From Siphonodentalium dalli (lineage: Eukaryota > Mollusca > Scaphopoda > Gadilida > Siphonodentaliidae): a stretch of DNA of 64,000 nt. Under the pieces are notes generated by a model. It worked only from the letters and a program-made list of their open reading frames with translations. It made no database searches and had not been told where the DNA came from. Location of the stretch: contig CP136065.1 of NCBI GenBank assembly GCA_032622095.1, positions 204,486,618 to 204,550,617 of the forward strand. Reading direction: 5' to 3'. Shown piece after piece: positions 1-64,000 of this stretch. The number at the start of each line of letters is the position of its first letter. Position 1 is the stretch's first letter. The position numbers and the translations under genes were made by a program.

Positions 1-673
1 AGGGACGTTCCGCGGTCGGGTTGGGGGTCGGTGAAGAATAGAGAATGTCCGTATAAGAAAAGTCAGTGTTCGTTGTGAATCCATTAAGTTACACCATCGA
101 GTCGCACTCCGACGTCACGTACTCCTCGTCGGTCCTGTTGTTGAGGTTGGCGTAGTTCCTCTTGTAGTCGGCGAACTCTTTGAACTCTTCGGACGACTCG
201 GAAACAGAGCGCTTCAGCAAATTCACGGGAGGTCTCGTGTCCATGTCCGAGAACAAACTTGGAGAATCCTCAAAAAATGGATTCAGGAGGCCTTCCTTTG
301 TCGCGGTGGATAAATCCACCGGAGGGACAGGGAGTTCCCCTGAATCTGCCTTCTGCTTCTCAGCAGTGGTGTCCACCACTGCTGACTCCATCGCCCTGCT
401 CCCTGGCATCGAGGGATCCAGGATGAAATCCATTACCTCCCTCGCCATCATGGAGGAAGGCTCCCCCAGAGGGGACGAGGGCGGAGGCTTATCCCCCTGG
501 TTTGCACCAGGGGGCGCTCCTAGCGACAACGAAGGAGGTGTCTCACCAAATGATGCCAATAATTCCCCCGCCATCACGGAGGAGTCCTCTACTGCAGGGA
601 CAAGGGGTGCTCCCAGTGACGCCACAGAAACTCTCAAACCGGCAGCAGCGGCGTACGACTTCGGTGGGTTTTG
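1..673 (-). pseudogene. LINE ORF1 C-terminal fragment (U2-LINE family), left-truncated by window edge
   Basis: The region is closely similar to 52602-53350, the 3' part of ORF1 plus the start of the inter-ORF region of LINE copy A. The open frame 89-637 encodes the Pro/Ser/Thr-rich, acidic tail of ORF1 (segments such as SLGAPLVPAVEDS and the end EEYVTSECDSMV). Homology stops abruptly at about 673, just after the segment that follows the zinc knuckle in other copies, so the knuckle and N-terminal domain are missing. On the minus strand this is loss of the 5' part. ORF2, if present, would lie left of the window. No U2 sequence is seen at the break, unlike the array copies. Confidence 0.8.
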
Positions 674-1878
674 ATATAATCTGTCTTTGGGAACCTCTGA
701 GCCGGAAAGTAAATTCTTTGTGATGGTGGAGGAGTATAGGATCGTATGTCATTGTCTGTTTTGGAATAGCTGAATCCCATTCTCTGCACACTTGGCGTGG
801 TTAACACAACCGCGGTATAACACTGCTTACGTTTTCTTTCTGGAATAAGAAAGCACATTTCACAAACCGAAATACATATATGCACTAAAATAATTACTTG
901 GAACCTACCACATAATATCCCAAATAATTACCTCTCCGAACAATAAGTAGTTCCCTAATTGACAGCACTGAAGTGAACTGCCAAACCCGAAACAAACTGG
1001 GCTGGATATTTTACATTTTGAAATTACTCCTGAGGCATAAACAACCATATACCAAATCGTCTTATTACTGACCACATAACCCATATTATATTGTTGTGAA
1101 TTTATAAATATAGTCGCTGTAATCCAAAATATTTTGAAATTGTAACATTGTGTATATTCCTCTCTATATTTCAAAATGAGGACAAGTTTATCATTAAATT
1201 GTATTGAATAGACAATAATAATAATGATGTAAATGTATTTTTTTTGGTGATGGCTTAAAATAAATTCGTTTGGGAATGGCATACCCTTTCCTTAGTCCAG
1301 CATATTTTTCATCAAATCCATCCTTTAAATAGCATTTGATTTGTATATTCTAGTTAACAGATGCAGTTGTAGTTTTGTATAGTTGCTATATACTTCACAA
1401 AAACATATCTCAGTCGCTGTTTTGTATCCAAGTGACAATATAATATTAAGGTTTGGTATTTTGTGGTGATTTGCATGTCTCAATTGTCTTTCAAATGGTA
1501 ACTATCAAGTTCAATATATTCGAGTTGATGTATAATCACCAACAAATTATTTCCGCCACTAATATGTTAGCCTATATAGCAACAGGAGCAACCGGCCTAT
1601 CGAATGAGTATGTATATTATCTCTCAAGACAAACAGCACTATATCGATAAATTTATAATATCTAATGTGAATCATATCCATAAAATTTATGTTGACTCGT
1701 ATAGCATACACTATCACCAATAACCCGGTTGATTGCATGGCATTCGAACATACCCAACATGAGGTAAACAAGTCTCGCCCTAGGTAGAACATTGGGCGAG
1801 AATTGCGACTGCCCGGTGCCACAGGAGCAACCAGCCTATTAGTAGATATGCATAATATATATTTCAAGGCATCCAATA
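674..1878. other. AT-rich stretch without recognisable gene
   Basis: No coding potential is convincing. A 37-bp segment at 878-914 recurs exactly at 18470-18506. A hairpin with 8-bp arms (TCTCGCCC / GGGCGAGA) lies near 1772-1801. Two related short segments containing CAGGAGCAACC occur near 1583 and 1821. Confidence 0.5.
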
Positions 1879-3025
1879 TAGTCGGGGAGCCAATAAGGTC
1901 CACCTGCACCCCCCCGATGATTACAAATAACCTTATTTTTATTGTTCCCTATGGTATCCAGATAAAGAATCCGGATTTCACCGAAAAATAAAGGTGGCCC
2001 TACTAGGTGCTAGAGCCATTTGAATCCAAGATGGCCGCTATTTCCTCTAATTCAGACCAGCTGTATTTAATCGTTGTAATAGATCGGTTGTTAGCAAAAG
2101 ACAGACAAAATGTATACCATTTTGTTGGTATGATGTCTTTCTTCAAAATGACGGCAAATAATTTCGAAAAAAAATCAAAATGGACGCCGAAAAATGACGT
2201 CATATGCACGAAAATAGGAAATTTAATTGATATTTCACCATATCTTCCATTTTTCTTCACATTAATCATTAGTAAATGGCAATGTTTTTGAGACAGTTAT
2301 CAAGCGTGATATTATAGCGGTCATTTTAAGACATTTGCCATTGACGAGGGTTCCGTAATAGATACAGAAAGAGGATTTGAAAAAGAGGGGTGAAATTTTC
2401 GATTTTTTTTGCAAGACGATTTTGATAGTCATTTTATCGACAAACCACACAGGATGTTAATAGAATGTCAACAACTATGTGCTTTATTTTATTGGACGGA
2501 TGTTTTACTTCAATGGGAATGAAATTGGTGTAGCAAATTTCCAAAATGGCCGCCGAAAATATGAAAAATGGTAAATATTGCCCCAGGGTGTCCTGCAATG
2601 GCTTACACGTTATGGTTGATATATATAATTGGCTAATCTGTATTATATACATTGAATACTAACATGTCTGATGCACCATGGGTCATTGGTACTATTGTCA
2701 CCACTGACATCACCATAAATATTGGATTTTTCTCTCACAAACTTGACATAAATATCGGCAAAAATTCACTTTTCAGGGTTGGACAATTGTTTTAAGTAAA
2801 ATGCAACTATCATTGGTATCAAAGGTATTTATTGTTTTGGTCTATCTTAAATGTGTCACACTACGGTGTTTATAGACCAAATTGCTCAAGATGGCTTCCA
2901 AAATGGCAACCAAATTGTAAAAAGTTAATTTTTTACATATATCCCGAACATTATTCTCTGCGTTATCTGACAAGGTAGTAAATTGTGACTCACTTGGTTA
3001 TTATACGTGTTAGTTAATTGTTTCT
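1879..3025 (+). mobile_element. Single arm of the TAGTCC palindromic transposon family
   Basis: It begins TAGTCGGGGAGCCAATAAGG, matching the start of the complete element at 6783. Its interior follows the left arm of that element, for example 2530-2990 against 7440-7900, including the paired ATGGC motifs. Homology fades near 3025 and no inverted partner arm is found downstream, so this is a truncated or solo-arm copy. The early part is more diverged than the later part. No open frame of note. Confidence 0.7.
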
Positions 3026-3959
3026 TATCTGGACATGGATAACATCACCATTTTCTCCGACTATGCGTGACTTTCTGGCAAATCATGTGATACCACTTGC
3101 TGCAATATGTGCACTCTTATCATGCTGTAATAACAATCGGGTATTGAGCATCCTATGTACGAACAGTTCTTTTCAAAGTCAACTTCCGTGTACCTGAGCT
3201 TTCTGCTGCAAGACAATGTGAATTTTGGGAATTTAGTAATATGTTTGTCTTTCAAACATTTCAAAAGGTGGCTTCGTATATCATGTACCCTAAACCCGGA
3301 ATAATCTTGTCTTCCAAATGCTGGATTAAAACAAAATTCAGTAAGATTAGCCAAGACAAAGACTCCACTATTCGTCGTCACTATTTGTTTGTTTTTGGAT
3401 ATGGGGTCAGGGCCTGATCCAGGTTTTATTTGGGGACACCTCCCGCTGACCGAAGGTTATCGCCGACTGCCGAAGGCAGTAGCCGGGCAGAGTATGAGAG
3501 GGGTGGCCCCTCACTTTTGGGGCGGTCCTGGGGGCCTCCCTGGGAATTTTTTTGAAATTTCAATGCTCTGAGAGTGATCTTGGGCATATCTGAAGGATGA
3601 TTTTCATTTTTTAACCAAAGAGAATTTTATACTTTCAGTAGCTATTAATATGACCAGTCACGTAAGCTAGAAAACAAAATTAATTTAATACATGAATTCA
3701 ATTTATATTTATACACAAAAGAAAAGACACAATGAACCAACATATTTATTTCAACTTACAAGATAACATTGTTTTTAACAGAATTAAACAAACACACATA
3801 ATGATAACAGATTAATATATTATCATAATAATGCATCATATAATCTAATAATGTATATTATGCCCCACTGTATGACTGAGATGAAAAAGATAGAATGAAC
3901 AGTCCTGCAACGTTTTTTATTATTTCTTATTCTAGGTTTGTCGTTAAACACTCTCAAAA
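3026..3959. other. Unassigned DNA, possible transposon end near 3400-3600
   Basis: No gene is seen. The stretch 3400-3560 is locally GC-richer (a GGGGTCAGGGCCTGATCC start and a GGGGCGGTCCTGGGGG segment followed by a T-run). This resembles the end of a DNA transposon, but no inverted partner was found. Confidence 0.35.
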
Positions 3960-3962
3960 TTA

Positions 3963-6510
3963 TCACGCCCGATAACCCTGTAGGCTGGTCGCTGTGGGTA
4001 GGCATATTGCTGTAGTGATATTGTGTGGCGGTTTTCACATGTGTGCTCAGAATTTAAGGAAAATCATAAATTCTGGAATCCACCCGGCGAGAACGCTTAT
4101 GGCATTAGATAGGACCATGACTGGTGTATTCATACACCATTTGTGATAGCCGTGTGCCTTTAGATATATATTTTTATTACTTAATTTGTCGAATTTTACA
4201 ACCGGTTTTTGTCGTTTATCAAAGAAACTACCTAATATAAATGGTAGAAATCTCGATATGTAGGCTTCATGTACACATGTCACTAGATGCACATTCCATT
4301 GATACAATGAAACCAAAATCCACAATAAAAGACATATTATTCGTTGAAAAATATCGATTTTCCTGAGTGTCATATCACAAATTTATGACAGGCATATTGC
4401 CTCCGCAGATAGGCTCATGGCAAAGCACAAACTTGTTATGATAGGCAAGTGGCATTGTTGATAGGCACGTGGTAAATATTGACCAAGCTCCAATTTAGCA
4501 CTTTAAAGCCAACAATATACAACTTCTGGCATATATTATTTTATAAATACACTCTGGAATGATTATTCATTCATATAAAATAGACAGAACCACACACATG
4601 GGTGCATGACGTGAAAAATAACGCTCGAGTTTGTTACGCGGAATGTTACAACGTTACAACGATGGGGCGCGAGTTGTAACTTGCAGCATAATTTAATTTT
4701 CTCACCACGCACACATAATGTGTGGTTGTTTTATTACACACCCACTAGAACTATTCAACATCGAGATTTAGCTTTTATTGATTCGTTTCTGTCGTAATTT
4801 ATAGCCATTTTTATCAAACTGATAGGCGACTTTATTAATAAAGTTTGTAGTTCTTGTTCAAAAGATAAAGTTGACGTAATTTGTGACTCGTGACGTCGAC
4901 GTTTTCCGTATTGTATATGTGTTGAATACGTTGGTAAAGATATTGTATGGGCTACACTGCTCAATATAAGAAAAATTAACACAATAGGTTCATAATAAAT
5001 TGAATAAATACTAATTATTTCTAAGTTTTAATACATTTCAAAGTTATCAGATTTATTGACTAATTTCTGCATTTAGAAGCAGAATCTTAGATTTAAATGT
5101 CAGAAATATCTTAAATCATCCCGCGATGACAACTCGATGTTTTTTTCTGATGCTCCGATATGATATCTTACTCGGTGAATTTTAGACGCACCCACAAACC
5201 TGCCCCACGGTCTTGACAAAAACATTTACCACTATAAATGCACACGAAATCTCACGGCGATTCCTCCTATATATAGCCCATGAGACAACAGCGCCCACTC
5301 AATTAAGTTAACGCCCCACACACATTTGTATTATTGCTCGGTGCTCCTGTTTATCAGTGTATATGCGGCATAACTGGGTCATGGTCCAGGTCCACTATAT
5401 GTATGCTCTAGCTATACAGGTTCTAGCGTACCCTAATTTTTGCACCTGATATTTCTCTGAGCCCAATGTCTTTACCTATATTGATACCACATAAAATTAT
5501 GTATAACTATTAGCTACATTTAGCATTGGCGGGACATTGAATTATTGTTAATAGCATCGTATAATGTTATTTATTTGTGTGCGGTTTATATTCCATAAAC
5601 CGGCGTAGACATGAATCGTTCTGGTCGAAGAGAAAAAAACAAATATATGAATGCCATTCTTTCGCAGAACGCCAAAAATAAAACCGGCTATAAATGGTAG
5701 CTATATTATCTATATGTAGTGGACCATGACCATTCAGCCTGAAAACTTCACAAAGCTGCATGGCATGGCTCATTGTTTTTACATTAAAATATGCTGAATA
5801 GTTTGGGCTATACATTGTACTTTCCCCATTTTCAATTAAAACCCCATTTTGCAAGTTTGTCACAGTTAAAACGTTTTACATTACAACTGCCAGTATTTAG
5901 TTCTTGGAAATAAGTAGTGTATGTTTCCTGACTCATGGACGATGTGAATTTACAACACTGTGAATAATATAGCATCACAAAAGCGTTTTTCTCAGACTAA
6001 AACCACTATTGATCATTGTGCTACATGCGTTTCTGTGTTTGCCATATGTCTATCCTCTCGGTGTTTGGCTATTCAATATGCCTACCACAAAATTTCGACG
6101 GGACAGTATGTCAAATAGCTTTTTTTAACTGAAAAATGCATTATTTGAGTTCGCAGTCATGTTTGTCTTGTCACTGAGATACTATACCACATGTATCCAC
6201 GAAAATAACTTACAAATCAACATGCTGAGCAAATTTGGGAGTTTGTTTACTTTGAAAGTTTGAAAAAGTCGACAAAATCCAAGATATTTTGTCTTCAAAC
6301 AACATATTCTACAATGCCAAATTGTTACCAAGAGGTTCAACTTATAAATCAGACATTACTGCATCTGACGTGATAAAAAAATCTGACCTTTTGCAGCGTA
6401 TTTTATCAATTATAATCCAAAACATACCTTGGTTGAGAAACCCGCCACGCAATATCTCTACAGCAATATGCCTACCCACAGCCACCAGCCTATAGGGTTA
6501 TCGGGCGTGA
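3963..6510. mobile_element. DNA transposon, 2.5 kb, ~69-bp TIRs, TTA target duplication
   Basis: The left end 3963-4030 starts TCACGCCCGATAACCCTGTA. The right end 6442-6510 is its inverse with only a few mismatches. The element is flanked by TTA at 3960-3962 and 6511-6513. A 3-bp TTA duplication is typical of PIF/Harbinger elements and a few other superfamilies. No transposase is recognisable in the 2.5-kb AT-rich interior, so it is likely non-autonomous. The interior has scattered short repeats of the type ATAGGCAAGTGG / GATAGGCACGTGG near 4440-4470. Confidence 0.75.
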
Positions 6511-6562
6511 TTATGTTGTGTTCTATTTGTTTCCAATTGATATACCTGTATATGTTAGGGCC

Positions 6563-6782
6563 CTAGTAATTAGAACTAATCTCTACGTTAATTATTCATT
6601 TGGTATTATGAGATCCCACCTGATAACCAGGTTGATTTGATCAAATTGTCACTGTTCCTTTACTGTATTGTGTAATTTCGCTTTAATTTGATTGAAATAC
6701 TAAAGTCTGAAGGCTGAATGGTAACAAACCTGAACTATTTGAAGTTTTCAGATGAAAGCTAGATAGAACCAAACATACTTTA
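6563..6782. repeat. Left half of an interspersed repeat split by the palindromic element
   Basis: This stretch matches 31840-32055 base for base apart from scattered differences. The match resumes on the other side of the palindromic element at 11584. The 31840-32215 copy is uninterrupted and therefore shows the empty site. Confidence 0.8.
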
Positions 6783-9700
6783 TAGTCCGGGAGCTAATAG
6801 GGGTACCCTTGCACCCCCCCTGGGACTTAACTTCACCCCACTCATTTTGTTCCTTATTATGTCCTTCAACTTTTAAGCAATGTTAACAAGAAAAAAAAGT
6901 GGCCGTGTAGACTCCAGACAAAATGGCGTCCATCATGGCCGCCGTTTTTCAGCCCAGACCCTAAGTCAGTTTATGCAAATTATAGCGGGAAAATCTTGTA
7001 AAATGTATACAAACGTATATATTTTCGTGAAGCTGAGACATAATGACACATTTTTGAGCCAAAATTGAAACTCACCATCCAAGATGGCCGCCAAAATGGC
7101 CACCGGAAGTTGAAAATATAACATTTTTTCACAAATGTCTTCTAGATCAATTCATGCTGTTTGGAACTGGTTGAGTAGTGGAACTTTATTTTGTGTTTTG
7201 TATATTAACTGATCATTGGAGCAACGAAATATGCAATTATTGGGGTCCTAACCCCTTCCGATCCCTCAAAAATTCGATTTTACAGAATGCGGTATAAGAT
7301 TTCACAAAAAATCACAATTGGGATTCTAGTCATATTTCAACAAGAAATGAACAGAACTTTGTAATGTAAGTGAGGCATATCATTAACTATTAATATTCCA
7401 AATCACTGGAACCAAAATTCTTACTTTGGCTCAAAATGGCTGCCAATATGGCCGCCAAAATATGGAAAATGGTAAATATTACACCAGCGTGTCCTGCAAT
7501 CGCTTACAAGTTGTGGTTGATGTATAAAATTGGCTATTCTGCATTCTATACATTAATACTAACATGTCTGATGCACCATGGTTAATTGTTACTATTGTCA
7601 CCCCTGACATCGTCAAAAATATTGGACTTTTCTCTCAAAAACTTGACATAAATATGGGCAAAAATTCACTTTTCAGGTTTGGACCATTTTTTCAGGTAAA
7701 ATATAACTATCTTTGGATTGAAAGGTGTTTATTGTTTTGGTCTATTTTAAATGTATCACACTGCAGTGTTTATAGACTGAATTGCTCAAGATGGCTTCCA
7801 AAATGGCAACCAAATTTGTAGAATGTTATTTTTTTACATATATCCCGAACATTCTCTGCATTATCCGAAAAGGTAGCATATTGTGACTCACTTGGTTATT
7901 ATACATGTTATTTAATTAACTGACAACTACATGTTCTATTCTGGTTGTCTCAGTTCCTTTTGGAGCATGACAAATTCATTTTAAAGTATGCAATTTTGGC
8001 CACATTTATTGACAGGAAATGGGCAGAACTTTTATACAGAACTGAGATGGATCATAATCTTTCGCGATAAAAAAAATGTCAACATGATACAGTGTGGATG
8101 CCAAGATCATAGCCAGGGAGTCACTCTATGATCATATGTGAGGTGAATAGGTATACAGGGAGTTATTGTATGTCATGACTGATGTGAGTAGGTATACAAT
8201 GAGTGACTATATGGTTATTAGTGGGTTGTCCATGGTAAGATGCATCTAGGTATACAGGGAGAGGTCATGGTCAGGTGTGAGGTCAATCGGTATGCATGGA
8301 GTGACTCTATGGTGTATGATTGTGTATATTCAGTACGGGTGCAACCGGTGTACCTGTATGGTCATTGGTGTGGTGTATGGATATAGCTACATGGTCATCT
8401 ATGTGTTGATTATGTATATATGGAGTGACTGTAAGGTCATGGGAGGTATGTGCATGTGTTGTCTGTATGATCATGGATGGGGTGTGTGGATAAATAGGGA
8501 GTGATTTTATGATTACGGGTAATGTGTACAGGTATACATGGAATAACTGTACGGTCATGATTGAATATGAATACCTGGAGTAAGCTGGGTGGACATTATC
8601 GAGGGTGTGGTTATATAGGGAGTATCCGTGTGGTAATGGTGGGATGTATATTTATATATCTCGTGGATGTATTATCATTTGTGGGTGTATAAGGCTTAGC
8701 TGTATTATCATGGATGGCGTGTATGATTATGCAGTGAATTGCTGAATTGTCATGTGTGAGGTGTATATGCAAGTATGGAGTGTTTGAGTGGTCGTGTGTG
8801 CGTTTTTTTGTATATCTGGAAGGGCTGAATGGCCATTAGTGAGGTTTACATGTATACCTGGAGTAAATCTATAGTCTAGGGTGAGCTGCATATGTATATC
8901 GAGTGGTTATATGACTATGTGTGTCAAATAGGTATACAAGTAGTGACTGTATGGTTAATAGTGAGATGAGAACATGTATGTATACAAGACAGTAGTGACT
9001 GTATGGTCACAAATGTAATGAACATATATACAGGGGTGACTAAATGGTCATGTGTCAGGCGTATGAGTATACCTGGTGCTCCTGTTTGGTGACTTGTGGC
9101 GGTATGGTCATGTGTAGGTTATACGAGTATAACACGTGTTGCTTTATTGTCATGGGCGACGGATATGTGTATATAGCGAGTGGCTATATGGCCATGGATG
9201 AGGTGCACATGCATACATGGAGTGACTATATAGTGACATGGATGGGGTGTATTAGTATATCTTGAGTGGCTATTCGGCTATGGTGTGACAAATAGGGATA
9301 CAAGGAGTGACATGGCCAATGTTGAGGCGAATATGTATACAAGGATTGACCATGATCATGTATGAATGTTTTGAATAGGTACACACGGGGTGACTATATG
9401 GCCATAGGTCAGATGAAGGAGTATACCAGGTGACATGGGTGAGGGTATGAGTATGAAGCGAGTGGCTATATGGCCATTGGTGAGGTGCATATGTATACCG
9501 GAATTACTTTATGGCCATTGTTGTGGTGTTGATGTAGATATTGATTGTCTATTTGACCATGCGTTTGGAGAATAGGTATACAGGGGGTGACCTTATGGCC
9601 AATGGTGAGATGAATGGGTATACAGGGAGTGACTATATGGTTATGGGTCATGTTTAGGCGTATACCCGCATTGTGACGCATGGCTGTATGGTCATCCGTG

Positions 9701-11583
9701 GTCATGGATCAGGTGTACATGTATACAGTGGGTCACTATATTGTTATGTCTGTGGTGTTTATGTATATATGTAATGACTGTGTGCTAATGGGTGGCTATC
9801 GCTTTCCACGCTTAACACCCCCATCTACATAAACATCATCAAGATGGAGAACTCTCTGACATGACCTCTTTATTGATTAACATACCCTTGAGTTATTGTA
9901 GAACGCGATAGCCACCCAAGATACAACCCACCCATTACCACCAAGATATAACCCACCCATTACCCAAGTCACTCCATATGTACATAAACACCACACAAAT
10001 GACAACATAGTAACCCACTTTATACACGTACACCTGATCATGCATCCATACTTGGTTATACCCGTACATACCACAAATGACGATACAGCCACGAGTCACC
10101 ATGTATGAACACCAGGTATACACCTACACCCGACGCATGACAAAAAGTCACTCTATGTATACATATTTACTACATTCACGATCATACAGTCACTCATTGT
10201 ATACATATTCACCTCACCATGGACCATACAGCCCCCACATGTATACATATTCGCCATACACATGACCATAGAGTCAATCCAGGTAAACATATTAATCTCA
10301 GTTCCGTCTCAAAGTTCTGCTCATTTCCTTTCAATAATATGGCCAGAATCACAAAAGAGGTTCTCCGCAAAATTCCATACTGCAACTTTAAAATGAATTT
10401 GTCATGCCCCATACGGAACTGGAACAAATATAATAGAACGTATTTGTCAGTTAATTAACTAATACGTAAAATAACCAAGTGAGTCACAATTTGCTATCTT
10501 TTTCAGATAACGCAGAGAATAATGTTCGGGATATGTTAACTTTTTACAAATTTGGTTGCAATTTTGGAAGCCATCTTGAGCATTTCAGTCTTTAAACATC
10601 ACAGTGTGACACACTTAAGATAGACAAAAACAATAAACACCTTTGATACCAAAGATAGTTGCAGTTTACTTGAACAAATGGTCGAACCCTGAAAAGTAAA
10701 TTTTTGCCAATATTTTTGTCAAGTTTGTGAGAGAAAAATCCCATATTTCTGGTGATGTCAGTGGTGACAATAGTAAAAATGATCCATGGTGCATTAGACA
10801 TGTTAGTATGCAATGTATAGAATACATATTAGCCAATTGTATACATCAACCACAACTTGTAAGCGATTGCAGGACACGCTGGTGTAATATTTACCATTTT
10901 CCATATTTTGGCGGCCATATTGGCAGCCATTTTGAGCCAAAGTAAGAATTTTGGTCCCAGTGATTTGGAATGTTAATAGTTAATGATATGCCTCACTTAC
11001 ATTACAAAGTTCTGTTCATTTCTTGTTGAAATATGACTAGAATCCCAATTGTGATTTTTTGTGAAATCTTATACCGCATTCTGTAAAATAGAATTTTTGA
11101 GGGATCGGAAGGGGTTAGGACCCCAATAATTGCATATTTCGTTGCTCCAATGATCAGTTAATATACAAAACACAAAATAAAGTTGCATTACTCAACCAGT
11201 TCCAAACAGCATGAATTGATCTAGAAGACATTTGTGAAAAAATGTTATATTTTCAACTTCCGGTGGCCATTTTGGCGGCCATCTTGGATGGTGAGTTTCA
11301 ATTTTGGCTCAAAAATGTGTCATTATGTCTCAGCTTCACGAAAATATATACGTTTGTATACATTTTACAAGATTTTCCCGCTATAATTTGCATAAACTGA
11401 CTTAGGGTCTGGGCTGAAAAACGGCGGCCATGATGGACGCCATTTTGTCTGGAGTCTACACGGCCACTTTTTTTTCTTGTTAACATTGCTTAAAAGTTGA
11501 AGGACATAATAAGGAACAAAATGAGTGGGGTGAAGTTAAGTCCCAGGGGGGGTGCAAGGGTACCCCTATTAGCTCCCGGACTA
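6783..11583. mobile_element. Complete palindromic (foldback) DNA transposon, 4.8 kb
   Basis: The ends TAGTCCGGGAGCTAATAGGG (6783) and its inverse (ending 11583) are flanked by TTA at 6780-6782 and 11584-11586. The uninterrupted paralogue near 32055 reads ACTTTACAGT, confirming a 3-bp TTA duplication. The arms 6783-8056 and 10297-11583 are long, highly similar inverted copies. Inside them a minisatellite also switches orientation around a short loop (9803-9904). The arms carry paired ATGGCSGCC motifs. No transposase ORF is apparent; the open frames in the arms are short and mirrored. The superfamily is uncertain. A 3-bp duplication would fit PIF/Harbinger, but the sister element at 25067 has ATC, which is not the usual TWA target. 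Confidence 0.85.
8095..10290. repeat. Minisatellite inside palindromic element, with orientation switch
   Basis: Imperfect units of about 40-60 bp, with a core like GTATACAGGGAGTGACTATATGGTCATG, run from 8095 to 9790 in one direction and from 9911 to 10290 in the opposite direction. The inner junction is a short perfect inverted repeat (GGTGGCTATCGC at 9791-9802, its inverse at 9905-9916) around a roughly 100-bp loop. The left block (~1.7 kb) is far longer than the right (~0.4 kb), so unit number has changed independently on the two arms. Confidence 0.8.
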
Positions 11584-11755
11584 TTACAGTATGATTCCAA
11601 CTGTTAAACTTAAATCTTTTTGTAAACTTAAATGTCTTATGTCAATATATATATAAATACATCAATGCTGTGTTGCGTATCTTGTTATAATATGAATTGG
11701 GACCTGAATTAAAAAATTTTTTTTTTTTTTGCCTTCAATTTGTTTGGGCGCCCAA
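11584..11755. repeat. Right half of the interrupted interspersed repeat
   Basis: Continues the 6563-6782 repeat and matches 32056-32215, ending near a palindromic TTTGGGCGCCCAAAC. The T-run near 11715-11730 corresponds to the T-run at about 32177. Confidence 0.75.
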
Positions 11756-11769
11756 ACTCAATGTCCCCA

Positions 11770-12180
11770 AACCCGGTATACGGGAGTCGAAAACGGGCTG
11801 GGTCATGCCCTGGGGGTATCTTGACTGACAATTTACCATTTTTTTCGCCAGATCCGTAAATAGACTATAACTGGATTTGGGTAGATGTAGTAAGTGGATT
11901 CTTACCACTAAAAGGGAATCGAACACGTACACTGCTTTATCATTATCACAAGGAATGTATGTCGAGGCCACCCAATGACTATGACCAGTGTGGTGGATTT
12001 GCCCCCCAGGCTGGTCACGACTAAATCCGGAAAAGTAATTGAAGGCATTGCACACCACATGGTTGAATGATGATGAAGCAGTCAATGCCACCAGGATGAT
12101 TTGTTAAATTAGGAACCAGTTCCTTTATAACTTCAAAGAATCTAGTATGAGCCCTCTGGAATTTCTGCTCATCAATGAGA
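11770..12180 (-). pseudogene. Ulp1-like (C48) protease-domain remnant
   Basis: Two overlapping minus-strand frames (12021-12257 and 11735-12091) join into one protein-like series after a frameshift. The later part reads GQIHHTGHSHWVAS followed by an acidic spacer and AVYVFDSLL. An HW residue pair followed about 20 residues later by a (V/I)YDSL-type motif is the pattern of Ulp1/SUMO-protease-like domains carried by many invertebrate transposons and multicopy families. The catalytic Cys region is not recognised. It is bordered by a piggyBac-type end at 12197. Identification rests on motif resemblance only. Confidence 0.4.
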
Positions 12181-12196
12181 ATATTAGTGTCGAGAT

Positions 12197-12277
12197 TTAA
12201 CCCTTTGAGTGCCAGGTCCGATTTTTGTATCAACCCATATACCCTGTGCCAATGCATTCTCTTATATATGCGAGTCG
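12197..12277. mobile_element. Truncated piggyBac-type MITE end (TTAA + CCCTTTGAGTGCC)
   Basis: TTAA (12197-12200) followed by CCCTTTGAGTGCCAGGTCCG, running to about 12277, matches in inverse the right end of the MITE at 30792-31234. That MITE end includes the CAATGCATTCTCTTATATAT palindrome arm. The homology ends where LINE ORF1 sequence begins, so only one end is present. Confidence 0.7.
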
Positions 12278-12700
12278 ACCATAGGTCTATTGCAGTGGCC
12301 GTCTATTACATTTGTCGAATCTTTGAACGAAAGAATCTTCCCATAAAGGCGTAATGACCCCATCACAAACTCCCGATTCACATGAAAGGGTACCCACAGC
12401 ACCTTAATAAAAATCTTTCGCTCCCAAAACGGGTGGAAACTGATGGTGAAGCGCAGTGCGCCGCCGTCCACAGGCACAGCACAAAGGCCGGCCTGGTAGA
12501 AGTCGAAATCAGACTGAAGTGAAGAAGAGATACCAGACCCCGAACCGCTCCATGCGGTACAGGGCCTGGATTTTGGACAGATCAACCACATCCTTCAACG
12601 CCGCCATTAATATCTGGCCATTCACCATACCGCGACTCTCTCCACTCACAAGCATCTGGAGGGTCCGAACGACCCTGTCTTCCATGACATAATCTGCCAT
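12278..12700 (-). pseudogene. LINE ORF1 N-terminal fragment (second start)
   Basis: Encodes MADYVMEDRVVRTLQMLVSG, the ORF1 N-terminus of the U2-LINE family, from an ATG at about 12700 down to about 12290, with frame changes (12509-12700, then 12262-12591). It is homologous to 53640-54015 of copy A. It abuts, tail to head, the more complete ORF1 fragment at 12705-13467, so two ORF1 N-termini lie in tandem. Non-functional. Confidence 0.75.
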
Positions 12701-12704
12701 GAGA

Positions 12705-13467
12705 GGGGACGAGGGGAGGCTTACTCCCTCACTTCACAGTGGAGTCCTCCACTGGAGCGGCAAGGGGTGCTCCCAGCGACGCTTCAAAGAAACTCGAGCC
12801 GGCTGCAGCGGCATATGATCACGGTGGGCGCTGCCGGACCCCCGAGGGGTTGTCACGCTCCTCCTCGGCACAGTGCTCGGCCGCCACACGATTCGGGCGC
12901 GCCGGGGACAAACGGTTGTGGCCTAGGCCCTTGCAGGAAAAACACATCGTCGGCCTCCCCGGGATCACGACGGGACAAAATCCCCACTTCACATAGCTGA
13001 GAAAAAAAGGAATTAGGTCCAAATTCCTCGGTAATACTGCCATCTCCATGATAATGTCACCCGTACAATAACGATGACCATCGATAACACTTGTAGAATC
13101 TTTTTCCGTTTAGCCTCAGTGCCTCAACCACAAACTCCTGGTTCACGTGGAAGGGTACCCACATGAACCGAATTGAAACCTTCATCTCCTAGAATGGCTG
13201 GAACTGAATTGTAAATTTCATCGTACCTCCATCCACAGGCATTGCACAGGGACCCGCCTGGTAGAAGTCATAATCTGCATGCGACACGAAAACAAGATAC
13301 CAGACCCCGAACCGCTCCATGCGGTACAGGGCCTGGATTTTCGACAAATCCACAGCGTCCTTCAAGGCTGCCATTAGAATCTGCCCGGTTACCAAACCAC
13401 GACTCTCCGCGCTCACGCGCATCTGGAGGGTTCTCGCCACCCTGTCCTCCATTACGTCATCTGCCAT
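12705..13467 (-). pseudogene. LINE ORF1 fragment with CCHC knuckle
   Basis: From an ATG at 13467 (MADDVMEDRVARTLQMRVSA) through the RNA-binding N-terminal domain to the zinc-knuckle segment CFSCKGLGHNRLSPA near 12920, ending in the Pro/Ser-rich tail at about 12705. There are frameshifts (13189-13467, then 12819-13049). The context matches the array copies: 13554-13573 is the start of U2 and further right is the U2 upstream region. It is therefore a LINE inserted in a U2 gene and later truncated. Confidence 0.8.
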
Positions 13468-13553
13468 GGCTACGTCCCTGGCTGATGATTAAACAAAAGA
13501 AACAATGATTCAATTAATAAAACTAGGTCACGCTAAGAAAAACCACGATCTTT

Positions 13554-13573
13554 GCCAAAAGGCAGAGAAGCGG
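13554..13573 (-). ncRNA. U2 snRNA 5' end fragment (~20 nt), diverged
   Basis: On the minus strand it reads CCGCTTCTCTGCCTTTTGGC, matching U2 nucleotides 2-21 with a mutated start and one internal change. It is followed by LINE 5'UTR and then ORF1, exactly as in the array at 42-62 kb. A pseudogene fragment about 29 kb from the main array. Confidence 0.75.
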
Positions 13574-13720
13574 TTTTCAATTCCAGGTCTGTTCAAATCC
13601 ACAACAGGAAACGGTTTGAATCACCATCAACCATGTTTTAAAACGAAACCACCAACAACAGACATCCAAGAAAAACATCGGCAAAGATGTTTAAATCATC
13701 ATTGTTGATAGGTTCAATGT
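13574..13720 (-). promoter_or_regulatory. Remnant of U2 upstream region (spacer class 1)
   Basis: Matches 54121-54240 and 62168-62290, the sequence upstream of U2 in copies A and C. The motif equivalent to the conserved -57/-42 block is at 13601-13616, mutated at two positions. About 13 bp just before the U2 start are missing here. Confidence 0.65.
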
Positions 13721-15186
13721 CGATAATATATCAGGAAAAACGGCTTACATGTACTTGTCCGCCGTAGTGAAAAAAATATGTTGTCTCGACGAGCATTAGC
13801 AAAGAAGTGATTATCACACTGACCATATCCACGTCACAGGATTAAGCTGCCCATGCGATGGCCACATGCTGTAGATTGGTTTGACCTTTTTTCCACCCAG
13901 TTCTCTGGGTGCAACTGATATGCCATATTACTTCTGTAGCGAATTGTACTCTAGGGGTATATAGAAACTACAGTTTATTTCTCTTTTAATGGAATGGGGT
14001 TCATTGTTACCATTGACGCGCTAAGCGATGGAACTCCATAATTGTGAATAACTTGGAGTCCGTTATAAGCCCAAAACTTTTTATGTGTGGTGAATTAAAT
14101 TTAATTAAGACTAATTATACTTTTTGTGCAAGAACAAAAAAAAAAACATGTGTCATTTAATATAGTTCCACTTATACATTAACTTACGATAAAAAAAAAA
14201 TGCAATCAAAATATGACAGTCGTGACGTGCCATAAGTCAAAGTCGAAACTTGTGCTATGACCCCACTCGGAATAAGTTAAGATTATTCTATGAATGTAAA
14301 TATCGGATTCAGAAATATAGTTTCAATCTGCTAATAACGAAGAGAAACAAGCAGCTAAAGAAAAGGGTCTTGCTTACATGGCAAGGTATCGACGACTGCA
14401 ACTGATGGAACCTAACAAGGATATACCCAGGCTGATGAAAAGGGAGATAACACCAAAAAAAACAGAACTAAAAATTGATGTGATTTATTGCCTATATATA
14501 TTCAATAATGATTATTTCTATTTTGATATGCCGTGATAAAATAGTGAGGTGGAGTCTAAATATTCATACATGAGATCATTCAATAAATATTAAATTATAC
14601 TGTAAGTTTTATCAAGTGGTATAAACACTGTCGGATACCTGTTTAGGTTCGGACATTCCAAGATGGCGGCGCCAACTAAATCAGATAAACGGTAGATGTA
14701 TATATTGTCTCCGAAAAACGACCTTTGAAAATTTCAAAATGTTCAGGTTCGGATTCGCAACATTCGCGATGATTTTGTTCAGGTTCAGACACAATTTTCG
14801 TTCAGGTTCAGACACAATTTTCGTTCAGGTTCGGACAAATTTGGTTCAGGTTCGGACGCATTAAAAACTTCGCATAAAAATGACACGCTGAGGTACAGTC
14901 GCGTTCTTATTGCGTTTTTGTGCATTTGATTTTCTTCCATTGTAAAAGAAACGATAAATGGGGAACACGACGCATGGTTTTAGCCCACTCGTGAATAATT
15001 TGGGCGGACTTTTCTTATTTTATGCGTGTGAGATGTATGCGATCACGTGATTCCCCACATCCACATACGATGCCACGAAGGTCGCCGCACGTAGATGAGA
15101 AGATAGCTGTCCATAACATAAGTTACACGGATTTTTGAGGGGATACTGTTGTGTGTGCCTCGGTAGAGGCTCGTATCCCCCTTTAA
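13721..15186. other. Unassigned DNA with short GTTCAGG tandem array
   Basis: No firm gene. At about 14640-14860 a 20-25-bp unit around TTCAGGTTCGGACACAATTT is repeated about six times and contains one AAGATGGCGGC motif. The possible exon at 14328-14523 is listed separately. Confidence 0.4.
14328..14523 (+). CDS. Possible exon of unknown basic protein
   Basis: An open segment follows an AG (AAATATAG) and reads from about NNEEKQAAKEKGLAYMARY through RRLQLMEPNKDIP to a stop. The composition (Lys/Arg/Glu rich, no low-complexity run) looks more coding-like than its surroundings. No start codon, family or partner exon is seen. It could be a host exon or a piece of a decayed transposon gene. Confidence 0.25.
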
Positions 15187-16245
15187 TTAATACCAATGCA
15201 TGACCATAAGCAAAAATATTTTCATTATAACAACTACACCCTTAATGAATACTAATACATGAGTAAGGAAAACATTTTCATAACAACTACCTCCTTAGTG
15301 AATGCTAATACATGAGTAAGGAAAACATTTTCATAACAACTACCCCCTTAATGAATGCTAATACATGAGTAAGGAAAACATTTTCATAACAACTACCCCC
15401 CTTAATGAATGCTAATACATGACTATAAGTAAAACATTTTCATTATAACATCTACCCCCTTAATGAATGCTGATAACATGACTATAAGCAAATATTTTCA
15501 CTATAATAACTACAACCTTAATGAATGCTAATACATTACTATAAGCAAAACAATTTCATAATAACTACCCCCTTAATGAAAGCTGATAACATGACTATAA
15601 GCAAATATTTTCCCTATAATAACTACAACCTTAATGAATGCTAATACATGACTAATAAGCAAAACAATTTCATAATAACTACCCCCTTAATGAATGCTAA
15701 TACATTACTATAAGCAAAACAATTTCATAATAACTACTCCCTTAATGAATGCTGATGCATTACTATAAGCAAACATTTTCACTATAATAACTACAACCTT
15801 AATGAATGCTAATACATGACTAATAAGCAAAACAATTTCATAATAACCCCTTAATGAATGCTAATACGTGACTATAAGCAAAACAATTTCATAATAACTA
15901 CCCCCTTAATGAATGCTAATACGTGACTATAAGCAAACATTTTCACTATAATAACTACCCCCTTAATGAATGCTAATACATTACTATAAGCAAAACAATT
16001 TCATAATAACTACCCCCTTAATGAATGCTGATACATGACTATAAGCAAACATTTTCATTATAATAACTACAACCTTAATGAATGCTAATACATGACTAAT
16101 AAGCAAAACAATTTCATAATAACTACCCTCTTAATGAATGCTGATACATGAGTGAGCAAAACATTTTCATAACAACTACCTACTTAATGAATGCTAATAC
16201 ATTACTTTTAGCAAACATTTTCATTATAATAACTACTCCCTTAAT
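15187..16245. repeat. AT-rich satellite, ~53-68-bp units
   Basis: Roughly eighteen imperfect units of the form CCCTTAATGAATGCTAATAC followed by ATGACTATAAGC, AAAACATTTTCATAATAAC and TAC. The first units are 53-54 bp. Later ones are longer because of TATAAGC/TAATAAGC variants. No coding content. Confidence 0.9.
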
Positions 16246-16439
16246 GAAATCACCGACATATGTTTTTCATATGTCCAGTGATTTTGTTTGAAACCCAAAA
16301 GGATGTATCTATTCCTTACAATATCAGGCAGTGAAAACTCTATAATAAACATCGGTCAAGGCAAGAGGACAAAACTCGCATATAACCAGTTATATACCAG
16401 CATTAATGGACCATGATATAATACAGGGCGACGTGTTTA

Positions 16440-16800
16440 TTTGAGTCAGTCAGACTCTTCAGTATAATCTGTCGTGTATGAAACACAGGGTAAGAATACG
16501 TATACAGAGACGCATTTGAATACGGGTTATTTACTGTTTGGAAAATCAACAACAATAAAGAGCGTTGTCTCAGTAAGGTAGTAAACCTCGACAATATAGT
16601 CTGATAATTGTGACAAACGAATGTCGGACTACGTATACAGAGAAACTTTTGAACACGAGTTATTTACTGTTTGGAAAATCAACAACAACAATAAAGAGCA
16701 TTTTCTCAGTAAGTTAGTAAACCTTGACAATATAGTCTGACAATTGTGATAAACGAACGTCGGATTACGTTTACAGAGAATCTTTAAACCCATAAAACTA
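16440..16800. repeat. ~133-bp tandem repeat, 2.5 copies
   Basis: The unit contains GTTATTTACTGTTTGGAAAA, a CAACAA run and CAATATAGTCTGA. It starts near 16497, 16630 and 16767. The copies differ by point changes and one CAA expansion. Confidence 0.8.
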
Positions 16801-19039
16801 TGGTGAACCCATCGGGAATAAATCAGTGAACAAAATTCCAGGAGTTGGTCCGGTACTGACAAACAGATTCGAGAGTAAAGGGATTACAAAAGCTTGCCAA
16901 GTTGTAGGAACTTACCTAGCTGAGGGAAAAAACGATGCACATTTCAAAGATTGCACATTTCTTCTACACGAAAACAACTGAGTGTGAAATCTAATTGAGC
17001 CTATTAGAAAATCATACCCATATTTGACCAAAAGAATTATCATAATTCCACAACTGTTCGCTATTATCTTGGCTAAATTTTGGGGCCGTATTTACCGAAC
17101 CATACCATACTGGACAGAAATGACATTTTTTCAAATACTCGTGGCTCGCTCCACACATGATTTTCGATACTTCCGGTATATGTTATTTCGACGGGACGCA
17201 AAATTTCCCAACGATAATGTAAACAAAAATGGGAGGTAATTCTATTTGAGAAAATTAGAAACCATCATCCACATTACTTGACATATAGACTCATCGCATC
17301 CTTCCGTTTGAGTGATATATCGCTCTTTAACAACAAATGTCGGAAAGGGGTGACAAAGCCGACCCGTCCATTAAATTCAATTTTCCACATCTCTGTACTC
17401 ATCGTAGTTGGTTTATTCCATCAGATTTTTATAAACTAAATAAAATAACAAACTAAAGAATAATGGTATGCAATAATAATGACCTTAAGAGAGAATATTG
17501 GTGCTTGTGCAGAGAGTATAGTTGCCAGACAACGCCGATGAGTACAGTAAATTTACATATGGTTCTTAACAGACAATGTTTTTGAGGAATTATGTGATGA
17601 GTCTAAATTCTCGATTGAACAAATTTATCTACATGGTTTCAACATTTGTTTGACGGTATGCGCAAGGGACATGATTTGGCAATTTGATGTCGACGCCCTA
17701 AACTAGTCCAAGAATACAGTCATTCTGTGTCCAAGTGTCGCGACGATATTCCGTTCCCCATATGCTCGGACCGAATATATACTTGACACGTGTTAGAAAT
17801 TTATACTAACAACGCCCAATCTAGAGGTTTATGCCAGATATACATCGGTGAATAGTGTACACAATGAATATAGTGTAATATTATTATCGCGTTTGTGACA
17901 GATATGAATATCAACTAACTCAGGGAATTATTTCAAATCCGAATATATATTCAGACAAAAATCAGCTTGGTAAATTAACTGTCGAATCATGGCAACATCA
18001 ATGCCAATTTAAAAAAATATTCTCATCTCCCCCATACCTCACGGAATAATTGCCACCCCCACCCTCCTAAGTAGAAAAATTAGCAAAACATACCTTCAGT
18101 CGTTGGAAATTCAAATCAAACTAAACTCCTATCCATTTTCACAACGTTATATAGGCCGGCCAAATTCACCATTGACCAATTACGATTAATTCCATTCACT
18201 CGATTTTCACGAGGTCACTCACTAAGTGAACGCCATGCTTTACACAAAGACTTCGTTCTGACCGAGTGCTCATTCACCCGCGAATTAGCCATAATTGGTA
18301 AATTGTCCATTGGTGCTCTCGTGTTCGCAAATTAAGGTCACACTCAATTTAACGATACGATGCAAACAAATTGAAGACTATTACCTTTCCGATTTAATGC
18401 GATAACCTATGTTTAAAGAGCCTTCACTGATTTAAAATACGATTGATACAAAGTATAATTGTTACACCTATATGCACTAAAATAATTACTTGGAACCTAC
18501 CACATACAATTGATACAAAGTATAATTGTTACATATATTTAAATTATGAATAATAACATACTAATATATATACACACAGGAATAATAACAGTTGATACCT
18601 TTAAACGTACCAGAAAACGTTAACCCCGATTGGCTAACCGATAACAGCTGCGCGTGTCCCGTAAAAATAGCTCGGGTGTCATCTGTATACGGCGAACGCA
18701 ATAGTCGTTTAACTCGGTCATGTGGCACTGATTTAAAGTTAGTTTTAATAGTCGTATTGATTTTGACCAGCTGCTTTATTAAAGAAAAACACTTGACAAA
18801 TGGCATGATTCTGATCGGCGGCGAAATAACCGATGCCGATATTCAGTGTTCTGTACTAGTAAATCTCTGCCTCTCGTAACATTCCAATACAACCGCATAA
18901 ATTATTCCTTATTTTGGAATGTCTGTGACATCAGTATGACGTCACGATATTGGGGGAAGCCCATTGTTCTGGAAATGGGTTTTTACATGAATTTGTGTCG
19001 ACGTAATATTATAATTATTACGGAGATGTTTACGTCGAC
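16801..19039. other. Unassigned intergenic DNA
   Basis: No gene is recognised. A GC-richer open segment at 18592-18879 (plus) has no family resemblance I can name and an equally open antisense frame. At 18442-18533 a 25-bp direct repeat flanks a short segment shared with 878-914. Confidence 0.4.
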
Positions 19040-19510
19040 TGCTGCGATTATGACGTCTGTCGGACCTTTTTTGGTGAAGTTATCCCCCTTTTTCGACTTA
19101 GAAAATTTTCCCAACATGTATACTTTTGTCCGAGCTTTTATTCCCACATTTTTAGGTCAATTTTTTTAAAACGTTGCACAGATATTTAGTACCATGGGAA
19201 CTTGTGCACCTGCGATTATGATGTCTGTCCGACATTTTTTGGTGGAGTTATCCCTCTTTTTCGACTTAGAATTGTTTTTGCAACATGCATAATTTTGTCC
19301 GAGCTTTTATTCCTACATTTTTCGGTCAATGTTTTTTAATCTTGGCACTGATATTTAGTACCATGGGAACCTGTGCACTTGCGTTTATAACGTCTGTCTG
19401 ATATTTTTTGTATGGAATTATTCCCCTTTTTCGACTTAGAAATGTTTTCGCAACATGCATAATTTTGTCCAAGCTTTTATTCCTACATTTTTCGGTCAAT
19501 AGGTTTAAGA
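19040..19510. repeat. ~169-bp tandem repeat, about 2.8 copies
   Basis: The unit starts GCGATTATGACGTCTGTC and includes TTTTTCGACTTAGAA, a GTCCGAGCTTTTATTCC block and ATTTAGTACCATGGGAAC. Starts are at about 19043, 19213 and 19381. No coding content is convincing. Confidence 0.8.
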
Positions 19511-19660
19511 TTAGGGTTATGGTTGTACACCTGCAATGGGAACTGTTATTTATTATTTTAACTAAATGTTTACCGACATGTGAAACATCTTAGTATTTTA
19601 AAAACAGTAGTCCCATTGCGACAGTCACACCTCTAGTTTTAATGAAAATGGGTCAATTGC

Positions 19661-20092
19661 TCAAGTCTTTTTCCTGTGGCTTGGTTGAATTGGCGATGGT
19701 GGAGTCGAAGCGTGGCTTGGTTGAATTGGCGATGGTGGAGTCGAAGCGTGGCTTGGTTGAATTGGCGATGGTGGAGTCGAAGCGTGGCTTGGTTGAATTG
19801 GCGATGGTGGAGTCGAAGCGTGGCTTGGTTGAATTGGTTGTATTCCGCGTGCTCTCTCCGTTGCAGCAATTCGCTGCTCTAAGCTCAACGAGAACTGCGA
19901 TATAGCCTCAATATTCTCTCCAATTTCATCCTCGCACACCTTCCATATTGGTTCGTATTGCTCAAATCGATTCTTCCTAATGCGGCTAAAAGAGGCTGTT
20001 TGTTGTTAGAAAGTTTATGGCGAACTTCATCGTCCAACTGATAGCGGCTCTCCGGACCTGGAATAGGCCTGACGTCCACTTCCTGTCCGATA
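19661..20092 (-). pseudogene. Unknown coding segment with (IQPSHASTPPSP)n repeat
   Basis: Minus strand. A segment beginning about 20092 after a possible acceptor (TTATCGGACAG) reads VDVRPIPGPESRYQLDDEV and on to LLAALGRI. A +1/-1 shift near 19980 is needed to continue as FEQYEPIWKVCEDEIGENIE. It ends in four to five exact 12-residue repeats of IQPSHASTPPSP and a stop. The 36-bp DNA repeat (19678-19840) is in frame, and the non-repeat part is well-composed protein, so this is probably an exon or a recent pseudogene. I do not recognise the family. Confidence 0.4.
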
Positions 20093-22366
20093 AAATATGA
20101 CTAAATATATATATATGCAGTTGCCTAAATAAAACTAATTTATAGACAACATTTCTGACATGATCGACCAACCAATTCCTATTTACAAGAATGATGCACA
20201 GCGATATACTATCAACAACTTCTGCATTACTACTGCAAACTACTCGATTCGGGACGCATCTATCGGCAATAAACTAACAGAAATGATTTCGCCATCGAGA
20301 GTCACGCATTTAATTAATATATATATATAAGTATTATGGTGTTTGTTGTCAATTTGGATATAATATTTGAAATACTGTATGCGATTTTGCAGCTAAAATA
20401 CACAATAAAAGTGGGCCTTTTTAGTGGGTACATGCATCACAGTTGCCAATTATATTATGTGTTTGAATTTTTGTTTTGATTGTATCATGTTTGTGCGTGT
20501 GTATGCATGTTATATTATTAATGAATTCAACATATTTGAACTCAATTTCATTCTCCAGAACTTAATTCCTTCATATGCCCCTAAATGTTTTAACATTATT
20601 CATCAAACGAATTCCAAAAACAAGATTCGTTTGGGACTGGCAGTAAATTTGTACAGGCTTTTTGTTTGATTGACAATAATCGAGAGTAAAGTTCACAAAC
20701 CCTGGCTTGAAAAAATAAATACACATACCGGTAGATATCCGATTAACCCTTTACCCAACAGTAATATGACTAACGTCATTACCTCCAGCCAACAGAACTT
20801 TCTGGTGACGTCAAAGTTATTGGGAAAAAAATGTATTATTACTAAATTGTATGGTGGCTCTTGTTTTATGAAATTATGTTCATCTGCATGGATGCGACTG
20901 GGAGTAATTTTTTCAGAGTTGTTAATCCCCCTCCCCAAGCATGATAGTATGGTGAATATTTATTAGGTTTTATATTTATATTTTATAACAATAAATGTAA
21001 TAAACAAACAAAAGATAAGTTTTGTTTTATCAACAGATCAATGTGACTTTCAGTTTCAATTTCTCTGTCGGAAAAGCACATCACGAAATTGGGTGATTTA
21101 TTAATACGTTAAGCAATAGCTATGTGGTGAAATGAAACATAAAATAAATCAAGTGACATATTAATTCTTGGATGGTTACTTGTAAATTCAGTTACAATTG
21201 TCAGCATTATTAGTCCACATTGTACCATCGATTACGGTACATCGCACATGTGTTTTGTTTACTTTTGTTTCTCCGGTTTTTGACCTTGACATTGCAGTCA
21301 GTACATTCGCACAGCACAGATCTTGTGCAATTAATAAATTTAAAAAGAATTTCGTGCCTACATTGTATCTTACGATTCTCTTAGTTAAATTTTGAGCAGT
21401 CATATTCAATATAAACGGAAAAGACAGTGCCGATAAGTAATTCGCGGTAAATGCCTCGCGCACTATTCCGAATTGATGCGCGCACTTTCAATTTAAAAAT
21501 AGCCGCGTATGCTCGTGAACTCCGTGTTCAAATAAAAGTAACTAATGTAATACATGTCATTTCTTTGATTTTTCACATCATGATATGGCCTATTTACTGA
21601 AGTATTTCGCAGTGTTATAGCGCGCAGAATAATAATTTTATTAATCAAACGAGAGAACAAACGGAAATAAAACGTGTCTGCCACTAGAAGTAAACATTGA
21701 AACCGAAAGTAAAACAAGAATGCACGGGTCGAGGTCATGTGAAATTCACAGAATTGTAATATTCTATCAAAGCAAAATCCAATTAACCCTTTAGCGTTCA
21801 GTGAGACCCAGAGCGCCCTTCCGCGTAGCGTTCAGAGAGCGCCCAGAAGTGGTGCCATTGTGCATTTATGTTGTTTAATTATGCCATATATATTTCCAAT
21901 AGTTTGCAATCCTGCTTTAAATTGCTCTATTTGTGGCATAATTCTGAAATTTTTTTATTTAATAATTAACTTCAGAATGACGTTTAATTTCATATCTCAA
22001 TACTGATATTTCTTCCTAATATTGAAGAGAAAATATTAGCCAAAAATGTTTGGTTTGGAATGAATGGAAAATAAATAAATTACAATAATTTTACAGTTTA
22101 CACATATACAAATGTATTGCATCTAAATTTCTAATACTACATCCAGTAAAAAAATAAGGGTTGCCTATCAAAGATGGCTCTGGTTGAGTTTTTTTTCCCT
22201 CAAAAAGTGAATCTATTCAACCGAGACTCACTAAAAATGGACGAACTAAAGAACCCTATCTCAGAACAAGGAGCCATAACTCAGGTAAATAAAGACAAGC
22301 CTGTAAAGTTTCAATAAATGTGGGCTGCTGATGGATCAAAGCGGCCGATGCACATAAATTTGTGCT

Positions 22367-22387
22367 ATCAAAGTGAAGAAATTCAAC

Positions 22388-22443
<56 letters not shown>

Positions 22444-22450
22444 TGTCATC
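22367..22450 (+). rRNA. 28S rRNA fragment, 84 nt, around the R2 target
   Basis: Reads TCAAAGTGAAGAAATTCAAC through the conserved block GACTCTCTTAAGGTAGCC to AAATGCCTTGTCATC. It is nearly identical to the highly conserved core of eukaryotic 28S rRNA, the region that contains the R2 insertion site. One C-to-T change is seen (CCTTGTC for CCTCGTC). Similarity starts and stops abruptly and both flanks are AT-rich non-rDNA. It is an isolated rDNA fragment, not a functional gene. The R2 cleavage site itself is intact. Confidence 0.9.
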
Positions 22451-22902
22451 AGTATTTTATCATTGCTGCTATGACGTCGACAAGGTTCCATGATTTTTTC
22501 ATCGTCATCAGCAGCTGATCAATAAGTTCAAAGACAACATTCGATAAATAATAAATCTAAGATATATTCGGTTTGAATTTGCAATGAATATCATTTATGT
22601 ATTACCGAATGGGTAATAGTTATAGCCATGATAAATGACAGTTCCCATTGTGCGCCCCAATTTCCAACCACGTGTTTACAGGTACATATTTTTTGCCCAC
22701 TTTATCAGTGGGCGTTTCTTGGCGGGAGTGTTTTTTAAATAAACCATTTGGATTGAATCATGTGTCCATTCCTTTGTATTTTTCGATTATAGTGTGGAGA
22801 ATATACTCAAGATTATGTATTTGTCAATGCGCTTTAACAACATAATTTATTTGGGTACTAATCCAGGCAATCCCCGTGCCCACAATATTGGGCTGAATTG
22901 GC

Positions 22903-23115
22903 GTGACGTTGGGACGTGTAACTGAAGAGAAAATCAAAAATGTTGTCGAACTTTCCGATCAAAACATTATTGAATTTTCAAAATTGCTCACTCAGTGTAT
23001 TAAAATAAAATATTATTCATATGATCTTGTGATGAATGAGGGGAAAAATCAAATGACAGTTTTATTTGAGAACATATCTAGAGCCAAAAGAGTTAGAACA
23101 ACACGGCGTCCTTAG
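22903..23115 (+). CDS. Possible terminal exon, unknown
   Basis: A 70-residue frame ending RAKRVRTTRRP and a stop, with well-mixed composition (VTEEKIKNVVELSDQ) in an AT-rich area. AATAAA-type signals lie downstream near 23453-23480. No similarity is recognised and an upstream exon is not identified. Confidence 0.25.
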   Translation: MTLGRVTEEKIKNVVELSDQNIIEFSKLLTQCIKIKYYSYDLVMNEGKNQMTVLFENISRAKRVRTTRRP

Positions 23116-24494
23116 TAACACCAACACTGCAAAAGCGCAGGTGTCTTGGAGTTGACTCGGAACTGTATTTGCTTCGCTGGTCAAATCATGATATTTGTTT
23201 TTTATAATTTATTCCATTTAGTATCTAAAAAAAAAAGCGTTGTGCTACATATATATAGCAAATTCTACAAAGACAGTACACACATATGTACCTTCCGGGA
23301 AGAAAATTTCACTATCTGAAATTTCTCAGAAAGTTGAAATCGAATGCCTAACCATGTTAAATTGGCTGATGATACACATCACAGAATATTGAGACCAAGC
23401 AAAATGTATCTGAATTGGCATTGGAAGATGAAGAGGGTTCACATGAACAAAAAATAAATAAATGATATTAAGTAAATAAAGTTATATATATACATTTTGT
23501 ATTGTATTGTTTTTTGTATTCATGTAAAAAAATATGTAATACTATGAATATACTGTTACCAAAAATATGAATAAATTATAAAAAAATCAAAAATAATCAT
23601 GACATTGGACTTTTTAATTAGGTGCATATTATTAATAACTCAAAAATATAAACAAGTCAAATAAATATTTTATTAGAAATAAAAATAGTTTGTAAATAAA
23701 AATCTGTAGAATAAAACTATATTAGATGGCTGTAAACAGATCACAATTGCGGAGTACATTGATTTAGTCGACTTGAAAAATAGCACCGCAACGACGCAGT
23801 TTTCGTTTTATTACGATTTTATGGATGAAATGTCAATTAAATTGTACAAAACCCAACAAAAACATAAATATTTATAATGTAACATCCATTTTATTGTTTA
23901 CATTAAAAATAAGATTAATTTGTTATGTTATAATGCAATATTTTTGTTGTAAACTATGACTGAAAAAAACGGTTATTTCATCGCTTTTAAGTACATTATC
24001 GCGACCGTTCTTGCTAAAAAATATTGATTTTATAACTAGGTCAAAGGCCTGAACGGACAGGGACCTTGATGACCCGATTTTTTCGTATATCCAGACATTG
24101 TCTCATTACTTTCATATAAATTAGGGTCCTGCGAAATGGAGATTTTGATCGAATCGAATATCGAATCGAATTCAGGAAATCGAATTCAGGAAATCGAATC
24201 GAATATCGATTCGAATCATAGCTGTATGTTGTATTCTCAATTGGGCATGTTTTGTCAACGATTAGACGATTTGTGAAATGTTCCATGAACTACATGCACG
24301 AAGTTCCATCATAACTTATGTGGCGATGAACTGTCATTTGCAATACTATTAACTTCAATTGATAACTGATTAAAACGTCCATGCGGCCCTCACGACGATT
24401 AATATATAACCACTAAACGGATTATTGGAACTAAAATCACGCAAAATTTGTACAGATTGCATGTGCATGCAAAATTGCAAATCAACATTCGGAA

Positions 24495-24722
24495 TCACCC
24501 GTTGTTATAAACTTGAAGATGCAACAATAGTCGCAGTGTAGCCTGTTTTGACAGATGATTCCATAGATGGGTCGTTGTCCCAGATGCTTGTGATTTATAC
24601 ACCATGTTGCATTCATCACATGTGTAAGCCTGCAGCTCTATCATGTCAAAAAACGCTCCGAAATTGAAAGTAAACTTCAAAAGAAAACACTGCCAAAATG
24701 CAGTTTTCGATGCTGGGAACAC
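24495..24722 (-). pseudogene. BED zinc-finger remnant of hAT transposase
   Basis: The minus-strand frame contains YTCDECNMVYKSQASGTTTH followed by LWNHLSKQ. This C-x2-C then H-x3-H spacing with an aromatic start is the BED finger found at the N-terminus of hAT transposases. The catalytic RNase-H-like and dimerisation domains are absent. It lies within the hAT termini at 24122/30119 and supports that assignment. Confidence 0.65.
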
Positions 24723-25066
24723 GTGTTGTTTAAATTCTGAGCTATATTACATAACGCGGAATCTGAGATGGATAGACCGCGGATAACGCTAGCAGTTGAT
24801 CAGTCTCATAGCTATTATAATTTACGCGCGTCGTCGGTCCATCGGCGATCTCCGAGCTTTTGGGGACCATGTTCAAAGATAGAAATCATACGTATTTAGT
24901 TGTCCTATAGTGGCTAATTGCTGTCTATACTTATAATTAATATATATAATCGCGATGTACAATGATAATTATAAGGTACATATATACATCATTTTCTGTA
25001 ATTAAATGGCACAAAACAGCTAAGTACGACGTGTGTACCTGCCCGTAAACAGCCTACTTTTCCATC

Positions 25067-28000
25067 TAGTCCAGGAGATATTGGTCGACCTCTGCACCCC
25101 CCCCAGGACTTAACTTCACCCCACTAATTTTCTTCCTTAAGGTCTCCTCTAATTTTTTTCACTTGTTAACAAGAAAAAAAAGTGGCCGCAGAGACTCCAG
25201 ACAAGATGGCGTCCATCATGGCGGCCATTTATTTTAAATGCACCCGGTCTCTTTGATCGCCATTATAGTAAAGATAATAGCACATGCGGTCTTGTTTTCC
25301 GCTCGATTCGTTATGCTAATATACAACCCTTACAAATTAGCCAAAAATCCGACACCAGAATCCAATATGCTATTTTTCTGACGTGTTACCACCTTTCGTT
25401 TGTCTCTGTGGGAAAATGTTAGAATTTTTGCGCCATGTTATACATTTATCATATAGAGGAGTCATTGGCGAACACATGGGAACCATAATATGCATTCATT
25501 GCGGGATATTTTTGTCCGATATCACGTTTTCCCAAATGCCGGTATCATAGGTCAAAGCCGAATCTCTGTTAATAACGCGATGTTATGTTTCGAATCAATG
25601 ATTGTTATTGCTATTATAACAACACCCATGCATATATATTTGCAGGAGTACTCGAGCTAGGATTCCTCTTATACCTGAGTTGAGGAATATTTACCCAAAT
25701 CCAAGATGGCGGCCAAAATGGCCACCAGAAATAAAAAATCGCCGAAAATCGCTGATTTTAACATCAGTGAGCATTATTGTCATGACAACTCCACACCTGC
25801 GTACTATTGTAAGTTGGGAACACTTAGGCGAAGAACTTTCCTTGTATCATATCCAAATAAAAGTCCTCTAAATCCAAAATGGCGCCCACAATGGCGGACA
25901 GATTTTGAAAAATCACCGAAATTCCCTCATATTCACATCATTGGGCATTATTGTCGAGACAACTCCATCCATGCATACAGTTGAGTTGGAAATACTGAGG
26001 TGAAGTAATTACCTTACATCTCATGCAAGAAATGGTTTTCCAAATCAAAGATGGCGGCCAAAATGGCGACCGAAATTTGAAAACAAGTCTACATTCCTTT
26101 ACTTTCTTACGATGGGCGTTATTGTTTCGCGATTTCTATCCACCATTACATGTTGATATGGAATAGTGACATGAAGTATTCATTAGGGTTTGGCAAATGA
26201 TACTCACAGCCAAGATCGCTGCTAAATTGGTGGCTAGAAATTGAAAAGAAATCGATATTTTCACATATTAATTTCAACTTTTTGTCATAATATCGGTATG
26301 TATGGACGAAACTGTACATAAACCATGTACTAGTTCAACCTAAAGGTATCAAAACGCATAACATAGCTCGTATCCTTCTGGAAAGATGAAACACCACAAT
26401 TAATATCGCGATGTGGCATTTCAAATCCAGTCTCCACTTAGCGCCGATAATGGCCGTAAGCGTAGGTGCGCCGAATAGTTATATCAGAACAATTACCTGA
26501 TAACAGATTCTGATTTGCCACGTCACGTCCATAATTATCTGGACCAGATTCCATTTCTTTGTCTAATAAATCTAGGTCGCTCACACCGACAAAGTATTCA
26601 CCACTTCCTGGGAGTAGGGTCCCTCTAATCATAACGTTTCAAACAATTCATTTTCCGGTGTCTAGCTTACAGAAGGTCATCTCTATGTATGTGTCTCATA
26701 CCCCATGGGATAACGACATGTACACCTGGCGAACCAGTTAGCTAGTCACTTCTCAATAGATGGTTCGTCAACTCACAAACTCAGCGAACGCATTGGCATA
26801 TGTGGACAACTTCGACAGTGTTTCGAAGGTTGCTAGCTGTCTCATTCCCTTGGACAGATGTCTATCTGCTAAGGAGAAGACCCTAGTGTACAGACTACCC
26901 ACACTTCTTGACCATTATCCGAAGCAAACTGTGTGAGGCCCCGCATTTGTCTCGTCGAATACCTCCCAGCAGAGAAGAACAATGCTCGCGGTGCTAGTTT
27001 GTGAACATGCGCCATGATAGTGGACATGAAATGGGCCACTGCATGTATACACCACCCCTACACCTGGTGCATGTTTAAGATATCGAATGTCATGCGTGTC
27101 GGTTTTATTTGGTGTGGTAAGGTTGTATTCCACATCCGTTTCGAAGCCTTTCTGATTCAACTACGTACACTTTTGTCTGGATAATAATATGCTAGCCTCC
27201 CTCAAAACAGTCGGATGGACTAAAGGATAATGTCTTTATAGCATGAATGTATGCGTGTTTTGTTATCCTCTCTCGGGGTTAGTGTCAGTATGTGGGTGGT
27301 ATTATTCAAGAAAATGTCAGGAATTGTGGTGCATTTATTTCACTATGTATTTAAAGAACAATTTACAGTCTCGATGGCAATGGCTGTGGCCGTTGGGGAT
27401 CGCGACCTTTATGATTATATAGCTTTATATATATATAACTTTAGAATATAGTAGTTAATGTCTCATGCAGGAAAATGGTCGCATTTGGTGATGTTACCAA
27501 GAAATCACTTGGTGTACCAACATTTGTTGAATTGAATGCAAGAGCTCATCAACGTAACATTCCTCTGGATGTTCTTCGCGTTGAACATTTCACCCTTTTG
27601 TTGATGGCATTTGTACTTTCTTGAACCATACCACCCAACGTGAGTATGACATATCAACCAACTATCAAAGGTATCGCCTTTAAGACTACACCCCAGTCTC
27701 GGTGGGGCTTATACATCAGTAGGCAATGGCATACTCCTGGTCCAGTTGTTTAAGAACGGCTTCCAAACGGATGGGAACATACAATCTTAGCATACAAGGA
27801 AAGCAAAGCCACACATGAGATCCTGTCTGAATCTAAAACATAACAAAATAAGGGGCGGTGCAGTCATGGTCCAATTTCATTTCCACTATCATGCCACATA
27901 CCCACAAACGAGCACCGTGTGTATTGTTATCATCTGCTTGGATCTGTTCGGTGAGACGATTGCTGGACGCCAACAAGCTTGTTCTTATGATCATGTTCAA

Positions 28001-30011
28001 GGAGTTTGGGTATATTATGCATTATGGTCTTCTACGCCTTAGCAGAAATGCATCCGTCAAATGTCGGACTTTCAACATTCAAAGCCATATACAGAAGTTG
28101 TCCGGGTACGTCAGTGCATTAGATGAGTATGTGAATTGATGAACCATATATTGAGAAGTGGCTGTTTGGGAAGATCACCAGGTGTACACGTTGTTATCCC
28201 CGTTAGGTCACCAAAGCTGACAATACGCAGATAGATAGGTCCTTCTGAAAGTTAGTATATACGCATCGACCGAATACCTTTATAGTGTATCGCACAAGAT
28301 GACGCATATACCCTATATGTAGCATCTGAATTATTCCATAAGCTATACCATGAATGAAGCTCGCTAAGAATTCCAAGCTTTCGAAACCAACACGCGAGCT
28401 GGACACCGGCATATGTATTGTTTGAAACATTCCGATTAGTGGCACACTCCTACAAAGAAGAGTAGTGAACTGTTGTTGTGAGTGAGATAGATTAATCTGA
28501 CGAAGAGACGGAAACGAGTCTAGATAATGCTGAATGTGGCAATTCAGAATAAGCTCAGGTACTGTTGTTTTGATTCTTGGAAGTCATAATATGACTATTC
28601 GGCGCACCTATATACGGTTACGGCCAGTATGAGCCCTTAGTGGAGAATGGATTTTGAAATGCCACATTGCGAGTGTGGATTTTCATCCTTCCAAAAGGCT
28701 ACGACTTACATTGGAACTAATATATGGCTTATATTATGTACCGTTTCGTTTATACAAATCAATATTATGACAAAAATTTGAAATTAGTATGTGATAATAT
28801 CGGCTTCTTTTCAATTTCTGCCCGCCAGTTTGGCCGCCATATTGACTGTGGGTATCACTTGCCAAACCCTAATGGATAATTCATACATATCAACATGTAA
28901 TGGTGGGTAGAAATCGCGAAACAATAACGCCCATCCTAAGAAAGTAAAGGAATGTAGACTTGTTTTCAAATTTCGGTCGCCATTTTGGCCACCATCTTTG
29001 ATTTGGAAAACCATTTCTTGCATGAGATGTAAGGTAATTACTTCATCTCAGTATTTCCAACTCAACTGTACGCATGGATGGAGTTGTCTCGACAATAATG
29101 CCCAATGATGTGAATATGAGGGAATTTCGGTGATTTTTCAAAATCTGTCCGCCATTGTGGGCGCCATTTTGGATTTGGGGGACTTTTATTTGGATATGGT
29201 ACAAGAAAAGTTATTCGCCTAAGTGTTCCCAACTTACAATAGTAGGCAGGTGTGGAGTTATCATGACAATAATGCTCACTGATGTTAAAATCAGCGATTT
29301 TCGCGATTTTTTATTTCTGGTGGCCATTTTGGCCGCCATCTTGGATTTTGGTAAATATTCCTCAACAGGTATAAGAGGAATTCTAGCTCGAGTATCTCCT
29401 GCAAATATATATGCATGGGTGTTGTTATAATAGCAATAACAATCATTGATTCGAAACATAACATCGCGTTATTAACGGAGATTCGGCTTTGACCTATGAT
29501 ACCGGCATTTGGGAAAACGTGATATCGGACAAAAATATCCCGCAATGAATGCATATTATGGTCCCCATGTGTTCGCCAATGACTCCTCTATATGATAAAT
29601 GTATAATATGACGCAAAAATTCTAACATTTTCCCACAGAGACAAACGAAAGGTGGGAACATGTCAGAAAAATAGCATATTTTCACATTTCGGCGGCCATC
29701 TTGGCCGCCATATTGGATTCTGGTGGCGGATTTTTTGCTAATTTGTAAGGGTTGTATATTAGCATAACGAATCGAGCGGAAAACAAGACCGCATGTGCTA
29801 TCATCTTTACTATAATGGCAATCAAAGAGACCTGGTGCATTAAAAAAAAATGGCCGCCATGATGGACGCCATCTTGTCTGGAGTCTCTGCGGCCACTTTT
29901 TTTTCTTGTTAACAAGTGAAAAAAATTAGAGGAGACCTTAAGGAAGAAAATTAGTGGGGTGAAGTTAAGTCCTGGGGGGGGTGCAGAGGTCGACCAATAT
30001 CTCCTGGACTA
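25067..30011. mobile_element. Complete palindromic (foldback) DNA transposon, 4.9 kb
   Basis: The ends TAGTCCAGGAGATATTGGTC and its inverse are flanked by ATC at 25064-25066 and 30012-30014. The arms are near-identical inverses from the ends to about 26480 / 28560. Weaker inverted homology continues inward, for example GATAGTGGACATGAAAT near 27017 pairs with ATTTCATTTCCACTATC near 27870. The element is thus a palindrome along almost its full length, centred near 27450-27550. It shares the terminal logic (TAGTCC, a run of C, GGACTTAACTTCACCCCACT) with 6783-11583. Mirrored short frames (26915-27160 minus and 27815-28042 plus) encode related peptides but no recognised transposase. Confidence 0.85.
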
Positions 30012-30127
30012 ATCAGTGTATATTCAAAATTTCGAGTTGGCAATTTTGAATCGAATTCGAATCGAATTTGACTTTCGAATCTAATCTCGAATCGAATATC
30101 GAATATTCGCAGGACCCTAATCTAAAT

Positions 30128-30787
30128 GTAAGTTTATTGAAATGAAGCACCTAAGTCTAATTGTATGTGTTGTCTACAATGCATGTACATTACTACACGA
30201 ATCAGCAATTAGCAGATTAACAAATTATAAGGATAATTAACAAATTAACAAATTATAAGGATAAGACGATATAACGAAATATATACACACGCACATATAC
30301 AAATATAAATATAGATTCAGTCTCTCATGCAGTCTCTCTCTCTCTCTCCCATGTTGTTTTTCATCTAGTTGATTATGTTTGAGGCTCTCGCGTTCTGGAT
30401 GCTGAATAAGTCAGTTATGTCTGCCGTATGTTTTGTTTATCGGCGACAAATGCATGTTTGGTGGCGTTGGTGGTGGCGTAAGATATCCCTCCGGTAGTTG
30501 ATTTTGAATTTTGACTGGTCTCTTGCCATAGCAACTCAACTAACTCGCTCACATCCAGAGAGCGAGTTGCGGTTTCATCCTACTCAGATGTGGTATCATT
30601 CTGAAATTAAAATAACGGAAATGATCAATGAACTGCTCGCCAACTCAATTTGAAATGTAAAGAATTTACAGCGAGAATGCATAATCCGAGAATTAAAACA
30701 GGTTTCGGCAACAAAATAGTTAGTCATTCAACTGTCGCCGATGATGATTCAAATTCTGGTAAAAATGCTTTCTTTAATATCAGACCA
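30128..30787. other. Intergenic DNA, no gene seen
   Basis: AT-rich with a short (CT)n run near 30333-30348 and a duplicated AACAAATTATAAGGATAA near 30217-30262. No coding or RNA feature is recognised. Confidence 0.5.
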
Positions 30788-30791
30788 TTAA

Positions 30792-31234
30792 ATCTTTCAG
30801 TGCCAGGGGCCGATCTGATCGGCCCTAATTTACTGTCTGTAAAATCGGCCCTAAAAAAATTAAAATGTTTTTTTTTAATTTTTTGGGTTGAATTTTTTTT
30901 GGGTATGCTTAAGCATGCTATAACGAATTTAAAACAAACTGGATAAAACTTTAGGGGCATGTTATAACTCAAAACTATCCCCAAGTATTCATAGTAATAA
31001 TTTTGATGCTCATGAAAAACGTAAGATTCCCTGGCACTAAACCTACAAAATACTGAAAGAGTTAAAGAATATAAGAAAAAATTGTAAAAAATAATAACAA
31101 ATGATGAAAATTTGTTAGGCCAATGCATTCTCTTATATATACGAGGCGACCTATGGTCGACTCGCATATATAAGAGAATGCATTGGCACAGGGTATATGG
31201 GTTGATACACAAATCGGACCTGGCACTCAAAGGG
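30792..31234. mobile_element. piggyBac-type MITE, 443 bp, TTAA target
   Basis: It is flanked by TTAA (30788-30791 and 31235-31238). The right end inverse reads CCCTTTGAGTGCCAGGTCCG and the left end is the diverged ATCTTTCAGTGCCAGGGGCC. TTAA duplication and CCC-starting ends are the piggyBac signature. The left subterminal region has a GGCCGATCTGATCGGCC palindrome. The right interior has a 69-bp palindrome at 31119-31187 (GCCAATGCATTCTCTTATAT and its inverse). Partial relatives lie at 12197-12277 and 49736-49816. No coding capacity. Confidence 0.75.
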
Positions 31235-31839
31235 TTAACACCACAATACCACATGTTCAATCTTTGTACTGTACATAGAAAATATATATATAAATATATA
31301 TAGCTTTAATAGTATACATATATAGCATTAGCTTCAATAGTAAGTAGTAAGGTGGTTGAACCACCAGGTGAAACCGGAAATCTGTTTAAAAGCCATACAT
31401 GTTGTGTACTTATTTCATTTGATTCAATCTGATATAACTCGGCTGACTAGTTTGTGGGCGAGCTAGATTTTCATTATGATTTGGGAGGGATACTTGGCCA
31501 TAAAGTTATGGCAATAATTTTGACAATGATCAAGGGGTGTTCTCCCCCTTGATTTTTTTTTGAAAATCCAATGCATTGAGAGCTAATCTAGGGCTCTCAG
31601 TCAGTATTTTGAATTTAACTGAGAGGTCAATTTGACCAAGTTTCTCAAGCTTAACATTTGAAATATATGTATGGATTGAAAATGCTTATAAGGTATTATC
31701 AGATATCTTTTGGTTCAAGGGATTATGCTTATCCTACATCCTACTTGAAATGAGACTCAATTCATATAATAGGCTATTTTCTAAAATTCAAGTGAGAGAC
31801 ACATACATAATATGCTAGTAGTACATAAATAATGTCTAT

Positions 31840-32215
31840 TAAGTTGGTAATTACTCTATGTTAATTATTCATTTTGTGTTATGAGATCCCACATGATAAC
31901 CAGGTTGATTGTCACGGTTCCTGTACTGTACAGTGTAATTTCACTTGAATTTGATTGAAATACTGAAGTCTGAAAGCTTAATGATAACAAACCAGAACTA
32001 AAACTATTTGAAGTTTTCACAGATGAAAGCGAGATAAAGCCAAACATACATGTACTTTACAGTATGATACCAAATCTTAAACTTAAATCTTTTTGTAAAC
32101 TAACATGTCTTATGTCAATATATAAATATATTTATCTTGTTGTGATGTGAATTGGGACCTGAAATAAAACAAATATTTTTTTTGGTAAATTGTATTTTTT
32201 GGGCGCCTGGAGTTT
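31840..32215. repeat. Uninterrupted copy of the repeat split at 6563/11755
   Basis: Contiguous homologue of 6563-6782 joined to 11584-11755. The junction here reads CTTTACAG with no extra DNA, so it shows the pre-insertion state of the palindromic element at 6783. It ends near TTTGGGCGCCCAAAC and adjoins the 3' end of a family II ORF1 remnant. Confidence 0.8.
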
Positions 32216-32249
32216 GGGCGCCCAAACCGGTAAATGGTATGAAAAATGG

Positions 32250-32875
32250 TCTGGATATGTCCCTGACTTGGGTTTAGCAGCGGAAGCGCTATCTGAGCCA
32301 CTAGTTGGCTGGCTGATGGCGGCATTCGCATAAGAACTCGGTTTCCTGCGGTGAAACGCTCTCTGCCTCCTGGCAGGTAGGCCGGGTTACTGCGCACGCG
32401 TCCGATGTTATGACATCTTAAGCACTTGGGCGGTTGCCCCGTATCTGTCAAGAGAGCAGAAAACCCTGCATCTGTTTCCATTACGTGAGGGAGTCGGCTA
32501 AATTTAGCAGGGTCAGAATCCATCAAGACACGGATAACACCATTTTCAAGTTTCGGAACATTATCTACTTCCGGTGTAGTTTCGCGCACTGTACCGTATG
32601 GTTTAAGCACCGTTCCTAGAAACGACCCAAACCGGATATAGGGCGGAAGCCAGTGGACCTTGACAGCGCGAACAACACGCTTCGAAAACTGTTTATGATA
32701 TGCGTTGTCTGAATGGTCTTGGCGAAAAACTGCCAGTCACCATTGGCCGACTGACTGATGGTGTCAATCTTTGAAATATCAATGTCAAATGTCTTTCCTT
32801 GTTGATCTACCACTCACCTTAAATGTTGTTGTCTTTTCCATACATCCTTTGTCAATGCACTCATGTGAACTGCCA
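32250..32875 (-). pseudogene. Family II LINE ORF1 remnant
   Basis: Starts at an ATG at about 32875 reading MAVHMSALTKDVWK, the same MAVH start as the copy at 48823. An early stop lies near 32815. It continues as DISKIDTISQSANGDWQFF and, after a frameshift, as an acidic-basic domain ending in a knuckle-like PPKCLRCHNIGRVRSNPAY, in which the usual third and fourth ligands are damaged. The layout (N-terminal RNA-binding domain then CCHC) is typical of LINE ORF1. ORF2 is not found downstream, so the copy is truncated. Confidence 0.65.
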
Positions 32876-33238
32876 TGACTCTGGGTAAAACTGACCCTTG
32901 CAGTTGGGTAATTCCAACAGGTAGCCGTCAGTCTGGGCCTTAGTGACTAACAACCCCCTCGCGGGTTCCCCTTCCTAAGCTGCCAGCCATCCCTGCGTCC
33001 GCAGAAACGACGTAGAAGAAAGAAATGGCGCTGTCTGAATTGCACCGAGAAGGTGGTCTTGGTGGCAATGGCCCGAAGGCGCGGATGCTACATGGTGCGT
33101 GGACCGACTTCACTAAACTGTTAGGTAAAGGAGCGCTCGGTCGGGTTCTTAAACCTCACAAAAAAGGTCACAGGTAAGATCCCTGGAGACAAAAGACTCA
33201 CTTCTCTGGCAGGCAGGTAGGTGAAAGACCCGCGCTAA
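32876..33238 (-). mobile_element. Family II LINE 5'UTR
   Basis: Conserved with 35958-36345 (for example GGTTCCCCTTCCTA, GCTGCCAGCC and AGGTAAAGGAGCGCTC) and more distantly with 48824-49215. The 5' edge on the minus strand carries TTAGCGCGGGTCTTTCACC. This region always precedes a family II ORF1, so it is the 5'UTR or internal promoter region of that LINE. The edge abuts the intron side of the piggyBac-like exon. Confidence 0.65.
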
Positions 33239-33340
33239 TAGATCAATAAATTTATTGAGACAAATTTTGGTAGAGCATCAAATAAATAAATACATGTATA
33301 TATAAATTAATTTAATTTTATAATAATTATATAGGCCTAC

Positions 33341-33863
33341 CTTGATTTGAAAGAAAAGGGTCGCTGGACCAGTAATCCTTGTAGGAAGGCTCTGGTTCAA
33401 GGCCCATAACTAGCATCATTCTGATATAAGTTGTTATCTCCTTCGAGTCTGTATCGTACAATGCTGCATCATGCCTGCTTCTCTGAGACATCTTCCACTT
33501 CGCATAATTATTTGTATCGCGAGCAATGGCATAATACAAAGACCGTTCGAACAACAATTCAAAATAATTTAACGGACAGGCTGTGTTCACATCAAAGCCT
33601 TCTGGGAGGACAGGTCCTGGAGAAAAATCTCCAACAGGAACATTAACATGATGTAAACTATAAGTCCATGTATCTGTAATTACAGGTAAAGCAGGTGCAG
33701 GTTCCGACTCGGAGTCAGAGTCACTCTCGCTTGCAGCCAAGTCACTATCAATATCACTATCATAGAACCCGTCAAACGAAGAACCATCGCTGTCTGATTC
33801 AAAATAGGTTTCGATCACCTCTCGATTTTCTTCGGCCATAAGACCGGTTGCCGAAACCTCCAT
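33341..33863 (-). CDS. piggyBac-transposase-like first exon (N-terminal part)
   Basis: Starts with ATG at 33863. An acidic Ser/Asp-rich N-terminus (ESDSDGSSFDGFYDSDIDSD) is followed by a domain start with the pattern YFELLFERSLYYAIARDTNN, then ITTYIRMMLVMGLEPEPSYK and YWSSDPFL. This order matches the N-terminal part of the piggyBac/PGBD transposase domain, up to the YWs.d motif before the catalytic Asp residues. The frame ends at a plausible splice donor CAAG|GTAGGC (33341/33340). A donor would suggest a PGBD-like host gene or intron-containing element. Downstream exons with catalytic residues are not seen, and a family II LINE lies in the would-be intron. Confidence 0.6.
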
Positions 33864-33879
33864 TGCAATGTAAACAATA

Positions 33880-34944
33880 AATGTTTATGAAAACAGACGA
33901 TAGTATTTATAAAAATAGTATCACGTGCACAACCTGGGAAAACCCGATTATTCGAACTAAAATTAGTGTTCATACGCCAGCACTGACCCGGAAAACATTA
34001 AGCAAAGGCCATTCATCCAGGGTCAGTTTTCGTAAAAACATTACGACATTGTTTATGACTATTTTCCGTCACTATAATGGGATTATCATTTGTTTAATTT
34101 GGGAAAACATGACTTGTTTTTGTATTCCTATACTGTCTTTACTATACTCTATAGATAGACCGGGATACATGATCATGTTTTATATGTTCCCAAATAAAAA
34201 GTTCAAATTGAAATTATTACGCATTGTTAATGTAAACACATGGCTCAATTTTTCTCCCGGGAAAACGCCATAATTTCTAACTCAATAACTGGATTACGTA
34301 ACGCTATTTACGATACAAAAAGATTTATCTCAAATGTGCCACAAAATAGGGTAACCACTGCATTTTTTAATATTGTATAAATATATTCAGCTTCTGAGTT
34401 CTCGCGCGGATTGATATCAACATGCAAATAATAAAAATTGAGCGGAGAATTGATCGATAAACGGCGAATATCGCGTTTGTATTTTTGACGAAAAGGTTGA
34501 CAAAATGCGTCAAATAGTAAATGACGTACTGTGTCAAAATGCGTCAAATAGTAAATAACGTACTGTGTCAAAATGCGTCAAATTGTAAATGACGTTACTG
34601 TGTCAAAATGCGTCAAAAAGTGGTAATGAGTTAAGATACGTAACTTTCTTGACGTCACCACCAAGCAGAATGTGATTTAAGTCTATATTATAACTAATAA
34701 TAATATGCAAATTTAGTGGGGCTTCACCACCATGCAAAAAAACAAATTCTGAATTATTTAAATTATTCAGAATGAATTTTGTAACCGGGGTTAAACCCCT
34801 CAATAACACCATATTCGTTGGGCATTTGAGAATATCCAGGGACGTGATCCAGGTCGAATGGGGTTCGCAGAAGATATGGGAAATATCTATGGGCGAAATC
34901 CGGTTCAGAATTATTAAGAATAATAATAGCATTTCCCAACCTAG
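33880..34944. other. Intergenic DNA with 38-bp tandem repeat
   Basis: No gene. 34502-34620 holds 3-4 copies of a ~38-bp unit (CAAAATGCGTCAAATAGTAA then ATGACGTACTGTGT). At 34743-34775 there is a perfect-looking palindrome around ATTCTGAATTATTTAAATTA. Confidence 0.6.
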
Positions 34945-35957
34945 TCAAACAGCTGGTTGAGACGCTCCATGCACAGAAAACTCATCAACTGCATCGTTGA
35001 CAAAACCATTGTGTTCCATTTCCTGCACGCTAGCGTTCTCATCAACTACCGTGTTGGTGTCTGATCCCGAGTCGGAGAAAAATGAACGTTCTTCTACTTC
35101 CGGTGTGTCCGACTCTTCGTCTTAAGAAGAATCGTGACGGTGGCGATTTTTCTTCGCCGTGTCATCTTTCATTTCTTACTGGTCTTACTCACTTCACTAT
35201 CCATCTCGTCATCCAAGGACGGCCCCTGAACCTGAGGTTTCGGGTCCGCCCCAGCTATGTCCGTGGCTGGATTCGGAAGTGAAGAATTCTCAACTACTAT
35301 CTCAGCCGAAGCTGGCACATCTTGGACACCGGAAGCATTGGCAGCTTCCGGTTTCTTCGCCTGAGCTCTCCTCGTTTTCCTTTTGGTACACTGTGGAGAG
35401 CTCCTAATGCGGCAGCGTTCACCACATGCTAGGCATTTCGGTGGCCTTCCTGGTCAAGTTACCAACATAGACAAGCCATTCTCGAATCTCACAACATCCG
35501 GAATGGAACGGAACGTTGTCTGGTCCGTTTCCAGCTGAATTTTGCGAACCCCCTAATCAATTTTGATGTTATCATGTTTGAAATATTCCATTTCTACATC
35601 TTGAACAATTCCGAATTTTGAGAAATATTCCTTTACGAAACTATCCTTCACGAAATAAGGAAGCCAGTGTGCTTTACACGTAAACCTTTGTTTACTCACA
35701 GGCCTGGTAAAAAATTAATGCCCTTTAAAGTTAATTTGGCCAATCGCATTAATTTTGTTCATGGTTGTACTGTCTTTAGCTGCAACATACCACCCTGTAC
35801 TACTCTCTTCCCTCCACACACAATCAATATTATTGAGGTTGATTGAATGATCCTTTAAGAACTCAACTACCTGCTTCCGGTCTGGCCGGTGTAATCCACT
35901 CACCTGACAAGTAAGCCGCTTCCTTTCTGGGTTCACTGCTGATGCCATCGTCGCCAT
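34945..35957 (-). pseudogene. Family II LINE ORF1 remnant, nearly full length
   Basis: Starts at about 35957 (MATMASAVNPERKRLTCQVS) with the N-terminal domain to about 35715. After a frameshift it continues as ACKAHWLPYFVKDSFVKEYF-type sequence, a stop near 35555, then a knuckle PPKCLACGERCRIRSSPQC near 35430, a Lys/Ala/Pro-rich linker and an acidic tail ending VHGASQPAV and a stop at 34945. At least one frameshift and two stops make it non-functional. The start context CAAGATGGCG resembles the paired ATGGCG motifs of the palindromic elements, probably by chance. Confidence 0.6.
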
Positions 35958-36345
35958 CTTGACTCTAGATACCCACTAACGAAACCAGAACCGCCACTTA
36001 CAGTTGGGTAATATCCAACAGGTAGCCGTCGGTCTGGTCCTTAGTGGCTTACACCCCCCTCGAAGGTTCCCCTTCCTACGCTGCCAGCCGTCCCTGCATC
36101 CACAGGAAACGACGTAGATGAAAGATGTGGCGCTATCAGATCCGCACTGAGAAGGCGGGCTTGGCTGCAGTGGCCCTAAGGAACGGATGCTCTTGGAGAG
36201 TGGAACGCGTACACTAAACCGCTAGGTAAAGGAGCGCTCAGTCGGGTCTTAACCTTGCAAAAAAGGTAACAGGTAAGATCCTGGAGAAATAGACACGCTT
36301 CTCTGGCGGGCAGGTAGGTGCAAGACCCGCGCTAACCGATTGGCT
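35958..36345 (-). mobile_element. Family II LINE 5'UTR, 5' end near a U2 remnant
   Basis: Homologous to 32876-33238. The 5' edge reads CAGCCAATCGGTTAGCGCGG, similar to the edges at about 49215 (minus) and 49670 (plus). The GGTTAGCGCGGG part looks like a tRNA A-box, but no convincing B-box at normal distance was confirmed. Immediately upstream on the minus strand is a 19-nt U2 segment (36359-36377). Confidence 0.6.
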
Positions 36346-36358
36346 GTCAAAGAATCTT

Positions 36359-36377
36359 ATAAGAACAGATAATACAC
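36359..36377 (-). ncRNA. U2 snRNA fragment (nt 31-49) at 3' end of LINE copy 1
   Basis: The minus strand reads GTGTATTATCTGTTCTTAT, which is U2 from nt 31 with one change in the branch-site recognition motif (GTATTA for GTAGTA). It directly follows the A-rich tail of LINE copy 1, as expected for insertion at this U2 position. The rest of U2 is lost. Confidence 0.75.
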
Positions 36378-36796
36378 TTTCTTTTTTTTTATAAAAAGTT
36401 TATTCAGATAATACGAAATAATACAGGTTTTACAAAAGATAACGATGACAGAAATTCAAATACAGAGTAATATGGTGAAATAACGAAAGAAATGGAAAGC
36501 TTGCTAACTGCCAGCACCGTACATGCCCCCGCTCCGATTAAATACGGACGAGTCTGCGATATCACAAGTTTGGAGCGAGGGCTAAAGAACAAAATGAGTT
36601 GGGGGGGGGGATAATCCTTACCCACCCAACTCCCCCACGAATATTACTACAAAAATACAATACAGAGTTACCCATCCCACGTCCCAGAGACATTAAGTGC
36701 CCTGCGACGCAAGAGGGATAGCTCCACAGAGATTGTCTAAATATAAGCGTGTCAGTAGAGAAGTCGGACTTGTCCTTCTTAAAGGTACATGACTTA

Positions 36797-39700
36797 TTCT
36801 TATCGGAATGTAAATTCCACTTTGTCGTTCGAAATGCGACAGATATCAGTCGTTACCAGCCAGTACCTGTCGAATTCCGAACTGTGGAGGCGCTCATGAT
36901 CAGTGAGAATACGAATACGTAAATAATCAATAAGTTTTTGTGAATGAGTAGGGCCTTTGTGAAATTTGGCCTTGTTACGAAAATACCAAATGGTGCTAAT
37001 CGCTTCTGTCAGAAGAACGAGAATAGTGGCTTTATGATGCCGTTCCAGATCTGAGGGTAGTTGTAAAAAACGAACTGTTTTGGCGAGAGGTTTAAGCACT
37101 GTCTTGGGTGATAAATTATTGGCCCACTGAAATATAAGTCGCCATAAAGACTGAACTTTGTCACAAATACAGAATAAATGTTCATGAGATTCATCTTCTT
37201 TGCGACAAAGGGGACATTCTTTAAATCGTAAATTTTTAAATGATTGAGTTGATTGACTGGCAAAATGTCATGCGCCAGTTTCCATATATCTCTCCTCGCG
37301 ACTGGGCCAATGAAAGGATTATGTAAATTGCTCCAATTCGTACCAAACTGAATAAGGGGATATTTGTTAATTACAATAGGGGGCTTAACAATCACACTTA
37401 GAAAATCTAAGTAAAATTGTTTCGTGGTAAAACCATCAAAATTAAAGTCGGGGCGGATTTTTAAATATTTTCTAAGGGCTGCCATTACCTTAGTACAAAA
37501 TGGAGGTGGTTGTTCTTAACAATGGGGAATTAAATTGGAGCCAAATTCAGGCTTAAAACGAACTAGCGATAAACTGATCCAATACGCGACAAAGCAACCC
37601 CATCAGATATTGGGGAATTTCATGAATCGCTGCAGATGTTGCATGTAAAATGCGTCTAGTTTGGACGGAATATGAGAAAGCCCGGTCCCCCCCCGCAAGC
37701 AAACTGAGGCGGGACAGGGGTTCCTGCCTATTCTCCCAAATAAATTTATACATATTTGAATGGAAGGAACATAGATATGCAGCAGACATAGGAATAACAA
37801 AACAGTAATACCATATTTTAGACAGGGCATATGTATTAACAAGGACGGTGCGGAAGAAGGGGGTCAGTTTACGATCAAATGAATTTTGGAGTACACCAGA
37901 AAATTTAGAAAGAAGATTGTGAAAATGACCATCCAGTGTAATATTGCTTCCAGACTGGATTCCAAGAAGTTTTTGATGAGGGACCCAGCTTAAGCCATGT
38001 GGCTTGTCAGTGCGATCCCTCCAAGAGCCTAAAAATATACCGGCTGGTTTGTTCAGATTTAATTTAGCTCCGGATGCTTTACCAAAAAAGGTGCAATTTG
38101 ACAATATATGTTCAATGGAACAGTCATCAGTGACAATAGTGGTGACGTCATGCGCATACGCAGCGAGCTTTATCAGTTCAGTGTTCCACTGAACCGACAA
38201 ACCTACGATCTGCGCATCCGAACGGAATTTTATTAAAAGGGGCTCTAAACAAAGGACGTACAAAAGCGGGGATATACTACAACCTTGGCGTAGTGATCGT
38301 GTGACGGGGGAAAAAGGTCGGAAATAAACTGATTTACAATAACAGACGATGTGATGTTGTTGTAAAAAAGTCTAATCCAGGAAATAAATTTGGGGCCGAA
38401 CCCATATGCCGAAAGGGCACGAAAAAGATAAATGTGATCTACTCTATCGAAGGCTTTAGCCTGATCAAGGGAAATAAGGGCGCACCTAATATTTTTGTGA
38501 TTGACGTAATCAATGAGATTCCGCAATAGGTGGGCATTGTCCAAAATTGACCTTCCGGGAACGCCGCAACTTTGGTGAGAATGCACTAAAGTGCCAATGA
38601 CGTCCCGGAGGCGGTTTGTGAAAATTTTTCGAAAGAATTTTATAGTCATAATTCAGTAAACTAATGGGTTGATAATTTGAAACGTGTTCGGGGTGCTGGG
38701 GGTCTTTCAAAAGCAAAACAATTAGGGACTGTCGCTGCGAAGCTGACAGTTGACCTGAAATAAAGCAATTATTGTATAAATTTTGTAGTGTGGGCGCGAT
38801 GTAGTCAAGGAATGTAAAATAAAATTCCTGGCCCAACCCATCACTACCGGGAGACTTATTATTCTTCATTTGCGATACCGCAGTTTTAATTTCATCTATG
38901 GATATAGGGACTTCACATAAAGTTTGGTCAGAGGATGATAATTGGGGCAAGTTAGTTAAAAATTCTGAACAAGCAGAATTATCAATGGGCTCAGCAGAGA
39001 AAAGATGAGAATAAAATTCCCTAAATTGAGTTAAAATGTCACGAGAATCTGTGTAGGTATGATCATCTACAGTAAGTGATTTAATCGTTTTACTGGAACC
39101 ATGATGATTCTCCATCCGATGGAAGTGCGGGGAAGTGGACTCCTGAGAATCCAATTCCCGCGCACGAGATCGGATGAAGGACCCGTGTTCCAGCTCCAAA
39201 TATAAATCGTGAAGTTGCCTGCGCAAAGCTGCAATTTGTTCAGAGTAATTACCGGGATTGAGTTTTTCCGCTGAGCATAGATTAAATTATTGTCTTTCAA
39301 GACTGCGTATCGTAGATTTATGTGAAAAAGAAAGCTGTTTACTATGTGAAGTGATAAAGGACTTCACCTGCCCCTTGACCCCCTCCCAACATTCGGACGT
39401 GACGGCAGAAGCGGTCACGCCCGACGTGAGAGGAGACCAAAAGGAGACAAAGTCCTTCTGGAAAGTGCCATCGCGTAAAGTTTTAGCATTTGCTTTCCAG
39501 TAACCGCGTCCGAAAGATTGACAATTAAATTTCGTTATGCGAAACGAAACTGCATCATGATCCGATAAACAGCCTACTATCTGTTTGAATGAAGAAACAA
39601 GATAATAAGGACTCGGAAACATAGAACCGGTCGATCCGAGAAGCACTACCTCCCCAAGTCCAGGTATACTGTGTTGCTGTGGGTTCAAGATGACAAAATA

Positions 39701-40208
39701 TATCTTTCAGATGATAATTAGTGCGAATTGTAGCCCATTTCCGGGACATGGGGAGGACCCGGTCACGACCAATCCGATCGAGCGATACGTCATCAACAAA
39801 ATTAAAATCGCCCCCGACTATGTCGGACGCACAGAGACCAAGTTGAGGCACCACCCGATCGAAAAAGTCACGACGAGGCCCCCCGCTGTCGTTGGGACCA
39901 TAAACATTAATTATCCGAAGTTGTTGATCATCAAAAGTTATGTCAAGAACGACCATGCGTCCATCTGTGTCAAAAAACTGCTTAGTAACTTCAATATTTA
40001 AATGAGGAGATATTAGGATAGCAGCACCGCGGGCAGTGTTGGTACCATATGAATAAAAACCTTTCATGTCAAGAGTAGCATTTAAAGATAACGCATCTAG
40101 TTGGCCTAAAATATGCGTTTCTTGCAAAAATATTTTCAACATGCGCTGTTTTTTTGTACTGCCCAGTCCATTGCAGTTAAGGGACGCTATGTGTAAATTC
40201 GCCATCAT
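36797..40208 (-). pseudogene. LINE ORF2 copy 1 (endonuclease-reverse transcriptase), inactivated
   Basis: Begins MMANLHIASLNCNGLGS at 40208. Endonuclease motifs are seen in order: FLQETH, YGPNDSGGPRRDFFDR, GGDFNFVDD and RIDRFYVSES. A 30-nt in-frame deletion just before FLQETH removes residues present in copy C. The reverse transcriptase follows (38649-37553): GVPGRSILDNAHLLRNLID, LDQAKAFDRVDH, then the active-site motif as AYAHDV, where the first catalytic Asp of YADD is replaced by His. The C-terminal region has a Cys-rich segment near 37210. It is broken by several frameshifts (39680, 39250, 38640, 38250, 37540, 37090). It would make the priming cut and cDNA for insertion if intact. Confidence 0.85.
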
Positions 40209-40951
40209 GCTAGTAATTTAAGGGAAAGGATACCACAGCAGCGAAACTAAATAAACAAATAAAAATAATAAAGAGCGTTTGGTGAACGCGGACACCAACT
40301 CGGTCGACCGATGAACCGCGACGTACCACTGCTCATCAGCCGACAAAGAAGGCCCCCGCGCTAACCAAAACAAACTGACAGAAGAGTGCAGGGTCACCGA
40401 GTGCTGTACACTCGGATGACCCAATGCAAATAAAGACGGAAAATGAAGAAGGTGCGGATGGCATAGCGACAAACGCGATCGATCAGAAAACAGTCTAAAA
40501 CGGCCGCAATCTGGTCGACCGCACTCGTCGACACACCACCCACACACAATAGAGATTAAAGTTAACAAAGAGACAACCACGCCGGTTAGTCAGCGAACAG
40601 AGGATTACCATTGTACGATAACCGCCCGGAAGTAGACGCACTGTCAATGCAGGGTCACCGAGTGCGATAATACACTCTGGTGACCAAGCACCAAAGAGAC
40701 GAAATAAAATAACATTGAGTGGACAACACAGCGACATACCCAAACGAGCAGAAAACAGCCTAAATCGGCCGTAATCTGATCGACCTGGCACGTCGATACG
40801 CCGTCCACCCAGAACAATAGAAAATAACCAAGACACTTCGCCAAAACACTGGCGAATTAGAGAATCATCAGGGACGGTCCAAGGTCGTGGTGGGGGTGGG
40901 TGTAGAGGTGAGAACGTCCTTAGAAACAAAGTCTTAAGTGGTTGTACAGTC
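40209..40951 (-). repeat. LINE inter-ORF region with two ~260-bp units
   Basis: The segment CAGGGTCACCGAGTGC with its downstream block (CGACAAACGCGATCGATCAG, CCGTAATCTGATCGACC) occurs twice, near 40388 and 40650. The same arrangement occurs in copy 2 (43080, 43336) and copy C (60358, 60632), so it is a family feature rather than a recent duplication. It is GC-richer than the flanks. Confidence 0.75.
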
Positions 40952-42400
40952 ATAATTTAGGTTCCTGGAAGCACAGTCAGCGTCTGAAGTGACTCCCTCC
41001 TCGTCCTGCAGGTTGCTAATGTCTGTAACGTTCTTCTCGTAAATCGCTGAATCATCGGACGATGATGAGGCGGATCTCTTCAGGGGGTTACGTGTCCATG
41101 GATGGAAATAAAGACGCACTGGCGGAAACTCCATCATCGGAGACCAGGAGGGCATCCTGTGTCGCGGTAGATAAATCTACCTGACCAGGGCCGACCTGGC
41201 TGGCCTCCCGGGAGGGAGGGTGCGCATCAACAGGGTGCAAGGCACCCTGCTCGGAATCGATGGATTCCGCGACTGCCCCCAGTGTCGCGGAGGAAGGCTC
41301 CTGAGGGGGAGGCTTATCCCCCTGTTTCGCAGCAGAGTCCTCTGCTGGAGTGACAGGGGTCGCTCCCAACTTACTAACAGGGGTGGTGTCCCCCTGCTGC
41401 TGGTCGGCTATTGATGCCGCCAGCTCATCCAGTGTCGCAGTGGAGATGGGCTCCACTGGAGGGACTGAGGGGTAGGCTTATCCCCCTGTTTCGCAGCAGA
41501 GTCCTCTGCTGGAGTGACAGGGGTCGCTCCCAACTTACTAACAGGGGTGGTGTCCCCCTGCTGCTGGTCGGCTGGAGATGCCGCTAGCACCTTCAGTGTC
41601 GCAGTGGAGATGGACTCCACTGGAGGGACTGAAGGGGAAGACTTATCCCCCTGTTTCGCAACAGGGGTGGCTTCCGGTGCAAGAAGAACAAACTGGTCGT
41701 CAGACAGATGTAGCACTTCCCGACTGTCCGCAGTTTCCTCAGAAAACTTGTTACCTCCCAGCGCCGCAGCATAGGAGCCCCTCGGTGGGGGGTGTCGACG
41801 ATTTCCGGAAATCAAATCCTTTTCCTTCATGCGCTGCTCCACCCTCCGTGGGCACAGATCCCAGGTCCGGGTGTGCCCACTCCCCGGCAGGCGAAGCATA
41901 AAGGCGGTCTACCCTTGATAACAACCGGAATAAATTGTCCATTCGCCGTGTCGATTGAATAAGGCATGGAATCAATACGGTTGCAATTGACTGTCATGGT
42001 GACTAACTTAGTACCGTTAGCCACGCTACCTCCTCCTATGTACGAAATGTCATCCCGGATAGAATGGATTTCCCCGTAGTTTCCAAGTACACGTGAATAA
42101 ACGTCCGAACGGATGAAATATGGAACCCATAGTAATTTCACGACGATTTCTTTGGTGAAAAACGGTTGGAATTGCATTCCGGTCCCAGCATCCTGGAAAT
42201 GAAGAACACGAATCATCTGATAAGTTTCCATCTGTTGAATGTGGTCGAAAGTCATGTACCACGTCGTGGGTCTTGACAATCGAAATAAAGCGTCGACCAC
42301 ACTCAGGTCGAAATATTACTTCAGGAGATCACCAATTTTCTCTGTCGTCAGCCGGAATAGTCCTAGCAGCAAGAAAATCGTCATACAACCCGTCAGCCAT
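40952..42400 (-). pseudogene. LINE ORF1 copy 1, frameshifted
   Basis: ATG at 42400 in the shared context GGGACGCAGCTATGGCTGA (MADGLYDDFLAART). The N-terminal domain (42300-41940, with RLSRPTTWYMTFDH), the knuckle segment PPLCFACRGVGTPGPGI (near 41900, where the His is replaced after a frame slip), then a long Pro/Ser/Thr tail. In the tail a ~166-bp segment is tandemly duplicated (starts near 41310 and 41476). Frame breaks lie near 41890, 41460 and 41120. Copy 2 has only one unit of the duplicated part. Confidence 0.8.
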
Positions 42401-42486
42401 AGCTGCGTCCCTGACTGGCGGGAAAAACTAGATCAATTAGCGAAAGTAGGTCACTTAATCAATCACGTCAAAAATCACTTTGATCA

Positions 42487-42508
42487 AGCCAAAAGGCCGA
42501 GAAGCGAT
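42487..42508 (-). ncRNA. U2 snRNA 5' end (nt 1-22), LINE copy 1 junction
   Basis: The minus strand reads ATCGCTTCTCGGCCTTTTGG followed by CT, identical to the conserved U2 5' end, then LINE 5'UTR (TGATCAAAGTGATTTTTG). With 36359-36377 it brackets LINE copy 1. Confidence 0.85.
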
Positions 42509-42678
42509 GCCAATTTTTCGCGAAAAAAAATCGGGCCATTCAGCAGGAACCGTCGAGAAAATGGTTTTAATAAAAGGTGTGTCGTCATCAAATGGCGAAA
42601 TTCCGGTGTTATGCATGAAGCATGTGTTTGGATTTGGTTACAATTTAGAATAAACACAAGAATTTCGTCATGTGTATA
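42509..42678 (-). promoter_or_regulatory. U2 upstream region (spacer class 2), truncated
   Basis: Matches 45064-45280 and 55584-55800. The conserved block CGTCGAGAAAATGGTTT is at 42551-42567, 43-59 bp before the U2 start, the position of the PSE in animal snRNA genes. The region ends near 42672, where it is fused to an ORF2 fragment of copy 2. Confidence 0.7.
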
Positions 42679-42679
42679 T

Positions 42680-42910
42680 GGCCTTAGTAACTTCATTGTT
42701 TAAATGAGGAGATATTAGGATAGCAGCACCGCGGGCAGTGTTGGTACCATATGAATAAAAACCTTTCATGTCAAGAGTAGCATTTAAAGATAACGCATCT
42801 AATTGGCCTAAAATATGCGTTTCTTGCAAAAATATTTTCAACATGCGCTGTTTTTTTGTACTGCCCAGTCCATTGCAGTTAAGGGACGCTATGTGTAAAT
42901 TCGCCATCAT
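42680..42910 (-). pseudogene. LINE ORF2 N-terminal fragment, copy 2
   Basis: Begins MMANLHIASLNCNGLGS and continues to the segment AAILISPHLNNEV of the endonuclease, then is cut. It is nearly identical to 40208-39980 of copy 1, including the deletion before FLQETH. No active-site block after QETH remains. Confidence 0.8.
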
Positions 42911-43737
42911 GCTAGTAATTTAAGGGAAAGGATACCACAGCAACAGCAACAGCAGCGAAACTAAATAAACAAATCCAAATAATAAAGAGCGTCGACCGAT
43001 GAACCGCGGCGTACCGCTGCACATCAGCCGACAAAGAAGGCCCCCGCGCTAACCAAAACAAACTGACAGAAGAGAGCAGGGTCACCGAGTGCTGCACACT
43101 CGGATGACCCAATACAAATAGAGACGGAAAACCAAGAAAGTGCGGATAGCATTGCGACAAACGCGATCGATCAGAAAACAGTCTAAAACGGCCGTAATCT
43201 GGTCGACCGCACTCGTCGACACACCACCCACACACAATGGAGATTAAAGTAAACAAAGAGACAGCGCGACACGATTCTTCGGTGTACGATAACCGCCCGG
43301 CGAAGTCGACGCGCTGTCAACAATGCATAAGAGTGCAGGGTCACCGAGTGCGATAATACACTCTGGTGACCAAGCACTAAAGAGACAAAATAAAATAACG
43401 TTGAGCGGACAACACAGCGACATACCCGATCGAGCAGAAAACAGCCTAAATCGGCCGTAATCTGATCGACCTGGCACGTCGATACGCTGTCCACCCAGAA
43501 CAATAGAAAATAAAATAACTTTGCCAAAACACTGGCGAATCGAAGGGAAATCAGGGACGGTCCGTGGTCGGGGTGGGGGTGGTTTGAGAATAAATAACGT
43601 CCAGGTACACAGTTCCAAGAATAGTTGTAATAACATTGAGTGAATCACACCTCCGACATCTCCGACAGCACCGAATCATGGTCTGAAGGACCACCCTCCT
43701 CATCCGGACCAGCATTCACATCTGCCAATGTCTTCTT

Positions 43738-44961
43738 TTAGGTTTCGGTGGACGAAATCGACGAAGACGAAGCGGATCTCTTCAGGGGGTTCCGCGTCCC
43801 CGACGTGTCCATGGTAGAAAACAGTGACGGACTGGTGGAAAATTCAAAATCAGATGCCTGGAAGGCAACCTGCGTCGCGGTAGACAAACCTACCTGACCA
43901 GGGCCGACCTGGCTGGCCTCCCGGGAGGGAGGGTGCGCATCAACAGGGTGCGAGGCACCCTGCTCGGAATCGAGGGATTCCGCACAAGCCCCCAGTGTCG
44001 CGGAGGAAGGCTCCTCCGGAGGGACTGAGGGGGGAGGCTTATCCCCCTGTTTCACAGCAGAGTCCTCTGCTGGAGTGACAGGGGTCGCTCCCAACGTACT
44101 AACAGGGGTGATGTCCCCCTGCTGCTGGTCAGCCGAAGATGCCGCACTCGCATTCAGTGTCGCAGTGGAGATGGACTCCACTGGAGGGACTGAAAGGGAA
44201 GACTTATCCCCCTGTTTTGCAACAGGGGTTGCTTCCTTCGAAAACACAACTAACGAGTTTTCCCCTATCTGCATCGATGGTCCACTGAGCGCCTCAGCAT
44301 AACTGGTCCTCGGTGGGGGCTGCCGTCTGGTACCGGAAACGAGATTCCGCTCCTTCATACGCTGCTCCACTCTCCGGGGGCACAGCTCCCACTTCCTGGT
44401 GTGGCCCACCTCCCTGCACGCAAAACACATCGGACGCCTCCCACTGATGATAATCGGTATGAACTGTCCCCCGGAGGTGCTGATGGAATAAGGCATCGAA
44501 TCCAGTATGTTACAGTTTACGGTCATATGGACTACTTTGGTGCCTGTCGCCACACTGGTACCGCCGACATAGGCCCGATCATCTCTGATGGCGTGTATCA
44601 CACCGTAGTTCCCCAGCACCCTCTCGTAGACTTCTTTCTTCAAAAAGAACGGAACCCAAAGTAACTTTACGATGATCTCCCTTTGAAAGAATGGCGTGAA
44701 CCTCTTGCCCACACCGGCCTCGGTAAAATCCAAAGATCTGGGCAACTGGTAAGAATCCATGCAATTGATGTGGTCGAAAGTTAAATACCATGTATCCGGT
44801 CGGGAAAGACGAAAAAGAGCGTCTACGCGTGTCAGGTCAAAATCCTCCTTCAACAAATCGCCCATCTTTTCCACTGTCATCTTAAAGCGGCTTGGCCCAT
44901 CCAACTTGATCTCCAAAGTCCTGGCCGCCAAAATTTCCTGGTAGAGGCCCCCGTCAGCCAT
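43738..44961 (-). CDS. LINE ORF1 protein, copy 2, intact (407 aa)
   Basis: Start chosen at 44961 (MADGGLYQEILAARTLEIKL) in the context GACGTCGCCATGGC, which is conserved in all copies. The frame stays open upstream to 45234, but those codons are U2 promoter, U2 5' end and LINE 5'UTR. The N-terminal ~190 residues form the shared ORF1 domain (ALFRLSRPDTWYLTFDHI, PFFQREIIVKLLWVPFF). A CCHC-type knuckle follows, CFACREVGHTRKWELCP (C-x2-C-x4-H-x6-C), about residues 225-241. The tail is Pro/Ser/Thr-rich with ATPVxxAEDS and QGDKPPP motifs and a short basic end. Such proteins bind LINE RNA and act as chaperones in the RNP. It is the only undamaged ORF1 here. Confidence 0.8.
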   Translation of the reverse strand: MADGGLYQEILAARTLEIKLDGPSRFKMTVEKMGDLLKEDFDLTRVDALFRLSRPDTWYLTFDHINCMDSYQLPRSLDFTEAGVGKRFTPFFQREIIVKLLWVPFFLKKEVYERVLGNYGVIHAIRDDRAYVGGTSVATGTKVVHMTVNCNILDSMPYSISTSGGQFIPIIISGRRPMCFACREVGHTRKWELCPRRVEQRMKERNLVSGTRRQPPPRTSYAEALSGPSMQIGENSLVVFSKEATPVAKQGDKSSLSVPPVESISTATLNASAASSADQQQGDITPVSTLGATPVTPAEDSAVKQGDKPPPSVPPEEPSSATLGACAESLDSEQGASHPVDAHPPSREASQVGPGQVGLSTATQVAFQASDFEFSTSPSLFSTMDTSGTRNPLKRSASSSSISSTET

Positions 44962-45042
44962 GGCGACGTCCCTGGCAAACGGTACAAAAACACAATAACC
45001 AATTAAGAGAACTAGGTCACGTGACAAATATCGACGATCTTT

Positions 45043-45063
45043 GCCAAAAGGTCGAGAAGCGAT
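45043..45063 (-). ncRNA. U2 snRNA 5' end (nt 1-21), LINE copy 2 junction
   Basis: The minus strand reads ATCGCTTCTCGACCTTTTGG plus C, with one change from the conserved U2 sequence (A for G at nt 12). It is followed by LINE 5'UTR AAAGATCGTCGATATTTG. Confidence 0.85.
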
Positions 45064-45645
45064 GCCGATTTTTCGCGAAAAAAAATCGGGCCATTCAGCA
45101 GGAACCGTCGAGAAAATGGTTTTAATAAAAGGTGTGTCGTCATCAAATCCCAGGAATCGACATGAATCCTGAAAAAGAAAGAAATATGCATGAGAAGCAA
45201 AATTGGCGAAATTTCGGTGTTTTGCATGAAACATGTGTTCTGATTTTGTTACAATTTAGAATAAACGCAAGAATTTCGTCATTTTTTCGTGACTCCATTT
45301 GAGACGTACGACGTACGTTCTTCTGACTCTAATTAATACTGTACTGTTGATCCATTATAAGCTCATCATCGAGTAGTGCAAACCAAAATGTAACGAAAAA
45401 TAGCGAAAGATACTGAATGTCGCGAAATCTGAACCTGACTTTTTTGCAATAGTTTTCTGTGCATTGTGAAATTACGTAAGGGTTATTTATAATAAACGTT
45501 GTTCGTTGTAACATAAATGCAATGCAAACGCTGTGTGGTATCTGTTCTTATCAGCATGACATCTGAACATTCCAAATGAAACTTTGTTCCATGTCAGAAG
45601 GTACAGAGAGGTGGGGAGTAGGACTAATTTTAGATTATTTAAGAA
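45064..45645 (-). promoter_or_regulatory. U2 intergenic spacer class 2, 582 bp, with PSE-like block
   Basis: Lies between the 3' part of one U2 (45646-45701) and the start of the next (45063). The same spacer at 55584-56177 is 594 bp long, so this is the native tandem spacer. The conserved block CGTCGAGAAAATGGTTT is at 45106-45122 (-43 to -59). Just downstream of U2 the spacer has AATCTAAAATTAGT (near 45625-45640), placed where the snRNA 3' box is expected. A TACGACGTACGT palindrome lies near 45306. Confidence 0.75.
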
Positions 45646-45701
45646 TGGGCCGATACCGGAGGTACTGCAATACCGCGCTAACCCGTGGCGAGGTTAGAGC
45701 A
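45646..45701 (-). ncRNA. U2 snRNA 3' end fragment (~56 nt)
   Basis: The minus strand reads TGCTCTAACCTCGCCACGGG then TTAGCGCGGTATTGCAGTAC and CTCCGGTATCGGCCC. It matches the 3' half of the complete 3' part at 56178-56330 and the conserved GGTATTGCAGTACCTCC stem-loop of U2. The preceding part of U2 is replaced by a LINE ORF1 fragment. Confidence 0.85.
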
Positions 45702-46010
45702 GGAAAGAATTTTCCCATAGATGGAGGCTGCTGCTCCGGCTGGGAATCCTGCTGAACCTCCTGACCAGGAGGGGACACACTCAGTGACGCCCGTAACTCC
45801 CCCACCATCTCGGAGATGACCACCTCCGGCGGGGACGAGGGGAGGCTTACTCCCTTGCGTCGCAGTAGAATCCTCTACTGGAAGGGCAAGGGGTGCTCCC
45901 AACGAAACGGAAGGTAAACGGTTAGACGCAGCTGCAGTGGCGTATGACGCCGGTGGTCGCCGCTTGGTCCCTGATGGGTTCTCTTTCTTCTTTCTCTCGG
46001 TGTTTTGAAT
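45702..46010 (-). pseudogene. LINE ORF1 tail fragment
   Basis: Minus-strand frames encode SLGAPLALPVEDSTATQGSK and related tail segments of ORF1 (compare 53230-53400 in copy A), broken by frameshifts. It joins directly to the U2 3' fragment at 45701, so ORF2, the LINE 3' end and the middle of U2 have been deleted. Confidence 0.65.
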
Positions 46011-46084
46011 TTTTTTATTCTGACATTAATATGGATTTTATTACCTGCTTTGGCCATACAAAAATTTTGTTTTATCCTACCGCA

Positions 46085-46500
46085 ATCTCAGTGAACTTTT
46101 CAATTTGGACAGAATTGTCCCTACAGGGGCTGGCCCGATAATTCACCCCGCACGTAATCCCATTTGCCACCTCACACGTAATCCCAGTGGCCAGTGAATT
46201 TGAGAAAAATTTGGCAGAACTTCCCCAGAGGCACTGGCCCCGATCATTCACCCAACCAGTAATCCCAGTGAAATTAAAAATTTGGGCAGAACTTTGCCAG
46301 AAGCACTGGCCCAATCGATCATTCATGCCCCCTGAAATCTCGGCGAAATTGAAAACAATCCCAGTTAAATTGAAAATTTGTGCAGAACTCCCCCAGAGGC
46401 GCTGGCCCGATTATTCACTCCACACCCCTGCATTCCCAGTGAAATCGAAAATTTGGGCAGAACTTCTCCAGAGGCAGGCCTGATGATTCACCCCACCCGT
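46085..46500. repeat. Minisatellite, ~60-75-bp units
   Basis: About six imperfect units built on AATCCCAGTGAAATTGAAAA, TTTGGGCAGAACT, CCCCAGAGGCACTGGCCC and GATCATTCACCCC. No gene. Confidence 0.8.
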
Positions 46501-46504
46501 ATAA

Positions 46505-46925
46505 AAGGGAAAAAATAGCTTTTTATCATTTTTGATTCCTGGGAGTCACTTTAAAGCATTTTAATGCATTTTACAGAGCCTGGTCTTTCAGTCCAATGAA
46601 TATCTCATGCTTGATGTGGCTATTCTTGCTGCTGATGCCTTCTTTCACTTACATCAGCCAAAAAAATAGTAAGATTTCAAGGTGGTAATAGTCACATGAT
46701 AATGCAAATGACCCATAACATGGGCATGTCAACGACACATATATCAATTGTTATAAGAACCTAATTTAACAAGTATTTTGGATTTTATAGCCAGTAATAT
46801 ACAGATATATATCATAAAAGTGTGTCATTTCCACTGGTGGGTATGGTCATTTGAAGGTTAATAGCACTAAAACTTGGGACACATTTAAGAAAATGCTTCA
46901 GCAATTCAAAGAGAGCATATCTTTA
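46505..46925 (+). repeat. ~430-bp direct repeat, copy 1
   Basis: GGGAAAAAATAGCTTTTTAT through AGAGAGCATATCTTT recurs at 47822-48263. The copies are nearly identical apart from one 16-bp segment only here (ACTTGGGACACATTT) and one ~45-bp segment only in the other copy. Confidence 0.9.
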
Positions 46926-47357
46926 TTCAACTAATTCAATATACACCCACATCCAGTTATCTTGGATCACCCTTGCAGACCTGAAAATGTCATATTTTAT
47001 TCTTCAATGTGCTGATAAAGTCATGCGCTTGATGCTCAGCTGATCAGATCTGGACTCAATGACCTCACATCACCAGAAGTTCTCTCATGGAAAGAATATT
47101 GAACAGTCTTCCATAGCTGATCCAAGTTTGCAACACCAAACCCCTAAAACTGAGTGAAAATGGGGCCTGAACATGACTGGTGGTGGAAAATTGTGCTTTT
47201 TTGATGAATAATTTGTTAAAGGGGGTGGGGTTAAATTGTGTGTGATAAATAAAGAACCACAGAAGTGATATTGTTTTTGAACACATTTTTTCCATTGATG
47301 GGCAATTCTGAAGAAATGTAGGGAGTTACAATTATTCCGCGAAAAAGCGGGCTATCG
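46926..47357. other. Spacer between direct repeats
   Basis: No gene or RNA is recognised. Ordinary AT-rich sequence. Confidence 0.4.
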
Positions 47358-47819
47358 CTTTAGGTTACACTGGTGTAAATAAGGTTCCGAGTGACATCTA
47401 GCGGATGCGGGAGGAATATATAGGAGAGAATAAAATAGACACTGGGCCCTGATTGGTCAATAGCCTTGTGTGCTTTCCACATAAAAAAAATCATCACACC
47501 TCTTCCCTATGATTTCCCATAGGTAAAATAACCATTGGCACAGGAATTAACCCTTTGTAGTGAAGTTTGAATTTTTTGGTGTGGTCTAAAATATGACTGT
47601 ATTTTTTTATGCGGTTCTGACACAAGTTACGAAAACATAAGATTTAAAGGCGAATTCCCTGCTAGACAGACATGATTTTTTTGTGTAAAAAGTTTCCCAA
47701 AATGTCAATTTTTCAGATTTAAAGAAGATTTTGGACCCAACATTTATATTGCCAACACTATACGCTAAAACGTTAGCACTGAGGCCTATGGAAAACATTT
47801 ACACCAGTGTAACCTAAAG
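47358..47819. mobile_element. Small TIR element, 462 bp
   Basis: A perfect 23-bp inverted repeat: CTTTAGGTTACACTGGTGTA-AAT at 47358-47380 and its inverse at 47797-47819. The interior is non-coding. Target duplication is unclear because the right end abuts the direct repeat. The size fits a MITE; the superfamily is not assigned. Confidence 0.65.
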
Positions 47820-47821
47820 GG

Positions 47822-48263
47822 GAAAAAATAGCTTTTTATCATTTTTGATTCCTGGGAGTCACTTTAAAGCATTTTAATGCATTTTACAGAGCCTGGTCTT
47901 TCAGTCCAATGAATATCTCATGCTTGATGTGGCTATTCTTGCTGCTGATGCCTTCTTTCACTTACATCAGCCAAAAAAAATAGTAAGATTTTTCATAAAA
48001 AATGCCAATTTTTCCAAGGTATTTAAAAAAAATTTCAAGGTGGTAATAGTCACATGATAATGCAAATGACCCATAACATGGGCATGTCAATGACACATAT
48101 ATCAATTGTTATAAGAACCTAATTTAACAAGTATTTTGGATTTTATAGCCAGTGATATACAGATATATATCATAAAAGTGTGTCATTTCCACTGGTGGGT
48201 ATGGTCATTTGAAGGTTAATAGCACTAAGAAAATGCTTCAGCAATTCAAAGAGAGCATATCTT
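47822..48263 (+). repeat. ~430-bp direct repeat, copy 2
   Basis: Second copy of 46505-46925, directly after the TIR element, with an additional A-rich ~45-bp segment near 47988-48030. Confidence 0.9.
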
Positions 48264-48394
48264 TTAAATCCCGTACAGAAATGTAAATATTTAAATATAT
48301 GTTCCATCAACATCATGTCTTGAGCATTAACTTGTGAATATGATTAACAGAATTAGTACCATATAATAATTAATATGCTACTACTGGTACTAGT

Positions 48395-48823
48395 CTAGAT
48401 TATAGTATTATAAGTATAGTCCCTACCTGCAATTTCAACAATTTTTCCTGGATGAAGTTTTCTCTGAAATTTGACTGTAACATCATCTCCTTGTTTGTAC
48501 GTCTCTCCGTAGATCTTTGTTGGGTATTTTATGGAAGCCAGAGGAACTGCACTCCACATCGGCGCAAACAACACGCGACGATCTCCCGGTAGACGATCCG
48601 AATCAAGGGGGTTAATGGTAATCGTTGTATCAACGTTCTTTGTATGAAGAAGCCAGTCGCCATTTGCTGCTTGACTGATGGCCACAACCTTTGTTATATC
48701 AACGTTCTTAATGCGGAGATAATCAACAATGTCTTTCCGGTTGGACTGGCCCCTCCCCTTTATCGTCGTTGTGTATCGCATTCCATCTTTGTCGATGGCT
48801 TCCTGAGCCACGTGAACTGCCAT
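48395..48823 (-). pseudogene. Family II LINE ORF1 N-terminal part (open, truncated)
   Basis: ATG at 48823 reading MAVHVAQEAIDKDGMRYTTT, with the conserved segment DITKVVAISQAANGDWLLHT (compare ISQSANGDW at 32.7 kb). The reading frame is uninterrupted for 142 codons but ends soon after GKIVEIAG, before any zinc knuckle. A possible splice donor (TTGCAG|GTAGGG near 48425) overlaps that point. Either the copy is truncated there or this is a captured first exon. Confidence 0.55.
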
Positions 48824-49215
48824 GACTGCTGTACCTCCTGGGGTGGCCAGGGATGACCATTGCAGCTGTGTAACCAGCAGGTAGCCAGCCGCCCTGGAAC
48901 CCCAGTAACTGAGAACTCAAGCCTCACTCTGCCTTCCCTGGATCACGTTAGATAATTTCCAGTCGTTCCATAGAGAATACGAATGGGTTTGCTGGAGATT
49001 GAGAGAGAGCCCCTAGGAAGCTCTGAGGGATCTCAGATTAACCAAAGATGTCGCATTGGCTACTTCGCTCAACGGCTAAGCAGCACAGTGACAGAAGTGC
49101 CGCTGTTTTGTCAGGCTCAATGGCCCGCCTTGTGACAATGGCCCAAGAGCACAGATGTCACTTTAAATAATACTTCTCTTGGCTGGAGGGTGGGTGCAAT
49201 ACCCATGCTAACCAA
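48824..49215 (-). mobile_element. Family II LINE 5'UTR, diverged
   Basis: More diverged than the two copies at 33 and 36 kb, but in the same order: edge with CAATTGGTTAGCATGGG, an AGAGAAG block, then a GGTAGCC block before ORF1. Upstream on the minus strand is AAAGTATCTCAG, reminiscent of U2 GTAGTATCT. Confidence 0.5.
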
Positions 49216-49636
49216 TTGACTGACTGAGATACTTTAAAAAAAAATATAAAATAAATATAAAAAAGGTAAAATCTACAAAATAAGTGGAGCATAAAAGTTC
49301 CGAATACATGTGGAAACCCTAAAGGTAAAGCTATAGGAACCATAAACTTTTTACTGGAAACTTTGAAAAGGCACATTTGAAACATATGAATATTATACAA
49401 CAAGAAATTTAAAATACCTTCTACAACGAAGGTAAAATAAAAATGGCAACACCACTGTAAAAATAAGTTTTAAAGATGACCCGAAAAGAGTCAAGATGTA
49501 GTGTGCCCTTTTAAATGTAAAACTATTAAAACAGAAAAAAAACAAGTATGAGAGTTGAAAGCGGGAGGAGAAAGTTTTGCCCCGACCCTTCGTTGATATA
49601 CATGTAGGTGCGATTAGTCAATAATATACATACTGA
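49216..49636. other. AT-rich intergenic DNA
   Basis: No gene is recognised. Contains A-runs near 49235-49265 that could be the tail of an older retroelement. Confidence 0.4.
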
Positions 49637-49735
49637 TTTTGGCTAAGATCAATTATATAATATCTTAGCAGCCAATCAGTTAGCGCGGGTATTGCACATA
49701 CCTTCCCGCCAGAGAAGCGCGTCTATTCTCTAAAA
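49637..49735 (+). mobile_element. U2 nt 15-30 fragment joined to family II 5' end, plus strand
   Basis: 49637-49652 reads TTTTGGCTAAGATCAA, identical to U2 nt 15-30. After TTATATAATATCTTAG it continues CAGCCAATCAGTTAGCGCGG, the family II 5' edge, to about 49735. This is the only plus-strand U2 piece in the window. It ends at a piggyBac-type MITE end. Confidence 0.55.
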
Positions 49736-49816
49736 AAATAATATTTTTTTTACGGCCGATTTTACAGAACGTAAATTAGGGCCGATGAGATCGGCCCGTG
49801 GCACTCAAAGGGTTAA
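49736..49816. mobile_element. piggyBac-type MITE end
   Basis: The inverse of this segment matches the left end of the MITE at 30792: GAGTGCCACGGGCCGATC, the GGCCGAT palindrome and AAATCGGCC, ending in CCCTTT and TTAA (49813-49816). The other end is not found nearby. Confidence 0.65.
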
Positions 49817-49884
49817 ATTGTTCCTCCTCAACAATCACTAAAAGCTCACAAACGGAATCGTTCTCACATGTGCCTAATCCACAT

Positions 49885-50103
49885 TTAGCAAAACATTTTG
49901 CTAATTGTTTTACTGCAAAGCGAATCCCATTGTTCTTTCGGTTTCACACATTTCTGTCGCCATTTGTGCCAAGAGAATTTGACGTTGTGCCTTAGTGTAT
50001 ATACATATCTGTAATTATTTTTTTTAAATTCCACAATGGCAACTTTCAGTTCAGAGGTTGAGCTATGAGAATATATGACATTATATATGAGCATTAAATT
50101 CAT
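49885..50103 (-). pseudogene. Short coding-like segment, copy 2 of a duplicated pair
   Basis: Encodes YSHSSTSELKVAIVEF and a basic continuation. About 85 bp (50020-50105) is closely similar to 50680-50765, where the corresponding peptide is FSHSSTSEWKFAIVECLKN. An aromatic-plus-IVEF start of this kind is seen at the N-terminus of several transposon-associated proteins, but I cannot assign a family. Confidence 0.3.
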
Positions 50104-50258
50104 ACTTAGTTGAGAATATCCTGCCGTTCTTGAGTTTTTCTATGAGTCCGTAGTTAATTTTGTCCTCCACGCTGCGGCATATGTCGAAGAGTATCACGTG
50201 TTGTCCCTTATATACGTAGGTGCCGTCTGCTGTTTTACAATTTTCTAGGACTGCGATG
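50100..50258 (-). pseudogene. CRESS-DNA-virus-type Rep helicase fragment (endogenised)
   Basis: An open minus-strand stretch of about 53 codons contains a Walker-B-like HVILFDICRS followed by VEDKINYGLIEKLKNG and a FSTKY end. The order hydrophobic-FD-x-x-R, a (V/I)NY..IE..KNG block, then KYE is the hallmark of the SF3 helicase domain of circular ssDNA (CRESS) virus Rep proteins, closest in pattern to nanovirus/satellite-like types. The endonuclease domain, Walker A and motif C are missing. It ends where a duplicated segment begins. It is an old, partial insertion, not a functional gene. Confidence 0.5.
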
Positions 50259-50263
50259 TCTCT

Positions 50264-50528
50264 ACTTGGCTACACCTATTCAATGGCTTATACATGTGAG
50301 AAGAGTTTCCCCAATGGGCAAACGACTAACTTTTAGAGTTTACAATTATCAACCAATGAACCTCATTGTATAAGTTGCCACATTTTAATAACAAACATAT
50401 GTTTCATATGGGGGGAATTAGTACAGGCGTGCAGTTTTGGTAGAGTGGGTGGTGTGTGTTACTGAAAAGACGCATATTATGTTATGCCTTCGTGTATATA
50501 CATATTTGGAATGTACATTATCTTGGAT
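50264..50528. other. Intergenic DNA, nothing recognised
   Basis: No Walker-A coding segment or other domain was found next to the Rep fragment. Confidence 0.4.
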
Positions 50529-50790
50529 TTACAACAATTCCAATCTTGTTGTTGGCTGAACATGCCCCAGGACTCTTTTAACAGTGGTTAGTGTTTGGTG
50601 GCCAGAAACATTTACATTCTTTTTCCCTTCCTCGTGGTCCACAAACCATTCAGTAGAAACTACTGCAGTGCAATTATTTTTTAAACATTCCACAATGGCA
50701 AATTTCCATTCAGAGGTTGAGCTATGAGAAAACATGACATTATATATGAGCATTAAATTGAATATATATATGTACAAGTGTATGTTTTCA
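50529..50790 (-). pseudogene. Short coding-like segment, copy 1 of a duplicated pair
   Basis: The frame contains VMFSHSSTSEWKFAIVECL followed by a VVSTEWFVDHEEGK-type stretch. Its first part is duplicated at 50020-50105. The composition is protein-like; the function is unknown. It could be a first exon. Confidence 0.3.
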
Positions 50791-51459
50791 TTCAGACAAC
50801 ATGACTTTTTTTTATATTTATGCAACAATTTTCCACGCGCTTCCGGGCGCATCTACAAAATCAGGATTATTATTTTCCTATTAAAAATCGGGAAAGCCGT
50901 GACATTTAGATGCGGTTCAATGTCTGAATAAAAAAGAAATAAAACAAAAACATGAAATGTCAGACTCTAATTCCATTTAACGTCCACTCAGAAAACATGA
51001 TAATCGTGAAAATTAAAGTGCGGTCCAATACTGTTATCTGGTCTGAACAAATTGAACATAATTATTTGCCAATGATCGGGAAAGCAAAGAAATTTAGGTT
51101 TGTTTCATAGATCGACGGAAAAGCTTCGACCAGGAAGGTACAGTAATTGTGACCGTCGCTGCACCTAAAGAGATATACACAAATGCAATGTCAGGTTTAT
51201 ATGCCTACGAATTATCAGCAGTTGCACAGTATTAGTACTGAATAGTTAACATGTCTCTTTAGTTTGACGGTGGTCTGGTCAAGTCTTTCCACACATTTCT
51301 TCCACAACTCCCTCCAGGCTGATTGGCTGTGCCGGGAAATAACCTGAAGTTATCACAAATGAAACAAATTTTGGTAGCATTTATGTTTTGTTTTCGTCGT
51401 TCGTTTACGTTCCTGCGAACTGTTTCGCCAATGCAGAAAACCTTATAAAATGTTTTTGC
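50791..51459. other. Intergenic DNA, no gene seen
   Basis: No coding, RNA or repeat signal is recognised apart from general AT-richness. Confidence 0.4.
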
Positions 51460-52395
51460 TCAGAAAACTACCATGGTCCTGCACAAGGGACATAATTTAT
51501 AAGTTGTCATGTGAAACGAATGAAGGGGATAATTAACGGGCAGAATTTCATGTATTATGCGCCACGTGTCTTTCCGACCATGAGGCCCTATAAAGGAATG
51601 ATGTAAATTGGACCAAGTCTTGGCAAAATCAATAGTTGGGTATCTACTGAAGTAGTACTGATGATGCGTGGGGGGGTGAAGAATATTTGAAAGAAACCCC
51701 TGATAGAAAACTTTACATGAAATATCATTAAATGAAAGATTTGGTTTGATTTCCAAATATATTTTCAGAGCTTTAAGAACACTGCCATAAAATGGTGGTG
51801 GCATTTCCGAAGAGTGTGGTATTAAATTAGAACCAAATTTGGGACGAAATTTACTAAGGGAATGACCGATCCAGTATTTAACAAAACAGCCCCAGTGAAC
51901 ATCTGGGAACATAATTAGACGTTGTAAGTGCCGCATGTAAAAAGCATTCAGCTTTCTAGGGATGTGAGAAAGTCCTGTTCCGCCACTCAGTTTATCGTGA
52001 TAAACTGCTTGGCGGGCCAAGGGGTCTTTCTTACCTTCCCACAAAAAGTTAAACATTTTAGAATCAAAATACTTATTGTATGCACGGGATAATGGGATGA
52101 TGGAGCAATAATACCACAATTTCGACAATGCAAAGGTATTAATAAGTGTGGTTCGATTAAATGGTGACAATTTTCTGTCAAAAGCATTGCGTAATACATT
52201 GGAAAAATTTTGGAGCAAGTTATGGAAATGACCATCCAAAGATATGTCATTTCCAAACTGAACTCCCAACAATTTTCTGATGTGGAACCCATTGTATGTT
52301 AAACGGTTTGTCTGTGCGACCGCGCCAAGAACCCAGAAAAATACCAGCTGATTTCTGTAAATTTAATTTCGAGCCAGAGGCTTTACCGAATGAAG
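51460..52395 (-). pseudogene. LINE ORF2 C-terminal half, copy A
   Basis: Homologous to 57024-58020 of copy C. Segments SGSKLNLQKSAGIFLGSWRG, NDISLDGHFHNLL, LSGGTGLSHIPRKLNAFYM and YKLCPLC near the end are those of the thumb/C-terminal region of the LINE ORF2. A single long frame spans 52272-51460. The upstream piece is in another frame. It lacks the YADD active site because of the internal deletion. Confidence 0.75.
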
Positions 52396-54093
52396 TGCAG
52401 CACCGAACCAAGCACTCGGAAGGCACAGAGAAATAACACTGAACGGACAGCACAGCGACAAACTCGACCGAGCAGAGAAAAGCCTAATACGGCTGTAATC
52501 TGATCGATCGGGTCCGGCACTACACTGTCCGCACAGAACAAAGAAAAATAAAAACACAAAGAATAAGCCTCCACCAAAACACTGGTGGATGAGTGCAAGT
52601 CCAGGGACGTTCCGCGTTCGGGTTGGGGGTCGATGAAGAATAGAGAATGTCCGTATAAGAAAAGTCAGTGTTCGTTGTGAATCCATTGAGTTACACCATC
52701 GAGTCGCACTCCGACGTCGCGTACTCCTCGTCGGTCCTGTTGTTGAGGTCGGCGTAGTTTCGCTTGTAGTCGGTGAGGTTGTCGGACGACTCAGAAACAG
52801 AGCGCTTCAGCAAATTCACGGGAGGTCTCGTGTCCATGTCCGAAAACATACTTGGAGAATCCGGAAAGAATGGAATCAGGAGGCCTTCCTGTGTCGCGGT
52901 GGATAAATCCACCAGAGGGACAGAGAGTTCCCCTGAATCTGCCTTCTGCTTCTCAGCAGTGGTGTCCACAGAAGGGAGCGCACAAACAGGAGCGATGTCG
53001 CCATCGCCCTGCTCCCCGGCATCGAGGGATGCCAGGATGGAATCGATTACCTCCCTCGCCATCATGGAGGAAGGCTCCTCCAGAGGGGACGAGGGCGGAG
53101 GCTTATCCCCCTGATTCGCACCAGGGGCGCTCCTAGCGACAACGACTGAGGCTGCAGCTCCGGCGGGGGGTCAGGAGGTGTCTCGCCATATGAAGCCAAT
53201 AACTCCCCTGCCATCACGGAGGTGACCACCTCCGGAGGGGACGAGGGGGGAGGCTTACTCCCTTGCCCCACAGTAGAGTCCTCTACTGCAGGAACAAGGG
53301 GTGCTCCCAGTGACGCCACAGAAACTCTTGAACCGGCAGCAGCGGCGTACGTCTTCGGTGGGTTCCTCAGGACCCCCGAGGGGTTCTCCCGTTCCTCTGC
53401 TGCACGGCGCTCGGCCGCCACACGGTTCGGGCACGCCGGTGAAGAGCGATTGTGGCCTAAGCCACGACAAGAAAAGCACATCCTCGGCCTCCCCGGGATA
53501 ACCACGGGACAAAATCCCCACTTCCCGTAATTTAGAAAGAAGGGGATCAGGTCGAGACTTCTCGGGGACACGGACATCTCCACCTGGATGTCCCCCGTAC
53601 AGTATCTGTGGCCGTCAATAACGTTGGTAGAATCCTTCACAGAAAAAATCTTCCCATAGGGGCGCAGTGCCCCTAACACAAATTCCCTGTTTACATGGTA
53701 CGGCACCCACATGATCTTCACCATCGTCTTCCTCTCCCAAAACGGCTGGAAACTTATGGTAAACTTCATAGTGCCACCGTCAACAGGCATGACACAAAGT
53801 CCAGCCTGATAAAAGTCAAAGTCCTCCTGCGCCGAAAAAAACAAGTACCATACACCGAACCGCTCCATCCTGTAGAGTGCCTGGATTTTCGACAGGTCCA
53901 GTATATCTGTCAACGCGGCCATCAAGATCTGCCCAGTCACCAGCCCGCGACTCTCTCCCCTAACATGCATCTGCAGTGTGCGCGCAACACGATCCTCCAT
54001 AATATCGGCCGCCATGGCTCCGTCCCTGGCGGACAAACAAAAACAAAGGGCCAATCAAAGAAGTAGGTCACCTTAATTAAATCAACGATCTTT
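51465..54093 (-). mobile_element. U2-targeted LINE copy A, internally deleted and 3'-truncated
   Basis: Minus strand: U2 nt 1-21 (54114-54094), 5'UTR, ORF1 (54015-52691), inter-ORF region to about 52400, then a direct jump into the 3' half of ORF2 (52395-51460). The endonuclease and first half of the reverse transcriptase (about 2.5 kb) are deleted. The 3' end, tail and rest of U2 are missing. Its ORF1 is more similar to 1-673 and 12278-13467 than to copies 1 and 2, so at least two subfamilies exist. Confidence 0.8.
52691..54015 (-). pseudogene. LINE ORF1 copy A, one frameshift
   Basis: ATG at 54015 (MAADIMEDRVARTLQMHVRG). The N-terminal domain contains ALYRMERFGVWYLFF and FQPFWERKTMVKIMWVPYH. 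The knuckle MCFSCRGLGHNRSSPACP (C-x2-C-x4-H-x6-C) lies at about 53480-53430. A Pro/Ser-rich tail runs to 53062. After a frameshift near 53120, the acidic end continues to the stop at 52691 (EEYATSECDSMV). It would be close to full length if not shifted. Confidence 0.8.
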
Positions 54094-54114
54094 GCCAAAC
54101 GGCCGAGAAGCGAT
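54094..54114 (-). ncRNA. U2 snRNA 5' end (nt 1-21), LINE copy A junction
   Basis: The minus strand reads ATCGCTTCTCGGCCGTTTGG plus C, with one change (G for T at nt 15), followed by AAAGATCGTTGATTT of the LINE 5'UTR. Confidence 0.85.
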
Positions 54115-54789
54115 ACCAATTTAGGTTTTCAATTCCAGGTCACTGTTCAAATCCACGACAAGAAATGGTTTGAATCACCATCAACCAAGTTTCAAAACGA
54201 AACCACCAACAACAGACATCCAAGTAAAACAAAAAAAACTTCAAAAGTCCAAACCGGTCGAATACCGAAATTCTGGACGAAACGACAATCAGTCTCAAGT
54301 TTACTTTCGATTTCCATTTCTCAATAAATGTATCTTTTTCCCCACCAATTTTGGACCACTGTTCCAAACGTAGAGTGAACGATCATCAGGACGTATTCAG
54401 ACGTACACTATATTGACTAATCACATCTACATCTACGAAGTACAGCGACGCGTGCGTCTAAAAATAACGCATAACGGCTAATGGCGGACAAATAGTACTA
54501 TTAGAATGTGGCCGCACGGTGGTTAATATTTCAGTTTCGCCAGTGTAGATTGCTTTATGCAGTACCTAAGTAACGAAAACTTCGTTTTGCAATCAAAGAA
54601 ATCACTGGGTCTTGAAATTTTCACCGACCGAGCGGGGGTAAATTAAACGCGCTTTATTATTACCATATAAGTACAATAACAACAATAAAACTCTTTATAT
54701 TTGCGTTTTGTTAGCTATATGTTTTCCCATAACACCACTAAAAAGATGTATCGCAAGACATGATTGCAGTTCAGTGACGAATTAGACAA
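54115..54789 (-). promoter_or_regulatory. U2 upstream spacer class 1 with PSE-like block
   Basis: Homologous to 62166-63475 (which carries a ~735-bp insertion). The conserved block CGACAAGAAATGGTTT is at 54156-54171, 42-57 bp before the U2 start. This is the same core and distance as in class 2 although the rest of the sequence differs. The far end, near 54789, abuts the truncated ORF1 of copy B. Confidence 0.75.
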
Positions 54790-55490
54790 TTAAAGTCCTC
54801 GTTAACAGCAGATTCGTATGTACGAATAGGTCTGCTAAGCACACCAGCCGCCTGGAACTCCGACTGCTCCGCTCGCCGCTGGTGAACACGCTTGGGGCAA
54901 TCGGGATCCCGGCTCATGTGCCCAACGTTTTTACATGCGAAGCACAAGGGCGGCCTGCCCGGAATGAGCAGCGGGCAAATCTGGCCCCTCCCCATGTCAA
55001 TATAGGCTGGCATGCGCTGTAATGCACTGTAACTCAACTTCATCACGGTCTCCTTCTTCCCGTTAGCGTAATGTCGGCCCTCCACCGCATCATATTTGTC
55101 AACAAGAGTCATGACTGGTCCAAATCTTTTAAAAAATTTTAAGATGGATTCGGTGGACATATGGTACGGAACCCAAAAAATTTGAATGGTGACTGTCTGC
55201 TCAAAGAAGGGCTTCATAGTAAACACAACCCCAGAGTCGAATGTATGAGAAGAACTACCAATTGCAAATTGATCTTTATACTGTTCGAAGTACTGATCAT
55301 GAGTAAATGTTACGTACCTGATGTCCGCCCTCTGCAATCGATAAAACGCCGAAATAGTAGTGACATCCACAATTAAAGAACGGAAATAGGCAACCATCTG
55401 TTTTGTAGTTAGCATTCTTGATCCCGGCCCAGATACACGAATCTCCAAAGTCCGGGCCGCCCGATCTTCATTTACATCAATGTCCGCCAT
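54771..55490 (-). pseudogene. LINE ORF1 copy B, C-terminally truncated
   Basis: ATG at 55490 (MADIDVNEDRAARTLEIRVS). The N-terminal domain contains ISAFYRLQRADIRYVTFTH. The knuckle is CFACKNVGHMSRDPDCP (C-x2-C-x4-H-x6-C). The frame is open for about 239 codons, the last few of which come from spacer DNA before a chance stop. It is a divergent subfamily member compared with copies 1, 2, A and C. Confidence 0.75.
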
Positions 55491-55559
55491 GGCGACGTCC
55501 CTGGCGGACCAAACAAACAGCATCAGCAATCAAAATAAATCAAAACTAGCCCTTTGAGT
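54790..55559 (-). mobile_element. U2-targeted LINE copy B, truncated after ORF1 knuckle
   Basis: Minus strand: U2 nt 1-24 (55583-55560), 5'UTR, ORF1 N-terminal two thirds, then direct fusion to the class 1 spacer of the next U2 unit. The ORF1 tail, ORF2, LINE 3' end and the rest of the U2 gene are all missing, as expected from unequal recombination or deletion inside the array. Confidence 0.75.
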
Positions 55560-55583
55560 TTAGCCAAAAGGCCGAGAAGCGAT
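55560..55583 (-). ncRNA. U2 snRNA 5' end (nt 1-24), LINE copy B junction
   Basis: The minus strand reads ATCGCTTCTCGGCCTTTTGG then CTAA, identical to conserved U2 to nt 24. This is the longest retained U2 5' piece among the junctions. LINE 5'UTR (ACTCAAAGGGCTAG) follows. Confidence 0.85.
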
Positions 55584-56177
55584 GCTGATTTTTCGCGAAA
55601 AAAAATCGGGCCATTCAGCAGGAACCGTCGAGAAAATGGTTTTAATAAAAGGTGTGTCGTCATCAAATGCCAGGAATCGACATGAATCCTGAAAAAGAAA
55701 GAAATATGCATGAGAAGCGAAAATGGCGAAATTCCGGTGTTTTGCATGAAGCATGTGTTTGGATTTTGTTACAATTTAGAATAAACACAAGAATTTCGTC
55801 ATTTTTTTCGTGACTCCATTTGAGACGTACGACGTACGTTCTTCTGACTCTATTTAATACTGTACTGTTGATCCATTATAAGCTCATCGAGTCGTGCAAA
55901 CCAAAATGTTGCGAAAGATGCTGAATGTCGCGAAAATCTTAACCTTACTTTTTTGCAATAGTTTTCTTTGTATTTGTGAAAATACGTTAAGGGTGATTTA
56001 GAATAAACGTTGTTCATTGTAATATGAATGCAACGTAAACGTTCTTTATCAACAATGTGTGGTATCTGTTCTTATCAGCATGACATCTAAACATTCCAAA
56101 TGAAACTCTGTTCCATGTCAGAAGGTACAGAGAGGTTGGAGGTGGGGGGGGAACTAATTTTAGATTATTTAAGAATG
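55584..56177 (-). promoter_or_regulatory. U2 intergenic spacer class 2, 594 bp, with PSE-like block and 3' box candidate
   Basis: An intact spacer between a U2 3' end (56178) and the next U2 start (55583). The conserved block CGTCGAGAAAATGGTTT is at 55626-55642 (-43 to -59). AATCTAAAATTAGT occurs about 8-22 nt after the U2 3' end (56155-56170), the position of the snRNA 3' box that directs Integrator cleavage. The sequence is similar along its length to 45064-45645. Confidence 0.8.
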
Positions 56178-56330
56178 GGCCGATCCCGGAGGTACTGCAA
56201 TACCGGGCCAACCCGTGGCGAGGTTAGAGCAAGCTCTAGGCCACTCGCCTACAGTCAAAAATCAGTTTAATATCGAAGTCCCCATTTGGGGACGTATCAG
56301 ATATTAAGCTGATAAGAACAGATACTACAC
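56178..56330 (-). ncRNA. RNU2: U2 snRNA nt 31 to 3' end (153 nt), downstream of LINE copy C
   Basis: The minus strand starts GTGTAGTATCTGTTCTTATC, including the branch-site recognition GTAGTA. It continues with the stem-loop II region (AATATCTGATACG), the Sm site AACTGATTTTTG, and the 3' stem-loop GGTATTGCAGTACCTCC, ending near 56178. With the 5' piece at 62147-62165 it accounts for a U2 of about 183 nt, normal for animals. The gene is split by a 5.8-kb LINE after nucleotide ~19 and before nucleotide 31, so it should not give U2 RNA. Confidence 0.92.
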
Positions 56331-56693
56331 TTTTTTTTTTAATAAAAAGTTTATTAAGGAATAATAATGAATCAAGGTTTCGGTACAAATGTAAAGAATA
56401 TAACAACATAGCAAAATGGAAATAATGTACGGTATATAAAGAAAAGGAATAGAAAGCCGACAACCTGCCAGCACCGCACCGACCCCCGCTCCGAATAAAA
56501 ACAGACGAATCTGCGGTATCACAGGGCTGGAGCGAGGATCATACGAAACAAAAAGAGTTGGGCAATATTAAGTACCCTCCCAACTCCCCACAAAATATGA
56601 AAGAAAGAAAAACAGAGTTATCAATCCTGCATCCCGGAGACGCAAAGGCCTCCACAATGCAGGAAGGATAACTCCACTGAAAAGTAAACAGAG

Positions 56694-59600
56694 TTATCTT
56701 CTAAAGGTGCACTCTAGAATGCGAATTCCACTTTGCCGTTCGAAATCCGACAGATAATCAGTTGTTACCAACCAATACCAGTCGAACTCCGAACGGTGGA
56801 GGCGCGAAAAGTCAGTCAGAATACGAATTTTGAGGCGATTTAAATAATCCACAATGAGTTTGTTAGAATGAGTCGTACCTTTGTGGAACTTCGCTTCATT
56901 GCGAAAGTACCAAATTGTGCTGATGGCTTCAGTCAGAAGCACAAGAATCGTGGCTTTGTGATGCCTGTCGAGATTCGGAGGTAGTTGCAAAAAGCGAATA
57001 ATTGTGGATAGGGGTCTAATCTCTCAATGGGGCAATAAATTATTGGCCCAATGAAAAATTAGCCTCCATAATGGTTGAACTTGTGGACAAAAACAAAATA
57101 AGTGATCATGAGATTCGACGTCTTTCCGACAAAGGGGGCATAATTTGTATCGCTGCATTTTCAAATAGTGTAAAAGTTGATTAACAGGTAAGATATCGTG
57201 AGCTAACTTCCAAATGTCTCGCCAGGCAATGGGCCCGATAAAGGGATTATGTAAATTACTCCAAGTTACGTTAAACTGGATAGATGGGTATCTGTTAATT
57301 ACAATAGGAGACTTAACGATTTTACTTAGAAAGTCCAAGTAAAATTGTTTTGTAGTAAAACTGTCGAAATTAAAATCGGCGCGAATTATCAGATAATTCC
57401 TAAGGCCTGCCAACACCTTAGTATAAAATGGGGGTGGTTGTTCAGAACAATGAGGAATCAAATTGGTGCGTAATTCAGGTTTAAAACGAATCAGTGATAA
57501 ACCTGTCCAATAAGTCACGAAACAACCCCACCGGATATTGGGGAATTTCATGTATCTTTGAAGATGTTGCATATAAAATGCATCTAATTTGGAAGGAATA
57601 TGAGAAAGCCCGGTCCCTCCCCGCAGTTTGCTTTCGCGCAAACCGTGAGGCGGGACAGGGGTTCCTGCTTATTCTCCCAAATGAATTTGTACATCTTGGA
57701 GTTAAAGGAACATAAATAGGCAGCAGATAGGGGAATAATAGAACAATAGTACCATAATTTGGATAAAGCATATGTATTGACAAGGGCGGTGCGGGAGAAG
57801 GGGGTCAATTTGCGATCAAACGAATTTTGCAATACGCCCGAAAATTTGGAAAGGAGATTGTGAAAGTGACCATCGAGACTAACATCATTGCCATATTGAA
57901 TACCGAGAAGTTTTTGATGAGACCCATTTTAAGCCATGCGGCATGTCTGTGCGGTCTCTCCAAGAGCCTAAAAATATACCGGCTGATTTGTTCAAATTTA
58001 ATTTAGCGCCGGATGCTTTACCAAAAAGTGTGCAATTAGATAGTATGTGTTCAATAGAGTTGTCATTAATGACTATCGTAGTGACGTCATCCGCATACGC
58101 AGCTAGCTTTATCGGTTCAGCGGAACACTGAACAGACAAACCCAAAATCTGCGTATCCGAACGGAATTTAATCAAAAGGGGCTCTAAACAGAGGACGTAC
58201 AGAAGCGGGGATATACTGCAGCCTTGGCGTACTGATCGAGTAACGGGAAAAGGGTCAGAAATAAACTGATTTACAATAACAGACGAAGTGATGCTATTGT
58301 AAAAAAGTTTAATCCAGGAAATAAAATTGGGACTGAACCCGTATGCAGAAAGGGCACGAAAAAGATAAGTGTGGTCGACGCGATCAAAAGCTTTAGCTTG
58401 GTCAAGTGAAATGAGGGCACACCGAATATTTTTGTTATTGACGTAATCAATGAGATTACGTAATAGATGTGCATTATCTAAAATTGACCTTCCGGGAACG
58501 CCGCAAGTTTGGTCAGAATGCACTAAAGTGCCAATGACGTCCCGGAGGCGGTTTGTGAAAATTTTCGAAAAAGAATTTTGTAGTCATAATTCAATAAACT
58601 AATGGGCCGATAATTAGATACGAGTTCAGGGTGCTGGGGATCTTTAAGAAGCAATACAATGAGGGACTGTCGCTGCGAAGCAGACAGTTGACCTGAAAGG
58701 AAACAATTGTTATATAACTTTTGTAGGATGGGTGCGATTTTTAGCAAGGAATGTAAAATAAAATTCCTTGCCTAACCCATCACTACCAGGGGATTTATTA
58801 TTTTTCATTTGGGAGACAGCCATTTTGATTTCATCGAGCGATATAGGGGAATCACATAAGGATTTATCAGAGGGCGATATTTGAGGTAAATCAGTTAGAA
58901 ATTCCGAACAAGCGGAGTCATCAATGGCTTCAGCAGTAAAAAGGACTGAATAAAATTCCCGAAATTTGGTTAAAATATCATGAGAATCAGTGTAAGTATT
59001 GTCATTTACGGTAACCGACGAAATGGTTTTCCTGGAACCACGATGATGCTCCATCCGATGGAAGTGCGAAGAAGTGGATTCCTGAGAATCCAACTCCCGC
59101 GCACGACATCGGATGAAGGACCCGCATTCCAGTTCCAAATATAAGTCGTGGAGCTTTTGGCGCAATGCCGCAATCTGCTCAGAATAATTACCCGGATTAA
59201 ATTTTTCCAAAGTGCATAAGTTAAAATACTGCTGTTCCATATTACGAATAACTGATTTATGGGAATGGGAAAGCCGTTTACTGTGAGTAATTATGGACTT
59301 TATCTTCCCTTTGATCCCCTCCCACCAATCGGACGTGACGGCATCAGCGGCCAGGCCCGACGTGAGAGAGGACCAAAAGGGGAGAAAGTCCTCCTGAAAA
59401 GTTTCATCTTGAAAAGTTTTCACATCAGCTTTCCAATATCCACGCCCGAAAGATTGACAGTTGAACTTTTTGATAGTAAAAGATATGGCGTCATGATCTG
59501 AGATACAGCCGACTATCTGTTGGAATGAATGAATAGATGATAACAGGGACTCCGAGACATAGAACCGATCGAGTCGAGAAGCGCTATGTCCCCGAGTCCA

Positions 59601-60176
59601 TGTATACTGCGTTGCTGTGGGTTCATAATGACGAAAGACATCTTTAAGTTTAAATTTGTTATGTAAATCAGCCCATTTCCGGGACACAGGAAGGACCCGG
59701 TCATGACCAATTCGATCGAGCGATACGTCATCCACGAAGTTAAAATCTCCCCTGATAATAATCGGGCGAAGACAAACCAAGTGAGGGATAACTCGATCGA
59801 AAAAGTCACGACGAGGTCCACCACTATCATTCGGGGCATAAATATTAATGAGGCGAAGTAATTGGTGATCAATTGAAATATCTAATACGACCATGCGACC
59901 GTAAGTATCATAAAATAATTTGTCAATTTGAACATCTAAATGAGGCGAAATTAAAATAGCAGCACCACGTGATGTGTTTGTACCATAAGAATAAAAACCC
60001 TTCATGTCTAGAGTAGCATTAAGTGAATCGGCTTCCAACTTGCCCAAGATGTGAGTTTCTTGTAAAAAGATAATATCGATGGAATTAAAACAGATAAGCA
60101 TTTTCAAAAGGCGCTGTTTTTGAGAACTGCCCAGGCCATTGCAGTTAAGGGAAGCTATTTTTAAATTCGCCATCAT
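56694..60176 (-). pseudogene. LINE ORF2 copy C (APE endonuclease + reverse transcriptase), frameshifted
   Basis: Starts MMANLKIASLNCNGLGS at 60176. The first 488 codons are open and carry the APE-type endonuclease: N in SLNCNGLG, IDIIFLQETH, YAPNDSGGPRRDFF, RGDFNFVDD, RLDRFYVSES, SDHDAI. A frame change near 58740 leads into the reverse transcriptase: VSNYRPISLLNYDYK, GVPGRSILDNAHLL, LDQAKAFDRVDH, VRQGCSISPLLY, AYADDVTTI. The C-terminal region has CPLCRKDVESHDHLFCFCP, a CCHC-type motif common in Tx1/L1-like LINEs. Later frame breaks lie near 58520, 57860, 57640 and 57000. It would nick the U2 gene and reverse-transcribe the LINE RNA. Confidence 0.88.
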
Positions 60177-60901
60177 TGATGGTTGATATCAAACAAAAAG
60201 AAACCACAGCAACGCCCACGAAAATGAAAAAAGAAGCAAGGGAGAAAATTGAGGCAACGCGGGCGCAACCTTTGCCGGTCCGTGAGCGCTGGCGTACCGA
60301 TGCACACGAACCAACAAAGAAGGCCCCCGCACCAACCACAACAAACACCGATAAAAGTGCAGGGTCGCAGAGTGCGCTAAACTCTGACGACCCAAAGTTA
60401 AAATAAACGAAAAGCGCGGACAGCACATCGACAAACTCGATCGTGCAGAATGCAGTCCAAATGGGCCACAATCTGATCGACCAAGCAAGTCGACACACCG
60501 CCCACAAACAATAGAAAATATGAAGAACAATGAGACAGTGCGACAACAATGCCGGTCAGAAAACGAACAGCGGATTACCGGTGAACGAAAACCGCCCGGC
60601 AAAGTCGCCACACCGTCAACAAAGTATAAAAGTGCAGGGTCACCGAGTGCGACCAAGCACTGAGAGACCAAAATGAAATAACACTGAGCGGACGGCACAG
60701 CGACAAACTCGATCGTACAACAAAACACAGGAGAAATCAGAGACGGTCCAAGTTCGGGGTGGGGGTCGCAGAAGAAGAATAATAGTCCGTTGAAACAAGT
60801 ACAAAATTATCATGAATAATCTTAACAGTCTCAGGAAGGCGATGGCGGCAATGACGAGCCCACAGACGAACACTCTTCATCCGGGGCCATCTTAACACGA
60901 G
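60177..60901 (-). repeat. LINE inter-ORF region, copy C, two related units
   Basis: GTGCAGGGTC plus GAGTGCG occurs near 60358 and 60632, each followed by a CGACAAACTCGATCGT block. Same architecture as in copies 1 and 2. Confidence 0.7.
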
Positions 60902-62067
60902 TCAAGCACTGCTGGTATTCAATGTCCGTGAATCTAACTCCTCCTCATCGTGTTCCCTCTTCCTAGATGTCCGGGGTTCCGTCATCTCGGATTCAAACAA
61001 TTCCTCCTGTGTGTCGGCAGGGTCGGGTGACCCTGCCGCAGGGACAGGAGGAGACGGACCAGTAAGGGACTGGTCAACAGACGCCAGGAGCTCCCTCGCC
61101 GCCGCGGTGGATAACTCCACCGGAGGGGGAGGCTTATCCCCCTGTTTCGCAGCGGAGTCCTCCGCTGGAGTGACAGGGGTCGCTCCCAACGAGCCTACGG
61201 GAGACCGGGTCCCCCGGCGGGGGGGTCCTCGGCGGGGGGGGTCCCGCTCAGACAAAGACACCTCGATCTCCTGTCCCGTCCCTGTTGACACCACAACCAG
61301 AGGGGGAACAGGAGGGCGTAGCTCACTCCCCTGCCCCCCCCAACAGAGTCCTCTCCCGGAGGGTCAGGGGTCTTACCCAAAATCTCCTTCTGAATCATAG
61401 AAACCGGTGTCACAACTCGAGTGTATGTTCGTGGAGGGGCCCTCCTGGTCCCAGAAGGGTTCTCTCGTTCTTCAGCCTCCTTCCGGCGGCGTGCCATCCG
61501 TGTGGGGCATGCTGCATCCTTACTGTGATGCCCTACGGCTTTACAGGAGAAGCACAGGGGCGGCCGCCCCGGAATAAGAACGGGGCAGATGCCCCTCCCC
61601 ACATCCAAAAACGGAGGAATTTGTTGGAACTTATTGAACGAGCAGGTCATAGTGATGATCCGCTCGCTGGTAGCAAACACGGAATTTTCCACCTTACAAA
61701 CCGCGTCACGAAGGGCATGAACGAGCACCTCGTTTGACACAAAGAATGGCACCCACAGCACCCGCATCTGGAACTTCCGCTCGAAGAATGCTTTAAAGGA
61801 AAGATCAATTCCAAAGTGTGTAGAGTGAATGGGCGCGAACGAAAACTGCTGTAAAAAGGAAACATAAGCATCTTCACTGCTCAACGTGACGAACCAGATG
61901 TCTGGCCTCTCCAGTCTGAAAATGGCATCGATCTTGTCAATGTCAAAACCCGCATCCTTTAGCAACACAGCGAAAACGTCCGGTTTAAGCAGCCGGAAAT
62001 TCGGCCCAAAGGCCCGCACCTGAACGGTGCGCCCCGCCCGATCCTCGTTGACGTAGCTGCCGGCCAT
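60902..62067 (-). pseudogene. LINE ORF1 copy C, frameshift in a C-run
   Basis: ATG at 62067 (MAGSYVNEDRAGRTVQVRAF). The N-terminal domain has AIFRLERPDIWFVTLS and FFERKFQMRVLWVPFF. The knuckle is LCFSCKAVGHHSKDAACP (C-x2-C-x4-H-x6-C) near 61560-61510. The frame shifts at the cytosine run around 61333-61342. The tail then continues in another frame with SLGATPVTPAEDSAAKQGDK and a basic end (TSRKREHDEEELDSR) to 60902. Confidence 0.8.
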
Positions 62068-62146
62068 CCCTGACCGACAGCAACACAAAGGCAATTAAAC
62101 AAAAGTAGGTCACGTGGAGACTAACAAAAATCACTTTGAGCTTCGA

Positions 62147-62165
62147 CAAAAGGCCGAGAAGCGAT
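62147..62165 (-). ncRNA. RNU2: U2 snRNA 5' end (nt 1-19), LINE copy C junction
   Basis: The minus strand reads ATCGCTTCTCGGCCTTTTG, identical to conserved U2, then TCGAAGCTCAAAGTGATT of the LINE. Partner of the U2 3' part at 56178-56330. Confidence 0.88.
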
Positions 62166-63475
62166 ACCAATTTAGGTTTTCAATTCCAGGTCACTGTTCA
62201 AATCCACGACAAGAAATGGTTTGAATCACCATCAACCAAGTTTCAAAACGAAACCACCAACAACAGACATCCAAGTAAAACAAAAAAAACTTAAAAAGTC
62301 CAAACCGGTCGAATACCGAAATTCTGGACGAAACGACAATCAGTCGGAAGTTTACATTCGATTTCCATTTCTCAATAAATGTATATTTTTCCCAACCAAT
62401 TTTGGACCACTGTTCCAAACGTAGTGTGGACGATCGTCAGTACGTATTCAGACTACACTATTGACTAATCACACCTACATCTACGAAGTACAGCGACCGC
62501 GTGCATCCAAAAATAACAGTTAATGGCGGGAAAATAGTGCAATTCGAATGTGGTTGGACGGTGGTTAATATTTCAGTTTCGCCAGTGAAGATTGCTTTAT
62601 GCAGGGGGGGGGGGGGGGGGTAAATTATAGCGCTTTATTATTAGTAGAGTTTTTCAAAACTTTTTTCAAAACTCGACTTATGGTTTGGCGAGGGACGGTT
62701 GCCGGCCGGGTGGGCAGACCTAAAGAATGCCTTATAACTTTGACATTTGTGAACGGATTCAAAAAATGTGTGGTATGGCAGTTGTTCCCAATGACTATTT
62801 ACTGCCTGTAGAAAATGGGTCACTTCCGAACTTTTTTACAAGAGTTATCCATCTTAGATGGTTTTTAGTTAAGTTTTTCACCGATAGCGCGAAATATTGA
62901 CCAATTTCAACAATATTTGGTATATGAGACTCTTGCAACAATATCTCGGACGAGTTCGAAAACCAGGTTTGTCCGAATTTTTTTCGCGGAGTTATGGGTC
63001 TTAGTTTGTCTATTTTTTTAGCAATTTTATCACCGTTAGCGCGATAACTCAATGAAATATTAACCGATTTCAACAATATTTTGTATATGAGTCAATTGCA
63101 ACAATATCTCGGACGAGTTCGAAAACCTGGTTTGTCCGAATTTTTTTCCCGGAGTTATGGATCTTAGTTTGTGTATTTTAATCACAATTTTTTCACCGTT
63201 AGTGCGATAACTCATTGAAATATTAACGGATTCAATTGATATTTGGTATATAGGTCTATTGCAATAATATACCACCGTCCAACTTTTTTTCCCGGCGTTG
63301 TGCACCTTATTGGCAGAAGTTTGGTTTGACTGCCAAACAACTCGACAAAAGCATCTTAGATGCGTACCCCTTGTTACCATATAAGTATCTATATATTTGC
63401 GTTTTGTTAGCTATATGTTTTCCCATAACACCACTAAAAATATTTATCGCAAGACATTGCAGTTCAGATGACGAA
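62166..63475 (-). promoter_or_regulatory. U2 upstream spacer class 1, carrying a ~735-bp insertion
   Basis: 62166-62644 and 63378-63475 match 54115-54789. The conserved block CGACAAGAAATGGTTT is at 62207-62222 (-42 to -57). A G-run (62604-62620) replaces about 50 bp of the class 1 spacer. 62645-63377 is an insertion absent from the other copy. Confidence 0.75.
62645..63377. repeat. Insertion in U2 spacer built of ~165-bp tandem units
   Basis: CAACAATATCTCGGACGAGT and TTTTTCGCGGAGTTATGGGT-type segments recur, with starts near 62924 and 63088 and a decayed third unit. No terminal repeats are evident. It looks like a block of satellite moved into the spacer. Confidence 0.65.
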
Positions 63476-64000
63476 ATAGACTGAACATTTGCGATTTTTT
63501 TTTTTGGGTGTGGGAACTAATTTTAGATTGTATAGGAAAGAGATAAGTATTGTCGAGAGATATTCTCACCTATCCGGCAGCTATTATATCGCAGGTAGGT
63601 GTGATAATCCTCGACCTGAAAGAGTTGCTGCTTATAGTCTGTCGGCAGTTACTTTAAACCGTTTTACAGTTTTTTTTAGCTCAACTTTACTTTGTAAAAT
63701 TTGAGCTATTGCCATGCCTTGGTATCCGTCGTCCGTGTATGCGTGATTTGTCAAAAATTTCCTTTAGCACAGCCTACAGGTCGTACCTTTGGTCGGATCA
63801 ATATGAAATTTGTCATGGCTGTTGACATTAACATGTAGATGGGAACGAGTCATTTTGGGGTCATTCGGCGAAAAAACATGGCCGTCAGCAGCAATTTTGG
63901 ATTTTTACTCTTTACATGACTAAATCCTTTGACACAGGCTACAGGTCGAATCCAATTTGTCATGGATGTTAACAATGACATGTAAATGGGAACGAGTCAT
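63476..64000. other. Unassigned DNA with snRNA 3'-flank-like motif and a ~146-bp repeat
   Basis: GGGAACTAATTTTAGATT at about 63510-63530 equals the segment just after U2 in class 2 spacers, but the sequence upstream (63541-63720) is not U2 and not a snRNA I recognise. From about 63780 a ~146-bp unit containing GGGAACGAGTCAT (63841 and 63988) is repeated and runs off the window. Confidence 0.45.

Follow-up and report, generated by a model that had tools for sequence, protein, structure and literature searches.

The window, a stretch of 64,000 nucleotides from the scaphopod Siphonodentalium dalli, contains pieces of U2 snRNA genes and LINEs, all on the minus strand (Table 1). The five U2 5′ stubs reported in the initial annotation (from 42508, 45063, 54114, 55583 and 62165) are all present, each with a LINE on the same strand, and so is a sixth junction near 13573, whose U2 stub is decayed. 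The two reported LINE 3′ tails joined to U2 end at 36380 and 56333, and U2 resumes there at nt 29; because of the A run, this 3′ junction is ambiguous from nt 29 to nt 32. The U2 copy at 36380 was hit twice, since only nt 29 to ~53 remains and a LINE of another type then begins with its 5′ end (36380-36082), with 84% identity to a stretch of locus L036 over 300 nt. Insertion in U2 is site-specific and in a single orientation, and several ORF1 and several ORF2 subfamilies occur together in this one locus, as had been proposed. An animal host had also been proposed, in agreement with the histone H2B gene of the genome, which matches animal H2Bs.

Table 1. U2 snRNA gene pieces, LINEs and spacers in the window
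Feature	Coordinates	Strand	Remarks
U2 5′ stub of LINE A	62132..62165	-	aligns nt 1-34; nt 1-21 host-like, remainder LINE leader
LINE A (K1a), complete insertion, ORFs broken	56334..62131	-	flanked on both sides by U2
ORF1 of LINE A, frame-shifted	60902..62067	-	98 nt from U2 start to start codon
ORF2 of LINE A, frame-shifted	57024..60176	-	APE endonuclease, RT and zinc-binding C-terminus; PF03372, PF00078, PF13966
Part of 3′UTR of LINE A, conserved and structured	56445..56604	-	
U2 nt 29-192	56170..56333	-	164/164 identical to intact host U2
U2 unit spacer, second class	55584..56169	-	compared with five other units
U2 stub and LINE fragment with ORF1c	54788..55583	-	ends short at next spacer
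Spacer, functional-array class	54115..54787	-	93.7% identity to array unit
U2 stub and LINE (K1b type)	51460..54114	-	ORF1b and C-terminal part of ORF2
U2 nt 131-192	45640..45701	-	95% identity
U2 stub and LINE (K1d)	42674..45063	-	ORF1d and beginning of ORF2; ends short
U2 5′ stub of LINE B	42475..42508	-	aligns nt 1-34
LINE B (K1d type), complete insertion, ORFs broken	36381..42474	-	
U2 nt 29-~53, then 5′ end of second LINE type (as in L036)	36082..36380	-	
Sixth U2 stub, decayed, joined to LINE 5′ end	13547..13573	-	

The flanks of these insertions match the intact U2 of the host, which is represented by 22 identical array copies (among 30 loci cut out). The 5′ junctions were compared in 18 U2 stubs, 6 from the window and 12 from elsewhere in the genome. 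Their first 21 nt follow host U2 closely (15 mismatches in 378 cells), but nt 22-28 are diverged (25 mismatches in 126 cells; Fisher test against nt 1-21, P = 1.6e−7), with at least one mismatch in every stub. From nt 22 onward the stub is a U2-like leader borne by the LINE and inherited in the window elements, and the initial placement of the fusion after U2 nt ~19-24 is thereby correct. We rejected target DNA as the origin of the stub past nt 21, as sequence changes there track LINE subfamilies. At one junction (L038), target and LINE are separated by an additional copy of U2 that begins at nt 1. The 3′ junction of the window family is poly(A) followed directly by AAAGTG, at host U2 nt 29. 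A scan of 2.23 Gb for the exact pattern A8+GTGTAGTATCTG gave 13 occurrences, always at C5:203.81-204.76 Mb, and 0 for the reversed control pattern, so the junction is not due to chance. The junction pattern had 0 matches in viral contigs and 0 in the genome contigs collection.

LINE A encodes an APE-type, L1-like endonuclease (an N-terminal PF03372 domain), and its best PDB match is L1 ORF2p, with R2 weaker; the endonuclease type given in the initial annotation is thus borne out, and Utopia, which has a restriction-like endonuclease, is rejected. The features of L1/Tx1-type APE LINEs are found, namely an ORF2 with APE, RT and a C-terminal zinc-binding part and an ORF1 with a zinc knuckle, whose matches score below Pfam's cut-off. 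The initial view of a single, U2-only family needs revision: there are three ORF2 lineages at U2, using two sites 7 nt apart, and their closest outside relatives lie in a U1 array. The main family, K1, inserts at U2 nt 28/29 (3′ flank starting at nt 29-32), and K2 and K3 insert at nt 35/36 (3′ flank starting at nt 36-37). Only unnamed proteins lie near K1-K3 in the ORF2 tree, which left out P0104, a protein of <600 aa named TX1-like.

The elements had been described as Keno-like. Keno is a U2-targeting LINE of the Tx1 clade with an APE endonuclease. The window elements likewise encode an APE endonuclease and RT and are inserted in U2 snRNA genes of an animal, and Keno has been reported in frogs, fish, lancelet and hydra (PMC4640811). 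The published Keno 3′ flank, however, is TCTGTTCTTATCAG.., starting at "nt 37" in the numbering of PMC6136364, which is host U2 nt 40, and none of K1, K2 or K3 has it: the insertions lie 3-11 nt upstream of the published flank (TCTG..), at host nt 29-32 in K1 and 36-37 in K2 and K3. Also unlike Keno, the elements have relatives in U1 and histone H4 genes. As worded, the Keno assignment is not supported; that the elements are Keno itself, with the site difference as variation within Keno, is a possibility that we consider less likely than not. Utopia, too, is found in U2 arrays that hold several families and tandem insertions and in which disrupted genes outnumber intact ones (PMC4640811); in Phytophthora, the U2 flank of Utopia starts at nt 39. 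Dada-U1 and Dada-U6 are alike in targeting U1 and U6 snRNA genes (PMC4640811 and PMC3706591) but are DNA transposons, not LINEs.

The window is not the functional-looking U2 array, which lies at C5:203.27-203.30 Mb, ~1.2 Mb away, in 920-bp units. It belongs to a graveyard, ~1 Mb long, in which U2 snRNA gene units are broken by APE-type, L1-like LINEs. All 14 degraded C5 U2 copies (from 46 scored matches) have a LINE immediately upstream: 12 show poly(A) joined to nt 29, one a K2-type tail and one a truncated LINE. A genome search with the ORF2 endonuclease part of the element at 56334-62131 gave at least 90 matches. Among those listed, 37 have ≥63% identity, and 29 of these are in the U2 graveyard (C5:203.79-204.67 Mb); the other 8 are at C4:20.62-20.92 Mb, a U1 snRNA array. 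No match of ≥63% identity among the listed ones falls outside these two clusters; flanks were read for a minority of the 37. The tails of K3-like and some other relatives lie outside U2, U1 and H4 (L066, L067, L072), so that strict specificity does not extend to the entire clade. At L061, a LINE directly follows a LINE with no Rfam match between them, no A run of ≥7 was seen at L071, and no U5 match among those listed (at least 46 places) is within LINE clusters.

In the C4 cluster, all three 3′ junctions read (L057, L062, L068) are in U1, and the 3′ end of the L057 element is 96-98% identical to five U2-inserted copies. All three 5′ junctions reached (L058, L074, L075; the L073 cut-out falls short) carry a U2-like leader corresponding to U2 nt ~4-34; as the leader is identical in L058 and L075, these are two sequence types. 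Read from these sequences, the K1 lineage has switched target from U2 to U1, carrying its U2 leader along. Related elements are also inserted in H4 genes (L060, L070, L063, L064), and another H4 insertion, L065 (n = 1 junction), carries the 5′UTR of a different H4 gene, beginning 29 nt after the TATA box of the source gene (TATA in L064). Among the results listed for openly licensed papers, we found no non-LTR element with U1 or histone genes as its target.

The elements might instead have their own promoter, the host sequence at their 5′ ends being only flank or duplicated target. Most stubs, taken alone, are compatible with this, but the foreign 5′UTR in L065, the U2 carried by the U1 elements and the second U2 start in L038 all speak against it, and the 98 nt between U2 start and ORF1 leave little room for a promoter in LINE A. 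We regard an own promoter as unlikely. A U2-like leader arising in U1 elements by chance match or assembly chimaera is very improbable: the leader is short, and the L074 match (score 32), although above 3,900 background windows, is below the best of 5,000 shuffles of the L058 leader, yet the L058/L075 leader scores 40 against U2 (maximum 34 in the shuffles and 27 in the background windows), sits where U2-inserted K1 elements carry U2 and is found at every U1 5′ junction reached.

The U2 pieces downstream of the LINEs are well conserved (0, 0, 0, 1, 3 and 3 mismatches in nt 29-192 across six units), and the spacers of most of these units differ by ~3% (L041, ~10%). Two units in L048 have spacers with 2 differences in 572 and carry different LINE types. 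Recent insertion into spacer-diverged units therefore suffices for the conservation, and we rejected selection on the 3′ pieces after insertion. That a single insertion spread as U2 units were duplicated in tandem, which would make the repeated junction copied DNA, agrees with the tandem units and near-identical adjacent spacers of L048 but is already contradicted, and hardly credible, given the different LINEs in those very units, one subfamily junction behind two spacer classes (window 54114 versus L049 and L052), one site common to different families and the copies in U1.

We consider it probable that the U2-graveyard LINEs use host-promoter RNA and target-primed reverse transcription at U2 nt 28/29, have switched from U2 to U1, and have distant relatives that act likewise in H4 genes. 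K1 would nick the bottom strand of U2 at nt 28/29, where an adjacent T run can pair with the poly(A) tail of the element, and would integrate in U2 orientation. In vivo, the promoter of the target gene itself would drive K1 RNA, which would begin at U2 nt 1; the U2 5′ end would thus be copied along with the element and could pair again with U2 at the following insertion site. The proposed RNA of R1 in the melanogaster group likewise includes upstream target-gene sequence, which is duplicated at some 5′ junctions, as here (PMC2718515). R1 differs in its 28S rRNA target, and a leader-marked change of target gene family is not described for it in the accessible text of that source. We infer from three sites that C|AAA(A)G, common to the targets, may be the bridge for switching. 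It seems more probable than not that the clade lives inside highly expressed multicopy genes (U2, U1, H4), uses each gene's promoter and switches via this motif, leaving the old 5′ end as a label.

How site-specific retrotransposons change targets and what drives their transcription are open questions, and both seem to have left a direct trace here: elements inserted in U1 carry a U2 leader although their 3′ ends differ by only ~2-4% from those of elements in U2, and one histone insertion carries the 5′UTR of a foreign histone gene. The U2 scrap at the front of the U1-inserted relatives is likely a fossil of promoter borrowing and target change.

The window occupies C5:204486618-204550617 in an animal genome that comprises 2.23 Gb in 9 contigs. 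As the host U2 reference, we used 920-bp tandem units of a functional-looking U2 snRNA array (contig C5, 203.27-203.30 Mb; the 30 extracted loci include 22 identical copies), and nt numbers refer to this U2 unless U1 is named. Rfam reports a single U2 in the window (56170-56354), of which 56170-56333 is the true U2 portion. Comparison with intact host U2 recovered the five U2 5′ ends of the initial annotation and the sixth near 13573, all on the minus strand. The annotated LINE 3′ tails are also fused to U2, at 56333 and 36380, and U2 resumes there at nt 29, although the run of A's allows any start up to nt 32.

U2 pieces and whole LINE insertions in the window
Feature	Position	U2 nt	Strand	Basis or state
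U2 5′ stubs (5′ pieces fused to a LINE)	62165, 55583, 54114, 45063, 42508, ~13573		minus	comparison with intact host U2
U2 3′ piece	56333	29-192	minus	164/164 identical to functional-looking host U2
U2 3′ piece	36380	29-~53	minus	comparison with host U2
U2 3′ piece	45701	131-192	minus	95% to host U2
LINE A	56334-62131		minus	U2 at both ends; ORFs broken
LINE B	36381-42474		minus	U2 at both ends; ORFs broken

The spacer of second-class U2 units contains an inverted U2 fragment (nt ~28-79, ~81%; window 56053-56102 and 45533-45578, plus strand), also found in loci L040, L048, L049, L051-L056 and others. In L030 (C8:665064-668255), a U2 copy with a second-class 5′ flank and a lost 3′ end lies within a short tandem repeat. 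A tandem repeat of ~165 bp (family D2) is present in four overlapping copies at window 15504-16123.

ORF1 encodes a zinc knuckle (Pfam hits weak, in some copies), and ORF2 an APE endonuclease (EN), a reverse transcriptase (RT) and a zinc-binding C-terminus. Given this endonuclease and L1 ORF2p as the closest solved structures (R2 is weaker for the RT), the window elements are L1-like APE LINEs, and identity with Utopia is ruled out. In a quick tree with SH-aLRT support only (46 rows: 9 from the S. dalli genome plus 37 public hits, those reaching 600 aa out of 116), K1 and K3 are joined (support 99), and K1, K2, K3 (our names for LINE lineages at U2, K1 being the main family) fall with four unnamed proteins within one set of 13 (99). 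LINE A (K1a type) and LINE B (K1d type) share 47-65% over ORF1 (300-nt steps), where blastn aligns nothing between 75 and 785, versus 70-90% in ORF2 and 65-77% in the 3′UTR. Unlike the conserved part of the 3′UTR described below, ORF1 has either been swapped or diverges very rapidly.

A genome search with the LINE A ORF2 EN returned at least 90 matches. Among the matches listed, those of at least 63% identity number 29 on C5:203.79-204.67 Mb (some being pieces of a single copy), 8 on C4:20.62-20.92 Mb and none elsewhere; all 37 are on the minus strand, with flanks read for a minority. A plus-strand copy in L043, where U2 is also on the plus strand, is absent from this match table. The 8 matches on C4 lie in a U1 array, and 7 of them have an open frame of 1173 aa (counted from the match table).

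Within U2, two insertion sites are used. K1 junctions read poly(A)|nt 29, and K2-type and K3-type junctions poly(A)|nt 36. An exact search for the K1 junction pattern gave 13 occurrences, always in the U2 graveyard region of C5 (control pattern, 0). All 14 degraded C5 U2 copies, of 46 scored U2 hits, have a LINE immediately upstream, which ends in poly(A)|nt 29 in 12 cases, carries a K2-type tail in L052 and is truncated in L041. The nt-36 site is also seen at L041:70 and in L036, where poly(A)|nt 36 comes with nt 36-53 duplicated (18 bp, or 17 should one A be part of the tail), within the functional-looking array and with flanks identical to host. This apparently recent element (L036:7798-9700), which interrupts one array unit, looks non-autonomous, since it has an ORF1 match without an ORF2 match. 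A further 5′ part of the second LINE type, the one in L036, lies at window 32981-33236 and matches the stretch of that locus at 80%. Single U2 copies also carry two hits, in sequence order K1 and a K3-like start in L042, a K2 end at the nt-36 site and a K2-like start at L049:1302, and similarly at window 36380.

In the U1 array (units of ~700 bp), all three 3′ junctions that were read show poly(A)|GGCGGTGGCCCC: those of L057, of L062 and of L068, a member of a family at ~37% identity. Of four 5′ stretches, L073 ends off the junction. The L058 and L075 stubs match nt 1-41 of U1, so that 9 bp are duplicated, and are followed by identical U2-like leaders (nt 8-34, weaker to 48); in L074, U2-like nt 4-23 follow U1. 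The L058 leader scores 40 against U2, reached by 0/5000 shuffles (maximum, 34) and 0/3900 background windows (maximum, 27); the L074 leader scores 32. Over 518 nt, the L057 3′ end shares 96.3-97.8% identity with the U2-inserted copies L048, L050, L051 and L055, which suggests a recent U2/U1 switch; it is 98.4% identical to U2-inserted L056 over 246 nt. The L062 3′ end is 80-89% identical to U2-inserted copies. Repeated switches, or switches both ways, are probable.

Across 18 K1 stubs, mismatches to host U2 are few in nt 1-21 (15/378; host-like), followed by 25/126 in nt 22-28, which are no longer host-like, 13/108 in nt 29-34 and 39/162 in nt 35-43. The changes sort by LINE subfamily, and one leader stands behind two spacer classes (array-type at 54114; the other in L049 and L052), so the U2-like leader moves along with the LINE.

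More distant elements (36-38% EN identity) form tight clusters at C5:111.4-111.6, C9:143.8-144.2 and C8:156.6-156.7 Mb. On C9, L060 and L070 read poly(A)|CAAAGGTGGTAAAGG, the H4 histone gene from about codon 5, with a histone stem-loop behind. On C5, L063 falls in an H4 gene with an element upstream, L064 fuses H4 promoter, 5′UTR and first codons to a LINE, and L059 has 28 nt of H4 between two LINEs; an L059-type 3′ end precedes an apparent H2B start in L069 on C8 (read by eye). The tails of L066, L067 and L072 lie outside U2, U1 and H4, which counts against clade-wide specificity; no tail was seen in the stretch of L071 read. The key junction is L065, in which target H4 runs to ..GGTGGTAAA and is followed by the 5′UTR and first codons of another H4 type, then the LINE. 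Target duplication does not explain this foreign 5′UTR, whose start in L064 lies 29 nt after the start of the TATA box; transcription from the start site of the donor H4 would account for it. Likewise, a U2 copy from nt 1 sits between target and K2 in L038.

A ~160-nt part of the 3′UTR is conserved across U2-, U1- and H4-type elements (16 sequences) and can be folded into three helices, whose 22 pairs are 98.0% paired. Changes on both sides affect 10 cells versus 2.5 in shuffles (0/500 reach 10) and pairs with such changes 2 versus 1.0 (31/500), with further pair types at shuffle level (10 versus 10.0; 486/500), so covariation support is moderate. This part is probably the recognition element of the RT.

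At the inferred nick, the top strand reads GATC|AAAGTG in U2, GATCC|AAAAGGCGG in U1 (the sequence duplicated in L058 and L075) and GAGGC|AAAGGTGG in H4, each with a bottom-strand T run available to a poly(A) tail. We suggest that the similarity of these three sites may be a bridge for target switching. Reverse transcription from such a nick-side T run is established for LINEs. As the fossil junctions suggest, a chimaeric RNA would start from a host promoter, ORF2p would nick at C|AAA, and reverse transcription would be primed at the T run. The cDNA end carrying host 5′ sequence would then anneal to the cut target, the same step as proposed for R1 (PMC2718515), or join after duplication. After a move to a different gene, the 5′ end of the former one would be left behind as a label.
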